This document shows positions 1 to 64,000 of a DNA stretch of 64,000 nucleotides, piece by piece. The stretch is from the NCBI RefSeq assembly GCF_028737315.1, contig NZ_JAQZAO010000008.1, positions 62,001 through 126,000 on the forward strand, written 5' to 3'. This DNA comes from Actinomycetospora lemnae (GTDB lineage: Bacteria; Actinomycetota; Actinomycetes; Mycobacteriales; Pseudonocardiaceae). The first letter of the stretch is position 1, and the number at the start of each line of letters is the position of its first letter. Made by a program: the position numbers and the translations under genes. The notes under the pieces are model-generated. The model saw only the letters and a list, made by a program, of their open reading frames with translations, was not told the DNA's origin and searched no databases.

Positions 1-73
1 AGCCGGCGCGGGGAATCGAACCCCGGACCTTTCGCTTACAAGGCGAGCGCTCTGCCGATTGAGCTACGCCGGC
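1..73 (-). tRNA. tRNA-Thr (anticodon TGT)
   Basis: Read on the minus strand, the segment folds as a full cloverleaf. It has a 7-bp acceptor stem (GCCGGCG/CGCCGGC), a D arm GCTC/GAGC, an anticodon loop CTTGTAA with anticodon TGT, and a T arm CGGGG-TTCGAAT-CCCCG. The discriminator base T is at position 1. The anticodon reads ACA, so it charges threonine. The outermost anticodon-stem pair (C27-A43) is mismatched. A 3' CCA, if encoded, would lie outside the window. Confidence 0.95.
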
Positions 74-324
74 ACGCGGGCCATGGTACGGAAGCCGGGC
101 CCGCACGGAGACCCCGCCCACAGGGGCGGGGCCGTAGCCTCGTGCGTCGGTCGGTGGGTGGGCGGGGGCCCCGGCGGGCCGGGTCGGGTGGGACGTGACG
201 CACGCTCCCGCCCGGCAACCACGATCCACTCCCACACGTCTGCGCAGGTGGCTGGATGAGGATTCCCGGCGTGCACCGTCCGCGGCCCGAGCACACCGGA
301 GAGCAAGGAGAGGAAGGTCCGCCC

Positions 325-1785
325 GTGGGGGTGGCCCAGCGAGCACGAGGCTCGCTCCGTCGACAGTTCCCCGTCACACCCGACCTGCGGCGCGCCGTGG
401 ACGCGCCGACGGTCCGCGACAACCTCCTGCCGGCCGTCCCCGGCCCGCAGGTCGCCGAGGACGCGCTGGTCCTGCGCGTGCTCGACCTCGCCCTGCGCAT
501 CGGCGAGGTCCAGCTCGCGACAGGCGCCGGCGCGGCCGTCGCGCACGACACGATGCTCGCGATCGCGCGCGCCTACGGTCTGCCGACCTGCGACGTCGAC
601 ATCGCGTTCTCGACGATCACCATGTGCTGTCACCGCGGCAACGAGGCCGGCCCGGTGACGACGATGCGCAACGTCCGCTACCGGACGCAGGACTACACGC
701 GCCTGACCGAGGTCGACGACATCATCACCGCCATCGTCGACCGCGAGGAGCCCACGCCCGTCGAGGAGGCGAGCACCCGCCTCGGCAACGCCGTGCGCGC
801 GAACCACCCGTACCCGCGCTTCGTCGCCGGGATCGCGCGGTCGCTGTTCGCGGGCGCGGTCGCGTTCTTGCTCGGTGGCGGCTTCGTCGTCGCCGCGCTC
901 GCCACCGTCGCCACGGGCGTCATCTGGGCGGTCGCGCGCTGGCTGGGCCGCCGTGGGGTGCCGATGTTCTTCCAGCAGATGGTCGGCGCGGCCATCGTGA
1001 CGCTCAGCGCGACGTCGCTGGCCTGGACCGGCACGCTCGACGACTCACCGGTGTTCGTCATCGCGGCCGGGATCGTCGTGCTGCTCTCGGGCCTGTCGCT
1101 CGTGGGTCTCGTGCAGGACGCCATCACGGGCTTCCCGTTGACGGCCGCGGGGCGCGTCGTCGAGGTCGTCATCGCGTCGGCGGGACTGCTGGTCGGCGTC
1201 GTCGTCAGCATCAAGCTCATCGGCACGGTGCTGGGGACCGACGCGGGCGCCTACGCCGCCGTCGTGCCGCCGGGGCCGCTGCCGTCGCTGCACCCGCTCT
1301 CGCTGGTCGCGGCCGCGGCGGCCGGGATGTTGTTCGCGCTATCGGCCTACGCGCCGTGGCGGTCGCTGCCGCTCGCGGCCCTGGCCGGGGCGACGGCGTG
1401 GGCCGCCTACGCGGTCCTCGGCCTGGTCGGGGCCGGCGAGGTCGTCGCCGCCGCCCTCGCCGCCGCGGCGCTGGGCCTCGTCGCGATGCTGCTGCCCCGC
1501 GCACTGGGTACACCCCCGCTGGTGCTGGTGATTGCCGGGATCACGCCGCTCCTCCCAGGTCTGACGATGTACCGCGGGTTCTCGCAGCTCGCGTACGGCA
1601 GCGTCGCCCAGGGGGCGGTGACGATCCTGCTGGCCCTGACCTTCGGTCTCGCCCTCGCGGCCGGGGTCTCGGTCGGGGAGCAGATCGGCTGGCCCCTGCA
1701 GCGGCTGGTCCGCCGTCTGCTGTTCGGAGTCACCGCGGAGGACAGAGCACGTGACGCACACCGAGGACGCCCCCGGGTCTTCTGA
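325..1785 (+). CDS. thrE: ThrE-family threonine/serine exporter
   Basis: A 486-residue membrane protein of the ThrE (DUF1212) family, which exports threonine and serine from the cytoplasm. The N-terminal half carries the soluble ThrE domain ([16 protein letters not shown], then the [10 protein letters not shown] strand). About ten hydrophobic segments follow from roughly residue 170 to 470, matching the two-part ThrE/ThrE_2 arrangement. The GTG at 325 is preferred over the in-frame ATG at 256 because the purine-rich AGGAGAGGAAGG lies 7 bases upstream of it. The 3' end overlaps otsA by 35 bp, suggesting joint transcription. Neighbouring tRNA-Thr is probably coincidental. Family assignment is firm; the substrate is inferred. 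Confidence 0.85.
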
Positions 1786-3181
1786 CCTGCTGGTGGTGGC
1801 CAACCGGTTGCCCTTCGACCTCGACGACGACGGCGAGTGGCGCCGCGCCCCGGGAGGCCTGGTCACCGCACTCGAACCCACGCTGCGCTCCCGTGGCGGC
1901 GCGTGGGTGGGGTGGCCGGGCAAGCCCGACGCGGCGCCGGCGCCGTTCGACGACGAGGGCATGGCCATCCGCCCGGTGTCGATCAGCGCCGACGAGGTCG
2001 CCGCCTACTACGAGGGCTTCGCCAACGCGACGCTCTGGCCGCTCTACCACGACGTCGTGGCCCGGCCACGCTTCGAGCGCTCGTGGTGGGAGGCCTACCG
2101 GACGGTCAACGAGCGCTTCGCGGAGGCCGCCGCCGACGCCGCCGCGGAGGGGGCGACGGTGTGGGTGCAGGACTACCAGCTCCAGCTCGTCCCGCGGATG
2201 CTGCGCGAGCGGCGCCCGGATCTGCGGATCGGCTTCTTCCTGCACATCCCCTTCCCGCCCGCCGAGCTGTTCGCCCAGCTGCCGTGGCGGCGCCCGGTGG
2301 TCGAGGGCCTGCTGGGGGCCGACGTCGTCGGGTTCCAGACGGTCGGGGGCGCCGAGAACTTCCGCCGCGTCGCCGCCCTCCTCACCGACGCGACGGCCGA
2401 CGACGCCCCGATCACCGTCGACGGCTCGGCGGGGCACGTCACCGCGCCGGACGGGCGCACGATCACCATCGGCGCGCACCCCATCTCCGTCGACGCCGGG
2501 CACCTCGACGAGACCGCCCGCGACGAGGCGGTGGCGCAGCGGGCCGAGGCCCTGCGCCACGAGCTGGGCGACCCGCGCACGGTCCTGCTCGGCGTCGACC
2601 GCCTCGACTACACCAAGGGCATCGACGTCCGCCTGCAGGCGTTCGCGGAGACGCTCGAGGACGGGCGGCTCGACCCCGCCGAGACGGTGCTCATCCAGGT
2701 GGCGACGCCGAGCCGCGAGCGCGTCGAGCACTACGCCGAGATGCGCGACGACATCGAGCTCACCGTCGGGCGCGTCAACGGCGAGTACGGCTCGATCGGG
2801 CACCCGGTGATCCACTACGTGCACCAGTCGACCCCGCGCGACGAGCTCGTCGCCTTCTACCGGGCCGCCGACGTCATGCTCGTGACGCCCTACCGCGACG
2901 GCATGAACCTCGTCGCCAAGGAGTACGTCGCGTCCCGCCCCGACGGCGACGGCGCGCTGGTGCTCTCGGAGTTCACCGGCGCCGCGGACGATCTGGGCGC
3001 GGGCGCGTTCCTCGTCAACCCGCACGACATCGACGCCGTCGGCGACGCGATCGTCACCGCGGCGTCGCTGGACCACGAGGAGGCCCGCCGGCGCATGGGC
3101 CTCATGCGCGAGCAGGTGCTGACGCACGACGTCGAGCGCTGGGCCGCCGGGTTCCTCGAGGCGCTGGGCGTCGGGTCCTAA
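1751..3181 (+). CDS. otsA: alpha,alpha-trehalose-phosphate synthase (UDP-forming), OtsA
   Basis: A cytoplasmic GT20 glycosyltransferase of 476 residues that joins UDP-glucose (or ADP-glucose) to glucose-6-phosphate, giving trehalose-6-phosphate. The sequence shows VVANRLPF near residue 15, GGLVTAL near 36, WPLYH near 89, the acceptor-site [10 protein letters not shown] near 282, and the nucleotide-sugar loop with [12 protein letters not shown] near 380. The length is normal for OtsA. The GTG start has GGAGG 9 bases upstream. No trehalose phosphatase (otsB) follows in the window. The stop codon TAA overlaps the stop of the convergent LacI gene by two bases. Confidence 0.95.
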
Positions 3182-4302
3182 CCCTCGCGGGCCGGGCCCG
3201 ACGTTGCGCGGGCGAGCAGCTCGGTGGGCAGCAGGAGGGTCCGGGAGCGCTGGCGGTCGCCGCGGTCGAGCAACAGCTCGCCCGCGGCGCGGCCCTTGTC
3301 CAGGGTCGGCTGGCGGATGGTCGTCAGCTCGGCGCGCTCGGCGGCCGGGACACCGTCGAAGCCGGTGATGCTGAGGTCGCCGGGCACGGAGCGGCCGGCC
3401 TGGCGGGCGTGGCGGAGCGCGCCGAGGGCCAGGATGTCCGACGTGCACACCAGCGCGGTGACGTCGTGCTGGGCGAGCAGCTGCTCGGCGGCCGAGGCGC
3501 CGGCCGACTCGCTGTGGTCGTAGCGCTCGACCACCGGGACCGTCGACCAGTCCACGCCGGCCTCGCCGAAGCCCTCGCGCAGGCCCGCGAGGCGGCGGCG
3601 CTGGACCTCGTAGCGGGCGCGCTGCTGGCGCTCGACGCTCGCGAAGCCGTCGTTGCGCTCGGTGGACAGGCGCATGCAGAGCACGCCGATCCGCCGGTGG
3701 CCCAGCCCCGCGAGGTGGCGGGCCATGTCGACCATCGCGGCGTGGTCGTCGATGCCGACGCGGTCGACGTCGGGGACGGCCGTCGGCTGGTCGCAGACGA
3801 CGACGGGGACCGGGCGCTCGAGCACCGCGTGGAAGTTGTCGTCGTCGTCGGGCATCGAGTACACGACGAACCCGTCGACGCCCGCGCGCGCGACCGCGCC
3901 CGGGTCGTCGGCCTCCGGGCTCACGGGGACGAGCAGCAGGCCCGAGCCGTTGTCCTCGCAGGCCAGCGCGAGCCCCTCGAGGAACTGGACGGCCACCGGG
4001 TCGCGGAACGCGTACGACAGCGCCTCGGTGAGCAGCAGGCCGACCGCGCCGGCCTTGCGGGTGCGCAGCGAGCGGGCGACGGGGTCCGGACCGGGGTAGC
4101 CGAGGCGGCGCGCGGTGTCGAGCACGCGGCGGCGCAACGCCGGCGAGAGCTGGTCGGGGCGGTTGTAGGCGTTCGACACCGTCGTGCGCGACACGCCCAG
4201 CTCCGCGGCCAGCGAGGCCAGCGTGGCGGTCCGCCGCGAACGGCGCCCCTCGAGTGCCTCGGCCACCACCCGACGGTAGCGACTGTTTCGATCTAGGGCC
4301 AC
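3178..4302 (-). CDS. LacI-family transcriptional regulator
   Basis: A 374-residue repressor-type protein. An N-terminal LacI helix-turn-helix ([22 protein letters not shown], residues about 22-45) precedes a hinge helix and a periplasmic-binding-like effector domain ([36 protein letters not shown]). The GTG start is the first one giving a normal LacI N-terminus; upstream the frame only continues antisense to the transporter genes. It is convergent with otsA and divergent from the metal transporter. LacI proteins usually bind a sugar, so trehalose or another carbohydrate signal is plausible, but the effector cannot be read from the sequence. Confidence 0.9.
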
Positions 4303-4376
4303 TCCACGCGACCGATGGGCGCCCCGATGCGCCGGGTGTGACCTGCTCGGAGGACACCGAGGGTCCCACCCGCAAT

Positions 4377-4391
4377 CGATAACCGTTATCG
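4377..4391. promoter_or_regulatory. 15-bp palindrome, candidate Zur/Fur-type operator
   Basis: CGATAACCGTTATCG is a perfect 7-1-7 inverted repeat 43 bp upstream of the metal-binding lipoprotein start, between it and the divergent LacI gene. The odd spacing matches the layout of actinobacterial Zur/Fur boxes; LacI operators are normally even-centred on CG. It is likely to make the importer metal-responsive, but the regulator is inferred from position and symmetry alone. Confidence 0.55.
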
Positions 4392-4434
4392 TTTGCGATC
4401 GACCGACCCGGTTCCGACCGATGAGGAGCGCCCC

Positions 4435-5394
4435 GTGCCCGTCCGTGCCCGTCCCGTGTCCCTGGTGGCCGCACTGCTCGGAGCGTTGCTGGTGCTGGTC
4501 GCCTGCGGCGGCGGGTCCGGAGGGAGTGCCCCCGCGGCGGCACCCGCGCCGGCGCAGACTCCGGGGTCGCCCGCACCGGCCCCGGGGCGCACGCTGACGG
4601 TCGTGGCCACGACGAACGTCTGGGGCTCGGTGGCGAGCGCGATCGCCGGCCCGGGCGTCGAGGTGCGGTCGATCATCCAGGACCCGGCCGCCGACCCGCA
4701 CTCCTACGAGAGCACCCCGGCCGACGCCGCGGCCCTGGCGAACGCCGACCTCATCGTGGTCAACGGCGGGCACTACGACGACTGGGTCGAGCAGATCCTC
4801 GCGTCCGACCCGGCCCTGCAGGGCCGCGCGATCGAGGCGTTCGCGCTGCGCGGCGACCAGGCGCAGGAGAACGAGCACGTGTGGTTCGACCCGACCGCGG
4901 TGAAGGGCGTCGTCAGCCAGGTGGCCGAGCGCCTCGCCGCCGCCGAGCCCGCTCAGGCCGCCGCGCTGCGCGAGCGGGCGACCGCGTTCTCGGGTCGCGT
5001 CGACGAGCAGGCCGCGCGCCTCGCCGCGATCGGGCAGGCGCGCCCCGGCACCCGCGTGGTCGCCACCGAGCCGATCGCGCAGTACCTGCTGGCCACCGCG
5101 GGCGTCGCCGACGCCACCCCGCCGGCGTTCAGCGAGGCGATCGAGAACGAGACCGACCCGCCGGCCGCCACCCTCGCGGAGACGAACCAGCTCGTCGCGT
5201 CGCGGGGCGTGGACGCGCTGGTGTTCAATCCGCAGACCGAGACCCCGATCACGACCCAGCTGCGCGACGCCGCAACGGGTGCGGGGGTGCCGGTGGTGAA
5301 CGTGACCGAGACACTGCCCGCCGGGCAGGACTACCTGACCTGGCTCGACGCCACCCGCGCCGAGCTCGCCCGTGCCCTGGGGGCCCCTGCGTGA
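4435..5394 (+). CDS. metal ABC transporter substrate-binding lipoprotein (ZnuA/TroA family)
   Basis: A 319-residue lipoprotein with a signal peptide and lipobox LVAC at Cys24, so it is anchored outside the membrane. The mature part is a TroA-type solute-binding fold with metal-ligand regions DPHSYES and NEHVWFDP and a later acidic segment FSEAIENETDPP. The His usually seen in an HDAF-type motif is replaced by TEPIAQYL, so the ligand set may differ from classic ZnuA. The GTG at 4435 is chosen because GAGGAG lies 6 bases upstream; an in-frame TTG at 4393 would disturb the signal peptide. It is first in a three-gene Zn/Mn uptake operon behind the palindrome at 4377. Confidence 0.88.
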   Translation: MPVRARPVSLVAALLGALLVLVACGGGSGGSAPAAAPAPAQTPGSPAPAPGRTLTVVATTNVWGSVASAIAGPGVEVRSIIQDPAADPHSYESTPADAAALANADLIVVNGGHYDDWVEQILASDPALQGRAIEAFALRGDQAQENEHVWFDPTAVKGVVSQVAERLAAAEPAQAAALRERATAFSGRVDEQAARLAAIGQARPGTRVVATEPIAQYLLATAGVADATPPAFSEAIENETDPPAATLAETNQLVASRGVDALVFNPQTETPITTQLRDAATGAGVPVVNVTETLPAGQDYLTWLDATRAELARALGAPA

Positions 5395-5416
5395 CCTGTT
5401 CGTCGAGGTACTGCTC

Positions 5417-6214
5417 GTGACGCCGTCGATCCGCCTGACCGACGCAGAGGTCCGCCGCGGGGGTCGCACGCTCTGGACCGGGCTCGACCTCGACGTCGAG
5501 CCCGGGGAGTTCGTCGCCGTGCTGGGCCCGAACGGCTCGGGCAAGACGACGTTGCTGACCGTGCTGCTGGGGCTGCTGCCGCTCGCGGTGGGGACGTGCG
5601 AGGTGGCCGGGCGCGCCCCGCACCGGGGCAGCGCGGACGTCGGCTACGTCCCGCAGCAGACGAGCATGGACGCGCTCACCCCGCTGCGCGGACGCGACCT
5701 CGTCGGGCTGGGGCTCGACGGGCACCGCTTCGGCCTGCCGTTCCGCGGCCGGGCCGAGCGGGCCCGGAAGGTGCGCGAGGCGTTGCTGCAGGTCGACGCC
5801 CTGGACCTCGCCGACGCGCCGGTCGGCGCGCTGTCCGGCGGGGAGCAGCAGCGGCTGCGGATCGCGCAGGCGCTCGTCGGGGACCCCGGCCTGCTGCTCG
5901 CCGACGAGCCGCTGCACTCGCTCGACCTGGCCCGCCAGCGCGCCGTCGTCGAGCTGCTCGAGCGCCGCCGCCGCGAGCACGGCACCGCCGTGGTGTTCGT
6001 GACCCACGAGCTCAACCCGGTCCTGCCCGTCACCGACCGGGTGCTCTACCTGGTCGACGGCCGGTTCCGGATCGGCACGCCCGACGAGGTCATGACCTCC
6101 GAGACGCTCTCCGAGCTCTACCGCACCGACGTCGACGTGGTGCGCGTGCGCGACCGCATCGTCGTCGTCGGCGCCGAGGACCGCCTCGTGCACACGGGGG
6201 GCGGGCCGCGGTGA
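5417..6214 (+). CDS. metal ABC transporter ATP-binding protein
   Basis: A 265-residue ABC ATPase that would power metal import with the flanking lipoprotein and permease. It shows Walker A GPNGSGKTT near residue 37, a Q-loop (YVPQQTS), signature LSGGEQQRL, Walker B LLLADEP and an H-loop histidine in FVTHEL. The GTG at 5417 has GAGG 8 bases upstream. The longer in-frame start at 5372 would overlap the lipoprotein gene and add residues foreign to the family. It overlaps the permease gene by four bases (GTGA), indicating translational coupling. Confidence 0.9.
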   Translation: MTPSIRLTDAEVRRGGRTLWTGLDLDVEPGEFVAVLGPNGSGKTTLLTVLLGLLPLAVGTCEVAGRAPHRGSADVGYVPQQTSMDALTPLRGRDLVGLGLDGHRFGLPFRGRAERARKVREALLQVDALDLADAPVGALSGGEQQRLRIAQALVGDPGLLLADEPLHSLDLARQRAVVELLERRRREHGTAVVFVTHELNPVLPVTDRVLYLVDGRFRIGTPDEVMTSETLSELYRTDVDVVRVRDRIVVVGAEDRLVHTGGGPR

Positions 6215-7056
6215 CGTACTCGCTGCTCGACCTGCTCGCGCTCGACTTCGTCCGCAACGCCCTCGTCGCGGGCGTCGTCCTGGCCGTGCTCGCGGGGCTC
6301 CTCGGGCCGCTCGTCGTCGGCCGCGGGATGGCGTTCTCGGTGCACGGCACGGCCGAGCTCGCGTTCGCCGGCGGGGCGGGGGCGCTGCTCGTGTTCGGCA
6401 CCGAGGCGATCGGGTGGGGCGCGCTGATCGGTGCGGTGCTGGTCGCGCTGCTCTTCGGCGCGCTCGGGCGGGCGCAGCGCGAGCGCGACTCGGTGATCGG
6501 CGTGCTGCTCTCGTTCGGCCTCGGGCTCGGCGTGCTCTTCCAGGCGCTCTACACGGGGCGGTCGGCGAACAAGTTCGGCCTGCTCGTGGGGCAGATCGTC
6601 GGGGTCGACGTCGGCGACGTGCTGACGCTGACCGTCGTCGGGGTGGTCGTGCTGGTGGTGCTGGCGGTGGTCCGCCGGCCGCTGCTGTTCGCGAGCCTCG
6701 ACCCCGACATGGCCGCCGCCCGCGGGGTGCCGGTGCGGGCGCTGTCGATCGTCTTCGCGGTGCTGCTGGGCGTCACGGTCGCGCTCGGCGTGCAGATCGT
6801 CGGCGCCCTGCTCGTGCTCTGCCTGCTCATCACGCCCGCGGCCGCGGCCGCCCAGGTGACCGCCTCGCCGACGCTGGCCTCGGTGCTCGCGGTGGTGTTC
6901 GCCGAGATCGCGGTGGTCGGCGGGATCGTGGCGTCGCTCGACGCGGGGCTGCCGATCAGCCCGTTCGTCGCCTCGATCGCGTTCGTGATCTACCTGGTCT
7001 GCCGGGCGCTCGGCGCGCTGCGGACCCGGCGACGCGTCGCCGTCGCCACACCGTGA
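6211..7056 (+). CDS. metal ABC transporter permease (ZnuB family)
   Basis: A 281-residue polytopic membrane protein of the ABC-3 family with about seven to eight hydrophobic segments, from LVAGVVLAVLAGLLGPLVVG near the N-terminus to FVASIAFVIYLVCRAL at the end. Conserved family features include GMAFSVHGTAELAFAGGAGA and DPDMAAARGVPV. It forms the membrane channel of the zinc or manganese importer. It starts on the GTGA shared with the ATPase stop and is the last gene of the operon; the cyclase gene begins 42 bp later. Confidence 0.9.
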   Translation: MTYSLLDLLALDFVRNALVAGVVLAVLAGLLGPLVVGRGMAFSVHGTAELAFAGGAGALLVFGTEAIGWGALIGAVLVALLFGALGRAQRERDSVIGVLLSFGLGLGVLFQALYTGRSANKFGLLVGQIVGVDVGDVLTLTVVGVVVLVVLAVVRRPLLFASLDPDMAAARGVPVRALSIVFAVLLGVTVALGVQIVGALLVLCLLITPAAAAAQVTASPTLASVLAVVFAEIAVVGGIVASLDAGLPISPFVASIAFVIYLVCRALGALRTRRRVAVATP

Positions 7057-7098
7057 GCTGCGCTGTCCGGGTGACACCGCGCCGCTAGAGTCCGCCGC

Positions 7099-8733
7099 AT
7101 GTCCCAGGGCGGCCGGGGTGCCGAGGACGCCGAACACACGCGTCGCACCGCACGCGCCGGGGGATCCGAGGACCGCGGCCTGCGGCTGGTGACGCGGGTG
7201 GCGCTCGCGCTCGTCGTCGTCACCCCCAACATCGTCGGCGCGGGCGTCGTGCTCGTCGTCGCGGCCTGGGTGCTCCCGCTCGGCGAGCTGGTCGAGGACG
7301 ACCCGGGCGCGCTGATGCGCAACCTCGTCGCGTTCGGCGCCTACCTGCTCGCCGCCGTCGTCGTCGGCTCGATCTGGGGTCACCTCCGGATGCGCGTGCC
7401 CCGCGCGCCCGGACCGGGGGCCGACGACGCCGCCGTGCGCCGCCACCGCAAGCGTGTGCGCCGCGTGGTGCTGCGCGGGCCGCTGCGGCTCGCGACGGTG
7501 CAGACGGTGCTGTGGATCGCGGCGCTCGTGCTGTTCGTGCTCCTCAACGTCTTCTCGAGCCCGCGGCTGGGGCTCTCGGTGGGCATCACCGTCGGGCTGG
7601 GCGGCGTCGCGACCGTCGCCGTGACCTACCGGCTGGTCGAGCGGGTGCTGCGCCGCGAGGTCGCGCGCGTGCTCAACGACAAGCCGCCGGCGGGCCGCGT
7701 GCTGCCCGGCGTCGCGCTGCGGTCGGTGGGCTCGTGGGCGCTCGGCACCGCGGTACCGCTGGTCGGCGTGCTGCTGGCGGCGGCGGCGTCGCTGGCGTTC
7801 GGCGGCTACACCACCGAGCGGCTGGCGCTGGTGGTGCTCGTGCTGGGCGGGGTCGCGCTCGTCGTCGGCTTCCTCGTCACCGTGCTCACCGCGGCCTCGA
7901 CCGCCGCGCCCGTGCTCGCCGTGCGCCGCGCCCAGCGCCGCGTCGAGGACGGCGACTACGACGCCGAGGTGCCCGTCTTCGACACCACCGAGCTCGGGCT
8001 GCTCCAGGCCGGCTTCAACACCATGGTCTCGGGCCTGCGGGAACGGGAGCGGGTGCGCGACCTGTTCGGCCGCCACGTCGGCGAGGACGTCGCGCGCACG
8101 GCGCTGGAGAACGACGTCGAGCTCGGCGGCGAGGTCCGCGAGGTCGCGGTGCTGTTCGTCGACCTCATCGGGTCGACGCGCCTCGCCGCCTCCCGCCCGC
8201 CGCAGGAGGTCGTCGAGATGCTCAACGCGTTCTTCGCGGTGGTCATCGACGTCGTCGAGCAGCACGACGGCTGGATCAACAAGTTCGAGGGCGACGCGGC
8301 GCTCGCGGTGTTCGGGGCGCCGACCGCGCTCGACGACGCCGCCGGCTGCGCCCTGCGCGCCGGGCGGGAGCTCTCGCGGCGGATCGCCACCGAGCTGGAC
8401 GGGATCGCGGCGGGCATCGGGGTGTCGGCGGGCGAGGCGGTCGCGGGCAACATCGGCGACACCCGCCGCTACGAGTACACGGTGATCGGAGACCCGGTGA
8501 ACGAGGCGGCCCGGCTCACCGAGGCGGCGAAGGAGATCGACGGCTGCGTGGTGGCCTCGGGCGCGGCACTGTCCCGGGCCGGCGACGAGGCCCAGCGCTG
8601 GCGGGTCATCGACGCCCGCGTCCTGCGCGGCCGCGAGGGCGAGACCGACCTCGCCGTGCCGCGCGAGCACGCCGGGGCCTGCGCGGACGAAGGTGGCGAG
8701 CTGCTCGAGCGAACGGGGAGTTCGGGCGCGTAG
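7099..8733 (+). CDS. membrane class III adenylate cyclase with HAMP domain
   Basis: A 544-residue protein with an N-terminal block of about six membrane helices (residues 30-270), a HAMP linker (about 270-325) and a C-terminal class III nucleotide cyclase domain (about 345-510). The cyclase carries both metal-binding regions (LFVDLIGSTRLA and NKFEGDAALAVFG) and the GDPVNEAARL segment with Asn/Arg for transition-state binding, so it should be active in making cAMP. The size and order match mycobacterial Rv1318c-Rv1320c cyclases. Its stop codon lies inside the 47-bp repeat at 8712, so its last residues are encoded by that repeat. Confidence 0.9.
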   Translation: MSQGGRGAEDAEHTRRTARAGGSEDRGLRLVTRVALALVVVTPNIVGAGVVLVVAAWVLPLGELVEDDPGALMRNLVAFGAYLLAAVVVGSIWGHLRMRVPRAPGPGADDAAVRRHRKRVRRVVLRGPLRLATVQTVLWIAALVLFVLLNVFSSPRLGLSVGITVGLGGVATVAVTYRLVERVLRREVARVLNDKPPAGRVLPGVALRSVGSWALGTAVPLVGVLLAAAASLAFGGYTTERLALVVLVLGGVALVVGFLVTVLTAASTAAPVLAVRRAQRRVEDGDYDAEVPVFDTTELGLLQAGFNTMVSGLRERERVRDLFGRHVGEDVARTALENDVELGGEVREVAVLFVDLIGSTRLAASRPPQEVVEMLNAFFAVVIDVVEQHDGWINKFEGDAALAVFGAPTALDDAAGCALRAGRELSRRIATELDGIAAGIGVSAGEAVAGNIGDTRRYEYTVIGDPVNEAARLTEAAKEIDGCVVASGAALSRAGDEAQRWRVIDARVLRGREGETDLAVPREHAGACADEGGELLERTGSSGA

Positions 8734-8758
8734 AAGCAGCGAACAGCACGTTCGCTGC
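8712..8758. repeat. 47-bp hairpin minirepeat, copy A
   Basis: One of four same-orientation copies (others at 24393, 43911 and 58231). The shared core TAGAAGCAGCGA leads into a hairpin: 9-bp stem GCAGCGAAC (8736-8744), 5-base loop AGCAC, and arm GTTCGCTGC (8750-8758). A smaller inverted repeat, CGAAC/GTTCG, precedes it. The repeat spans the cyclase stop codon and fills the gap to the convergent rlmB, where it could end transcription from both sides. Confidence 0.85.
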
Positions 8759-8764
8759 TCCTGG

Positions 8765-9796
8765 TCAGGCGCGCCGGCGCCGCGCCACCTCGGCCAGGGC
8801 CACGCCCGCGGCCACCGAGGCGTTGAGCGACTCCACGTCGCCCGCCATGGGGATGGACACCACGCCCGTGCAGGTCTCGCGCACGAGGCGCGACAGGCCC
8901 TTGCCCTCCGAGCCCACGACCAGCACCAGCGGACCCCGGGCCGCGTCCGGGCCGGCGACGTCGTCGAGGTCGTCGATGTCGGTGCCCGCGTCGCCGTCGA
9001 GGCCCACCGCGACGAGGCCCTCGTCGAGCCAGCTGGTCAGGGTCCGCGACAGGTTCGTCGCGCGCCCGACCGGAATGCGCGCGGCAGCCCCCGCCGAGGT
9101 GCGCCAGGCCACCGGCGTCACGCCGACCGACCGACGCAGCGGCAGCAGCACGCCGTGCGCGCCGAACGCCGCCGCCGAGCGCAGCACCGCGCCGAGGTTG
9201 CGGGGGTCCTGCACGCCGTCGAGCGCCACGAGCAGCGGCTCGACCCGCGCCAGGTGCGCCCGCTGGCGTGCCTCCTCGAGGAGGTCGTCGGGGTGCCGGT
9301 ACTCGAACGCCGGCACCGCGAGCGCGAGCCCCTGGTGCAGGGCGCCGTCGGCCATCCTGTCGACGTCGCCGCGCGGCACCTCGAGCACCGAGACGCCCCG
9401 CTCGGAGGCCATCTTGATCGCCTCGCGGACGCGGTCGTCGACGTCGATGTTCTGCGCGACGTAGAGCGCGGTCGCCGGGCTGTGCGCGCGCAGGCTCTCG
9501 ACCACCGGGTTCCGCCCGAGCACGGTCTGCGGGCCGTCCGGGTCCTCCCGCCGCGACGGGCCCCGGCGCGCGGTCCCGCGCTCGTCACCCGCGGGACGGC
9601 GGGCCCCCGGGCTGCGCGACGTCGACGCCGACGCGCCGTCCGAGCGGTAGGCCTTGTGGTTCGGGCGCTTCTCGGCGGGCGGCGTCGGGCCCTTGCCCTC
9701 GAGGCTGCGGCGGTTCTTGCCGCCGGAACCCTTCGTCGGGCCCTTCTTCGAGCCCGGGTTGCGACGGGCCCCCGGGCGGCGGGAGTTGCCGGCCAT
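8765..9796 (-). CDS. rlmB: 23S rRNA (guanosine-2'-O-)-methyltransferase RlmB (SPOUT/TrmH family)
   Basis: A 343-residue SpoU/TrmH methyltransferase predicted to methylate a guanosine ribose in 23S rRNA. A basic, Gly/Lys-rich N-terminal extension of about 85 residues precedes the substrate-binding domain (NPVVESLRA) and the knotted catalytic domain. That domain carries [32 protein letters not shown] and [20 protein letters not shown]. The ATG at 9796 is four bases after the cysS stop, so the two genes form one unit, as in mycobacteria. The long basic tail is common in actinobacterial members. Confidence 0.92.
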
Positions 9797-9800
9797 GGCG

Positions 9801-11201
<1,401 letters not shown>

Positions 11202-11364
11202 CGCCCGGATCCTACGGAACGCTGGATCCGCCCTGACCGGCCCGTCGGGGGAGCGCTCCTCGCCAACCGATCGATCGTTCGGGAAGCCCCTTCCCAAGGT
11301 GTGAGGACGGACATAGAGTCGCGCCAGTCATTCGACGATTTCGCTACGCGAGGAGTGGTCAGCG

Positions 11365-12489
11365 TTGTCCATCACGTGCCGGACGTCTCTCGTCCGTCAG
11401 GCCCCGGGCAAGTACGAGACGGCGACGGTCGAGGTCGACGACCCGCGTCAGGGCGAGATCCGGGTCAAGATGGTCGCGTCGGGTCTGTGCCACTCCGACG
11501 ACCACATCGCGACCGGTGACATCCCCGTCGGCACCTACCCCTTCGCCGGGGGCCACGAGGGTGGCGGGGTCGTGGAGTCGGTCGGCCCGAACACCCCGGG
11601 CTGGGAGGCCGGCGACAAGGTCGTCTTCTCCTTCCTCCCCGCCTGCGGCAAGTGCCGCTGGTGCGCCACCGGCCACTCGAACCTCTGCGACCTCGGCGCC
11701 GGCCTCCTCGCGGGCACCCGCTGGACCGACCCGTCGACCCGTCTGCACCTCGAGGACGGCAGCAACGTCGGCCAGATGTGCGGCATCTCGACCTTCTCCG
11801 AGTACACGACCGTCGCCGTCGACTCGGCGATCAAGGTCCCGCAGGACACCAAGCTCGAGGTCGCCTGCCTGCTCGGCTGCTCGGTGGGCACCGGCTGGGG
11901 CACCGCCGTCAACACCGGCGACGTGGCCCCCGGCGACACCGTGATCATCCAGGGCATCGGCGGCATCGGCGCCAACGCCGTCCAGGGCGCCGCGCACGCG
12001 GGCGCCGCCAACGTCATCGCCGTCGACCCGGTCGCGTTCAAGCGCGAGAAGGCCCTCGAGCTCGGCGCGACCCACGCGGTCGAGTCGATGGAGGAGGCCA
12101 CGGAGATCGCCAAGGGCTTCACCAACGGCCAGGGCGCCGACGTCGCGCTCGTGACCATCGGCATCACCAAGCCCGAGCACGTCGGCGAGGCGTTCGCCGC
12201 GATCCGCAAGCAGGGCACCGTCGTCGTCACCGGCCTCGGCGACATCACCGAGATCGGCGTGCCGATCCCGATCGGCGAGCTGACCCTGTTCGAGAAGAAG
12301 CTCAAGGGCTCGCTGTTCGGGTCGTCGAACCCGCACGCCGACATCCCGAAGATGCTCGACCTGTACAACCACGGGAAGCTCAAGCTGGACGAGCTCGTCA
12401 CCAAGCAGTACAAGCTCGACGAGGTCGCCCAGGGCTACGAGGACATGCACGCGGGCAAGAACATCCGCGGCGTCCTGATCTTCGACTGA
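11365..12489 (+). CDS. NDMA-dependent (mycofactocin-type) zinc alcohol dehydrogenase
   Basis: A 374-residue medium-chain zinc dehydrogenase oxidising primary alcohols or related substrates. It shows the catalytic zinc region GLCHSDDH, GGHEGGGVVESVG, the structural zinc cysteines CGKCRWCATGHSNLC, a Rossmann segment GIGGIGANAVQGAAHAG, and the family end signature NIRGVLIFD. Close resemblance to the N,N-dimethyl-4-nitrosoaniline-dependent group suggests a tightly bound nicotinamide cofactor and mycofactocin as electron acceptor; that link is family knowledge. The start is TTG at 11365 with GAGGAG 9 bases upstream. The moxR-like gene begins 14 bp after its stop. Confidence 0.9.
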   Translation: MSITCRTSLVRQAPGKYETATVEVDDPRQGEIRVKMVASGLCHSDDHIATGDIPVGTYPFAGGHEGGGVVESVGPNTPGWEAGDKVVFSFLPACGKCRWCATGHSNLCDLGAGLLAGTRWTDPSTRLHLEDGSNVGQMCGISTFSEYTTVAVDSAIKVPQDTKLEVACLLGCSVGTGWGTAVNTGDVAPGDTVIIQGIGGIGANAVQGAAHAGAANVIAVDPVAFKREKALELGATHAVESMEEATEIAKGFTNGQGADVALVTIGITKPEHVGEAFAAIRKQGTVVVTGLGDITEIGVPIPIGELTLFEKKLKGSLFGSSNPHADIPKMLDLYNHGKLKLDELVTKQYKLDEVAQGYEDMHAGKNIRGVLIFD

Positions 12490-12503
12490 GGTACACACAT
12501 CCC

Positions 12504-13529
12504 GTGACGAACGGTTCCGCGGCCCCGGTGTCCACCGAGCCCGAGGGCGCAGCTCCGCTGCGCTCCGTGCACCAGGACACCGGGGCCGCCCCCGGTCTGC
12601 CCACCGCCGGCCCCCTCCCGGTACGCGCGATGATCGACGCGTCCCGCGCCCGCGTCGTCGGGCGCGTGCGCGAGTCGGAGGTCATCGCCGCTGCGCTCGC
12701 CGCCGGGCGCAGCATCCTGCTGGAGGGGCCGCCGGGCACCGGCAAGACGACCCTGCTGCGCGCGCTCGCCGAGGGCGCCGGCGTCGGCCTCGAGCTCGTC
12801 GAGGGCAACGCCGAGCTGTCCCCGGCGCGCCTCGTCGGCCACCACGACCCCTCCCGCGTGCTGACCGAGGACTACCGGCCCGAGAACTTCGTGCCCGGCC
12901 CCCTGGTGCGCGCGCTGACCTCGGGGGCCCTGCTCTACGTCGAGGAGCTCAACCGCGTCCCCGAGGAGACGCTCAACGTGCTGCTCGGCGTGCTCTCCGA
13001 GCGACGCCTGCACGTGCCGCGCCTCGGGGTCGTCGACGCCGCGCCGAGCTTCCGGCTGGTCGCGGCGATGAACCCCTCGGACGCCGTCGGCACCGGGCGC
13101 ATCACCCCGGCGCTCTACGACCGCTCGTGCCGCGTCGGGTTCGCGCACCAGAGCGCCGACGAGGAGACCGCGATCGTGCGCCGGGACCACGGCGTGGTCG
13201 ACGCCGCGTTCGTCGAGCGGGCCGTGCGCGCCACGCGGGCGACGCGCGAGCACCGCGACCTGCGGCTGGGCTCGTCGGTGCGCGGTGCGCTCGACCTCGT
13301 CGCCGTCGCGGCGTCGCTGGCCGAGCTGCGCGACGTGCCGCTCGCGGGCCGGCTCGCCCCGGCCGCCGAGACGACGGGCACCGACGCCGCGCTGGCCGCG
13401 CTGTCCGGGCGCGTGCAGATGCTCGAGGGGTCGACGCGGACGGTCGAGGAGGTCGTCGCCGAGCTGTGGGCGGCGAGCGCCCCGGTCGACGAGCCCGGCG
13501 CCGAGGACGGTGACCCGGGAAAAGCCTGA
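12504..13529 (+). CDS. MoxR-family AAA+ ATPase
   Basis: A 341-residue AAA+ ATPase of the MoxR type, which usually acts as a chaperone on a VWA partner. It has Walker [10 protein letters not shown] (near residue 76), Walker B ALLYVEELNR, sensor-1 AAMNPSD and a C-terminal lid. The first 40 residues are low-complexity and contain an 18-bp minirepeat (12551-12568). The GTG at 12504 is assumed; the ATG at 12629 would remove the variable N-terminus and leave the ATPase domain intact. A VWA gene follows 59 bp downstream, and together they form a classic MoxR/VWA pair. Confidence 0.88.
   Translation: MTNGSAAPVSTEPEGAAPLRSVHQDTGAAPGLPTAGPLPVRAMIDASRARVVGRVRESEVIAAALAAGRSILLEGPPGTGKTTLLRALAEGAGVGLELVEGNAELSPARLVGHHDPSRVLTEDYRPENFVPGPLVRALTSGALLYVEELNRVPEETLNVLLGVLSERRLHVPRLGVVDAAPSFRLVAAMNPSDAVGTGRITPALYDRSCRVGFAHQSADEETAIVRRDHGVVDAAFVERAVRATRATREHRDLRLGSSVRGALDLVAVAASLAELRDVPLAGRLAPAAETTGTDAALAALSGRVQMLEGSTRTVEEVVAELWAASAPVDEPGAEDGDPGKA
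12551..12568. repeat. 18-bp minirepeat inside the moxR-like gene
   Basis: AGCTCCGCTGCGCTCCGT is found here and exactly again at 24817-24834. Its first 14 bases recur at 54326-54339. Each copy is in a variable, non-domain part of a coding region. Confidence 0.7.
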
Positions 13530-13588
13530 GCCCCGACGGGTCGCCGCCCCCGCCGGGGTCGGGACGCTCGCCCGGGGCCCCGCCGCGC

Positions 13589-14518
13589 GTGGTCACCGAC
13601 CCCAAGGAGGTCGAGCAGCTCCTGCGCGACCAGGCCCGGCGCACCGAGACGCGCGCCGACCTGCAGCGACGTCACGACGACCTCGAGCAGGTCACCCCGA
13701 CGGTCGGGGTGCTGGACGAGGCCGCCGTGTCGGGCGCCTACGAGGAGGACCCGGACGCGACCGTCGACCTCCTCGCCGACCTCGCCCGCGCCACCGATCC
13801 CGCCCTGCGCGCGGCGGCCCGGAGGCTCGCGGTGCGCCTGCTCGTGCCGCCGGCGCGCGCGGGCGAGACCGAGCGGCGGGGCTCGAGCCGGCTCGCGACC
13901 GTCGCCGGCGACGGCCTCGACCTGGACCTCGACGCCACCCTCGAGCGCTCCCTCGAGCACCGCCCGATCCGCGCCGAGGACCTCCGCTGGCGCGGCTGGC
14001 GCTCCCCGGGGCGGGCGATCGTGCTGCTCGTCGACGCGTCGGGGTCGGTGGCCGGCAAGCCGCTCACCACCGCCGTGACGACGGCCGGCGCCCTCGCCGC
14101 GGGGCTGCGCACCGACGACGAGCTCGCGGTCGTGGCGTTCTGGTCGCGGGCGGTGCTCCTGCGCCACCTGCACTCCCCCGCGCCGGCGTCGCAGGTGCTC
14201 GACTCGCTGCTCGACCTGCGCGGCGGGTCCACCACCGACCTCGCCCTCGGCCTGCGCACCGCGCTCGCCCAGGCCACGGCGGCCCGGGTGCCGCACGCCG
14301 ACGTCATCGTCCTCACCGACGGGGCGTGGAACGAGGGCGAGGACCCGGCACCCGTCGCCGGCGCGTCAGGGCCCGCGCGCGTGCACACGCTCGTGACGGT
14401 CGACGACGACGAGGCCCGGATCTCCTGCGCGCGCCTCGCCGCGGCCGGGGGCGGGCGGTCGGTGCCGCTGTTCAAGCCTTCCGACGCCCCGGCCGCCGTG
14501 CGGGCGGTGCTGCGGTAG
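13589..14518 (+). CDS. VWA-domain protein paired with MoxR
   Basis: A 309-residue protein whose C-terminal half is a von Willebrand factor A domain with a complete metal-binding MIDAS site: LLVDASGSVAG (near residue 150), the threonine in GGSTTDLALGL, and TDGAWNEGE. The N-terminal half is helical and charged (about residues 5-100) and unassigned. No signal peptide or membrane segment is visible, so it is probably cytoplasmic. In this family the VWA protein binds the MoxR ATPase and a target complex, often a metalloenzyme. The adjacent alcohol dehydrogenase is a possible client by position only. Confidence 0.85.
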   Translation: MVTDPKEVEQLLRDQARRTETRADLQRRHDDLEQVTPTVGVLDEAAVSGAYEEDPDATVDLLADLARATDPALRAAARRLAVRLLVPPARAGETERRGSSRLATVAGDGLDLDLDATLERSLEHRPIRAEDLRWRGWRSPGRAIVLLVDASGSVAGKPLTTAVTTAGALAAGLRTDDELAVVAFWSRAVLLRHLHSPAPASQVLDSLLDLRGGSTTDLALGLRTALAQATAARVPHADVIVLTDGAWNEGEDPAPVAGASGPARVHTLVTVDDDEARISCARLAAAGGGRSVPLFKPSDAPAAVRAVLR

Positions 14519-14552
14519 AGCCTGCTGCTCGCCGCGGGGCGGACTCTTCGTG

Positions 14553-14581
14553 GTGGATGCTTCGGCTTTCGAAGCATCCAC
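14553..14581. terminator. bidirectional stem-loop terminator
   Basis: Perfect 12-bp stem GTGGATGCTTCG / CGAAGCATCCAC with a 5-base loop, between the convergent VWA and EspG genes. No U-tract follows, as is usual in high-GC actinomycetes. Confidence 0.75.
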
Positions 14582-14654
14582 GGTGGGGCCACCTCCCGAC
14601 CCGACCCACCGCCGCAGATCACCCGACACTTCGGGCGCCGCGACGGCCGACGCC

Positions 14655-15476
14655 CTACGCGGAGCCGCGACGCCGCGCGACATCCGTGGCGTGGCCGTCG
14701 AGCAGGGCCGCGAGCTCGTGGCGCAGGCGCGACCGGTCGATCGGGTGGACGAGGACCCGGCGCCCCGTGCCGTCGAGGCCCCACGCGACGCGCCCGACCT
14801 CGGTGTCGAGCACGGTGACGGTGCGCGGGCCGCGCCGCGGCACGCCGTCGGCGTCGCGAGCGGTCACCCCGAAGGTCATCGCGCGGTCCGGGGTGCGCGC
14901 CCACATCGCCCGCAGGCGCTCGACGTGGTGCGCGGACGCGCCGGCGCGCCGGACCCGGCGGCAGCGGTCGCCGAGGGTCAGGCCCCGGCCGAACAGGGCG
15001 TCGGCGGGCAGCGACATCGGCACCCCGGGCGCGGCGCGCACGTCGGGGAGGCGGGCGAGGAGGGCACCGGCGAGGTCGTGGGGGTCGACGGTCTCGAGGA
15101 GCAGGCCCTCGGTGTCGAGACGGGCGACGACGCCGAGCGTCCCGCGGGCGGCCGCGAGCGTCGGCTGGGGCGCGCGCCTGTCGGCGAGCACGACGACGTC
15201 GAGCTCGCAGGCCGGGCGCGCGAGGACCCCGAGGGCGTCGGCCAGGCCCGGGTCGGGCGCACCGCGGTCGTCGAGCAGCCCCTGCGCGGCGAGGCCTCGC
15301 CAAGCCGCGGCGTCGAGGGCGTCGCGCTCGGCGTAGGTGCGGCCGTGGTCGAGGACGTGCAGGGCGGCCGGGCGCGCGTCGAACCCGAGGTGGCGCCAGA
15401 GCGCGACGTACTGACCCACGTCGAGCCGGGCGCCCGCGAACCGCGAGCCCAGCGTCATCGGCAGGACGCCCCTCAC
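14655..15476 (-). CDS. EspG-family ESX secretion chaperone
   Basis: A 273-residue protein resembling EspG, the cytosolic chaperone that holds PE/PPE substrates for type VII (ESX) secretion. Family-like features are the N-terminal segment LDVGQYVALWRHLGFDARPAAL, the central strand-rich core, and the helical C-terminal stretch TLGDRCRRVRRAGASAHHVERL. No membrane segment is seen. It overlaps the upstream PPE gene by four bases (GTGA), which strongly suggests chaperone-substrate pairing. An in-frame ATG at 15458 is an alternative start. No ESX core gene (eccB-E, mycP, esxAB) is in the window. Confidence 0.78.
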   Translation of the reverse strand: MRGVLPMTLGSRFAGARLDVGQYVALWRHLGFDARPAALHVLDHGRTYAERDALDAAAWRGLAAQGLLDDRGAPDPGLADALGVLARPACELDVVVLADRRAPQPTLAAARGTLGVVARLDTEGLLLETVDPHDLAGALLARLPDVRAAPGVPMSLPADALFGRGLTLGDRCRRVRRAGASAHHVERLRAMWARTPDRAMTFGVTARDADGVPRRGPRTVTVLDTEVGRVAWGLDGTGRRVLVHPIDRSRLRHELAALLDGHATDVARRRGSA

Positions 15477-17152
15477 TCGCCGATCACCGGAGGCGTGGTG
15501 GCGGGGAGCGCGCCGGCGATGGCGTCCGGGTCGTCCTCGGAGAGGTAGTCGGGCCGGCGTCGCTGACCGTCGCCGCCCTGCCCACCGACGACGCCCGCCG
15601 GCGGGATCATCGGCACCGCGCCGCCGCGACCTTCGGCCGCGGCCGCCCCGGCCGTACGGGCGACGGCGGCCTCCGCGGCTGCCCCGCCACCGGCGCCGAC
15701 CCGCGCGCCCGGTCCCGGCTCGCCGCCCCCGGCGCCGCCGCCCACCCCGCCGGCTCCACCACCCGAGCCGCCGAGACCTCCCCCGAGCCCACCGCCGGGG
15801 CCACCGCCCAGACCTCCCCCGGGACCACGGCCGGACCCCCCGCCCGCTCCACCGCCCAGGCTGCCGGCGCCGCGGCCGCCGGGCGCCTCGCCGGCGCCGA
15901 CCGCCGTACCCGGTCGCGGACCGCCGACCCCGCCCGAGCCCCCGACCCCGCCCGACCCCGCAGCTCCGCCCGACCCCGGCACGCCGGCGCCCGGCGCGCC
16001 GCTCGTCCCCGGGAGACCGTTCGCACCCGGGACCACGCCCGATCCACCGGGGCGCCCGGCGCCCGTCTCGCCCGGCGTCCCCGGCAGACCCGGCACGCGA
16101 CCGGCGCCCGTCGACCCCGGCGCGCCCGGCCCGCGCCCGGCACCCGTCGGCCCCGGGACGGCGCCCGGCGTCGCCCCGGGCCGTGCCCCCGGCGGCACGC
16201 GTCCCGCGCCCCCGGCACCACCGCCCGGCACGGCACCCCCGGGCGGCACCACGCCACCCCCGGCCCCTGCGCCACCCGTTCCCGCGCCGCCGGGACCAGC
16301 ACCGCCGGGACCAGCACCGCCGGGACCAGCACCGCCCGGCACGCCGGCCGAGCCGGCGCCGCCGGTCGCGGGGCTCCCCGGCGCGCTCGGGCTGCCGGGC
16401 ACGCCGGTCGTCGTCGCGCCGGGAGGCACGCCCCCGGCCCCCGCACCCGCCCCACCACCGGCCCCGCCGGCCCCGACGGGAACGCCGAACACGCCCTCCG
16501 CGCTGGCCGCGACCGGCGGCGCGGGCGGCAGCCCGGCCGGCGTCACACCGGTGCCCTGCGGTCCTGCGAACTGGGGCAGCGTCGCCATCGAGCCGCCGCT
16601 CGCGCCCTGGTACTCCTCCATCGCCTGTTGGGCCCGGCGCTCGGCGATCTGCTGCTGGGCGATCTGCGCGAGCGCGTCGGCGCCCCCGAGGGGCACCGAG
16701 AGCGGGGAGGCGATCCCGACGTCGGGCACCGTGCCGAACAGGGTCGAGCCCTCGAGGTAGCCGTCGACCCCGGCCTCCCAGGCCGACCCGAACTCGGGGC
16801 GTTCCTTGCCCGCCAGGACCTCGCGCTGGGCGACCTCGAGGTGCGCCCCCTGCTGGTCACCGATGCCCCGCACCGCCGTGGCGAGTCCCCGCGCCTGGTC
16901 GACCCACGGCCGCAGCGGCTCCACGCGCTCCTGCGCGGACGACGCCGAGTCCCCCGTCCACGCGACGCCGAGCGTGGTGTTGGCGCGGCCGACGGCGTCG
17001 GTGACCGCGACCATCCGGTCGGCCAGCTCGTGCCAGCGCGCGCCCGCGTCGTGGAAACCGGGTGAGCCGGGGCCCGTGCTCAGGGCGTCCCAGATCGCCT
17101 GGTGCGGCACGCCGTACCAGTTGGTCTGGAACGGTGGGTCGGACTGGGCCAC
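15473..17152 (-). CDS. PPE-domain (WXG-type) protein with Gly/Pro-rich tail
   Basis: A 559-residue putative ESX substrate. Residues 1-190 form a helical PPE/WXG-like domain with the turn AWTGDSASSAQ near residue 66. Residues about 210-530 are collagen-like and dominated by Gly, Pro and Ala (runs of GPGGA, GAGG and GGG), ending in a short acidic segment. The tail is probably extended or disordered outside the cell. The GTG start has a strong GGAGGTGA. The low-complexity DNA includes an exact 3 x 15-bp tandem repeat at 16291-16335. Co-translation with the EspG gene supports secretion. Confidence 0.75.
   Translation of the reverse strand: MAQSDPPFQTNWYGVPHQAIWDALSTGPGSPGFHDAGARWHELADRMVAVTDAVGRANTTLGVAWTGDSASSAQERVEPLRPWVDQARGLATAVRGIGDQQGAHLEVAQREVLAGKERPEFGSAWEAGVDGYLEGSTLFGTVPDVGIASPLSVPLGGADALAQIAQQQIAERRAQQAMEEYQGASGGSMATLPQFAGPQGTGVTPAGLPPAPPVAASAEGVFGVPVGAGGAGGGAGAGAGGVPPGATTTGVPGSPSAPGSPATGGAGSAGVPGGAGPGGAGPGGAGPGGAGTGGAGAGGGVVPPGGAVPGGGAGGAGRVPPGARPGATPGAVPGPTGAGRGPGAPGSTGAGRVPGLPGTPGETGAGRPGGSGVVPGANGLPGTSGAPGAGVPGSGGAAGSGGVGGSGGVGGPRPGTAVGAGEAPGGRGAGSLGGGAGGGSGRGPGGGLGGGPGGGLGGGLGGSGGGAGGVGGGAGGGEPGPGARVGAGGGAAAEAAVARTAGAAAAEGRGGAVPMIPPAGVVGGQGGDGQRRRPDYLSEDDPDAIAGALPATTPPVIGE
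16291..16335. repeat. three exact 15-bp tandem repeats
   Basis: The unit CGGGACCAGCACCGC occurs three times head to tail inside the PPE-protein gene and encodes GPGGA steps of the collagen-like tail. Slippage could vary the tail length between strains. Confidence 0.9.
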
Positions 17153-17215
17153 CGGTCACCTCCTCGCGGCGATCGTAGGAAGACGCCGCGCGGCGTGGGT
17201 GCCGTTCCGCAGAAC

Positions 17216-17680
17216 TCAGGCAGGCCGCAGCATCGCCGTCGCGACGGCCGCGAGACCCTCGCCGCGCCCGGTGAGCCCCAGCCCGTCGGACGTCGTCCCC
17301 GAGACGGCGACCGGACCGCCGAGCGCCGCGGACAGCGCCGCCTGCGCCTCATCGCGGCGCGTGCCGATCTTCGGGGCGTTGCCGATCACCTGGACCGCGG
17401 CGTTGCCCAGCACCCAGCCCTCCGCGCCGACCAGCGCGCGGACCTCCTCCAGCAGCCGCACCCCGGACGCGCCGGCCCACTCCGGGCGGCCCGTGCCGAA
17501 CACCGCACCGAGGTCCCCGAGCCCGGCGGCCGAGAGCACCGCGTCGCACAGCGCGTGCGCGGCGACGTCGCCGTCGGAGTGCCCCGCGCAGCCGTCGACG
17601 CCCTCCCAGTACAGCCCGGCCACCCAGCACGGCACGCCGGGACTCACCGGGTGCACGTCGGTGCCGATGCCGACCCTCAC
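17216..17680 (-). CDS. ispF: 2-C-methyl-D-erythritol 2,4-cyclodiphosphate synthase
   Basis: A 154-residue IspF, the MEP-pathway enzyme that cyclises CDP-methylerythritol phosphate with loss of CMP. The sequence has the metal-binding GTDVHPV at the start, [19 protein letters not shown], and the CDP-binding end motif [20 protein letters not shown]. Length is standard. It starts on a GTGA shared with the ispD stop, as in the conserved actinobacterial carD-ispD-ispF operon. Confidence 0.95.
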
Positions 17681-18381
17681 GAGGGCGAACCCGTCGCGAC
17701 CGTGCCCACCAACGCCTCCGCCATCGCGAGGTCCAGCGGCGTCGTCACCTTGAACGCCCGCGGGTCGCCGGGCACCGTGACGACGCCCACCCCGAGGTCC
17801 TCGGCGAGGCCGGCGTCGTCGGTGGCGACGACCGGCCCGCCCGCCGCGCGCTGCTCGCCCGCGCGGGCGTGGGCGGCGCGCAGCGTCGCCCGGTCGAAGC
17901 CCTGGGGCGTCTGGACGGCGGCGAGCCCGGTGCGGTCGACGAGGCCGGTGACGACGCCCGCCCGGTCGGTGCGTCGCAGGGTGTCGGCGACGGCGGTGAC
18001 CGGTACCACCGCGCGGTGCCCGGCGCGCACGGCGTCGACGACGGCGCGCACCACCTCGGGCGGGCACAGGCACCGGGCGGCGTCGTGCACGAGCACCACG
18101 TCGGCGTCGACGGGCAGGGCCTCGAGACCCGCGGCCACGGAACCGACGCGGTCGTCGGCGCCGGGCACCACGACGGCTCGCCGCGACCCGAGCGCCGCGC
18201 GCATCGCGTCCTCGTCGCCGGGCGGGGCGACGACGACGACCGTCTGCACCCCGCCCTCGACGAGCCCGTCGACCGCGCGCGCCACCAACGTCAGACCACC
18301 CACGACCGCGAGCGCCTTCGGCCGGCCGAGACCGAGCCGTTCACCGCGTCCCGCCGCCGGCACGATCGCCGCGACGGTCAC
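17677..18381 (-). CDS. ispD: 2-C-methyl-D-erythritol 4-phosphate cytidylyltransferase
   Basis: A 234-residue nucleotidyltransferase of the MEP isoprenoid pathway, transferring CMP to methylerythritol phosphate. The N-terminal CTP-binding loop is [17 protein letters not shown]. Further family elements are [24 protein letters not shown] and the C-terminal [19 protein letters not shown]. It lies 19 bp after carD and overlaps ispF by four bases, so the three genes are one transcript. Confidence 0.95.
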
Positions 18382-18400
18382 CGCCCCGGGACGCCCGTCG

Positions 18401-18883
18401 TCAGGAGGCCAGGACCTGGTCGAGCAGCGACTCGGCGGCCACCTCGTCGGTGCCCTCCGCCAGCGCCAGCTCGCTGACCAGGATCTGGCGTGCCTTCGCC
18501 AGCATCCGCTTCTCGCCCGCGGACAGGCCGCGGTCCTTCTCGCGGCGCCACAGGTCGCGCACGACCTCGGCGACCTTGTTCACGTCACCCGACGCGAGCT
18601 TCTCGAGGTTCGCCTTGTACCGGCGCGACCAGTTGGTCGGCTCCTCGGTGTGCGGCGCACGCAGCACCTCGAACACCCGGTCCAGACCCTCCTGGCCCAC
18701 GACGTCGCGGACACCGACGATCTCGGCGTTGTCCGCGGGGACCCGGACGGTCAGGTCGCCCTGGGCAACCTTGAGGACGAGGTACTTCTTCTCCTCGCCC
18801 TTGATCGTCCTGGTCTCGATGGCCTCGATGAGTGCGGCACCGTGGTGCGGGTAGACGACGGTCTCGCCGACCTTGAAAACCAT
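18401..18883 (-). CDS. carD: CarD/CdnL RNA polymerase-binding regulator
   Basis: A 160-residue global transcription regulator that binds the RNA polymerase beta subunit and stabilises open complexes, notably at rRNA promoters. The N-terminal Tudor-like RNAP-interacting domain ([20 protein letters not shown]) and the helical C-terminal DNA-binding domain with the conserved Trp ([13 protein letters not shown]) are intact. The ATG start is preceded by AAAGGGG. It is divergent from the lpqE-like gene, as in mycobacteria. Confidence 0.95.
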
Positions 18884-19101
18884 GTGTCCCGAGCCCCTTT
18901 CGCTGCATCCAGATTAACACGTCCGACGCACGGGCATTGCAGGGGATTGCGCCGTCTTCGCAGGTCAGGGACTTGACAACTCGGCGGGGGCCGTGCATGT
19001 CCAGGTCACGGCCCGCGCCCGGACGGCCGGGGCGCGGCGCGGGTACTAGGGTGTCGCTCGCCGTCTGGAGACCGCCCCCACCCGAGAGGACACCCGGACC
19101 C

Positions 19102-19644
19102 ATGAGCCGCCGCCCGCGCGGGCCCCGACCCGGGCTCGTCGTCGCGACCCTGCTCACCGCGGCGCTGGCGCTCGCCGGGTGCAGCGCCGGGGCCGTCACC
19201 CAGACCGACACGATCGTCTCCCAGGCCGCCGGTGCGCGCGGCCAGGTGGGGGACATCGTGCTCCAGGACGTCTCCCTCGACGCCGGCCCGGCCGAGTCCG
19301 TGCCGGCGGGCGGCGAGATCTTCGTCCGCGGCACGATCATCAACCAGGGTCCGACGGCTGACCGCCTGGTGTCGGTGTCGACGCCGTACGCGGTCGGCGC
19401 CCGCCCCGAGGGCCAGCTCGCGATCCCCGCCGAGAACGCCGTCCGGATGGTCGGTGCCGAGCCGGTCCCGGTCGGCCCCGGCAGCATCGACGCCCGCGTG
19501 GCCGGCGCGATGCGGGTGGCGCTCACGGGCGTGACCCAGCAGCTGCGCCCGGGCCCGACCTACGCGGTCACCTTCACCTTCGAGCGCGCCGGGGCCGTCA
19601 CCGTGCCGACGATCGTCGTCGGCGTCGGCCCGTCCGTGGGCTGA
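19102..19644 (+). CDS. LpqE-like lipoprotein
   Basis: A 180-residue predicted lipoprotein: positively charged start, hydrophobic core LVVATLLTAALALAGC with a lipobox ending in Cys, then a beta-rich domain (QVGDIVLQDVSLDAG, GEIFVRGTIINQGPTADRLVSVSTP). This domain resembles the PCu(A)C-like fold seen in mycobacterial LpqE, although no copper ligand set is clear. The ATG at 19102 is preceded by GAGAGGA. Position between carD and radA is the same as lpqE (Rv3584). Role unknown; it may be a metal or envelope accessory protein. Confidence 0.8.
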   Translation: MSRRPRGPRPGLVVATLLTAALALAGCSAGAVTQTDTIVSQAAGARGQVGDIVLQDVSLDAGPAESVPAGGEIFVRGTIINQGPTADRLVSVSTPYAVGARPEGQLAIPAENAVRMVGAEPVPVGPGSIDARVAGAMRVALTGVTQQLRPGPTYAVTFTFERAGAVTVPTIVVGVGPSVG

Positions 19645-19693
19645 CACCCGCGCGCCGTCCGGCGCTGTCGGGGCCCCGTCCTACGGTGCGCTC

Positions 19694-21109
19694 GTGACGT
19701 CACGCGCCCGCGCCGCCCGCTTCGAGTGCACCGCCTGCGGCCACACCGCCGCCAAGTGGGTCGGCCGCTGCCCGGACTGCGGGGGCTGGGGCACGGTCGA
19801 GGAAGCCCCCGACACGTCCCCCGCGGCGGGGCGCAGCGGACGCCCCGGCGTCGCGCCGACGCCCGCGGCGCGTCCGGCCAGCCCGGTCCGCCAGATCGGC
19901 CAGGTCGATCTCGAGACCGCCACGGCCCGGCCGACGGGGGTCGGCGAGCTCGACCGCGTGCTCGGCGGAGGCCTGGTGCCCGGCGTGGTGGTGCTGCTCG
20001 CGGGCGAGCCGGGGGTGGGCAAGTCCACGCTGCTGCTCGAGGTCGCGGCCCGACGGGCGCGTGACGGGGCCACGGTGCTGTACGTCACGGGCGAGGAGTC
20101 GGCGGGTCAGGTGCGCCTGCGCGCCGAGCGGACCGACGGTCTCGCGCCGCACCTGTTCCTCTCCGCCACCGGCGACCTCGAGGAGATCGCGGCGCACGTC
20201 GAGGCCGTCGACCCCGAGCTGCTGGTGGTCGACTCGGTGCAGACGGTCGGCACCGCGACGGCGGAGGGCTCGCCCGGCGGCGTGTCCCAGGTGCGCACGG
20301 TCACGACGGCGCTCGTCGCCCTCGCCAAGCAGCGCGACCTGCCCGTGGTGCTCATCGGCCACGTCACCAAGGACGGCGCGGTGGCCGGGCCGCGCACGCT
20401 CGAGCACCTCGTGGACGTCGTGCTCTCCTTCGAGGGCGACCGGCACTCCCCGTTGCGGCTGGTCCGCGGCCTGAAGAACCGCTTCGGCGCCACCGACGAG
20501 GTCGGCTGCTTCGAGATGAACGACCGCGGGATCGCCGAGGTCGCCGATCCGTCCGGGCTGTTCACCGGCGGGCTCGAGCGCACGGTGGCCGGGCAGGCGG
20601 TGACCGTGGCGATGGAGGGCCGCCGCCCGCTCATGGCCGAGGTGCAGGCGCTCGTCGCCACCCGGCCGTCGGACACCCCGCCGCGCCGCGTGGTGTCCGA
20701 CCTCGACAGCGGCCGCGTCGCCAAGATCCTCGCGGTGCTCCAGGAGCGCTGCAAGCTGCGCCTGCACGACAAGGACGTCTTCGTCGCCACGGTCGGCGGC
20801 ATGAAGCTGCGCGAGCCGTCGGCCGACCTCGCGGTCGCCATCGCGATCGCCTCGGCCTACCACGGCGAGGCGGTGCGCTCCGGGCTCGTCGCCATCGGCG
20901 AGGTCGGGCTGGGCGGCGAGGTCCGCCGGGTGGTCGCCCTCGAACGTCGCCTCGCCGAGGCCGGCCGGCTCGGCATCAGCCGCGCGATCGTGCCGCCGGG
21001 CGAGGTCCGCACGCCGAAGGGCCTGACGGCGGCGCCGGTCGACGACCTCCGCGGCGCCCTGATGCGCACCACCCTCGAGAAGGACCCGGACCTCAGCCTG
21101 CGAGGGTGA
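19694..21109 (+). CDS. radA: DNA repair protein RadA (Sms)
   Basis: A 471-residue RecA-like helicase acting in branch migration during recombinational repair. In order it has a C4 zinc finger (CTACGHTAAKWVGRCPDCGGWG), Walker A GEPGVGKST near residue 108, the RadA-specific KNRFG motif (LKNRFGATDE), and a Lon-like C-terminal domain (VGGMKLREPSADLAVAIAIAS). The GTG at 19694 gives the expected N-terminus. In most actinobacteria disA follows at once; here the 3' end instead overlaps a convergent membrane-protein gene by 17 bp. Confidence 0.95.
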   Translation: MTSRARAARFECTACGHTAAKWVGRCPDCGGWGTVEEAPDTSPAAGRSGRPGVAPTPAARPASPVRQIGQVDLETATARPTGVGELDRVLGGGLVPGVVVLLAGEPGVGKSTLLLEVAARRARDGATVLYVTGEESAGQVRLRAERTDGLAPHLFLSATGDLEEIAAHVEAVDPELLVVDSVQTVGTATAEGSPGGVSQVRTVTTALVALAKQRDLPVVLIGHVTKDGAVAGPRTLEHLVDVVLSFEGDRHSPLRLVRGLKNRFGATDEVGCFEMNDRGIAEVADPSGLFTGGLERTVAGQAVTVAMEGRRPLMAEVQALVATRPSDTPPRRVVSDLDSGRVAKILAVLQERCKLRLHDKDVFVATVGGMKLREPSADLAVAIAIASAYHGEAVRSGLVAIGEVGLGGEVRRVVALERRLAEAGRLGISRAIVPPGEVRTPKGLTAAPVDDLRGALMRTTLEKDPDLSLRG

Positions 21110-22061
21110 ACGACACCGGCTCGCTGATGATCCCGTCGAGTCGCGCGAGCAGCTGGTAGGTGCCCGGCGGCACCACCGTCCGCTCCCCCGCGCAGCCCGG
21201 CATCGACGTCTTCCCCGACCAGCGCACCGAGAACACCGCCTCCTCGCCCGGGGCGAGGGTGCGGACGTCGTCGGTGTCTCCGGGCGAGCAGTCGTTGCTG
21301 CCCCACAGGCCGTCGCCTGGCGTGCGGACCACGGCCACCGCCTGCTTCGCGGCGTCCAGGTCGCGCACGCAGGGGGCGTCGCCGGTGTTGGTGACGACGA
21401 GGCTGAGCACGGGCTTGCTCCCTGCCGGGTAGCTCGTCGCGTCGGTGCGGGCGGTGATGCTCAGGTCGCCGTCGGCGCACGGTCCGGGCTCCGGGGCGCT
21501 CGCGGTCGACGACTCCGGAGGCGTGGTCGTCGGCGTGGTCGTGCTCGGGGGCACCGAGGTGCCGGGGGCGGGCGTGGTCGTCGGGGTGGCGAGCAGCGGT
21601 CCGGCGGAGCCCGTCGGGACGCCGGGCGGCAGGAAGCCGCGGAAACCCGTGCCGCCCGGGGGCACGAGCAGCGCGCCGTCGGGCACCGGCGTGGGCGCGA
21701 GCCCCGGCCCGTCGCCGGGCGGGACGACGGTGGGTGGCGCGCCGGGCTGCCCGACCGTCGGGGGCGCGGGCAGGGCGCCGGGCGGGGTGTCGGGGAGCGC
21801 GGCCTCGATCGGCCCGCGCGTGTCCGTGTCGGCGCCGGCCGGTGCGGCGCGGCTCTCCGGGTCCGCCCCGGCCATCGCCGCGGCGCGGGCGCGGGCCTCG
21901 ACGGTGGCGGGCTCGGGCTCGCCGCCGGCCAGACCGACCAGACCGACCAGACCGACCAGGGCCCAGACGAACCCCCCGAGCACGAAGGTCACGACGCCGA
22001 GCGCGAGGACCCGGCGCCGCCAGTAGACCGACGGCGCGAGCGGTCCGACCGGCTCCCACAC
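21093..22061 (-). CDS. membrane-anchored extracytoplasmic protein (Rv3587c-like)
   Basis: A 322-residue protein with a short cytoplasmic start, one membrane segment (VLALGVVTFVLGGFVWALVGLVGLVGL, residues about 17-45), a Pro/Thr-rich linker (about 50-195) and a C-terminal beta-sandwich domain (LSITARTDATSYPAGSKPVLSLVVTNTGDAPCVRDL onward) with four or five cysteines, likely disulfide-bonded. It is in the same position and orientation as mycobacterial Rv3587c, between radA/disA and mutY. The function is unknown; the domain looks like a cell-wall or surface binding module. Confidence 0.72.
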   Translation of the reverse strand: MWEPVGPLAPSVYWRRRVLALGVVTFVLGGFVWALVGLVGLVGLAGGEPEPATVEARARAAAMAGADPESRAAPAGADTDTRGPIEAALPDTPPGALPAPPTVGQPGAPPTVVPPGDGPGLAPTPVPDGALLVPPGGTGFRGFLPPGVPTGSAGPLLATPTTTPAPGTSVPPSTTTPTTTPPESSTASAPEPGPCADGDLSITARTDATSYPAGSKPVLSLVVTNTGDAPCVRDLDAAKQAVAVVRTPGDGLWGSNDCSPGDTDDVRTLAPGEEAVFSVRWSGKTSMPGCAGERTVVPPGTYQLLARLDGIISEPVSFTLAG

Positions 22062-22172
22062 GTCACGGAAAGTAGGTTCGCGATCGCGCTGGGCGATCCT
22101 CCACCACGCGGTCGCCGGTCCGTTTCACCCGACGGTGGCGACGGCGGGGGGCCGGGGCAGGATCGGCGGTCG

Positions 22173-23165
22173 ATGGGCACCACCACGTCCGCCGGCGGCA
22201 CGCCGACCGCCGTCGACACCACGCTCGCCGACGTCCTCGTCCCCTGGTTCCGCGCGCACGCCCGCGACCTGCCCTGGCGCCGTCCGGGCACGACGCCGTG
22301 GGGCGTGCTCGTGTCCGAGATCATGCTCCAGCAGACGCCGGTCGCGCGGGTCGAGGACCCGTGGCGCACGTGGCTCGAGCGCTGGCCGCGGCCCTCGGCG
22401 ATGGCCGCCGCACCCGCCGCCGACGTGCTGCGGGCCTGGGGCAGGCTCGGCTACCCGCGGCGCGCGCTGCGCCTGCACGCGGCCGCACAGGCCATCGCCG
22501 CCGACCACGACGACGTCGTCCCCGCCGACGTCGAGACCCTCGAGTCGCTGCCCGGGATCGGGACCTACACCGCCCGCGCGGTCGCGGCGTTCGCGCACGG
22601 GCAGCGGGTGCCGGTCGTCGACACCAACGTCCGTCGCGTCGTCGCCCGCGCCGTGCACGGGCGCGCCGAAGCCGGCCCGGCGGCGTCGCGGGACCTGGCG
22701 GACGTCGAGGCCCTGCTGCCGGGCGGCGACCCGGGAGCGAGGGACGCCTCGGCTGAGTCGGACGCGGCGGCGGTCACCCTCGCCGGACACCACGAGGACG
22801 CCGCCACGATGTCGGCGGCGCTCATGGAGCTCGGGGCGACGGTCTGCGTGGCCCGCGGGCCGCGGTGCGGGGGCTGCCCCGTGGTGGAGCTGTGCGCCTG
22901 GCAGCGGCTCGGGCGCCCGGCGTGGGACGGTCCGGTGCGCAAGGCCCAGACCTGGGCGGGCACCGACCGCCAGGTGCGCGGACGGCTCCTCGACGTCCTG
23001 CGCGGCGCGCCGGGCCCGGTGACCGCGGAGGCGCTCGAGAAGGCCTGGCTCACCGATCCGGCGCAGCGCGCGCGCTGCCTCGACTCGCTGCTCGTCGACG
23101 GCCTCGTCGAGCAGATGGCCGACGGTCGCTTCGCGCTGCCGGGCGAGGCGGGCGACGTAGGCTGA
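22173..23165 (+). CDS. mutY: A/G-specific adenine DNA glycosylase MutY
   Basis: A 330-residue base-excision repair glycosylase removing A opposite 8-oxoG. It carries the catalytic Glu in SEIMLQQTP, the helix-hairpin-helix LPGIGTYTARAVAAFA, the catalytic Asp in VVDTNVRRV, and a 4Fe-4S cluster pattern C-x6-C-x2-C-x5-C (CVARGPRCGGCPVVELC). It lacks the C-terminal NUDIX-like 8-oxoG recognition domain found in many MutY proteins. An extra segment of about 18 residues (GGDPGARDASAESDAAAV) interrupts the region before SAALMELGA and coincides with a degenerate hairpin minirepeat. Confidence 0.93.
   Translation: MGTTTSAGGTPTAVDTTLADVLVPWFRAHARDLPWRRPGTTPWGVLVSEIMLQQTPVARVEDPWRTWLERWPRPSAMAAAPAADVLRAWGRLGYPRRALRLHAAAQAIAADHDDVVPADVETLESLPGIGTYTARAVAAFAHGQRVPVVDTNVRRVVARAVHGRAEAGPAASRDLADVEALLPGGDPGARDASAESDAAAVTLAGHHEDAATMSAALMELGATVCVARGPRCGGCPVVELCAWQRLGRPAWDGPVRKAQTWAGTDRQVRGRLLDVLRGAPGPVTAEALEKAWLTDPAQRARCLDSLLVDGLVEQMADGRFALPGEAGDVG
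22735..22757. repeat. degenerate hairpin minirepeat in mutY
   Basis: This stretch shares the exact 12-mer AGCGAGGGACGC, and most flanking bases, with the reverse complement of the perfect hairpin at 42551-42573. It falls in a segment of mutY that looks inserted relative to the family. Confidence 0.5.
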
Positions 23166-23170
23166 CGGCC

Positions 23171-23491
23171 ATGGCCGTCGTGAAGATCAACGCCATCCAC
23201 GTCCCCGAGGGCAGCGGCCCCGAGCTCGAGAAGCGCTTCGCCGCGCACGGCGACAGCATGCTCGACACCCCGGGCTTCCTGGGCTACGAGCTGCTGCGCC
23301 CCATCGAGGGTGAGCACCGCTACTTCGTCTACACGCGCTGGGAGTCCGACGAGGCGTTCGAGGCGTGGCGCGGTGGCGGTGCCGCCGAGGCCGCGCACGC
23401 CGGGCAGCGCCAGCAGCCCGTCGCGACGGGTGCGGATCTGCTGCAGTTCGAGGTCGCGCTGTCCGTCGGCAAGGGCGGCGGCGAGTCCTGA
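23171..23491 (+). CDS. mhuD: MhuD-type heme-degrading monooxygenase
   Basis: A 106-residue ferredoxin-like (ABM) fold protein very close to mycobacterial MhuD, which cleaves heme to mycobilin and releases iron. The start MAVVKINAIHVPEG keeps the heme-site Asn7; RWESDEAFEAW holds the ruffling Trp and AAHAGQRQQPVATG the proximal His. Such proteins act as dimers in the cytoplasm. It begins 5 bp after mutY, and the same mutY-mhuD proximity exists in mycobacteria. Confidence 0.92.
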   Translation: MAVVKINAIHVPEGSGPELEKRFAAHGDSMLDTPGFLGYELLRPIEGEHRYFVYTRWESDEAFEAWRGGGAAEAAHAGQRQQPVATGADLLQFEVALSVGKGGGES

Positions 23492-24390
23492 GCCCGGCCT
23501 CCGATCGCGGGTCGCTGCTCGCCCAGCCCGATCCGGCCGCCGTCTCCGCGGCGGCGGAGGCGGTGGCCGGCGCCGGCGCGCTGCTCGTGTGCGCGGGTGC
23601 GGGGATGGGCGTCGACTCGGGGCTGCCCGACTTCCGCGGCCCCGAGGGCTTCTGGCGCGCCTACCCGCCCTACCGGCGCCTCGGGCTGCGGTTCGAGGAG
23701 ATCGCCGACCCCGAGCACTTCGACGCCGACCCCGAGCTGGCGTGGGGCTTCTACGGCCACCGCCTGGCCCTCTACCGGCGCACCGTCCCCCACGCCGGGT
23801 TCGCGGTGCTCCGCCGCTGGGCCGGATCGCCGGACACGCAGCGGAGCGGAGCCGGCCCACCGGGACTGCCGATGCGCGTCTTCACGTCGAACGTCGACGG
23901 CGCGTTCCAGGCGGCGGGGTTCGCCGACGCGGTCGTCACCGAGTGCCACGGGGCGATCGGGATGCTCCAGTGCACCCGGCCCTGCCACGACGGCACGTGG
24001 CCGGCCGACGACGTCGACGTGGTGATCGACGAGGACACCATGCGTGCCCGCCCGCCGCTGCCCGCGTGCCCCCGCTGCGGCCGCGTCGCGCGGCCCAACA
24101 TCCTCATGTTCGGTGACGGCGCCTGGGTGCCCGGCCACCACGGCGACAAGGCGGCCGAGCACCGGGCCTGGCTGCGCGCGCAGGACGCGTCGCGGCTCGT
24201 CGTCCTCGAGCTCGGCGCGGGCACCGCGGTGCCGACCGTCCGCCGTCACGCGGAGCTCGCGTCCGCGGCGTCGGGCGCGCTGGTGAGGATCAACGTCCGC
24301 GAGCCGGACATCCGCCACGGCCGCGGGATCGCCCTCGCGGCCGGCGCCCGCGCGGCCCTCGAGGCGATCGACGCCGCGCTCCACGGGTGA
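23488..24390 (+). CDS. SIR2-family NAD-dependent protein deacylase (sirtuin)
   Basis: A sirtuin domain removing acyl groups from lysines with NAD. It has the NAD loop VCAGAGMGVDSGLPDFRG, the TSNVDG motif, the catalytic His region ECHGAIG, and a zinc-type Cys set (LQCTRPC...CPRCGRVARPN), followed by PNILMFGDGAWVP. The start is uncertain. No ATG or GTG lies just upstream in frame: CTG at 23488 would overlap the mhuD stop, GTG at 23563 gives a 275-residue protein, and the next upstream GTG (23365) is deep inside mhuD. A Gly/Pro/Ser insert (GSPDTQRSGAGPPG) precedes the TSNVDG strand. Confidence 0.82.
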   Translation: MSPASDRGSLLAQPDPAAVSAAAEAVAGAGALLVCAGAGMGVDSGLPDFRGPEGFWRAYPPYRRLGLRFEEIADPEHFDADPELAWGFYGHRLALYRRTVPHAGFAVLRRWAGSPDTQRSGAGPPGLPMRVFTSNVDGAFQAAGFADAVVTECHGAIGMLQCTRPCHDGTWPADDVDVVIDEDTMRARPPLPACPRCGRVARPNILMFGDGAWVPGHHGDKAAEHRAWLRAQDASRLVVLELGAGTAVPTVRRHAELASAASGALVRINVREPDIRHGRGIALAAGARAALEAIDAALHG

Positions 24391-24392
24391 TC

Positions 24393-24439
24393 AACGGGGA
24401 CTTTGCGCGCGTAGAAGCAGCGAACAGCGCGTTCGCTGC
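24393..24439. repeat. 47-bp hairpin minirepeat, copy B
   Basis: The core TAGAAGCAGCGA and hairpin GCAGCGAAC (24417-24425), loop AGCGC, GTTCGCTGC (24431-24439) match the other three copies. It starts two bases after the sirtuin stop, in the gap to a convergent gene. Upstream it shares GGTGATCAACGGG with copy C. Confidence 0.88.
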
Positions 24440-24445
24440 CACCCG

Positions 24446-25594
24446 TCAGACGCCCGTGATCCCCGCCAGCCGCAGGCCCCGGGCGGCGGCGACGCGCTCC
24501 GCCTCGTCGTCGAGGCGCGCCCGCACGTCCGGGGCGAGCGGCACCACCGGCGCGACCTCGAGCGTCAGCTTCTTCCCCGACGCGCGGGGCCGCCAGGTGC
24601 CGACGACCTCGCCGTCCGCCAGCAGCGCTCCCGGGTTGCCGATGATCTTGTACAGGTCCTTGCGCAGCGCCTCGTCGGGCACGAGGAGCGGGCGGTCGCG
24701 GGCCTGGAGCATCGGGTCGAGCGGGGGCAGGAAGCGCACGACGTCGGGGTCGGGCGCGCCCAGCGCGGCGTCGAGCTCGTCGGCGGGCAGCCACGCCGGG
24801 TGGACATCCCGGGTCGAGCTCCGCTGCGCTCCGTCGCCCGCCTCCACCTCCACCTCCACCAGCCCCGGCAGCGCCGCCTCCCACGCGGGCGCGAACGCCG
24901 CGGCCGACGTCCCGACGAAGTCGGCGACCTCCCGCGGCCCGGCCGGCCCCAGCACCCGCAGGTAGTCGAGCACCAGGCGCGCCGCCCGGCCCGGGTCGCC
25001 CTCGACGGGGCGCTCCCATCCCGCCGGCGGTGGGATCAGCAGCAGCGTCCGGCCCGTCGGGTCGAGCCCGACGCCGACCGGGAACGCCGAGAGCCGGAAG
25101 AGCTGCTCGTTGACGTGGACCGTCGCGCACCCGCGACAGTCGCGCAGCAGGGCGTCGGGCAGCAGCTTCGTCACGGCGCCGCTGGCCGCGCCCTTGGTCA
25201 GGGGCTCGGTGACGACCTCGGCCAGCGCGTCCGCCGCCCGGTCGATCGCCTCGCGGGCGGGGATGCCCACCCGGCGCTGCTCGGGCCCGCTCCAGTTCAG
25301 GCGCGCCGCGGCGTCGGCGTCGTCGAAGGGACGCGCGGCGGCGGCGATGGCGTTGCGCTCGTCCGGCGGGTGGTGGTGCGGCGCCCCCCGGTGGGTCCAG
25401 CCGTCGACGAGCCCGCGCGCCACGGGGTCGGGGTCGCCGTCGCTGCGCGCCGCGAGGGCGAGCCGGGCCGTCGGACCCGCGTCCTGCAGGCCCAGCGAGG
25501 CAAGCGCGGCGATCGCCGCGGGGCGGTCGCGGTGCAGCCCCTGCGCCGCGATGCGGTGCGCCATGACCTGCTCGCGGGTCAGCGTCTCGACCAT
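24446..25594 (-). CDS. winged-helix DNA-binding protein, AlkX/YcaQ (HTH_42) family
   Basis: A 382-residue member of the HTH_42 family, which includes DNA glycosylases for bulky or crosslinked alkylated bases (AlkZ/AlkX/YcaQ). It shows the early AAQGLHRDR segment, tandem winged-helix regions, VLDYLRVLGPAGPREVADFVGTS, and the closing block LPPLDPMLQARDRPLLVPDE with later GTWRPRASGKKLTLEV. The ATG at 25594 gives the family-typical start LTREQVMAHRIAAQGL. It carries the 18-bp minirepeat at 24817-24834 in a variable loop. DNA-repair function is plausible but only family-based. Confidence 0.8.
   Translation of the reverse strand: MVETLTREQVMAHRIAAQGLHRDRPAAIAALASLGLQDAGPTARLALAARSDGDPDPVARGLVDGWTHRGAPHHHPPDERNAIAAAARPFDDADAAARLNWSGPEQRRVGIPAREAIDRAADALAEVVTEPLTKGAASGAVTKLLPDALLRDCRGCATVHVNEQLFRLSAFPVGVGLDPTGRTLLLIPPPAGWERPVEGDPGRAARLVLDYLRVLGPAGPREVADFVGTSAAAFAPAWEAALPGLVEVEVEAGDGAQRSSTRDVHPAWLPADELDAALGAPDPDVVRFLPPLDPMLQARDRPLLVPDEALRKDLYKIIGNPGALLADGEVVGTWRPRASGKKLTLEVAPVVPLAPDVRARLDDEAERVAAARGLRLAGITGV
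24817..24834. repeat. 18-bp minirepeat inside the winged-helix gene
   Basis: Exact copy of the 18-mer at 12551-12568, here in an acidic/Ser-Thr-rich loop of the AlkX-like protein (GDGAQRSSTRD). Confidence 0.7.
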
Positions 25595-25654
25595 GCGGTG
25601 AGCCTGCCCTACCGACGCTGACATCCTCGGTCAGGATCCGGGGAAGATGACGTC

Positions 25655-26740
25655 GTGAGCTCGGTGCGCGCGGTCCCCGTCACCACGGACATGGACGGAG
25701 ACCTGCTGTCGGCCGACGACGCCTGGCACACCGCACGCCGGATCGGGCTCCGGACGCTGCTGCGCGACGCGCTGATGCGCTTCCGGTACGGCGACGGCTT
25801 CAGCCACGCACGCGGGTTCGCGCTGCAGCTGGCGCTCGCCGTCGTCCCGCTCGTCATCGCCGGCAGTGGGCTCGCGACGGCCGTCGGCGCCGAGTCCGTG
25901 GCGCAGGTCGTGGCGCGCACCGTCGTCGCGGTCTCCCCCGGCGCGGGCGACCAGCTGCTCGCCGACGTCGTCGCCCGCGGCCCGGCCGAGCTGCCCGACG
26001 AGGCGGGCGACGACACCGACGGGGACACCCGCAACGAGAACGTCGGCGAGCTCGCCGTCGCCCTCGGCCTGACGACGGCGTTCCTGGCCATGACGAGCGC
26101 GATCGCCCAGCTCGAGCGCGGCACCAACCGCATCTACGGCACCGAGCGCGACCGGCCGTTCGTGCGCAAGTACGCCCGCGCGGCCGTGCTGACGCTGACG
26201 GCGGGGTCGGCGCTCGGCCTCGGCCTGGTGCTCATCATCGCGGGCGGTCCGCTCGGTGACGCCGTGGAGGACGTCTACCGCTGGGGTGACGTGGCCGAGA
26301 CGGTGTTCGACGTCCTGCGCTGGCCCGTGGGCCTGGCCTCGCTCGTCATCGCCGTCACCGTGCTCTTCCGTTACGCACCCCGGCGCCACCAGCCGGGCCT
26401 GTCGTGGCTCGCGCTCGGTGCCGGGCTGACGGTCGTCCTCTGGCTCGCGGCGTCGGGGTGCGTGGCGCTCTACGTCGCGGTCTCCGGCGACTTCAGCCAG
26501 ACCTACGGCCCGCTCGCCGGGATCATGGCGCTGCTGCTGTGGGCGACGGTCACGGGCGTCGCGCTGCTGCTCGGGGTCGCGGTCGCGGCGCAGCTCGAGG
26601 GCGCGCGGGCGGGCATCGGCGATCCGCTGCTGCGCGACGAGGACGCCGACGGCATCCCCGACGAGCTCCAGCCCGAGCAGCCCCAGCAGACCGACGAGCA
26701 ACCGGTTGAACCCGTCGGCCCGGACGGGGGACGTGCCTGA
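25655..26740 (+). CDS. YihY/BrkB-family inner membrane protein
   Basis: A 361-residue integral membrane protein of the YihY (virulence factor BrkB) family. The typical amphipathic start (FRYGDGFSHARGFALQLALAVVPLVIAG) is followed by about six membrane segments and the conserved LERGTNRIYGTERDRPFVRKYARA. The C-terminal 45 residues are acidic and Gln/Pro-rich. Despite old names it is not RNase BN. The biochemical function is unknown; envelope integrity or transport is suggested for the family. Confidence 0.85.
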   Translation: MSSVRAVPVTTDMDGDLLSADDAWHTARRIGLRTLLRDALMRFRYGDGFSHARGFALQLALAVVPLVIAGSGLATAVGAESVAQVVARTVVAVSPGAGDQLLADVVARGPAELPDEAGDDTDGDTRNENVGELAVALGLTTAFLAMTSAIAQLERGTNRIYGTERDRPFVRKYARAAVLTLTAGSALGLGLVLIIAGGPLGDAVEDVYRWGDVAETVFDVLRWPVGLASLVIAVTVLFRYAPRRHQPGLSWLALGAGLTVVLWLAASGCVALYVAVSGDFSQTYGPLAGIMALLLWATVTGVALLLGVAVAAQLEGARAGIGDPLLRDEDADGIPDELQPEQPQQTDEQPVEPVGPDGGRA

Positions 26741-26754
26741 CAGCTCCTGTCAGG
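26736..26754. promoter_or_regulatory. hairpin/palindrome at the yihY-WYL boundary
   Basis: CCTGACAG CTC CTGTCAGG is a perfect 8-bp inverted repeat overlapping the yihY stop codon and ending 20 bp before the WYL regulator start. It could be an autoregulatory operator of the WYL protein or a weak terminator; the sequence does not decide. Confidence 0.45.
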
Positions 26755-26773
26755 GATGGGGTACGACTGACCT

Positions 26774-27769
26774 GTGCGCGCCAGCCGGCTCCTCTCCGTG
26801 CTCCTGCTGCTGCAGAACCGCGGCCGTCTCACGGCGCGGGAGCTCGCCGACGAGCTCGAGGTCTCGATCCGGACGATCTACCGCGACATGGACGCGCTCT
26901 CGGCGTCCGGGGTGCCCGTCTACGCCGACCGCGGCCCGGACGGCGGTTACTCGCTGCTGGAGGGCTACCGGACCCACCTGACCGGGATGACCGCCGAGGA
27001 GGCCGACGCCCTCGCGCTGTCGGGGATGCCCGAGGCGGCCGCGGAGCTCGGCCTCGGCCGCGTCCTCGCGGCGGCGCAGCTCAAGGTGCAGGCGGCGCTG
27101 CCCACCGAGCTCTCCGACCGTGCCGGGCGGATCGCCGAGCGCTTCCACCTCGACGCCCCCGGCTGGTTCCGCGAGGCCGACCACGTCCCGACGCTGACCG
27201 GGGTCGCCGACGCCGTGTGGAACCAGCGGGTGCTGCGCGTGCGCTACCGCCGCTGGGCGACCGGCGGGCGGGAGCCGGAGGTGGACCGCGAGCTCGAGCC
27301 GCTCGGGCTCGTGCTCAAGGCCGGCACCTGGTACCTCGTCGCCGTGCCGAGCGGGGAGCCCGGGGCCCAGCCCCGCACCTACCGCGTCGCGCGCATCCTC
27401 GACCTCGAGACCCTCGACGTCCGCTTCGAGCGCCCCGAGGGCTTCGACCTGTGGAAGTACTGGCACCAGCGCACCCAGGAGCTCACCGACGCGCTGTACC
27501 AGGCCGAGGCCACCGTGCGCTTCTCGCCGCGGGCCCTCGAGCTCGCGCCCGTGGTCCTCACGCCCCACACCGCCCGCGCGCTGGCCGAGGGCACCTGGCC
27601 GACCGACGCCGACGGCTGGGTGGAGGCCGTGATCCCGATCGAGTCGATCGCCCACGCGCGCCACGAGCTGCTCGCCCTCGGCGCCGACGTCGAGGTCCTC
27701 GCCCCCCTCACCCTGCGCGAGCAGATGGCCGGCGTCGCCCACGCCCTCGCCGGGATGTACGGCGGCTGA
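26774..27769 (+). CDS. HTH-WYL-WCX transcriptional regulator
   Basis: A 331-residue regulator with an N-terminal winged helix-turn-helix (LTARELADELEVSIRTIYRDMDAL, residues about 17-40), then PDGGYSLLEGYRT, a WYL domain (LRVRYRR, then LVLKAGTWYLVAV with WYL intact, and RVARI near residue 212), and a WCX extension at the C-terminus. WYL proteins sense nucleic acid or nucleotide ligands, often in DNA-damage or defence contexts. It sits next to the inverted-repeat nuclease-like gene, but target and ligand are unknown. Confidence 0.9.
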   Translation: MRASRLLSVLLLLQNRGRLTARELADELEVSIRTIYRDMDALSASGVPVYADRGPDGGYSLLEGYRTHLTGMTAEEADALALSGMPEAAAELGLGRVLAAAQLKVQAALPTELSDRAGRIAERFHLDAPGWFREADHVPTLTGVADAVWNQRVLRVRYRRWATGGREPEVDRELEPLGLVLKAGTWYLVAVPSGEPGAQPRTYRVARILDLETLDVRFERPEGFDLWKYWHQRTQELTDALYQAEATVRFSPRALELAPVVLTPHTARALAEGTWPTDADGWVEAVIPIESIAHARHELLALGADVEVLAPLTLREQMAGVAHALAGMYGG

Positions 27770-27776
27770 GGTTGTC

Positions 27777-27826
27777 AGCGAAGTGCCGTTGCAGACGTTG
27801 AGTGTCCGTATCGGTACTTCGATCAC
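27777..27826 (+). repeat. left arm of a 50-bp perfect inverted repeat
   Basis: All 50 bases are identical to the reverse complement of 28935-28984. Within the arm, GAAGTGCCG and CGGTACTTC form a further near-perfect 9-bp inverted repeat. The arm begins 7 bp after the WYL gene stop. No target-site duplication is seen outside the arms. Confidence 0.95.
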
Positions 27827-27906
27827 CGCGCCGCGACGGATTGGTCGCCGGCCAAGGCAGGCGAACGTGCCGCGCGTCCGTCCACAACGGTCTCGTCGAT
27901 CCACAG

Positions 27907-28938
27907 GTGAGCGACGGCGGCGTGACCGTGGACGGGACCCACCGGATGCTCCTGGCCATGCGACGGGGGATGTGGGCGCGGGACCTCGAGGCGCTCCGGA
28001 TCGCCAGCTGGGAGGACGTCATCTCGGCGCGGCACCTCGTCGAGCTCGGGGTGCCCGAGCGAACCGTCTATCGACGAACGCAGCAGGACGGGCCCTGGAC
28101 GCTCCTGCTGCCGGCCACGATCATGCTGACCAAGGGGACGCCGACGCCCCGCCAGTGGGAGATCGCTGCGCTCGTGTACGCCGGCAACGGCGCGATGCTC
28201 ACCGGCCTCAGCGGGATGCGCCACCACGGAATGCGGCGCGGCGGAGACCCGATCTTCGACCACGTCCTGATCACGCTCGGCCGACGGGCGCAGAGCTCGG
28301 GACGAGCCACGATCGAGCGCACGGTCCGGCTGCCGTGCCCCGTCGCACGCGACGGACTGCCGGTGGCGCCGCTCGCGCGGTGCGTCGTCGACCACGTCAG
28401 GCGGCTCAAGGACCCGGAGGCGATCGCGGCCGTCGTCACCGAGCCCGTCCAACGCCGCATGGTGACGGTCGAGGCGCTGTGGCGAGAGCTCGAGGTCGGC
28501 ACCCGCAAGGGGACGGCCGCGCCGCGACGTGTGCTCGAGGCAGCGCGCGCCGGTGTCCTCTCCCCGGCCGAGTTCAACGCGCGGTCGTTGTGGGAGTCGT
28601 TCGACGACCTGCCGCCGATCGAGTGGAACGTCGACGTGTTCGACGAGCGCGGCCGCTTCGTCGCCACCGTCGACGGCCTCGTGCGGGAGCACGACTTCGT
28701 CTGGGAGATCGACTCCGTGGAGCAGCACTTCGCCACCCCGGAACAGGTACGAGCGACCTCGGAGCGCCAGCGTCGACTCCGTGCGGTCGGGCTACATGTC
28801 CTCAGCACCCGTCCGACGCAGGGTCGCGAGGACCCCGACGGGGTGCACGACGACATCTGCGCGAACCTCCGGATCGCCGCGGCCCTACCCCAGGCGCCGG
28901 TGGTCTACGGCGTCGGCATCGGGCGCAGCCCGCAGTGA
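27907..28938 (+). CDS. AbiEi-like HTH / DUF559 (VSR-type) endonuclease-fold protein
   Basis: A 343-residue protein in two parts. The N-terminal region (SARHLVELGVPERTVYRRTQQDGPWTLLLPATIMLTKG) looks like the winged-helix domain of AbiEi-type antitoxins. The C-terminal region (NVDVFDERGRFVATVDGLVREHDFVWEIDS, then SERQRRLRAVGLHVLSTRP) matches the DUF559/VSR-like nuclease fold with candidate acidic residues in ATVDG and WEID. Proteins of this build are common in actinomycetes and have no settled function. The start is uncertain: GTG at 27907 is used, GTG 27922 and ATG 27958/27970 are alternatives, and GTG 27802 lies inside the left repeat. The stop codon is inside the right repeat. Confidence 0.7.
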   Translation: MSDGGVTVDGTHRMLLAMRRGMWARDLEALRIASWEDVISARHLVELGVPERTVYRRTQQDGPWTLLLPATIMLTKGTPTPRQWEIAALVYAGNGAMLTGLSGMRHHGMRRGGDPIFDHVLITLGRRAQSSGRATIERTVRLPCPVARDGLPVAPLARCVVDHVRRLKDPEAIAAVVTEPVQRRMVTVEALWRELEVGTRKGTAAPRRVLEAARAGVLSPAEFNARSLWESFDDLPPIEWNVDVFDERGRFVATVDGLVREHDFVWEIDSVEQHFATPEQVRATSERQRRLRAVGLHVLSTRPTQGREDPDGVHDDICANLRIAAALPQAPVVYGVGIGRSPQ

Positions 28939-28984
28939 TCGAAGTACCGATACGGACACTCAACGTCTGCAACGGCACTTCGCT
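28935..28984 (-). repeat. right arm of the 50-bp perfect inverted repeat
   Basis: Reverse complement of 27777-27826 with no mismatch. It contains the stop codon of the enclosed gene (TGA at 28936-28938). The two arms are 1108 bp apart and bracket one gene with no transposase. Confidence 0.95.
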
Positions 28985-29003
28985 AACACCCCGGACACGC
29001 CGA

Positions 29004-29038
29004 AGCCCCGGCCCCCTTGCGAGGAGGGGACCGGGGCT
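29004..29038. terminator. clpC terminator
   Basis: AGCCCCGG and CCGGGGCT flank a further CCCC/GGGG pairing with an unpaired 9-base loop, 22 bp beyond the clpC stop. No U-tract follows. It probably also stops transcripts from the nuclease-like gene. Confidence 0.8.
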
Positions 29039-29060
29039 CCGGTGACGTGCAGCGGGCGGA

Positions 29061-31598
29061 TCACTCCGCCGCGGCGACCTCCGGGGTGTCCGGCACCGGG
29101 GTCGGCTTGGCCTCACCGCGGAAGGTGAAGGTGGCCGACTCGGGAGCGGGCTTGGTGACCCCGTTCTCGTCGGGCTCGGGCGTCCAGCCCTCGACGTCGA
29201 CGAGCACGATCTGGCCGGACTCGACCTCGCCGAAGAGGATCTTCTCGGAGAGCTGGTCCTCGATCTCGCGCTGGATCGTGCGGCGCAGCGGACGGGCGCC
29301 GAGCACCGGGTCGAAGCCGCGCTGCGCGAGCAGCTTCTTCGCGGCGTCGGTGAGCTCGATCGACATGTCCTTGTTCTGCAGCTGCTTCTCGGTGCGGCCG
29401 ATCATCAGGTCGACCATCTGCACGATCTCGTCCTCGCGCAGCTGGTGGAACACGATGATGTCGTCGATGCGGTTGAGGAACTCGGGGCGGAAGTGCTTCT
29501 TCAGCTCGTCCGTCACCTTGTTCTTCATGCGCTCGTAGTTCGAGCCCGAGTCCTGCCCGGACTGGAACCCGAGGCCGACCGCCTTCGAGATGTCCTGCGT
29601 GCCGAGGTTCGACGTGAACACGATGACCGTGTTCTTGAAGTCGACGATGCGGCCCTGACCGTCGGTCAGGCGGCCGTCCTCGAGCACCTGGAGCAGCGTG
29701 TTGTAGACCTCGGAGTGGGCCTTCTCGATCTCGTCGAAGAGGACCACCGAGAACGGCTTGCGGCGCACCTTCTCGGTGAGCTGGCCGCCCTCCTCGTAAC
29801 CGACGTACCCGGGGGGCGCGCCGAAGAGCCGCGAAGCGGTGTAGCGGTCGTGGAACTCGCCCATGTCGATCTGGACGAGCGCGTCGTCGTCGCCGAAGAG
29901 GAACTCCGCGAGCGCCTTGGTGAGCTCCGTCTTCCCGACGCCCGAGGGGCCGGCGAAGATGAACGAGCCCGACGGACGCTTCGGGTCCTTGAGGCCGGCG
30001 CGCGTGCGCCGCATGGACTGCGACACGGCCTTGACCGCGTCCTCCTGCCCGATGATGCGCTTGTGGAGCTCGTCCTCCATGCGCAGCAGGCGGGTGGTCT
30101 CCTCCTCGGTCAGCTTGAACACCGGGATGCCGGTCCAGTTGGCCAGCACCTCGGCGATCTGCTCGTCGTCGACCTCCGCGACGACGTCGAGGTCACCGGA
30201 CTTCCACTGCTTCTCGCGCTCGGTCTTCTGCCCGATGAGGTTCTTCTCCTCGTCGCGCAGGCGCGCCGCCTTCTCGAAGTCCTGCGCGTCGATCGCGGAC
30301 TCCTTCTCGCGACGGACGTCGGCGATCTTCTCGTCGAACTCGCGCAGGTCCGGCGGCGCGGTCATGCGGCGGATGCGCATGCGGGCGCCGGCCTCGTCGA
30401 TGAGGTCGATGGCCTTGTCCGGCAGGAAGCGATCGTTGATGTAGCGGTCGGCCAGGGTGGCCGCCGCGACCAGCGCCGGGTCGGTGATCGAGACACGGTG
30501 GTGCGCCTCGTAGCGGTCGCGCAGCCCCTTGAGGATCTCGATGGAGTGGGCCACCGAGGGCTCCCCCACCTGGATCGGCTGGAAGCGGCGCTCGAGCGCG
30601 GCGTCCTTCTCGACGTGCTTGCGGTACTCGTCGAGCGTGGTGGCACCGATGGTCTGCAGCTCGCCGCGGGCCAGCATCGGCTTGAGGATCGACGCGGCGT
30701 CGATCGCGCCCTCGGCGGCACCCGCGCCGACGAGCGTGTGGAGCTCGTCGATGAACAGGATGATGTCGCCGCGGGTGCGGATCTCCTTGAGGACCTTCTT
30801 GAGGCGCTCCTCGAAGTCACCGCGGTAGCGCGAGCCCGCCACGAGCGACCCGAGGTCGAGCGTGTAGAGCTGCTTGTCCTTCAGCGTCTCGGGGACCTCG
30901 CCCTTGACGATGGCCTGGCCGAGGCCCTCGACGACGGCGGTCTTGCCGACGCCGGGCTCGCCGATGAGGACCGGGTTGTTCTTGGTCCTCCGGGAGAGGA
31001 CCTGCATGACCCGCTCGATCTCCTTCTCCCGGCCGATGACCGGGTCCAGCTTGCCCTCGCGGGCCGACTGGGTGAGGTTGCGACCGAACTGGTCGAGCAC
31101 CAGCGAGGACGACGGCGTCCCCTCGCCGCGCTGGCTGCCGGACTCCGCGGGCTCCTTGCCCTGGTAGCCCGAGAGCAGCTGCAGCACCTGCTGGCGCACA
31201 CGGTTGAGGTCCGCGCCGAGCTTGACGAGCACCTGGGCGGCGACGCCCTCGCCCTCGCGGATGAGCCCGAGCAGGATGTGCTCGGTGCCGATGTAGTTGT
31301 GCCCGAGCTGCAGCGCCTCGCGCAGCGACAGCTCCAGCACCTTCTTGGCGCGGGGGGTGAAGGGGATGTGGCCGGAGGGCGCCTGCTGCCCCTGGCCGAT
31401 GATCTCCTCGACCTGCTGGCGCACGCCCTCCAGGGCGATCCCCAGCGACTCGAGGGCCTTGGCGGCGACGCCTTCGCCCTCGTGGATCAGCCCGAGCAGG
31501 ATGTGCTCGGTGCCGATGTAGTTGTGGTTGAGCATCCGGGCCTCTTCCTGGGCCAGGACGACCACCCGCCTCGCGCGGTCGGTGAACCTCTCGAACAT
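29061..31598 (-). CDS. clpC: ATP-dependent Clp protease ATPase subunit ClpC
   Basis: An 845-residue class I Clp/Hsp100 unfoldase that feeds substrates to ClpP. It has two N-terminal Clp_N repeats (both with [14 protein letters not shown]), a first AAA+ domain ([13 protein letters not shown]), a UVR motif region ([16 protein letters not shown]), and a second AAA+ domain ([12 protein letters not shown]). The ClpP-docking VGLGF loop (AVGLGFQSG) is present. Length matches mycobacterial ClpC1. The 364-bp upstream gap holds its promoter. Essential in related actinobacteria. Confidence 0.97.
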
Positions 31599-31889
31599 TC
31601 GTCACTCCTGACTGCTGCGCCGGCGGTCCTCCACCGAGTGTCCCCGAGGGAACGGCCCGGTGGCCCCTTGGCTGGTGCCCGATGACGGATCGGGACCCCC
31701 ACGGTGCCCGAACTGCCCTTGCACCGTAAGGCCATCCTAGTCGTCGCGCGTGACGTCACGGGACGGCGACGGTTGCACCACCGTGACGGCGGACACGCAG
31801 CGACGGTCCGTCGTGGGACCTCCACGTTCCGTCCTGTCCAACCATCCACGACGCCCGGGTCATCCCGCCGAGGTGTTCGCCACCGGTGA
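31599..31889 (-). promoter_or_regulatory. clpC upstream region with palindrome
   Basis: No convincing gene lies between clpC and the M23 gene (31599-31961). On the minus strand, a TAGGAT -10-like hexamer (31734-31739) could start a leader of about 130 bases. Just upstream lies the perfect 12-bp palindrome CGTGACGTCACG (31749-31760), a candidate regulator site over the -35 area. No clear -35 hexamer or known ClgR/HspR site was recognised. Confidence 0.35.
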
Positions 31890-31917
31890 ACCACCCGGCC
31901 GGGCAGAGCCGGGTGGT
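31890..31917. terminator. terminator after the M23 lipoprotein gene
   Basis: A 10-bp perfect stem, ACCACCCGGC / GCCGGGTGGT, with an 8-base loop lies 45 bp beyond the M23 gene stop on the minus strand. Confidence 0.7.
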
Positions 31918-31961
31918 CCACCGCGGCTCCCCCCGGTCGGGTGGGCGGGCCGAGACCCCGC

Positions 31962-33254
31962 TCAGGGCGCGGCCGGATAGCCCATGACGTCGAGGCTCAA
32001 CGGCGAGACCCCGGTCCGCGGGCCCGCCCCCGCCCGGTCCATCGGGAACGGCACGGGCTGCTCCGATGCCTGGACGACCGCCTCGTCCGAGGTGACGCGG
32101 GCCTCGAGGGTGAAGGCGTCGAACGCGAACGGCACCCCGTTCGCGGCCAGCGGGTCGGTCCGGTCCATGACGTGGAAGTGCAGGTGGGGGGCGCTGGTGT
32201 TGCCGGAGTTGCCGAGCTTGCCGATCACCTGGCCCCGGCGCAGCTGCTGCCCGATCGCGAGGCCCATCGGGTTCCCCGGCTGCAGGTGGGCGTAGAAGGC
32301 GTAGCGCCCGCCCCCGAGGTCCTGCACCACGTGGTTGCCGCCGTACTGCTGGAGCGTGAGGCCGCTCGGGTTGGCGCCCGGCGGCTGCTCCGGCAGGTCG
32401 CTGACCAGGCCGACGACCGGGCCGTCGGCGACGGCCAGGACGTCCGCCCCGTGGTACGGGTAGCTGGCCATGTCCGTGGCGGGCCCGACCAGCATCCGGC
32501 CCGAGGCGTCGGCCTGCACGTAGTCGATCGCGAACCGCTCCGGCGCCCACAGCCGCCCGTCGATGGGGCTGACCGCGCCCCGGTGTGCGCCGAGGGTGCA
32601 GCAGCTGTCGCCGTCGACCCACCCGGACCCCGCGAGCGGCGGGGAGATGCGCATCGGCGGTGTCCGGTCCACCGTCGTCGGGGCCACCGTGGCGGACAGG
32701 GTCGGCGGGACCAGGGGCGGGGACGGCTGGGCGAACGCCACGTCGAGGCGGTGCTCGAGGCGCGCCGGCACGGGATCGGTCGCCGCGAGCGACACGTCCA
32801 GCCAGATCAGCCCGCCCTGGCCCGCCTGGAGGTCTCGCGTACCGGGGCTCCCGCCGAACGGCTTGACCCAGGCGGCGAGGGCCTCGCCGTCCAGCCGCAG
32901 CAGCGACCGGCCGTCGCCGACGACCTCGACGGCGGTGAGCGTGGCCGGCGAGCTCAGGATGTTGTCCACCTGGAGCTCGTAGGCCAGGTGGACACGGCCG
33001 TCCGTGGCCGGCACCGGGATCGGCGCGGCGAGGACGGACGCCGCGACCGGCGTGAACACCGACACACCCCCGGCCGGGGCGTCGGCGGCCGAGGGGCCGC
33101 CGAAGGGGCCCTCGGCGGTCGCGGCGCCGGCCGCGGTCGACGCGGACGGGGGTGGCGTGGCCCCCGCGCCCGACCCGCCGCAGGCCGTCAGGACCGTCAC
33201 CGCCACGAGCAGGGCGCCCACGACCGCCGCCCGCCCACCTCTCCGCACGCCCAC
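31962..33254 (-). CDS. M23-family peptidase lipoprotein
   Basis: A 430-residue predicted lipoprotein with signal segment AAVVGALLVAVTVLTAC. A long beta-rich N-terminal part (residues about 80-270) precedes a C-terminal LytM/M23 domain with RFAIDYVQ, the SYPYHGADVLAVADGPVVG barrel strand and the zinc HxH in SAPHLHFHVMD. In RFAIDYVQ the expected first-ligand His position is Arg/Phe, so metal binding may be incomplete and the domain may be regulatory rather than hydrolytic. The GTG at 33254 is chosen because GGGAG lies 6 bases upstream. It is divergent from the Crp/Fnr gene and lies between clpC and lsr2, an insertion relative to mycobacteria. Confidence 0.82.
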   Translation of the reverse strand: MGVRRGGRAAVVGALLVAVTVLTACGGSGAGATPPPSASTAAGAATAEGPFGGPSAADAPAGGVSVFTPVAASVLAAPIPVPATDGRVHLAYELQVDNILSSPATLTAVEVVGDGRSLLRLDGEALAAWVKPFGGSPGTRDLQAGQGGLIWLDVSLAATDPVPARLEHRLDVAFAQPSPPLVPPTLSATVAPTTVDRTPPMRISPPLAGSGWVDGDSCCTLGAHRGAVSPIDGRLWAPERFAIDYVQADASGRMLVGPATDMASYPYHGADVLAVADGPVVGLVSDLPEQPPGANPSGLTLQQYGGNHVVQDLGGGRYAFYAHLQPGNPMGLAIGQQLRRGQVIGKLGNSGNTSAPHLHFHVMDRTDPLAANGVPFAFDAFTLEARVTSDEAVVQASEQPVPFPMDRAGAGPRTGVSPLSLDVMGYPAAP

Positions 33255-33421
33255 TGCCGTCTCCCGGGGCTCGATCCGTGCGGCCCGAGATGTCGGAGTT
33301 CCGACCGGACCGTCGACGGCGGACGCTAGGCCGCCACATGATCGACGCGCTGTCATGGCGACGACAGCACGGCTGGGCCGGACAGGTGAACCACGGAGCT
33401 GAAGCACCAGGGGGTCGCGGG

Positions 33422-34114
33422 ATGACGGTGACGGTCTCCGCTCCGGACGCGCGCGCCGAGCGGGTCCTGCGGGCGTGCCCGCAGCTGCGCGACCTCGACG
33501 ACGCGACGATCCGGGCGCTCGGCGCCGCCTCGGTCGTCCGGCACTACGCCGCCGGCGAGCCGGTCTTCCTCGAGGGTGCGCCCGGCGACGCCATGTTCGT
33601 CCTGCGCCACGGCTCGGTCGTCGCGCGCATCAGCTCGGTGGCCGGCGACGTCATCGACCTCGGCGTCGCGGCGGAGGGGCACGCGTTCGGCTACTTCGAG
33701 GTCCTCCGGCCCGGTCCGCGCACCGAGGACGCAGTGGCTGTCCGCGACTCGACGGTCGTCGTCGTCCCGGCCGCGGCCGCTCTGCGCGCCTTCCGGTCCA
33801 GCCCCGACACCCTGCTCGCCCTCGCCCGTGACCTCGTCCGGATCGTGAGCCTGCAGAACCGCGCGCGCAGCGGGCTGCGCCGGCCCGTCGACCGGCGCCT
33901 CGCCGCCCTCCTGCTCGAGCTCGCGGCGGGGCGCCACGTCGTCGACTTCGGCGGGCCGCAGACCCTGCTCGCCCAGCGCCTCGGCATCGCCCGCCAGACG
34001 TTGAACACCGCGCTGCGCACGCTGGCCGACCGGGGCCTGGTCACCGTGCACCCCGGCGGCCGCGGCGTGACGCTGGACCGCGCGGCGCTCACCGCCTACG
34101 CGGGCGACGCCTGA
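33422..34114 (+). CDS. Crp/Fnr-family transcriptional regulator
   Basis: A 230-residue regulator with a cyclic-nucleotide-binding-type beta-roll (AAGEPVFLEGAPGDAMFVLRHGSVVARIS near residues 35-65, AFGYFEVLRPGPRTEDAVAVRDS near 85-105) and a C-terminal helix-turn-helix (QTLLAQRLGIARQTLNTALRTLADRGLV). The usual cAMP-pocket Arg-Thr/Ser pairing is not clearly conserved (PGPRTEDAV), so the ligand is open. No FNR-type cysteine cluster is seen. The ATG follows AGGGGG. It is divergent from the M23 gene and convergent with lsr2 (5-bp gap). Confidence 0.87.
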   Translation: MTVTVSAPDARAERVLRACPQLRDLDDATIRALGAASVVRHYAAGEPVFLEGAPGDAMFVLRHGSVVARISSVAGDVIDLGVAAEGHAFGYFEVLRPGPRTEDAVAVRDSTVVVVPAAAALRAFRSSPDTLLALARDLVRIVSLQNRARSGLRRPVDRRLAALLLELAAGRHVVDFGGPQTLLAQRLGIARQTLNTALRTLADRGLVTVHPGGRGVTLDRAALTAYAGDA

Positions 34115-34119
34115 GGATC

Positions 34120-34488
34120 TCAGTGGGCCTTGTGGTAGGCCTCACTGACCTCGCTGGGGATGCGCCCGCGCTCCGAGACCGTCATGCCCTGCTTGCGCGC
34201 CCACTCGCGGATCGCCTGGTTCTGCTCGCGGTCGACCGCGGCGCGGCCGCCGCCCCCACCGCCGCGGCGGCCACCGGAGGACGACGAGCCCGTCGACGAC
34301 GACCGGCGCCGGCCGCCGCTACGGCGGGCGTGGGCGACGTAGTCGGCGAGCTTGTCCCGCAGCGCCGAGGCGTTGGCCTCGGACAGGTCGATCTCGTACG
34401 TGGCGCCGTCGATCCCGAACTCGACGGTCTCGTCGGCTTCCGACTGGTCCAGATCGTCGACGAGCGACACCACGACTTTCTGCGCCAT
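34120..34488 (-). CDS. lsr2: nucleoid-associated protein Lsr2
   Basis: A 122-residue H-NS-like xenogeneic silencer. The N-terminal oligomerisation domain ([35 protein letters not shown]) is joined by a Ser/Arg/Gly-rich linker to the C-terminal DNA-binding domain. That domain has the AT-hook-like core [22 protein letters not shown], whose RGR binds the minor groove of AT-rich DNA. The ATG follows GGAGGTCGCG. Two genes separate it from clpC, whereas in mycobacteria they are adjacent. Confidence 0.97.
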
Positions 34489-34612
34489 CACGCGACCTCC
34501 GCACACCGACCGGGAATGTGGCCGGACCCTATTTCCGCGATCACGCGTTTGTCGAGTGATCCACGCCGCGATTTTCCGACCTCACACGGGTCACATCCGC
34601 GACAATTGCGCG

Positions 34613-35224
34613 TCAGTCCGGTATCGCGGCGCTGTCGGGGACCACGACGGCGAACATGTCCGCGAGTGCCGCGAGGCTCGCACTCTGCAGTGCGGAGGCG
34701 GACACCGTGCCGTCGGGACCGGGCAGGGCGCGGGTCGCGGTCGCCCCGGCCACCACCGCGGGTGCGAATCCGGCATTGAACGCGCCGCGCGCGGTGGAGT
34801 TCACACACATGTGTGTCATGAACCCGGCCAGCACCAGGTTCGACGCCCCCACCCCGCGCAGGTGCGCCTCGAGGTCGGTGCCGACGAACGAGTTCGGGAA
34901 GTTCTTGACGACGACGTGCTCGCCGGAGCGCGGGGCGACGCGGTCGACGATCGCCCCGATCTCGGCGCGCACGTCGTAGGGCGTGCCCTCCCCCGCGTCG
35001 TGCTGCACGTGGACGATCGGGATGCCGGCACTGCGCGCGCGGTCGAGCAGGGCGGCGGCCTCGTCGATCGCCGGCTCCACGTTCTCGAGGGCCATGACGC
35101 CGCGCGTGTAGGTGTTCTGGAGGTCGATCATGACCAGGGCGGAGTCGCGCAGGGACGCGGGCGTGGCGGGCATGCCGGTCAGCTCGCGCAGGGTCGTCGA
35201 GGGTGTGGTGGACGGGGTGCTCAT
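34613..35224 (-). CDS. isochorismatase-like cysteine hydrolase
   Basis: A 203-residue cytosolic enzyme of the isochorismatase/nicotinamidase superfamily. The catalytic triad is visible as Asp in ALVMIDLQNTY, Lys in VVVKNFPNSF and Cys in GFMTHMCVNSTARGAF. Members hydrolyse small amides, ureides or isochorismate; the exact substrate cannot be told. The ATG start is clear. A strong terminator separates it from the upstream DUF779/aldehyde dehydrogenase unit, so it is probably transcribed on its own. Confidence 0.85.
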   Translation of the reverse strand: MSTPSTTPSTTLRELTGMPATPASLRDSALVMIDLQNTYTRGVMALENVEPAIDEAAALLDRARSAGIPIVHVQHDAGEGTPYDVRAEIGAIVDRVAPRSGEHVVVKNFPNSFVGTDLEAHLRGVGASNLVLAGFMTHMCVNSTARGAFNAGFAPAVVAGATATRALPGPDGTVSASALQSASLAALADMFAVVVPDSAAIPD

Positions 35225-35265
35225 CGTCGGCTCCTTCGCCGCCGGGTGGACTCGGACGGACGTGC

Positions 35266-35308
35266 GAGGGGCGCCCCCGCTGCGTCGTGCGCAGCCGGGG
35301 CGCCCCTC
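35266..35308. terminator. terminator of the aldehyde dehydrogenase-DUF779 unit
   Basis: A 12-bp perfect stem GAGGGGCGCCCC / GGGGCGCCCCTC encloses a 19-base loop holding a second small hairpin. It lies 38 bp after the DUF779 stop. Confidence 0.85.
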
Positions 35309-35346
35309 GGTCCTACTCGGTCGAGCTCGAGCCGTACAGCGACCGG

Positions 35347-35784
35347 TTACCGGTCGCCCAGCTCGCGCATCTCCTCGTCGGTGAACAGCCGCGAGCGGAT
35401 GATGAAGCGCACGCCCTCCGGCGCCTCCACCGAGAACCCGCTGCCGCGACCCTTCACCACGTCGACGGTGAGGTGCGTGTGCTTCCAGTACTCGTACTGC
35501 GAGGCGGACATGTAGAAGCCGATCGGCTTCTCCAGGCCCTCCACGCTCAGGTCACCGAGGTGCACGTCGGAGCCCCCGATCTTGAAGTCCCCGTCCGGGT
35601 AGCACATCGGCGCGCTGCCGTCGCAGCACCCGCCGGACTGGTGGAACATCAGGGGCCCGTGGATCCCGGTGAGCGACACCAGGAGCTCGGAGGCCTGCGG
35701 CGACAGGGCGACGCGCCCGGTGCCCGAGCACGGCACCTCCGGCACCTGCTCGGTGACGTCGGTGCTGGTGCTGATCTCGCTCAT
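35347..35784 (-). CDS. DUF779 protein linked to aldehyde dehydrogenase
   Basis: A 145-residue protein of the DUF779 family. Its conserved core HQSGGCCDGSAPMCYPDG is rich in cysteine and could bind a metal or redox group; IGFYMSASQYEYWKHTHLTVDVV follows. No signal or membrane segment is seen. The ATG has GGAGGTGTCG upstream. It lies 37 bp behind the aldehyde dehydrogenase in one operon, a pairing found in many bacteria that oxidise ethanol or acetaldehyde. The function is not established; an accessory or maturation role is inferred. Confidence 0.85.
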   Translation of the reverse strand: MSEISTSTDVTEQVPEVPCSGTGRVALSPQASELLVSLTGIHGPLMFHQSGGCCDGSAPMCYPDGDFKIGGSDVHLGDLSVEGLEKPIGFYMSASQYEYWKHTHLTVDVVKGRGSGFSVEAPEGVRFIIRSRLFTDEEMRELGDR

Positions 35785-35821
35785 GGCGACACCTCCACTC
35801 CCGCGTCCGACCGCGGACCGA

Positions 35822-37345
<1,524 letters not shown>

Positions 37346-37407
37346 CTGTGTCCCTCCACGTCGTGGGCTGCGTGAGCGCGGACACTAGGGACGCCGGGGT
37401 TGCACGG

Positions 37408-37419
37408 GCGTTGCAACGC
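37408..37419. promoter_or_regulatory. 12-bp palindrome, candidate operator of the GAF regulator
   Basis: GCGTTGCAACGC is a perfect palindrome 63 bp upstream of the aldehyde dehydrogenase start, in the 234-bp divergent gap. A second TTGCA sits 11 bp upstream (37400-37404), giving two half-sites on the same face of the helix. A likely activator site; the binder is inferred. Confidence 0.45.
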
Positions 37420-37579
37420 ATCTGCGGCGCAGGACTCGGCATCCACGCGCACACGAGGATTCAGTGTAGGGTTGCCTTACCCGGACCGATGGACCACGAT
37501 CGACCGACGGGGACGCGCGTCCCCGGCGGGACGCCCGTGCCACGACGGCACCTCCCGTCCACGGGTCCAGGGGGCGCCG

Positions 37580-39070
37580 ATGCCGGGGAGCCAGCGTCGC
37601 GCGCGCGGCACGCCGCGCCTGACGGTGCCCGGCACGCTGCCGCTCGGACCCTCCGACCCGGTCGAGCGCGCGCGCCTCCTCGAGCGCATCCGCGACGCCG
37701 TGCTCTCGGGCACCGCGAGCCCCGCCTCGCCCCGCGACGTCGTGTCGGCGTCCTGGCAGCGCTCGCTCGAGGCCCACGTCGACCCCGACCACGGTCGGCC
37801 GCGGCAGGTGTTCGCCACCCACGAGCTCGACGACGTCCGCGGCGGGCACGTGCTCGCCCCGGTGCTGCCGCTGCTGCGGCGCACGCTGCTCGACGTCGCC
37901 GACGAGGCCGTGCACATGATGATCGTGACCGATGCGCGCGGGCACATCCTGTGGCGCGAGGGCCACGCCGACGTCCTGCGTCGCGCCGACGACGTCGCGC
38001 TCGTCGAGGGCACGCGCTGGAGCGAGGACTCGATCGGCACCAACGCCATGGGCACCGCGCTCGCCTCGGGCCGGGCGGTGCAGATCCACTCCGCCGAGCA
38101 CCTCGTGAAGCTCTACCACGCGTGGACGTGCGCGGCGGCCCCGATCCACGACCCGGACAGCGGCGAGGTGGTCGCGGCCATCGACCTCACCGGCCCGCTG
38201 CGCACGTTCCACCCCAGCACGCTCGCGCTGGTCAAGGCGGCGGCCGAGCTCGCCGAGGTGCACCTGCAGGCCCGCCTGGTCGAGCGCGACGAGCGCCTGC
38301 GCACCCGCAACCGGCCCCACCTCGACGGCCTGCGCGGCGCGCCCGGCGCCCTGCTCGCGCCCGGCGGCCGCGTCCTCTCCGCGCAGCCAGCCGACTGGCT
38401 GGGCGAGCGCGTCCCGATCCCCGAGGGCGGCGGGCGCGTCGACCTCGGCGAGCGCGGCGAGGGCGTCCTCGAGCCCCTCGCCGAGGGCTGGCTCCTGCGC
38501 CTGGCGCCGCGCGCGTCGTCGGGGCCGAGCCTCGTGCTGCCGTTCCTCGGGGCCGAGCGCCCGGTCGCGCGCCTCGACGGCCGTCCGGTGCGCCTGGGCC
38601 TGCGCCACGCCGAGATGCTCGTGGTGCTCGCCCTGCACCCCGACGGGCTCACGGCCGACGGGCTCGCCCAGGCGCTCTACGGCGACGCCGGCAACCCGGT
38701 GACCGTGCGCTCGGAGGTGCACCGGCTGCGTGCGGTGCTCGGGTCCTCGATCATCAGTACCCAGCCCTACCGGCTGCGCGCCCGCGTCGACGCCGACTTC
38801 CTGCACGTCCGCGAGGCCCTGCGCGCGCGCCGCCTGCCGCCGCCCGAGGTCCTGCGCCGCGGTGCCCTGCTGCCCGTCTCCGACGCCCCGGGCGTGCGCG
38901 AGGAGCGCGACCACCTCGAGGTCGCCGTGCGCGGGGCGGTGCTGCGCCGGGGCGACGCCGAGGCGCTGTGGGCGCTGGCGCACGCCACCGGCCCGGACCC
39001 GGAGATCGCCGAACGCCTGCGCCACCTCCTGCCCGCCGGCGACCCCCGGCGCGACGAGCTGGCGGTCTAG
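37580..39070 (+). CDS. AcoR-like GAF-domain regulator with winged-helix C-terminus
   Basis: A 496-residue regulator. Residues about 25-270 match the sensory N-terminus of AcoR-type activators (SASWQRSLEAHVDP, then the GAF domain with GTRWSEDSIGTNAMGTAL, HAWTCAAAPIHDPDSGEVVAAIDLTG). The expected sigma-54 AAA+ ATPase and Fis-type HTH are absent. Instead, residues about 330-420 (LRHAEMLVVLALHPDGLTADGLAQALYG, VTVRSEVHRLRAVLG) look like an OmpR/SARP-type winged helix. It is divergent from the aldehyde dehydrogenase and is its likely regulator. The ATG at 37580 is chosen with GGGG upstream. Its stop overlaps that of coaX in the shared CTAG. Confidence 0.82.
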   Translation: MPGSQRRARGTPRLTVPGTLPLGPSDPVERARLLERIRDAVLSGTASPASPRDVVSASWQRSLEAHVDPDHGRPRQVFATHELDDVRGGHVLAPVLPLLRRTLLDVADEAVHMMIVTDARGHILWREGHADVLRRADDVALVEGTRWSEDSIGTNAMGTALASGRAVQIHSAEHLVKLYHAWTCAAAPIHDPDSGEVVAAIDLTGPLRTFHPSTLALVKAAAELAEVHLQARLVERDERLRTRNRPHLDGLRGAPGALLAPGGRVLSAQPADWLGERVPIPEGGGRVDLGERGEGVLEPLAEGWLLRLAPRASSGPSLVLPFLGAERPVARLDGRPVRLGLRHAEMLVVLALHPDGLTADGLAQALYGDAGNPVTVRSEVHRLRAVLGSSIISTQPYRLRARVDADFLHVREALRARRLPPPEVLRRGALLPVSDAPGVREERDHLEVAVRGAVLRRGDAEALWALAHATGPDPEIAERLRHLLPAGDPRRDELAV

Positions 39071-39900
39071 GGGCCGGCGGACCGCGCGGCCCGCTTCGCG
39101 GCGCGGTCGTCGCGGCGCTCCTGCCAGCGCCGATGCACCGTGCGCAGGCCCAGCAGGGTCAGGTCGGGCACGTGGTCGGTGATCGTCGCGCACTCGTCGA
39201 CGACGACCGGCGCGAGCCCGCCCGAGGCGACGACGGCCACCGGTGCGCGGCCGTCGGGGTCGCGGACGGTGATCTCGCGGCCCACCCGGGCGACGAGCCC
39301 GTCGACCTGTGCGGCGGCGCCGAGGACGAGCCCGGCCTGCATGCTCTCGACGGTGTTGCGGCCGAGCACCGAGCGCGGCACGACGAGCTCGACGGGGCGC
39401 AGGGCCGCGGCGCGGACCGCGAGGGCCTCGGCGGACACGGCGACACCCGCGGCGATCGCTCCGCCCAGGAACTCCCCGCGTGCCGACACCCCGTCCACCG
39501 TCGTCGAGGTGCCGAAGGTGACGACGACGCACGGCCCGCCGTGGCGCTCGAACGCGGCGAGGGCCTGGACGACGCGGTCGGCGCCGACCTCCTTGGGGTT
39601 GTCGACCAGCAGCGGCACCCCGGTGCGCACCCCGGGCTCGACGAGCAGGTGGTCGAGACCCGCGAAGTGCCGGGTGACCATCCCCCGCAGTTCGCGCATC
39701 AGCGCCGGCACCGTCGACAGCGCGGCGACGGCCGACACGTCACCGACCCGGGCGCCGAGCAGGCCCCGGACCAGCAGCGCGATCTCGTCGCCGGTGGCCC
39801 GGGGCTCGGTGCGCAGGCGCGCGTCCCACACCGCGGGCCCCTCGGGCGGGTAGAGGGCGAGCGCGGTCTGGGTGTTGCCGACGTCGACGCAGAGCAGCAC
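39067..39900 (-). CDS. coaX: type III pantothenate kinase
   Basis: A 277-residue CoaX that phosphorylates pantothenate, the first step of CoA synthesis. It shows the acetate-kinase-fold P-loop MLLCVDVGNTQTALAL, the VPALMRELR region, GADRVVQALAAFE, FGTSTTVDGVSARGEFLGGAIAAGV, and the late VVASGGLAPVV. The GTG at 39900 gives the canonical start. It follows panD by 24 bp, completing a pantothenate-to-CoA unit, as in mycobacteria. Confidence 0.95.
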   Translation of the reverse strand: MLLCVDVGNTQTALALYPPEGPAVWDARLRTEPRATGDEIALLVRGLLGARVGDVSAVAALSTVPALMRELRGMVTRHFAGLDHLLVEPGVRTGVPLLVDNPKEVGADRVVQALAAFERHGGPCVVVTFGTSTTVDGVSARGEFLGGAIAAGVAVSAEALAVRAAALRPVELVVPRSVLGRNTVESMQAGLVLGAAAQVDGLVARVGREITVRDPDGRAPVAVVASGGLAPVVVDECATITDHVPDLTLLGLRTVHRRWQERRDDRAAKRAARSAGP

Positions 39901-39924
39901 TGGTGGTCCCGTCTGCCGTGCCCC

Positions 39925-40509
39925 TCAGTGGTCCGCGGAGAGCAGCGCGTCGAGCCGCCGGGCGTCGGTGGTCTCGGCGGCGTCGCGACGCCGGGTGGGC
40001 CGCTCCTCGCGGACCGGCTCGGCGCCCCAGCTCCCGCCGACCGTCGTCATCGCCGGACCGGCGGCGGCCTCGTGACGGCGGGCCGGGCGGGCGTCCGTGC
40101 CGGGCCGCAGGAGCGACGTCGTCGGCGCCGCGGCGGGGACGTGGGCCGGATCGGCACCGCGGTCGAGGACGCGGTTCTGCTCGTCGACGAACACCACCCG
40201 CGGCTGGTACGTGCGGGCCTCGGCGTCGTCCATGACGCCGTAGGAGATGAGGATGACGAGATCGCCGGGCTGCACGAGGTGCGCCGCGGCGCCGTTGATC
40301 CCGATGACGCCGGAGCCTGCGGGCCCGGTGATCACGTAGGTCTCGAGGCGTGCGCCGTTGGTGACGTCGACGATGGCGACCTGCTCGCCGGGCAGGAGGT
40401 CGGCGGCGCGCATCAGGTCCTCGTCGACCGTCACCGACCCGACGTAGTGGAGGTTCGCGTCCGTCACCGTCGCCCGGTGGATCTTGGACTTCAGCATCGT
40501 GCGCTGCAC
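39925..40509 (-). CDS. panD: aspartate 1-decarboxylase with C-terminal extension
   Basis: A 194-residue proenzyme that makes beta-alanine for pantothenate. The self-cleavage site is Gly-Ser in [11 protein letters not shown] (Ser25), which becomes the pyruvoyl group. The conserved start [17 protein letters not shown] and [20 protein letters not shown] are intact. The family is normally 115-140 residues; here about 60 extra residues (Pro/Arg/Ala-rich, after LDRGADP) follow the fold and look disordered. The GTG start is one base after the panC stop. Confidence 0.95.
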
Positions 40510-40510
40510 G

Positions 40511-41428
40511 TCAGACTCTCCTCACGAGGGACACCGCGGCGTTGTCGATCAGACGGGTCGTGCCGGCCCGGGCGGCGACCAGGAGCCGCGCCGGACCGAT
40601 GTCGGGGGTGGGACCGAGGTCCTCGTCGCGCAGCTCGAGGTAGTCGACCTGCAGCGACGGCTCGGTGGCCAGGACCGCGCGGGCGGCGTCGAGGACGGCC
40701 GCCGCGCCCTGCTCACCGGCGTGCTGACCGGCCGACAGCGCGGCGGACAGCGCGACCGCGGCGTGCCGCTGGTCGTCGGAGAGGTAGGCGTTGCGGCTCG
40801 ACAGGGCCATGCCGTCGGACTCGCGCACGGTCGGGACGCCGACCACGTGCACGTCCATGTCGAGGTCGCGCACCATGCGGCGGATCAGCGTGAGCTGCTG
40901 GTAGTCCTTCTCGCCGAAGAACGCGACGTCCGGCGTGGTGATCGCGAAGAGCTTGTTGACGACGGTCAGCATCCCCGCGAAGTGACCGGGACGGACCGCG
41001 CCCTCGAGCTCGTCGCCGAGCGGGCCGGGGTGGACCGACGTCGCGAACCCCGGGGGGTACATGTCCTCGACCTCGGGCGCGAAGACCAGCTCGACGCCCT
41101 CCTCGCGGCACATCTCGAGGTCGCTCTCGAAGGCGCGCGGGTAGCGGCCGTAGTCCTCGTCCGGCCCGAACTGCTTGGGGTTGACGAAGATCGACACGAC
41201 GGTCGACGCGCCGGGCACGCCGCGGGCGCGGCGCATCAGCTCGCGGTGGCCCTCGTGCAGGGCGCCCATGGTCGGTACGAGCGTCACACGCCGCCCGCCG
41301 CCGCGCAGCGCCTTGGTGACGCGGCGCAGGGCGTTGGGGTCGCGGTGCACCGTGAGGCGCCCGGCGTCGTACTGCGGGCGCGCGCGACCGACGAGGTCGT
41401 GGGTGCGCAGGCTGGAGGGTCGGGTCAC
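40511..41428 (-). CDS. panC: pantothenate synthetase
   Basis: A 305-residue enzyme joining pantoate and beta-alanine with ATP. It has the HIGH-like [71 protein letters not shown], and the KMSKS-equivalent [11 protein letters not shown]. The GTG start lies in a GTGA overlap with the DUF2520 gene, and panD follows directly, so the pathway genes are co-translated. Confidence 0.96.
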
Positions 41429-42399
41429 GGGAGAGGCCTCTCGAGGGCGGCCACCACGTCGGCGGCGGCGACCGGGTCCACCAGTCCGCCGGCGCGGGCG
41501 CGCTCGGCGGTGCGCCGGGCCAGGGCCCGGTAGAGCGGGGCCGCGTCGGGGGCGCGGTCGTCGAGGTGGCGCACGTGCATCGCCACCGTGCCGGCGTCGC
41601 CGCGGACGACGGGGCCGGTCAGCGCGCGGTCGCCGTGGCGCAGGGCGTTGTCCAGCGCCGCCGACAGCAGCGGGGCGAGGACCCGCTCGGCGGGCTCGAT
41701 GCCGGCGCCGGAGAGCAGGTCGGCGGCCTCGCGCACGAGCGTGACCAGGTGGTTCGCGCCGTGGGCGAGGGCCGCGTGGTAGAGCGGGCGCACGGCCTCG
41801 GGGATGCGCACGGGCTCCGCACCCATCTCGACGACCAGGGCCTCGCCGACGAGCCAGGCGGCGTCGGTGTCCTCACTGGTCTGCTCCGGGCCGGTCACGC
41901 CGATGCAGGCACCGGTCAGGCGCGCGACGTCCTCGCGGCGCCCGGTGATCGTCATCGCGGGGTGCAGGGCGATCGGCAGCACGTCGTGCTCGGCGGCGGG
42001 GGCCAGCACGCCGACCCCGGCCGCGCCGCAGGTGTGGACGACGATCTGCCCGGGCCGCAGGCAGTCGGACGCGGCGAGCCCGCGCACCAGGCCCGGGAGG
42101 ACGTCGTCGGGAACCGCGAGCAGCGCCAGGTCGGCGCGGCGCACGACCTCGTCGGGCGGCAGGATCGCGGCGCCGGGCAGGAGCTCCTCGGCGCGGGCCC
42201 GCGAGGCGCGGGAGACGGCGGAGGCGGCGACGACCTGGTGCCCCGCCTGCGCGAGCGCGGCGCCCAGCACCGCGCCGACCCGCCCGGCGGAGACGACGCC
42301 GACCGCGAGCCGTGAGCCTTCCCGAGGGGTGGGGGACGGCCCGGGGTCGCCGGTCGTCTGCTCCCACCGCCCGGCGTCCTCGCCGGCGTCGGTGCCCAC
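41425..42399 (-). CDS. Rossmann-like / DUF2520 oxidoreductase-fold protein
   Basis: A 324-residue NAD(P)-binding protein: N-terminal Rossmann region [33 protein letters not shown], then LALLAVPDD, and a C-terminal DUF2520 helical domain ([21 protein letters not shown]). It occupies the position of Rv3603c, next to panC. Structure suggests a reductase such as a ketopantoate-reductase analogue, but this is unproven. The start GTG at 42399 is supported by GAGGTGGCGC; longer frames to 42468 are possible. Confidence 0.82.
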
Positions 42400-42550
42400 G
42401 CGCCACCTCACTCGTTCGGCTCGTTCCCGTCCCGCTCGCGCGGGTACCGGACGATCACTGGCGCCCACGGTAACCGCCTGCGGGCCCCGCCGCCGTCGCG
42501 GTGAGCGGGTTCACGCGTCCTCGTGACCGCGCGTGCGCGGGCCCGGTGTG

Positions 42551-42573
42551 GCAGCGAGGGCGTCCCTCGCTGC
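42551..42573. terminator. perfect 10-bp hairpin after prsW
   Basis: GCAGCGAGGG CGT CCCTCGCTGC is a perfect 10-bp stem with a 3-base loop, 42 bp beyond the prsW stop and 152 bp before the DUF2520 gene. The first seven stem bases, GCAGCGA, equal those of the 47-bp hairpin repeats. It probably ends prsW transcription and has a degenerate relative in mutY. Confidence 0.75.
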
Positions 42574-42614
42574 GTCCGGGGCGGTCGGGGCGGGCCTCGC
42601 TGCTCCGTCGCGGT

Positions 42615-43868
42615 TCACCAGCGCGCGGGCGGGGGCGGTCCCTGGGCCGGTGGGCCGCCGGGCCAGGACGGCGAGGGCCCGCCGGGTCCGGGCGGCGGGC
42701 CGGTCGGACCCTGGACGCCCGGCGCGTTGACCGCCGCGAGGCGCGTGCGGACGACGGCGTCGAGGAGCTCCGCGTGCCAGTCGGGCCGCGGCGGCAGCGC
42801 CCCCCGCTCGGCCCGCGCGCGCAGGAAGGCGAGCTCGGTGACGGCGTGCTGGTAGTCCTCGACGGCGCGGGCGGCGGTGGAGCCGGCGCGGCGGTGCACC
42901 GCGGTCCGCCAGCGGCGCCGGCCCGCGAGGCTCGAGAGCAGCGGCACCTCGCTCGGCGCGATCCAGCCCGCGGCGGCGAACCCCGGCATCTGGCGCGCGA
43001 GGACGTCGGCCTCCCGGCGGCGCTGCCAGACGACGAGCCCGATCATCCCGGCGAACAGCGGCAGCATGATCAGCACGTAGACGCCGAAGAACCCGGCGCC
43101 GAGCTGGGTCGAGGAGTTCCACAGCGCGTGCAGCATCACCGCGAGCACGTAGCCGCCCAGCACCGCCGCGGTGCCGACGACCCGCGAGCGGGCCTGCGAG
43201 GCGATGCCGACGCCGATCCCGATCATCGCGGTGAACAGGGGGTGCGCGAACGGCGAGAGCACACCGCGCAGCACGAACGTCGCGAGCACCGCGCCCCCGG
43301 GCGCGCCGTCGGACGCCTCGGCGAACGCCCGGCCGAAGTAGATGATGTTCTCGGTGAAAGCGAAGCCGGCCGCCGTGATCCCGGCGTAGACGACGCCGTC
43401 GACGATCCCGTCGAACTCGCGACGGCGCACCAGCAGCAGGCCGACGACGAACGCGCCCTTGACGAACTCCTCGACCAGCGGCGCCGAGATCACCGCGCCG
43501 ATGACGTCGCCCTGGCCCCGACCGAGCAGGAGCTCCGCGGCGATGATCGCGCTGGAGTTGATGACGACCGCGACCAGCGCCGACAGCCCCGCACCCCACA
43601 GGAAGGCGCCGAGCAGCAGGCGCGGCGGCTCGGGCTCGAAGCGGTCGATCCACAGGAACGCCGCGACGACCGGCGCCACCGGCACGAGCGCGAGGACGAC
43701 GCCGACGACCACCCCGACCGCGCCGATCTCGGTGCTCGCGAGGCCGACGGTGATCAGCGCGCAGATGCCGAGGAGGATCAGGCCGAGCACCGGCCACACG
43801 AGCGTCCGGCGCTGCTGCGGCGCCAGGCGGACCGGAGGGGCGATCACCCTGCCGGAGGGTAACGACAC
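42615..43868 (-). CDS. PrsW-family intramembrane metalloprotease
   Basis: A 417-residue polytopic protein of the PrsW/CAAX-protease-like group. Eight or so membrane segments lie in residues 20-300. The motifs APLVEEFVKGAFVVG (EE..K), FAFTENIIYFGRA (ExxxY-type) and SPFAHPLFTAMIG plus AVMLHALWN supply the Glu and His ligands of the active site. The C-terminal 110 residues are cytoplasmic and Pro-rich at the end. Family members cleave anti-sigma factors or similar membrane proteins. It sits as an extra gene inside the pan/fol cluster, bracketed by hairpin repeats. Confidence 0.85.
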   Translation of the reverse strand: MSLPSGRVIAPPVRLAPQQRRTLVWPVLGLILLGICALITVGLASTEIGAVGVVVGVVLALVPVAPVVAAFLWIDRFEPEPPRLLLGAFLWGAGLSALVAVVINSSAIIAAELLLGRGQGDVIGAVISAPLVEEFVKGAFVVGLLLVRRREFDGIVDGVVYAGITAAGFAFTENIIYFGRAFAEASDGAPGGAVLATFVLRGVLSPFAHPLFTAMIGIGVGIASQARSRVVGTAAVLGGYVLAVMLHALWNSSTQLGAGFFGVYVLIMLPLFAGMIGLVVWQRRREADVLARQMPGFAAAGWIAPSEVPLLSSLAGRRRWRTAVHRRAGSTAARAVEDYQHAVTELAFLRARAERGALPPRPDWHAELLDAVVRTRLAAVNAPGVQGPTGPPPGPGGPSPSWPGGPPAQGPPPPARW

Positions 43869-43910
43869 CCGGCCCGTCGGGCCCGCCGACGGGTCGCCTC
43901 TCCGGTGATC

Positions 43911-43957
43911 AACGGGCGCTTCGTGCGCCTAGAAGCAGCGAGCAGCGCGTTCGCTGC
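43911..43957. repeat. 47-bp hairpin minirepeat, copy C
   Basis: Core TAGAAGCAGCGA with hairpin GCAGCGAGC (43935-43943), loop AGCGC, GTTCGCTGC (43949-43957); one pair is a G-T wobble. It lies 25 bp downstream of the DUF6779-like gene stop and upstream of prsW, where it may act as terminator. GGTGATCAACGGG is shared with copy B. Confidence 0.88.
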
Positions 43958-43982
43958 GGACCCGGGCGAGGCGCCGCGGCGC

Positions 43983-44909
43983 TCAGGGGTCGCGGCGGCG
44001 GCGGCCCACCGTGCCGCCCGAGGCGGCGTGGGCGGCGAGGAGCTCGGCCACCGTGCGGCCGCCGGACGGGGCGTCGGTCGGCGCGCGGCGGGGGCGGCGG
44101 TCCTCGGGCCCGTCGGACGGCTCGGGGGGCTCCGGGAGGGTCTCGTAGCCGGCCGCGCGCACGTAGTTGTCGACGAACGACCCGGCGGCGAGCACGGCGG
44201 GGTCCGACGGCGGGCCGTCGCTCGGCGGCGGCGCCGGGCGCAGGGGCCGGGCCGTGTGCTCGGTGGGCGGTTCGACGCGGCGACCCGCGACCGACCCCGG
44301 CGTGCGCGGCGCGGGCGCGGAGGGCAGGGCCGGCCGTCGGGGCGCGGGCGGCGGGCCCGGCGGCCCGGACGGCACGCGCGGCTGCGGGCCCGAGTCGCCG
44401 ACGACCCGCAGGCGCGGGCCCCGGGGCCGCGGCGGGGCGGCGGGCACGGCCGGCACGCCGACCGACTGCAGGGTCACCGCGTCGGCCTCGCGGCGCGTGC
44501 GGTCGAGCTCGTCGCGCAGGGACGCCACCTCCTCGCGGGCCCGCTCCGCGGTCTGCTCGGCCTCCTCGCGGGCCGCGACCTCGCGCGCCACCCGCCGGTC
44601 GAGGTCGCGGTGCAGCGCGGCGACCCGCTCCTCGGCCTCCTCCTCGGCCGCGGCGCGCCCCTCCTCGGCCTCGCGGGCCTCCTCGGCGATCTCGGCGAGC
44701 TCCGCGTCGCTGCGCCCCCGGCGGGCGAGGACGAGCACCACGAGCACCACGGCCCAGAGCGCCGCCACGACGGCCAGGCGCAGCCAGCGGGCGTCGTCGG
44801 CGAGCACCACGGCCGCGCCGGCGGCCACGGCGAGGACGCCCGCGCCGCTCAGCAGCGCGGCGCGTCGGCCGTCGGGGCCGGCGCGTCCGACCCCGTCCGG
44901 GGTGCTCAT
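43983..44909 (-). CDS. membrane coiled-coil protein (DUF6779-like, Rv3604c position)
   Basis: A 308-residue protein with two short membrane segments (LLSGAGVLAVAAGAAVVLA and LRLAVVAALWAVVLVVLVLA, residues about 20-60). A long charged coiled coil follows (about 65-160, repeats of EAREAEEGRAAAEEEAEER), then a Pro-rich stretch and a C-terminal conserved motif (GSFVDNYVRAAGYETLPEPPE). The ATG at 44909 is clear. It corresponds in position and make-up to mycobacterial Rv3604c. The function is unknown; a scaffold near the division or envelope machinery is only a guess. Confidence 0.72.
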   Translation of the reverse strand: MSTPDGVGRAGPDGRRAALLSGAGVLAVAAGAAVVLADDARWLRLAVVAALWAVVLVVLVLARRGRSDAELAEIAEEAREAEEGRAAAEEEAEERVAALHRDLDRRVAREVAAREEAEQTAERAREEVASLRDELDRTRREADAVTLQSVGVPAVPAAPPRPRGPRLRVVGDSGPQPRVPSGPPGPPPAPRRPALPSAPAPRTPGSVAGRRVEPPTEHTARPLRPAPPPSDGPPSDPAVLAAGSFVDNYVRAAGYETLPEPPEPSDGPEDRRPRRAPTDAPSGGRTVAELLAAHAASGGTVGRRRRDP

Positions 44910-44980
44910 CGCTGCAGGATAGCGAGCGGCCCCGACCGCCGATCGCCCCCTGCGCGCGAGGGCGGGCGCGGCGACGTCCG

Positions 44981-45463
44981 TCACGCCCGGCGGTCCCGCG
45001 GGTCGCGCCCGGCGTCGCCGCCGGGATCGTCCGGGGTGCGCAGGCTGTGCTCGAGCCACAGGCCGGCGCCGACGAGCACCGCCGACCCGACCACCCCGAC
45101 GACCGCGCTCGCGGTGTCGCCGCCCGCGGCATCGACGCGGCCGCTCAGCGGGAGCACGTAGGCGAGCAGCCCGAGCCACGCCCCGCCGACCAGCGCCCCG
45201 GCCAGCGACGACGCCTTGGCGAGCGCGACCGCCCGGGCGGCGGCCAGTGCGTCGACCGGGCGCGCGCCGGGGCGGCGCCGGATCCGGGCGCGCAGGACGA
45301 AGGCCAGCACCAGCTCCGCGATCCCGAGCACGAGCGGGGTGAGCCCGGCGAGCAGGGGCAGCGGCGGCAGCTCCCCGTACGCCGCCTGCACGAGCACGTT
45401 GGCCGCGAGCCCCGCGGCGACGGCCGCGACGATCAGCAGGGAGGGGCTCGTCCGCGTCCTCAC
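44981..45463 (-). CDS. DUF3180 membrane protein
   Basis: A 160-residue protein with four membrane segments (PSLLIVAAVAAGLAANVLVQAA, LLAGLTPLVLGIAELVLAFVL, KASSLAGALVGGAWLGLLAYVL, ASAVVGVVGSAVLVGAGLWL). Family DUF3180 is found almost only in actinobacteria and nearly always beside folK (Rv3605c position). It starts on a GTGA overlapping the folK stop. No function is known. Confidence 0.85.
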   Translation of the reverse strand: MRTRTSPSLLIVAAVAAGLAANVLVQAAYGELPPLPLLAGLTPLVLGIAELVLAFVLRARIRRRPGARPVDALAAARAVALAKASSLAGALVGGAWLGLLAYVLPLSGRVDAAGGDTASAVVGVVGSAVLVGAGLWLEHSLRTPDDPGGDAGRDPRDRRA

Positions 45464-45957
45464 AGCGCGGCCTCGTCCCGTCGCACGCCCGCGCGCTCCT
45501 CCGCGGGCAGCGCGGCGAGGAGGTCCGCGACCCGCCCCCGCCCGGCGACCTCCGCGTCGGGGTCGACGTCGAGCCACGGGACGAGGACGAAGGCGCGCTC
45601 GTGGGCGCGCGGGTGCGGGAGGGTGAGCGCGGGGTCGTCGCTCGTCGTACCGTCCACGTCGAGGACGTCGACGTCCAGGGTCCGCGGGCCCCAGCGCACG
45701 TCGCGGGTCCGGCCCGCGCGGCTCTCGGCGGCGCGGGCGCGGGCGAGCCAGGACCAGGGCTTCGCGTCGGGGTCCTCGGCGACCACGACCGCGTTGAGGA
45801 AGTCGTCCTGCTCGACCCCGCCCCACGGCGCGGTCGCGTAGACCGGCGACACGGCGACGATCCACGCGCCGGCCGCGCGCAGCGTCGCCACGGCCCCGCG
45901 GAGGTTGGCCGCGCGGTCGCCGATGTTCGAGCCCAGCGAGAGCACCGCGCGGCTCAC
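45460..45957 (-). CDS. folK: 2-amino-4-hydroxy-6-hydroxymethyldihydropteridine pyrophosphokinase
   Basis: A 165-residue HPPK transferring pyrophosphate to the pterin precursor of folate. It shows the start [16 protein letters not shown], then [23 protein letters not shown] and the signature [16 protein letters not shown], and [15 protein letters not shown]. The GTG start overlaps the folB stop as GTGA, and the gene end overlaps DUF3180. Confidence 0.95.
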
Positions 45958-46385
45958 GCCCGGCTCCGCTCCCGCCGCACCGTCACCGCGACGTCGTCGA
46001 ACGGCACCGTGATCGGCGCCTGCGGCTTGTGCAGCGTGACCTCGACGGCCGCGACGCGCTCGTCCGCCAGCACCCCGTCGGCCACCTCGCCGGCCACCGC
46101 CTCGATGAGCTGCCGCGGCGGGCCCGCGACCACGGCGGCCGCGCGCTCGGCCAGCCCGCCGTAGTCGACGGTGTCGGCGAGGTCGTCGGACGCCGCCGCC
46201 GGGGCGAGGTCGACCTCCAGGACCAGGTCGAGGACGAAGTCCTGGCCGTCGCGACGCTCGTGGTCGAACACGCCGTGGTGCCCGCGGACCCGCAGCCCGC
46301 GCAGGGCGATCCGGTCCCGCTGACTCGACGGGCCGGCCCCCCTGTCGGCGTGCTCCCCTGACTGCTGCGTGGATGGGGAGCTCAC
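45954..46385 (-). CDS. folB: dihydroneopterin aldolase
   Basis: A 143-residue enzyme cleaving dihydroneopterin to the hydroxymethylpterin and glycolaldehyde. Visible are [37 protein letters not shown] with the pterin-side residues, and [14 protein letters not shown]; the catalytic Lys lies in LHKPQAPI. The GTG at 46385 fits the GTGA overlap with folP; about 20 N-terminal residues are variable. Confidence 0.94.
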
Positions 46386-47257
46386 GGCTCGATCTCCGCC
46401 GGCGAGGTGCCCCAGCTCCACGCCGCGGCCACGGCGACCGCGTCCAGCGACGGGCCCACCTCGTGCACCCGCACGCCCCAGGCACCGTTGGCCGCCGCGA
46501 GCGCGGACACCGCCGCGGTCGCCACCTCGCGGCCGTCGGGTGGGCGGGGGGTGCCCTCGTCGTCGGCGAGCAGCGCGCCGAGGAATCGCTTGCGCGACGC
46601 CCCGATGAGCACCGGGAAGCCGAGGCCGGTGAACACCGGCAGCTTGCGCAGCAGCGTCCAGTTGTGCGCCGCGGTCTTCGCGAACCCGAGCCCGGGGTCG
46701 AGGACCAGCAGCGACGGGTCGACGCCGGCGAGCACCGCACGGTCGACCTGCTCGACCATCTCGGCGCGCACCTCGCCCACCACGTCCTCGTAGGAGGCGA
46801 GCGCGGACATCCGGTTGCTCGGCCCGCGCCAGTGCATGATCACCCAGGGCACGCCGGCCTCGGCCACGGTCCGGGCCATGTGCGGGTCGGCGAGGCCCCC
46901 GGACACGTCGTTGATCATCGTCGCGCCGGCCGCGACGGCGGCGGCGGCGACGGCCGCGCGGGTGGTGTCGACGCTGACCCGCACCCCGGCGGCCACGAGG
47001 TCGCGGATCACGGGCACGACGCGCTGCGTCTCGGTCGCCGCGTCGATCCGCTCCGCGCCGGGGCGGGTGGACTCGCCGCCGACGTCGACCAGGTCGGCGC
47101 CGCGCCCGTGCAGCGCGACGCCGTGGGCCACCGCGTGGTCACGGTCGAGCCAACGCCCGCCGTCGGAGAACGAGTCGGGCGTGACGTTGAGGACGCCCAT
47201 GACGACGCAGCGCCCGGGGTCGGGCAGGGCGTGGGACGGCCCGGGAGGCGCGCCCAC
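46382..47257 (-). CDS. folP: dihydropteroate synthase
   Basis: A 291-residue enzyme condensing pABA with the pterin pyrophosphate, the sulfonamide target. Both family signatures are present: [15 protein letters not shown] near the N-terminus and [15 protein letters not shown], plus [20 protein letters not shown] and GASRKRFLG. It starts three bases after the folE stop and ends in a GTGA overlap with folB. Confidence 0.96.
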
Positions 47258-47260
47258 TCC

Positions 47261-47947
47261 TCAGCCGCTCCGGATCAGGTTGATGGCCTCCGCGCGCGAG
47301 CTCGCCGACGACTTGAGGATGCCGCGGACCGCCGAGGTGGTGGTGCGTGCGCCGGGCTTGCGGACCCCGCGCGCCGACATGCACTGGTGCTCGGCGTCGA
47401 TCACCACGAGGGCGCCCCGGGTGTCGAGGCGCGATTCGAGGGCGTCGGCGACCTGGCTCGTCAGGCGCTCCTGCACCTGCGGGCGGCGCGCGTAGAGGTC
47501 CACGAGCCGGGCGAGCTTGCTCAGTCCCGTGACCAGGCCCTTCGACCCCGGGATGTAGGCGACGTGCGCGACCCCGTGGAAGGGCAGCAGGTGGTGCTCG
47601 CACATCGAGAACAGCGGGATGTCGCGCACGAGCACGAGCTCCTCGTGGCCCTCGTCGAAGGTGCGCTCGAGCACGTCGGCCGGGTCGGCGCGCAGGCCGG
47701 CGAACAGCTCCTGGTAGGCCCGCGCGACGCGCGCCGGCGTCTCGCGCAGCCCTTCGCGATCCGGGTCCTCGCCGATGGCGAGCAGCAGCTCGCGCACGGC
47801 GGCCTCGGCGCGGGGGGCGTCGAACCCCGGCCACTCCGGGGCCACCGCCGTGCCGACCGGGCCGCCCTTGCCGTCGTCGGTGGGACGGACCCGGGACTCG
47901 TCCAGGTCGGTCTCGACGTCGCCGTCCAGTTCCTGAGAGGTCGTCAC
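47261..47947 (-). CDS. folE: GTP cyclohydrolase I
   Basis: A 228-residue enzyme making dihydroneopterin triphosphate from GTP, the first step of folate synthesis. Zinc ligands are in [12 protein letters not shown] (Cys, His) and [14 protein letters not shown] (Cys). Other motifs are [38 protein letters not shown]. The GTG start follows GAGGGAGAC. About 40 N-terminal residues are acidic and variable. It lies 58 bp after ftsH and heads folE-folP-folB-folK. Confidence 0.96.
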
Positions 47948-48005
47948 GTCTCCCTCGCGGTCGTCCTCGCCGGCCGGACCCCGTCGCGCGGGGGCGCCGG
48001 CCTCC

Positions 48006-50627
<2,622 letters not shown>

Positions 50628-50809
50628 GCGGTTGCGGCCTCCAGGCGGCCCTCGACCCTCCCCGGGTGGACCCTGCGGTCGGTGTCTGTCGTCTCGGCTC
50701 GGGGTCCGCGCACGCACGGACGTCCGTGGGGCCCTGATCTGCTCAAGCGTACCCCCCGGTCACGACACCGGACCGGGCACGCGGGAGCGATCGGACGGGC
50801 GAGCGGGCG

Positions 50810-52375
<1,566 letters not shown>

Positions 52376-52395
52376 ACCGGGCAGGCTAGCGGTGG

Positions 52396-53058
52396 TCAGG
52401 AGCCCGCGGGCACGTCGACGCGGACCGCGGTGACCGCGCCGTCGGCGCCGCGCTCGGCGTGCACCGTGACCTGCTGGCCGACCCGCAGGCCGGCCGGCCC
52501 GTCGGGGCGGGGCACCGCGACGCTCGTCCCCGCCGTCGTGCGCAGCGGGGTGAGGGTGCCGTCGCCCGCGCGGACCGTGATGATCGGGAAGCCGCCGCCG
52601 GTGGGCTGCACGGACTCGACGACGCCGAGCAGGTCGGGCACCGAGCCCGGGCCCGTGTCCGGTGCGGTGACACGGCCGATGAGGGTCCCGAGCGCCACGC
52701 ACGCCACGGCGCCGAGCACGAGCAGCAGGATCCGCGTCGAGCGCGCCAACCCGGGGCGGCGCAGCCGCGTCGCGAGGTCGATGTCGTCCACGGGGCGGTC
52801 GAGCACCGTCGCGGCGTGGTCCTGCTGGGTACGGTCCTCGTGCGCGCGCTCCGGGTCGGGCCGCTGGTCGGGGCCACTCGGTCCCCGCGGGGGCGGGTCG
52901 GACCGGCGCGCCGGCGGCGGGGGCACCGGGAACTGCTCGGTCTCGGCGCTGTCGCTCCTGCTCGACGTCTCCACCGCGCGGGTGTCGGTGTCCGACGGGT
53001 CGTGGGTGTCCGGCCCGGACCGGTCGGCCTGGTCGGACGGGTCTGATGGCTGGGTCAC
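52396..53058 (-). CDS. single-pass membrane protein with beta domain
   Basis: A 220-residue protein: an acidic and Pro-rich cytoplasmic start (residues 1-90), one membrane segment (ILLLVLGAVACVALGTLIGRVTA, about 118-140), and an extracytoplasmic beta-rich domain (LLGVVESVQPTGGGFPIITVRAGDGTLTPLRTTAG) that looks like the OB-like DUF5666 type. The GTG follows GGGAGGACCTC. It is 19 bp after the MacB-like permease and may be an accessory of that exporter. No specific function is recognised. Confidence 0.65.
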   Translation of the reverse strand: MTQPSDPSDQADRSGPDTHDPSDTDTRAVETSSRSDSAETEQFPVPPPPARRSDPPPRGPSGPDQRPDPERAHEDRTQQDHAATVLDRPVDDIDLATRLRRPGLARSTRILLLVLGAVACVALGTLIGRVTAPDTGPGSVPDLLGVVESVQPTGGGFPIITVRAGDGTLTPLRTTAGTSVAVPRPDGPAGLRVGQQVTVHAERGADGAVTAVRVDVPAGS

Positions 53059-53077
53059 GAGGTCCTCCCGGGGGTCC

Positions 53078-54289
53078 TCACTCGCGGCGCAGGGCCTCGA
53101 TGGGTCGCAGGCGGGCGGCGCGGCGGGCGGGGTAGGCGCCGAAGAAGATGCCGATGGCGGCCGAGACCCCGACCGCCGCGACGACGGCCGAGGGCAGCAC
53201 CACCGGCCGGAAGTCGCCGAGCGGCACGAGCGTGCCGGCGTAGCCCACCGCGACGCCGAGCACGCCGCCGACCACGCTGAGGATGATCGACTCGACGAGG
53301 AACTGGCCGAGGATGGCCGACGGCGGCGCGCCGAGGGCCTTGCGGATGCCGATCTCACGGGTCCGCTCGGTGACGGACACGAGCATGATGTTGGTGATCC
53401 CGATGCCGCCGACCACCAGCGAGATCGCCGCGATCGCCGCGAGGAGCAGCGTGAACGCGCCGAGGGTGTCGTCGAGGACGTCGGCGAGCTGGCGGGCCGA
53501 GAGCACCTGGTAGTCCCGGTTGTCCGGGTCGTCGATGCCGTGCCGGCGGTCGAGGATCGAGTTGATCTCGCTCTCGGCCGCGGCCTGCGCCTCGGTCGAG
53601 CGCGCCTGCACGACGATCTGGGTGAGGTCGCCGAACCCGGTCAGCGAGCCCTGGACCGCGGTCAAGGGCGCGAGCACGTTCTCGTCGGGGTTGGACAGGC
53701 CCTGGCCCTGCCCCGCCGGCGCGAGCGTGCCGATCACGTCGAACGGCACCCCGCGCACCAGCACGTCCCGGCCCACGGGGTCGGAGCCGATGCCGAAGAG
53801 CTCGTCGGCGACCGTGCGCCCGAGCAGGACGACCTTGCGCCCGGCCGTCACGTCGGCCTCGGTGTAGGTGCGGCCCGTCCCGAGCTGGACGTTGGCGCCG
53901 GGGAAGTAGGACGGCGTGCTGCCGATGATCGTGGCGTCGGTCCGCGCCCGCCCGGCCTCGACCGTCGTGTCCTGCACCGAGACCACCGGCGACACCGACG
54001 CGACGTCCGGGGCACCCTGCGGGTCGGCGAGCGCGCGCACGTCGCCCTGGGTCAGCGGGCGGCCGTCGGTGCCGACGGTGTCGGGCGGCTGGCGCGGCAG
54101 CACCGTGATGCTGTTGGCACCGAGGCCCGCGATCTGGCCCTGGATGTACTGCGACGCCCCGTTGCCCAGCGCGGTCAGCAGGATGACCGCGGCGATGCCG
54201 ATGATGATCCCGAGCATCGTCAGCAGCGAGCGCAGGCGGTTCGCGATGAGCCCGCGGACGGCGAACCGGACGATCTCGACGACGCTCAT
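53078..54289 (-). CDS. MacB-type ABC transporter permease
   Basis: A 403-residue permease with the MacB layout: an N-terminal membrane helix (LLTMLGIIIGIAAVILLTALGNGA), a large extracytoplasmic domain (residues about 50-270), and three C-terminal helices with the FtsX core (TERTREIGIRKALGAPPSAILGQFLVESIILSVVGG). This family couples ATP hydrolysis to mechanotransmission rather than classical transport. The ATG start overlaps the ATPase stop (ATGA). Confidence 0.92.
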   Translation of the reverse strand: MSVVEIVRFAVRGLIANRLRSLLTMLGIIIGIAAVILLTALGNGASQYIQGQIAGLGANSITVLPRQPPDTVGTDGRPLTQGDVRALADPQGAPDVASVSPVVSVQDTTVEAGRARTDATIIGSTPSYFPGANVQLGTGRTYTEADVTAGRKVVLLGRTVADELFGIGSDPVGRDVLVRGVPFDVIGTLAPAGQGQGLSNPDENVLAPLTAVQGSLTGFGDLTQIVVQARSTEAQAAAESEINSILDRRHGIDDPDNRDYQVLSARQLADVLDDTLGAFTLLLAAIAAISLVVGGIGITNIMLVSVTERTREIGIRKALGAPPSAILGQFLVESIILSVVGGVLGVAVGYAGTLVPLGDFRPVVLPSAVVAAVGVSAAIGIFFGAYPARRAARLRPIEALRRE

Positions 54290-55053
54290 CGCGGGGCCCG
54301 GGCCGTGCCCGGCCTCCGGGGCGGCAGCTCCGCTGCGCTGGGTGCCGCCTCGGTCAGGCGCCCGTCGCTGACCACCACGACCCGCTCCGCGCGCTCGGCG
54401 ACCTCGTCGTCGTGGGTGATGAGCACGATCGTGCGGCCCGCGGCGTGCAGGCGGTCGAACAGACCGAGGACGTCGGCGGTGCTCGCGGAGTCGAGGTTGC
54501 CGGTGGGCTCGTCGGCGAGCAGCAGGGCCGGCGTGGTGACGAGCGCGCGCGCCACCGCGACGCGCTGCTGCTGGCCGCCGGAGAGCTGGTTCGGGCGGTG
54601 GTCCTCGCGGCCCTGCAGACCGACGAGCGAGAGCGCGGCCTGGGCGCGCTCGCGGCGCACCCGCCGGCCCACCCCCGCGTAGACCAGCGGCAGCTCGACG
54701 TTCGCGAGCGCCGACGTCCGCGGGATGAGGTTGAACGCCTGGAAGATGAAGCCGATCTGCCGGTTGCGCAGCACGGCCTGCTGGCGCTCGTCGAGGTCCG
54801 CCACGTCGAGGCCCTCGAGCAGGTAGCGCCCGGAGGTCGGGGCGTCGAGGCAGCCGAGCATGTTGAGCAGCGTCGACTTGCCCGACCCGGACTGGCCGAT
54901 CACCGCGACGTACTCGCCCCGGCGCACCGTCAGGTCGACGTCGCGCAGCGCGTGCACCGCGGTCTCCCCCGACCCGTAGACCTTGGAGAGCTTCCGCACG
55001 TCGAGGACGTGCGGGACCTGCTCGAGGGGCGCGGTGCCGAGGCCGGCGGTCAT
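54286..55053 (-). CDS. MacB-type ABC transporter ATP-binding protein
   Basis: A 255-residue LolD/MacB-type ATPase: KVYGSGETAVHALRDVDLTV, Walker A GQSGSGKST, Q-loop FIFQAFNLIPRTSALANVELPL, signature LSGGQQQRVAVARAL, Walker B LLLADEPTGNLD, H-loop LITHDDEVAERA. The adaptor, ATPase and permease genes overlap by four bases each. The C-terminal 25 residues are variable and include the minirepeat at 54326-54339. Confidence 0.93.
   Translation of the reverse strand: MTAGLGTAPLEQVPHVLDVRKLSKVYGSGETAVHALRDVDLTVRRGEYVAVIGQSGSGKSTLLNMLGCLDAPTSGRYLLEGLDVADLDERQQAVLRNRQIGFIFQAFNLIPRTSALANVELPLVYAGVGRRVRRERAQAALSLVGLQGREDHRPNQLSGGQQQRVAVARALVTTPALLLADEPTGNLDSASTADVLGLFDRLHAAGRTIVLITHDDEVAERAERVVVVSDGRLTEAAPSAAELPPRRPGTARAPR
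54326..54339. repeat. 14-bp minirepeat copy
   Basis: AGCTCCGCTGCGCT equals the first 14 bases of the 18-mer at 12551 and 24817; with two upstream bases (GC) it matches the 12551 copy over 16 bases. Confidence 0.55.
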
Positions 55054-56663
55054 CCGCCGCCGCCACCGCCGCGGTTGCCGCCACCGTCGGTGCTCGGGGG
55101 CGGACCCTGGCCGGGGCCGAACGGGTTCGCGGTGTTCGGGTCGGGCAGGACGACGAGCTCGCCGGGCGCGAGGCCCGAGCGGATCTCGGTCACCGTGTCG
55201 GAGCTCAGCCCCAGCCCGACGGTGCGGGGCTGCGGGACGCCGTCGGGCCCGAGGACCTGCACGGTCCCGTCCGTCGCGCCCTCCCCGCCGATCGGGGTGA
55301 CCGCCACCGACGGCAGGAACGAGACGTTCGGCGCCTGCTGCACGGTGACCGCGACGCTCGCCGACATCCCGGGCCGCAGGTTCGGCGGCGGGCCGGTGAG
55401 CGTGACGTTGGTGCCGTACTGGACCGACGAGCCGGAGCCGGGCAGCAGGTCGACGCCGCTGACGATGCCCGGCAGCGCCTGCCCGGGCAGCGCGTTGACC
55501 GACACCTCGACCGGCTGGCCGACCGCGAGCCGGCCGACGTCGAGCTCGGGGACGTCGGCGCGGATCTGCAGCGTGGTGAGGTCGAGGACGGTCATCGCCG
55601 CAGGGGTCGTCGGCGAGCCGGTGACCTGGGAGCCGCCGGTGGACCCGCTCGCCGCGCCCGCCCCGGCGCCGGCACCCGCCGCCGCGCTCGCGGCGCCGCT
55701 GCCGCCGGCCGTGCCGTCGGGCAGCGTGCCGCCGGTCGGGTTGCCCGAGCCCGTCGAGCTCGTCGTCGTGCCGCCGGCCGGGACCAGCTGGCCCGGGCCG
55801 ATGTCGAGGCTGACGACCGTGCCGTCCTGCGGCGAGGAGAGCTCGAGGTCCTCGGTGGCGTTCTCGGCCTGGATCACCGACGCCTCGGCCTGGGCCAGCG
55901 ACGCCTCGGCCTGCGCGACCTGGCCCTCGGGCGTGGTCGCCGCGGCGCCGCCGCCGGAGGCGCCGGCACCCGCCGCGCCGCCGGCCCCCGTGCCGTCGCC
56001 CGCGGGCGGGGTCGTCGTCGGCGGTGCCGGAGCCTCGGCGGGCGCGGCCTTCGGATCCGCGGCGGGCACGCTGCGCAGGCCGTTGACCTCGACGAGCGGG
56101 GCGTTCCGCTGCTGCGGGCCCTGCTGGTTCGCGTTCTGGGGCGCCGCCGTCGTCGGCGCGACCGGGGCGGTCGACACGGGCGCGGGTGGCGCCGACGGCA
56201 CCGGGGTCTGGACCGGGGCAGCCGGGGCGGTGGGTGCCGCCGGCTGCTGCGCCGGCGCCGCGGCGCTGGTCTGCGGGTTGTCCCGCGCCTCGCGGGCGTC
56301 GCGGAGCGACTGGCGCGCCGCGTCGCGCTGGGCCCGGGCGGCATCCAGGTTGGCCTCGGCGTACTCGGGGTCGAGGGTCGCGACGACGTCGCCCGCCTCG
56401 ACGCGGTCGCCGACCGCCACGCGCACGTCTTCGACGCGGCCGCCGACGGCGAAGTTCAGGGTCGAGCTGCGGGCGCTGGTGACCGCGCCGGAGGCGGTGA
56501 CCGTCTCGGCGACCGTGCCGCGTCCCACCGGGGTGGTGCGCAGGCCGCTGTCGTCCGCGCCGCCGGTGGTCGTCAGGCCGATGACCGTTCCGCCGATCGC
56601 GAGCAGCACGACCAGCACGATCAGCCCGTTGACGAGCCACAGAGAGCGACGCGCACCCGCCAT
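55050..56663 (-). CDS. periplasmic-adaptor-like (HlyD/MacA) exporter subunit
   Basis: A 537-residue membrane-fusion-type protein. An N-terminal membrane anchor (LVNGLIVLVVLLAIGGTVIGL, residues about 9-30) is followed by a lipoyl half (GRGTVAETVTASGAVTS, VAVGDRVEAGDVVATLD), a helical hairpin, a Pro/Ala/Gly-rich insert (about 135-230 and again near 310-340), the second lipoyl half (LSSPQDGTVVSLDIGPGQLV), and beta-barrel domains. The C-terminus is Gly-rich. It starts the exporter operon: adaptor, ATPase, permease, accessory membrane protein. The likely cargo is a peptide, lipid or antibiotic; unknown. Confidence 0.88.
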   Translation of the reverse strand: MAGARRSLWLVNGLIVLVVLLAIGGTVIGLTTTGGADDSGLRTTPVGRGTVAETVTASGAVTSARSSTLNFAVGGRVEDVRVAVGDRVEAGDVVATLDPEYAEANLDAARAQRDAARQSLRDAREARDNPQTSAAAPAQQPAAPTAPAAPVQTPVPSAPPAPVSTAPVAPTTAAPQNANQQGPQQRNAPLVEVNGLRSVPAADPKAAPAEAPAPPTTTPPAGDGTGAGGAAGAGASGGGAAATTPEGQVAQAEASLAQAEASVIQAENATEDLELSSPQDGTVVSLDIGPGQLVPAGGTTTSSTGSGNPTGGTLPDGTAGGSGAASAAAGAGAGAGAASGSTGGSQVTGSPTTPAAMTVLDLTTLQIRADVPELDVGRLAVGQPVEVSVNALPGQALPGIVSGVDLLPGSGSSVQYGTNVTLTGPPPNLRPGMSASVAVTVQQAPNVSFLPSVAVTPIGGEGATDGTVQVLGPDGVPQPRTVGLGLSSDTVTEIRSGLAPGELVVLPDPNTANPFGPGQGPPPSTDGGGNRGGGGGG

Positions 56664-56736
56664 GTGGCGGACGGTAGCGGGCCCTCAGGGACCGGGGACG
56701 GGCGGGGTCGTGTCGACTGAGTGATCGTTCAGCGAG

Positions 56737-57300
56737 TCACGCGTAGACGTGCGGGTCGAGCGTCCCGATGTAGGGCAGGTCCCGGTAGCGCTCCGCGTAG
56801 TCGAGCCCGAAGCCGACGACGAACTCGTTCGGGATGTCGAACCCGACGTAGGCGACGTCGACGTCGAGCTTCGCGGCCTCGGGCTTGCGCAGGAGCGTGA
56901 CGACGTCCAGCGACGCCGGGCCACGGGACTCGAGGTTCTTGCGCAGCCAGGACAGCGTGAGCCCCGAGTCGATGATGTCCTCGACGATGAGGACCCGGCG
57001 CCCCGAGATGTCGCGGTCGAGGTCCTTGAGGATGCGCACCACGCCCGACGACGAGGTCGACGAGCCGTACGAGCTGACGGCCATGAACTCGAGCTGCGTC
57101 GGCATCGGCAGGCGGCGGGCGAGGTCGGTCATGAACATCACCGCGCCTTTGAGGACGGTGACGAGCACGAGGTCCTGGTCACGCTCGCCGTAGTCGGCGC
57201 CGATCTGCTCGGCCAGCTCGCCGATCTTGTCCTGGATCTGCTCCTCGGTGATCAGTACGGACGCGATGTCGCCGTCGTACACCGTTGTCGGGCTCCTCAC
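56737..57300 (-). CDS. hpt: hypoxanthine phosphoribosyltransferase
   Basis: A 187-residue purine salvage enzyme making IMP/GMP from hypoxanthine/guanine and PRPP. The PRPP motif is [35 protein letters not shown], the flexible loop [27 protein letters not shown] and [29 protein letters not shown] are all present and match mycobacterial Hpt closely. The GTG at 57300 is preferred because it forms a GTGA overlap with the tilS stop; GTG 57282 is an alternative. Confidence 0.95.
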
Positions 57301-58346
57301 CGGATCGGGGGCGGCCCGTCGGGGCGGGCCGGAGCTCGCACGCCGTGGTGGGACGCCTCGAGCACTCGCAGCCTGCCATGCGCCCGCACCACCTCCAACC
57401 CGCCCGCGAGCGGCGGCACACCCTGACCACGCCAGCGGGCGACGACGGCGTCGACGGCCCGCACGTGGGCGTCGGTGAGCTCCCGCGCACCCGCCGCGAC
57501 CAGCCACGACCGCAGCACCCGCCGCCGCACCGCGGGCACCTCGCCGGCGAGGCCGACCGCGTCGAGGGCGCCGTCGGGGTCGACGAGCCGGATCAGGCGC
57601 TCGTGCGCCAGCGCGGTGAGCGCGGCGTCGTCGTCGGCGAGCTGTGCGGCCGTCCGGGCCAGCGCCGGCGCCACCCCGCCGGCGAGCACGTCCTCGAGCA
57701 GCGGCAGGACCTCGTGGCGCAGCCGGGCGCGGGTGTAGCGCGGGTCGGCGTTGTGGGGGTCGTCCCAGACCGGGAGCCCCGCGGCGGCGCAGGCCGCGCG
57801 CGTCGTCGCCCGCCGGACGCCGAGCAGCGGGCGGCACCACGGCGGGTCCCACGCCGCCATCCCCGCGAGCGAGCGCGCCCCGGAGCCCCGGCCCAGCCCG
57901 AGCAGCACGGTCTCGGCCTGGTCGTCGAGCGTGTGGCCGAGCAGCACCGGCGCGTCGCCGTGCGCCCGCGACGCCGCCCGCAGCGCCGCGTACCGGGCGT
58001 CGCGCGCCGCGGCCTCCGGTCCGCCCGCGGTGCCCACCTCCACGGCGACGACCTCCGCGTCCGCGCCCAGCTCCCGCAGCAGCGCGGCCGTCGCCGCGGC
58101 TTGCTCGGCGGAGCCGTCCTGCAGGCCGTGGTCGACGACGACGCCGTGGACCGCGGGTGCCACGTGCACGGCCGCGGCGGCCAGCGCGAGCGAGTCGGCG
58201 CCGCCCGAGCAGGCGAGGACCACGGGAGCGAACGCGTCGTTCGTGCGCCTAGAAGCAGCGAACCGCCCGTTCGCTGCAGCAGGCAGGCCGGTCAGGGCCT
58301 CGCGCACCGCCCGGCGGAGCTCGGCGACGGGGTCGGGCACGCGCAC
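57297..58346 (-). CDS. tilS: tRNA(Ile)-lysidine synthase with repeat-encoded insert
   Basis: A 349-residue essential enzyme that adds lysine to C34 of tRNA-Ile(CAU). The PP-loop is [20 protein letters not shown] (SGGADS at residues 47-52), followed by [32 protein letters not shown] and the later [10 protein letters not shown]. Residues about 24-39 ([16 protein letters not shown]) are encoded by the 47-bp hairpin repeat, which sits in frame just upstream of the PP-loop; family members normally have only a short linker there. The gene overlaps hpt by four bases. Confidence 0.92.
58231..58277. repeat. 47-bp hairpin minirepeat, copy D, inside tilS
   Basis: Core TAGAAGCAGCGA with hairpin GCAGCGAAC (58255-58263), loop CGCCC, GTTCGCTGC (58269-58277). 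A second hairpin, CGAACG CGT CGTTCG, precedes it (58230-58244). It lies in the 5' coding part of tilS without breaking the frame. Confidence 0.88.
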
Positions 58347-58367
58347 GGCCGGGGCCTCGGGGCGGCG

Positions 58368-59447
58368 TCAGCCGTGGACGCGCGCGACCCAGGCGTTCGG
58401 GTCGGTGATCTCGGCGCGGCGGGGCAGGGTGTCCGGCGAGGTCCAGACGGCGTTGAGGCCGTCGAGGCCCACCCGGTCGACGACGTGGTCGACGAACACC
58501 CGGCCCTGCTCGTACTGCCGGATCTTGGCGTCGACGCCGAGCAGCGTGCGCAGGAGCCGGTCGACGAGGCTGCCGCCGCGCCGGCGCGTGGTGAACCGCG
58601 CCCGGATCGACGCCACGGACGGCACGACGGCGGGGCCGACGGCGTCCATGACGTGCTCGGCGTGGCCCTCGAGCAGCGTGGTCAGGGCGAGCAGGCGGTC
58701 GAGGACCGCGCGCTGCTCGGGCCCCTGGAACATCTCGACCAGCGCCAGCCCGTCGCGCGGCGGGTCGTTCCGGACGGCCTTGACGATCTCGGGGAGCCGG
58801 TCGACGGTGCCCGAGGCGGTGCGGTCGAAGCCGCCGGCGAACGCCGCGACCTCGCCCTGGAAGTGGTCGCGCAGCCAGTCGACGGCGGTGAACTGCAGCC
58901 GGTGGGTGGCCTCGTGCAGGCACACCCACAGCGCGAAGTCGTCGGCGTCGACGTCGAGCGCCTGGCGGGCGGCGACGACGTTCGGCGCGACGAGCAGCAG
59001 GCGGCCGGCGCGCTCCGGCCCGCCGAACGGGTCGTACTGCCCGAGCACGCGGCTGCCGAGGAACGCCAGCAGCGTCCCCATCTGCACGCCGGCGGCCGTG
59101 CGGGTCACGCGCCCGACGGCGTTGCCGACGATCCCGGCGGGCGGGCCGGGCAGCGGCGCGTCCTCGAGGAGCGCGGCGATCCCGTCGACCGCGGAGCGGA
59201 CCCAGCGCGGCCGGTCGACGACCTCGGCCTCCGGCACCGGCAGGCCCGCGCCGAGCCCGGTCAGCTCGCGCACGTGGTCCTCGCCGACGCGGGCGCCCTC
59301 GCGCAGCCGGGCCACCTCGGCGGCGGCCTCGGCGGGCGAGACGGCGGGTCCGGCGGGCACCAGGCGCGCGCCGGTGGCGGCGGCGAGGCCCCAGTCGACG
59401 GGCAGGCCCGTGCCGCCACGGGGCGCGGAGGTCAGCTCGACGGACAC
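58368..59447 (-). CDS. DUF2342 zinc-dependent metalloprotease-like protein
   Basis: A 359-residue protein matching the actinobacterial DUF2342 family (Rv3626c position). The zinc motif HEATH is in [14 protein letters not shown] (near residue 178), with a second Glu/His region at [15 protein letters not shown]. No signal peptide is visible. The C-terminal part ([27 protein letters not shown]) is conserved in the family. It is likely a hydrolase; substrate and role are unknown. It lies 21 bp upstream of tilS and 38 bp downstream of dacB on the minus strand. Confidence 0.85.
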
Positions 59448-59485
59448 GGCTCCACCGTACGTCCCGGCCTGCGGGACCCCCGCGC

Positions 59486-60952
59486 TCAGCGGCAGCCGCA
59501 CTCGTGCAGGGCCGCGGCGAGGGCGTCGAGGCGGGGGCGCGCGGTGCCCGGGTCGACGCCGTTGCTCATGAAGGAGAAGACGAGCACCCGGCCGTCCGCG
59601 GTGTCGACCACGCCGGCCAGCGCGTTGGCGGCGGTCAGCGTCCCGGTCTTCGCCCGCACCCAGCCGCGGCCGTCGGCGCTCGGGGTGCCGGGCGCGTACC
59701 GGTCGGCGAGCGTGCCGCCCCCGCCCGCGACCGGCAGGCCGTCGAGCAGCGGGCGCAGGGCCGCGGTGCGCGGGTCGGGGCCGGCCGGCGCTGCGGCCGG
59801 TGCGAGCACGCCGGACAGGGCGGTGGCGGGCACGCGGTCGTTCACCGACAGCCCGCTGGTGTCGGCGAGCGTGACGCCGGTGGTGTCGATGCCCGCCTCG
59901 TCGAGCACCCGCGTCACCGCGCGCGCGGCGCCGTCGAAGGTCGTCGGCTCGCCGACCGCCCGGGCGACCTCGCGCCCGAGCGCCTCGGCCAGCACGTTGT
60001 CGGAGTTCTGCAGGGCGGTGCGCACCAGCTCGGTGGTCGGCGGCGAGACGACCTGCCCGAGCACCGGGGCGCCCGGCGGTGCCGGGCCGACGGCGACGGT
60101 CGGGGCGGCCCCGCCGCCGGCGAGCCGGGCGCCGAGCTCGCGGGCGGCGTCGGAGGCGGGGGTGGCGGTGCGCGGGACGTCGAGGACCGTCGGGTCGCTG
60201 CGCCCGCCGTCGAGCATCACCGGGACGATCGGCGCGACGAACCCGCTCGCGACGTCGGTGGGGTCCCAGCCCGGCGCGACGCCGTTGCCGCCCCCGTTCT
60301 CGTAGCGCGAGACGTCGACGTAGACCCGCTCCACCGCGGGCTGCCCGGCGCGCGCGGCGCGCACCGCGGTGACGAGGTCGTCGAGGCGGGCCGCGTCCGG
60401 GTAGACGGTCTGCCGGCCGGCGGGCAGCGACGAGAGCGTCGGGTCGCCGCCGCCGACCAGCACGACCGAGTCCGGGGTGGGGCCGGCGACGACGGTCGTC
60501 GTCCAGCGCATCGTCGGGTCGAGGCGCAGCAGCGCCGCGGCTCCGGTGAGCAGCTTGGTCACCGAGGCCGGCACCTGGGGCTCGGCGGGCCGCCGGCTCC
60601 ACAGGGTCGCGCCGGTGGCGGGGTCGACGACGGCACCGGTGACGTCGCCCAGCGCCGCGACCCGGGCGTCGAGCGCGGTCGCGAGGCCGGCCTCGGTCGG
60701 GGCCGGGGCGTCGGCGCCGACCGCGGCGAGGCGCAGCCGGGGTGTCGCGGGGTCCGGCGGGTCGGCGGCCGCCCCGCCCAGCAGGCCCACGGGCAGCCCC
60801 ACGGCGCGGGCGAACGAGGGCGCCGAGAGGGTGACGCCGACGCCGAGGCCGGCGAGCAGGGCCACGACGACCGTGACCGTCAGCACCCGCAGGCCCCACC
60901 GGTGAACGGTGGACGACGATCCGGGGACAGCGCGGTGACCCTCGCCGCTCAC
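59486..60952 (-). CDS. dacB: D-alanyl-D-alanine carboxypeptidase/endopeptidase (S13, DacB)
   Basis: A 488-residue class C low-mass penicillin-binding protein. An N-terminal membrane/signal segment ([20 protein letters not shown], residues about 24-43) directs it outside. The three active-site motifs are SVTK (in [11 protein letters not shown]), SDN ([11 protein letters not shown]) and KTG ([16 protein letters not shown]). It trims or cleaves peptidoglycan cross-links. It is divergent from ppa, the same order as Rv3627c-Rv3628. Confidence 0.95.
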
Positions 60953-61141
60953 GACCCCGCACCCCTCCTCACCTGCTGTTCACCTGACCCGGACGAGGCC
61001 CGGGTCACCCCACGGTGTGCCGGGTCACCCCGGACGTTGCCCCACACTAGAGGCGGGCGAGGACCTCCGGCCGACCCGCGGGGCGGGTCGGGGCGGCCGG
61101 GACCGGAACGCGGACGAGCGAGAACAGGGAGCGGTGTCGCC

Positions 61142-61642
61142 GTGGAGTTCGACGTACTGATCGAGATCCCCAAGGGGAACCGGAACAAGTACGAGATGGA
61201 CCACACCTCCGGGCGCCTGCGCCTGGACCGGACCCTCTTCACGGCCACGCAGTACCCCGCCGACTACGGCTACATCGAGGACACCCTCGGCCAGGACGGC
61301 GACCCGCTCGACGCGCTCGTCCTCGTCCAGGAGCCGACGTTCCCCGGCTGCGTGGTGGCCGCGCGCGCCATCGGCATGTTCCGCATGACCGACGAGGCCG
61401 GCGGCGACGACAAGGTGCTCTGCGTGCCCGCGGGCGACCCGCGCCAGGAGCACCTGCGCGACATCCACCACCTCTCCGAGTACGACCGCCTCGAGATCCA
61501 GCACTTCTTCGAGGTCTACAAGGACCTCGAGCCCGGCAAGAGCGTCGAGGGCGCGCAGTGGGTCGGGCGCGCGGACGCCGAGCTCGAGATCAAGGCCTCC
61601 CGCCAGCGCGCCGAGGAGAAGGGCCACGGCGGGGCCCACTAG
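61142..61642 (+). CDS. ppa: inorganic pyrophosphatase
   Basis: A 166-residue family I soluble pyrophosphatase. Its core elements are [39 protein letters not shown] (metal-binding acidic signature) and [31 protein letters not shown]. The GTG at 61142 with GGGAG about ten bases upstream gives the expected N-terminus [11 protein letters not shown]. It is essential for driving biosynthetic reactions. Confidence 0.97.
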
Positions 61643-61652
61643 CTGCCCGCGA

Positions 61653-61689
61653 CCGGCCGCCGGGACGGACGTGCCGTCCCGGCGGCCGG
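61653..61689. terminator. bidirectional terminator after ppa
   Basis: A 16-bp perfect stem, CCGGCCGCCGGGACGG / CCGTCCCGGCGGCCGG, with a 5-base loop fills the gap between the convergent ppa and MFS transporter stops. Confidence 0.9.
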
Positions 61690-61690
61690 G

Positions 61691-64000
61691 TCAGCGGGTC
61701 GTGCCCGACAGGTCGACCGGCGGCGCCGCCTCGTGCCGGCCGGCCCGCTCGCCGCCCGGCGCCGCGACGGCCGGGCGGGGAGGCGTCACGGTCAGGGTCA
61801 CGTCGGACGCCCCGTCCACCACGACCTGCTCGCTGACCGGCGCGAACCCGCTCGCGGTGAGCATGTGCCGCCCGGGCGCGAGGTCGTCGAAGCGGAACCG
61901 GCCGTCGGCACCCGTCACCGCGGAGGCGACGACGCCGCCGTCCCGGCCGACGAGCACCACCAGCGACTCCGGCACCGGCGTCCCGCCCGCGGCGCGCACG
62001 GCCCCGGCGAGCGTGTAGCGGGCCGGCGCGACCGTGACGTCGGCACGCGCCCCGTCCTCGCCGGCCACGACCCGGACCGCCTGCGGGGCGCGCCCCGGGG
62101 CGAGCACGGTGACGGTGTACTCGCCGGGCTCGACCTCACCCGTCTCCCACCTGCCCTCGGCGTCGCTGCGCCGCACGCCCACGACGCCGCCGGCGGTGTC
62201 GGTGACGGTCACCGTGGCCCCGCCGACCGGGGTGCCGTCGGCCTCGGCGACCCGCCCGCCGAGCGTCACCACGCGGGACAGCGCGACGTCGCGGCGCACG
62301 GGCGTCCCGTCGACCGTCACGAGCTCCGCGAACGGCCGGCGCCGCGGCGAGCTGGCGATGAGCACGTAGGTGCCGGCGGCCGGCGCGACCAGCGAGTAGC
62401 CGCCGCGCTCGTCGACGCCCGCCCGCTCCACCGGGGCCCCGTCGAGGCCGTGCAGCGAGACCGTCACCTCGTCACGGGCCCCGACGGGGCTGCCGCCCGT
62501 GCCGGAGACGCGGCCGTGGACCGTGGGACCGGTCCGGCGGACGGGGCTCGGGTGTCCGTTCGTGGCCGTGGCCGGCGGTCCCCAGCCGGGGGTCGCCGGC
62601 GACGCGTCTGCGTCGCTGGCGGGCGCCGCGGGTGCGGCCTGGACGGCGTGCGCCGTCGCGGGGACCGGCGGGTTCGACGCGGTGCCGATGGCCGCGGCGC
62701 CGCCGGCGGTCTCGGTGGCCGGGGTGGTCCCCGGGGCGGCGTCGGCGCCCTCGGCGCTGCGGGCCTGGATGCCCGACTGGGTGCGCAGCGGGACCTCGCG
62801 CAGGAACCAGATGAGCACGAAGCCGACGGCGATCACGCAGCCCGCGATGAGGAACACGAGGTCCATCGCGTCGGAGAAGCCGACGAGGAACGGCTCGGCC
62901 AGGCGGGGGTCCATCCGCTGCAGCACCGAGGAGTCCTGGGCGACCTGCGCCGCGCCGGTCACCGGGTCCATCGCGACCTGGTTGGCGGGGTTGGCGAGCG
63001 CCGCCGGGTCGGCGAGCGCCGCCCGGAAGCCCGGCGTCGGGGCGATGGCGGCGAAGGCGTCGCGGATGTAGTCGCCGACCGTCGAGAAGAGCACCGAGAG
63101 GAAGACCGCGACGCCGAGCGTGCCGCCCATCTGCCGGAAGAAGGTCGCCGACGCCGTGGCCACGCCCATGTCCTTGGCCGGCACGGCGTTCTGCACCGCG
63201 AGCACGAGCGTCTGCATGCAGTTCCCGAGCCCGAGGCCGAAGACGACCATGAGCAGCGCGACCTGCCAGTACGGGGTGTCGGCGTGCAGCAGGAAGTGGA
63301 ACAGCAGCATGCCGACCGTCATCAGCCCGAGGCCGATCACCGGGAAGACCTTGTAGCGCCCGGTCCGGCTGGTGAGCTGACCGGAGATGATCGAGGCGAC
63401 CATGATGCCGCCGACCAGCGGGATCATCTGCAGGCCGGCCTGCGTCGGGTCGGACCCGGTCACGATCTGCAGGTACTGCGGGACGATCGCGATGCCGCCG
63501 AACATCCCGACGCCGGTGATGATCGCGATGATCGAGGTCAGGCTGAACACGCCGTTGCGGAACAGGCGCAGTGGCAGGAGGGCGTCGTCGCCGTAGGCCC
63601 GCTCGGCGAGGTAGAAGGCGACGAGCCCGACCGCGCCGACGGCGTAGCAGATGATCGCCGAGGTCGAGGCCCAGCCCCACTCGCGGCCCTGCTCGGCGAT
63701 GATGAGCAGCGGCACGAGGCCGACGGCGAGCGCGGCGGCGCCGGGGAAGTCGAGGCGGTGCTCGCGGCGGGTGTGGGGCAGGCGCAGGACGTTCCAGACG
63801 ACGAGGAACGCGATGGCACCGATCGGGACGTTGACGAGGAAGACCCAGCGCCAGCCGGTGATGCCGAGGATCGTGTCCTGGCCGGCGAGGAAGCCGCCGA
63901 CGACCGGGCCGATGACGCTCGACGTGCCGAACACGGCGAGGAAGAAGCCCTGGTACCGGGCGCGCTCCCGCGGCGGGACGATGTCGCCGATGATCGTCAG
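61691..64000 (-). CDS. DHA2-type MFS drug exporter fused to beta-sandwich repeats (partial)
   Basis: The 5' end lies outside the window; 769 residues are visible. Residues 1-375 or so are the second part of an EmrB/QacA-type 14-helix exporter: LTIIGDIVPPRERARYQG, then GPVVGGFLAG (motif C type), and further helices to VIAVGFVLIWFLREVPL. A Pro/Ala linker follows, then about four repeats of 75-85 residues typical of carboxypeptidase-regulatory/CNA-B-like beta sandwiches (VHGRVSGTGGSPVG, LGGRVAEADGTPVGGATVTVTD, LAGAVRAAGGTPVPESLVVL). These repeats normally work outside the cell, so this is an unusual fusion for an MFS protein. Confidence 0.88.
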   Translation of the reverse strand: MTIIGDIVPPRERARYQGFFLAVFGTSSVIGPVVGGFLAGQDTILGITGWRWVFLVNVPIGAIAFLVVWNVLRLPHTRREHRLDFPGAAALAVGLVPLLIIAEQGREWGWASTSAIICYAVGAVGLVAFYLAERAYGDDALLPLRLFRNGVFSLTSIIAIITGVGMFGGIAIVPQYLQIVTGSDPTQAGLQMIPLVGGIMVASIISGQLTSRTGRYKVFPVIGLGLMTVGMLLFHFLLHADTPYWQVALLMVVFGLGLGNCMQTLVLAVQNAVPAKDMGVATASATFFRQMGGTLGVAVFLSVLFSTVGDYIRDAFAAIAPTPGFRAALADPAALANPANQVAMDPVTGAAQVAQDSSVLQRMDPRLAEPFLVGFSDAMDLVFLIAGCVIAVGFVLIWFLREVPLRTQSGIQARSAEGADAAPGTTPATETAGGAAAIGTASNPPVPATAHAVQAAPAAPASDADASPATPGWGPPATATNGHPSPVRRTGPTVHGRVSGTGGSPVGARDEVTVSLHGLDGAPVERAGVDERGGYSLVAPAAGTYVLIASSPRRRPFAELVTVDGTPVRRDVALSRVVTLGGRVAEADGTPVGGATVTVTDTAGGVVGVRRSDAEGRWETGEVEPGEYTVTVLAPGRAPQAVRVVAGEDGARADVTVAPARYTLAGAVRAAGGTPVPESLVVLVGRDGGVVASAVTGADGRFRFDDLAPGRHMLTASGFAPVSEQVVVDGASDVTLTVTPPRPAVAAPGGERAGRHEAAPPVDLSGTTR

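Follow-up and report, generated by a model that had tools for sequence, protein, structure and literature searches.

To our knowledge, the spread of short bacterial palindromic repeats has been tied to one class of enzyme, the RAYT proteins. As summarized in a published description of REP/RAYT systems (PMC2817692), these repeats are high-copy extragenic palindromes, with a cognate gene lying within inverted repeats and with regularly spaced composite arrays. A second account (PMC3733652) describes REPs as hairpins of 20-40 bp with a GTAG or CGTC tag. The element described here shares with these systems its high copy number, its extragenic location, a cognate gene framed by inverted copies, and composite arrays with regular spacing. 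It differs in being a 53-bp double-palindrome dyad, and in that the linked protein, where RAYT is a tyrosine transposase, is AbiEi-like with a predicted EDxHD/Vsr nuclease domain.

Other known systems resemble individual parts of this arrangement. The AbiEi antitoxins of the type IV toxin-antitoxin system AbiE lack the extra C-terminal predicted nuclease domain found here, and the present element has about 100 sites in the genome, most of them near the ends of genes. The nuclease part is best compared with Vsr and with EDxHD homing endonucleases such as I-Bth0305I, but no intron or intein was noticed around the gene described here, which is free-standing, with dispersed palindromes on its flanks. 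Rickettsia palindromic elements are palindromic repeats inserted in frame in coding genes. One copy here likewise sits in frame in a coding gene (tilS), but the majority lie between genes, and in this case a linked gene has been identified. No report tying AbiEi/DUF559 proteins to dispersed palindromes was found among the titles and abstract openings returned by searches of an open-access library. In the present case a protein unrelated to RAYT, whose predicted nuclease domain appears intact, stands in a RAYT-like relation to its repeats.

The 53-bp dyad in the window

The window, the whole 64,000-nucleotide stretch that was analyzed, contains these features:

8706..8758, plus strand: copy A, type 1; the plus-strand gene 7099-8733 has its stop codon in this copy, as the TAG at 8731-8733
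24387..24439, plus strand: copy B, type 2, GTGATCAACGGGG; the plus-strand gene 23563-24390 stops at a TGA within this copy, which lies opposite the stop of the minus-strand gene 24446-25594
27777..27826, plus strand: second palindrome, left copy, 50/50 identical to the right copy
27907..28938, plus strand: paralogue of the linked gene, 343 aa, 38% identical to the linked protein and framed by the second palindrome family
28935..28984, minus strand: second palindrome, right copy, inverted and overlapping the end of the paralogue gene
43905..43957, plus strand: copy C, type 2; the stop of the minus-strand gene 43983-44909 is about 25 bp away
57297..58346, minus strand: tilS-like ORF, with a CSGGADS motif read in its translation and copy D in its N-terminal part
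58225..58277, plus strand: copy D, type 1, within the tilS ORF

The first-pass annotation described four gap-free copies on one strand, sharing TAGAAGCAGCGA and GCAGCGA(A/G)C-N5-GTTCGCTGC, and proposed two subfamilies. The copies and their positions were recovered, and both subfamilies (types 1 and 2) are real. The gene context also agreed, with A and B in convergent gaps, C flanked by two minus-strand genes, and D inside an ORF that we take to be tilS, in line with the earlier reading of the sequence; the reading frame is uninterrupted across copy D in the 5' coding part. The repeat had been drawn as a 47-bp unit, which proved to be the core of a larger one, an imperfect dyad of 53 bp centred on TAGA, in which (G/C/A)TAGA comes before hairpin B. 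The common plus orientation need not be a replication signal, as had been suggested: in 4/4 window copies the stop of a minus-strand gene faces the TAGA-GCTGC end, so that the shared strand follows from that of the facing gene. Genome-wide, exact-pattern copies are divided between the strands (18 plus, 19 minus). In the whole window, searched against Rfam at gathering scores, tRNA was the sole match.

A stem that stayed paired beside a changing loop had been read as selection on, or copying of, the structure. Within this genome, an alignment of 77 of the 81 distinct copies compiled from fetched stretches showed both-sided changes in 0/5 stem pairs; the pattern is therefore one of primary-sequence conservation, and structural selection on hairpin B is unsupported here. 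Across species, the arms approximate GGAGCGAACG...CGTTCGCTCC, either arm being a short palindrome, with TAGA central. Among 28 hand-picked copies from several genomes, both-sided change occurred in 15/23 pairs over the whole dyad (score 0.255 versus 0.140 shuffled) and in 4/17 pairs when it was treated as two separate hairpins (0.159 versus 0.115). In this set, pairing covaries, and more over the whole dyad than over two separate hairpins. A LexA/SOS box, in which N4 separates the half-sites, was dropped as a candidate on this spacing, the element having GAAC-N5-GTTC.

Dispersal within and between genomes

The host is a soil actinomycete with roughly a hundred 53-base palindromes scattered in its genome. 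The number of copies far exceeds chance expectation, with 37 exact-pattern matches in the 6.06-Mb Actinomycetospora genome and 0 for a reversed control. Additional copies were sought with a covariance model and exist, at least 107 at E<=1e-3, a lower bound from 150 scored candidates. Copies were present in 18/18 Actinomycetospora genomes searched, and an exact pattern had 0 matches in viral contigs. Contig C29, scanned for TAGA-centred double palindromes, gave six sites, all of the same 53-bp family.

Orthologous sites in different species are occupied, empty, decayed or inverted, which marks the element as dispersed; conserved gene ends common to all relatives are not what the comparison shows. 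For example, the copy B site is present in G015, G001 and G004, decayed in G007 and empty in G003, and the copy C site is present in G015 and absent from G001, G003 and G004. The comparison of G000 with G015 covers 8/10 common sites, the other two having no simple gap-free counterpart. Three sister pairs differ in the linked gene, and in each of them copies are fewer in the genome where no orthologue was detected (90/16, 60/16 and 39/5).

Several direct pairs with 83-85 bp spacing stem from one orthologous locus, the flanks of the linked gene, and so are not independent. In the pair search, a backward-pattern control exceeded the pattern in raw matches in 18/18 genomes (7+6 versus 4+4 in G000), and pairs were therefore identified from the matched letters, not from the count. 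Four chance-match loci (a stretch common to G001 and G003, one in G007 and a tRNA in G013) were excluded from the 22 pairs.

A predicted nuclease gene framed by palindromes

The repeat is linked to a predicted nuclease gene. At a single syntenic locus in 14 genomes, an AbiEi-like gene is framed by the element, on both sides in 13; the upstream copy lies 104-247 bp before the matched gene start at 13/14 loci, and a downstream copy is likewise present at 13/14. The adjoining genes are presumably MetE-like and DUF59-like, and no toxin partner, such as the AbiEii nucleotidyltransferase of a type IV operon, was recognized by eye among the neighbours read at these loci. The encoded protein, of 318 aa, has an AbiEi-like region (about residues 4-196), with the AbiEi wHTH and C-terminal domain fold predicted, followed at about 201-306 by a predicted EDxHD/Vsr-type nuclease domain with the corresponding catalytic fold and conserved E204, D237 and H255. 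A PDB search by sequence returned nothing below E 0.35, and NCBIfam gave no match.

Each Actinomycetospora genome has 2-7 AbiEi-EDxHD homologue matches. The 16 paralogue loci fetched beyond the 14, fewer than all homologue matches, are framed by palindromes of their own kind, and in other genera AbiEi-like genes at other loci are framed by genome-specific variants of the element. Flank similarity reached at least 40/50 at 32/40 gene loci versus 0/119 control genes, and at least 34/50 at 35/40 versus 4/119. The other genera contributed 10 loci to this comparison, drawn from 29 rows after exclusion of L308 (a near-duplicate of L307) and of partial or weak matches. The window holds one such gene-palindrome unit, spanning 27777-28984; its paralogue matched PADLOC AbiEi at 1.3e-6 over part of its length and had no match in Pfam.

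In related species, copies of the repeat flank the gene of a predicted DNA-binding and DNA-cutting protein, an arrangement that points to a repeat-plus-nuclease system. Our best reading is a REP/RAYT-like system with unrelated machinery, whose binding, cutting and mobilization we infer. We put at roughly 60% the probability that the dyad is the dispersed partner of the linked resident nuclease gene, spread and maintained by its protein. The protein, as a dimer, would bind the long dyad and nick or cut DNA at or beside it. Repair would then copy, convert or re-insert the dyad, so that copies could spread, turn over in place and remain similar within a species; once the protein is gone, dyads would be lost. 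Copies may survive mainly just behind stop codons, oriented so that the hairpin and then UUCUA follow the gene, where they would be least harmful or might aid transcript ending.

Placement at gene ends and alternative readings

Placement was counted for 82 copies in G000 and 126 in relatives, with identical contexts removed. The element typically lies about 15 nt after a stop codon with biased orientation. In G000, 75/82 copies are intergenic, and the B end is towards a converging stop codon in 68 of these 75 (median distance 15.5 nt; 35/68 at 5-20 nt). Where a right-hand gene was called in relatives, the same holds for 100/111 copies (median 14.5; 59/100 at 5-20 nt). Co-directional gaps show the same pointing in 55/70 copies (25/31 in G000; binomial p=1.7e-6).

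These placements, and the order of stop, hairpin and TTCTA from the facing gene, favour a terminator cassette spread through use by the host for ending genes, the nuclease linkage being secondary. However, a terminator-like scan of 8000-25500 (at least five T in eight) called neither copy A nor copy B, whose tail is TTCTA, and some copies lie inside coding genes (7/82 in G000, 13/126 in relatives), including the 5' part of tilS, where both orientations are found. A terminator also leaves unexplained the paralogue-specific palindromes around one gene family and the lower copy number where the linked gene is undetected. We consider it an unlikely origin of the family, and a termination role may accompany maintenance or mobilization by the protein.

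It is improbable that the copies serve an AbiEi-like regulator as its operators, forming a regulon or a multiplied type IV toxin-antitoxin operator. The predicted fold, the long dyads of AbiEi operators and the upstream copy at the matched gene would suit this, but the stop codons on the B side of intergenic copies, the downstream copy, the MetE-like and DUF59-like neighbours and the fused predicted nuclease domain with its conserved E/D/H do not. Solo ends or MITEs from an unrelated DDE insertion sequence have a slightly slimmer chance still: terminal inverted repeats and presence or absence between species would fit, but the gene found repeatedly between palindromes is the AbiEi-like one, and target-site duplication was not clear at any of four polymorphic sites. 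A classical REP/RAYT system with RAYT missed or lost is highly improbable: the framed gene, the many solo copies and a TAG beside the hairpin are alike, but PF01797 was found in 0/18 genomes of the genus, with 5/14 control genomes positive.

Of the first-pass annotation's proposal of a mobile terminator-like, REP-type or protein-binding repeat, dispersal, presence or absence at orthologous sites, location at gene 3' ends and an AbiEi-like linked protein therefore stand; a strict REP with a RAYT/Y1 transposase does not.

Extending the repeat-plus-nuclease reading to Pseudonocardiaceae, we would give even odds to a whole class of resident systems, whether selfish or domesticated. In these, each fused AbiEi-EDxHD nuclease would maintain its own dyads of about 50 bp and spread them through the genome, where they would serve as cut-and-copy sites and gene-end punctuation. 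Such a class would be an analogue of REP/RAYT of independent origin with a homing-type nuclease. Genomes hold several gene-repeat families and natural gene-loss contrasts; together with the unrelated nuclease, these make palindrome maintenance in GC-rich actinomycetes directly testable. Proteins of this kind are currently annotated as 'hypothetical' or 'AbiEi antitoxin', and the linkage offers them a candidate function.

The repeat unit and its distribution

The four repeats that the first-pass annotation had reported in the window are real and lie at the positions given, and the unit of 47 bp that it had proposed extends to 53 bp when 77 copies are aligned. The element is an imperfect dyad with a TAGA centre, and its copies in the window are as follows.

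Copy A: 8706-8758
Copy B: 24387-24439
Copy C: 43905-43957
Copy D: 58225-58277

The consensus of the 77 aligned copies in the host genome, G000, is GnnGCGAACGGGGAGTTCGnGCGCGTAGAAGCAGCGAACAGCGCGTTCGCTGC, and a second subfamily begins GTGATCAACGGGG. The exact pattern occurs 37 times in this genome (18 on the plus strand, 19 on the minus strand; reversed control, 0), and allowing up to three mismatches gives 104 matches, a number that includes double counts of the palindrome. A covariance-model search of the genome, which the annotation had also proposed, scored 150 candidates and confirmed that there are further copies, with 107 at E<=1e-3.

Exact copies are present in 8 of the 18 genomes of the genus and covariance-model copies in all 18, ranging from 5 to 127 per genome. 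There are clade-specific variants, such as GGAACGAACG...CGTTCGTTCC, found in the majority of copies read from genomes G005, G013, and G002. Among 120 Pseudonocardiaceae genomes sampled, 23 have matches to the element, 18 of these outside the genus (one match in ten of them, 2-40 in the other eight), and the arrangement of palindrome, TAGA-like centre, and palindrome is kept in most of the outside-genus examples read. Viral contigs contained no copies by exact pattern.

None of five predicted stem pairs is changed on both sides among the 77 copies in G000. In a set of 28 hand-picked copies from several genomes, 15 of 23 pairs of the full-length dyad (column i with column 54-i) have changes on both sides, with a covariation of 0.255 compared with 0.140 after shuffling; a model of two separate hairpins gives 4 of 17 pairs, and 0.159 compared with 0.115. 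Because the full dyad covaries more, what is conserved appears to be the whole 53-bp dyad, and this would suit recognition of double-stranded DNA. The arms of the element are conserved, and its loops and spacers are quick to change. At eight of ten sites shared by G000 and its sister genome G015, 10 of 224 cells differ in the arms and TAGA (columns that we picked), against 30 of 200 in the remainder of the element.

Placement, pairing, and turnover of copies

With genes called by a home-made codon-usage finder, 75 of 82 copies in G000 are intergenic. The TAGA-GCTGC end faces the converging stop codon in 68 of these 75, at a median distance of 15.5 nt, and faces a stop in 100 of the 111 copies in relatives that have a called right-hand gene (median 14.5). 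The same orientation is found in co-directional gaps for 55 of 70 copies (p=1.7e-6), a count that includes orthologues, so that some of its copies are not independent. Each of the four copies in the window follows this stop-facing rule, which explains why they share a strand. Some copies, including A and B, themselves provide the stop codon, TAG or TGA, of the gene on their other side.

Neighbouring copies lie at quantised distances. Genus-wide, there are 22 inverted head-to-head pairs, with lengths of 75 (2), 85 (15), 86 (3), and 95 (2). The pair pattern allowed match lengths of 46 to 106, and four loci were dropped as non-elements by their letters; recognition rests on the letters because a backward control gave more raw matches than the loose pattern. 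Judged by their spacers, at least 3 of the 22 look orthologous between G000 and G015. Within fetched DNA, 13 of 15 inverted pairs are at 62, 72-73, or 82, and 12 of 14 direct pairs, several of them orthologous, are at 74-75 or 83-85; tail-to-tail pairs were not seen there within 300 bp. The spacers are mostly unrelated by eye. Increments of ~10 bp suggest that the spacing of a pair is set or selected by proteins bound to one and the same face of the helix.

Orthologous sites, a further comparison that had been proposed, prove to be occupied, empty, decayed, or inverted, so that the element is dispersed and goes beyond a conserved gene end. Across 17 aligned genomes, the insert at site D, in tilS, has the same orientation in G000, G015, G001, G004, and G012 and is inverted in G011; G016 has a degenerate double hairpin, G003 a partial remnant, and no insert is visible in the other nine. 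In none of the 17 is the tilS reading frame interrupted at the site. Site A carries the element in G015 and G001, a diverged copy in G007, and none by profile in G003. At site B, G015, G001, and G004 carry the element, G007 has a decayed copy, and G003, a sister of G001, has an empty site; at site C the element is present in G015 and absent from G001, G003, and G004. On contig C29, 11 of 13 elements of G000 could be compared with G015 using both flanks (identities 80-97%, mostly at least 90), with 10 shared and 1 absent; one element of G015 is missing from G000.

A linked gene and its homologues

One gene is framed by the element, as follows.

C26:169514-170467 in G000: linked gene, with an AbiEi-like region and a predicted EDxHD/Vsr-type nuclease domain, flanked on either side by a direct pair of the element that faces outward

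Orthologues occur in 14 genus genomes (47-100% identity); 13 of them have the element to their left and right, and the remaining one has it on a single side. No copy of the element family was found at the 16 other homologue loci fetched. The 14 orthologues occupy one syntenic locus, next to a gene that we take to be MetE-like in all 14 and also, in 12, one presumed to be DUF59-like; either neighbour is found at 0 of the 16 other loci. Framing at the syntenic locus could be explained by inheritance alone; the flank similarity of homologues and the framing in other genera are hard to explain in this way.

For each homologue, flank similarity was scored as the best match of a 50-bp stretch between the 280 bp to its left and the 280 bp to its right, with C29 genes as controls. 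A match of at least 34 was reached by 13 of 14 orthogroup members, 16 of 16 other paralogues, and 6 of 10 homologues from other genera, compared with 4 of 119 controls (maximum 36); at least 40 was reached by 32 of 40 homologue loci and 0 of 119 controls. The palindromes differ in sequence among paralogue groups. Palindrome strength by itself is a weaker signal than flank similarity: at least 17 of 22 pairs are found in both flanks at 13 of 40 loci (controls, 0 of 120), and 18 pairs are reached in one flank at 23 of 40 (controls, 15 of 120).

In G052 and G094/G062, from other genera, the best homologue lies among different neighbours and is framed by the genome's own variant of the element, as is that of G126, where the left copy is partial. 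The framed homologues of G096 (gene in two frames) and G030 (gene in two pieces) are not the best-scoring in their genomes. That of G118 has weak profile matches to the element but 44/50 flank similarity. Homologues at loci L313, L310, L314, L312, L325, L316, and L326 have no element-family copy, or a fragment only; L310 has its own palindromes on both sides. Separately, at the syntenic locus of G012 (L280) a more diverged gene (50% identity) is framed by GAACGGCGCTCTCGCTGC-type palindromes, which would fit a joint replacement of the gene and its palindromes.

The window itself contains a paralogue.

27907-28938: AbiEi-like paralogue of the linked gene, in an IS-like unit at 27777-28984
27777-27826 and 28935-28984: framing palindromes of a second family, inverted, 50/50 identical

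Seven solo copies of this second family lie elsewhere on the same contig, and the corresponding regions of G003 and G004 hold homologues framed by copies that are 49/50 and 44/50 alike. Here an independent family, in the genome that also carries the first, shows the link between gene and repeat again.

Gene loss, copy number, and a proposed mechanism

A tree of the tilS region pairs G001 with G003, G016 with G007, and G013 with G008 (supports 1.00, 0.98, and 0.97), and the orthogroup gene was not found in the second member of each pair. G007 retains, at the syntenic locus, broken pieces of it next to a single decayed element (L302, C22:55000-60000); the best homologues of G003 and G008 lie off this locus, as judged from homologue matches. 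Covariance-model copies number 90 versus 16, 60 versus 16, and 39 versus 5 in these pairs, which are three contrasts only, made with a model biased to G000-like copies. Where both sisters have the gene, the counts are 107/127 (G000/G015), 124/77 (G004/G011, the latter 84% complete), and 34/19 (G010, 59% complete, and G006). G009 is an exception, having the gene and only 17 copies by this model, and G014, an incomplete MAG, has 50 copies and no orthogroup match.

We propose that a dimer of the linked protein would bind the dyad and cut or nick there, and that the ensuing repair could spread, convert, or restore copies of the element. Such a process would explain the framing, the repeats specific to each paralogue, and the turnover of loops in place, together with the similarity of copies within a species, the quantised distances of pairs, and the loss of copies once the gene is gone. 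A role of the element in termination is compatible with this proposal and may explain which insertions survive; its tail, TTCTA, differs from a classical T tract, and a terminator scan did not call copies A and B. The system would work like REP repeats and their RAYT transposase partner and is not a member of that group. None of six actinobacterial terms looked for occurs in a published survey of repeats with GTAG or CGTC tags (PMC3733652). Judged against open-access text, the machinery, with its predicted protein function, appears to be new.

Two tandem arrangements were also observed: a duplication of ~1.5 kb, each unit of which opens with the same, identical copy of the element (L305, G126 C3:42000-48000), and two identical copies 124 bp apart in a short array at a contig end (L128, G000 C2:1-2500). 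Further double-palindrome families, of GCGAGGGCGTCCCTCGC and GCGAAGGGCACCTTCG...TAGA types, lie close to gene ends near element copies (L012, L019, L022, L037), in the flanks of L299 and L301, and at site A of G015, G001, G003, and G007; they resemble the palindromes that frame other paralogues.
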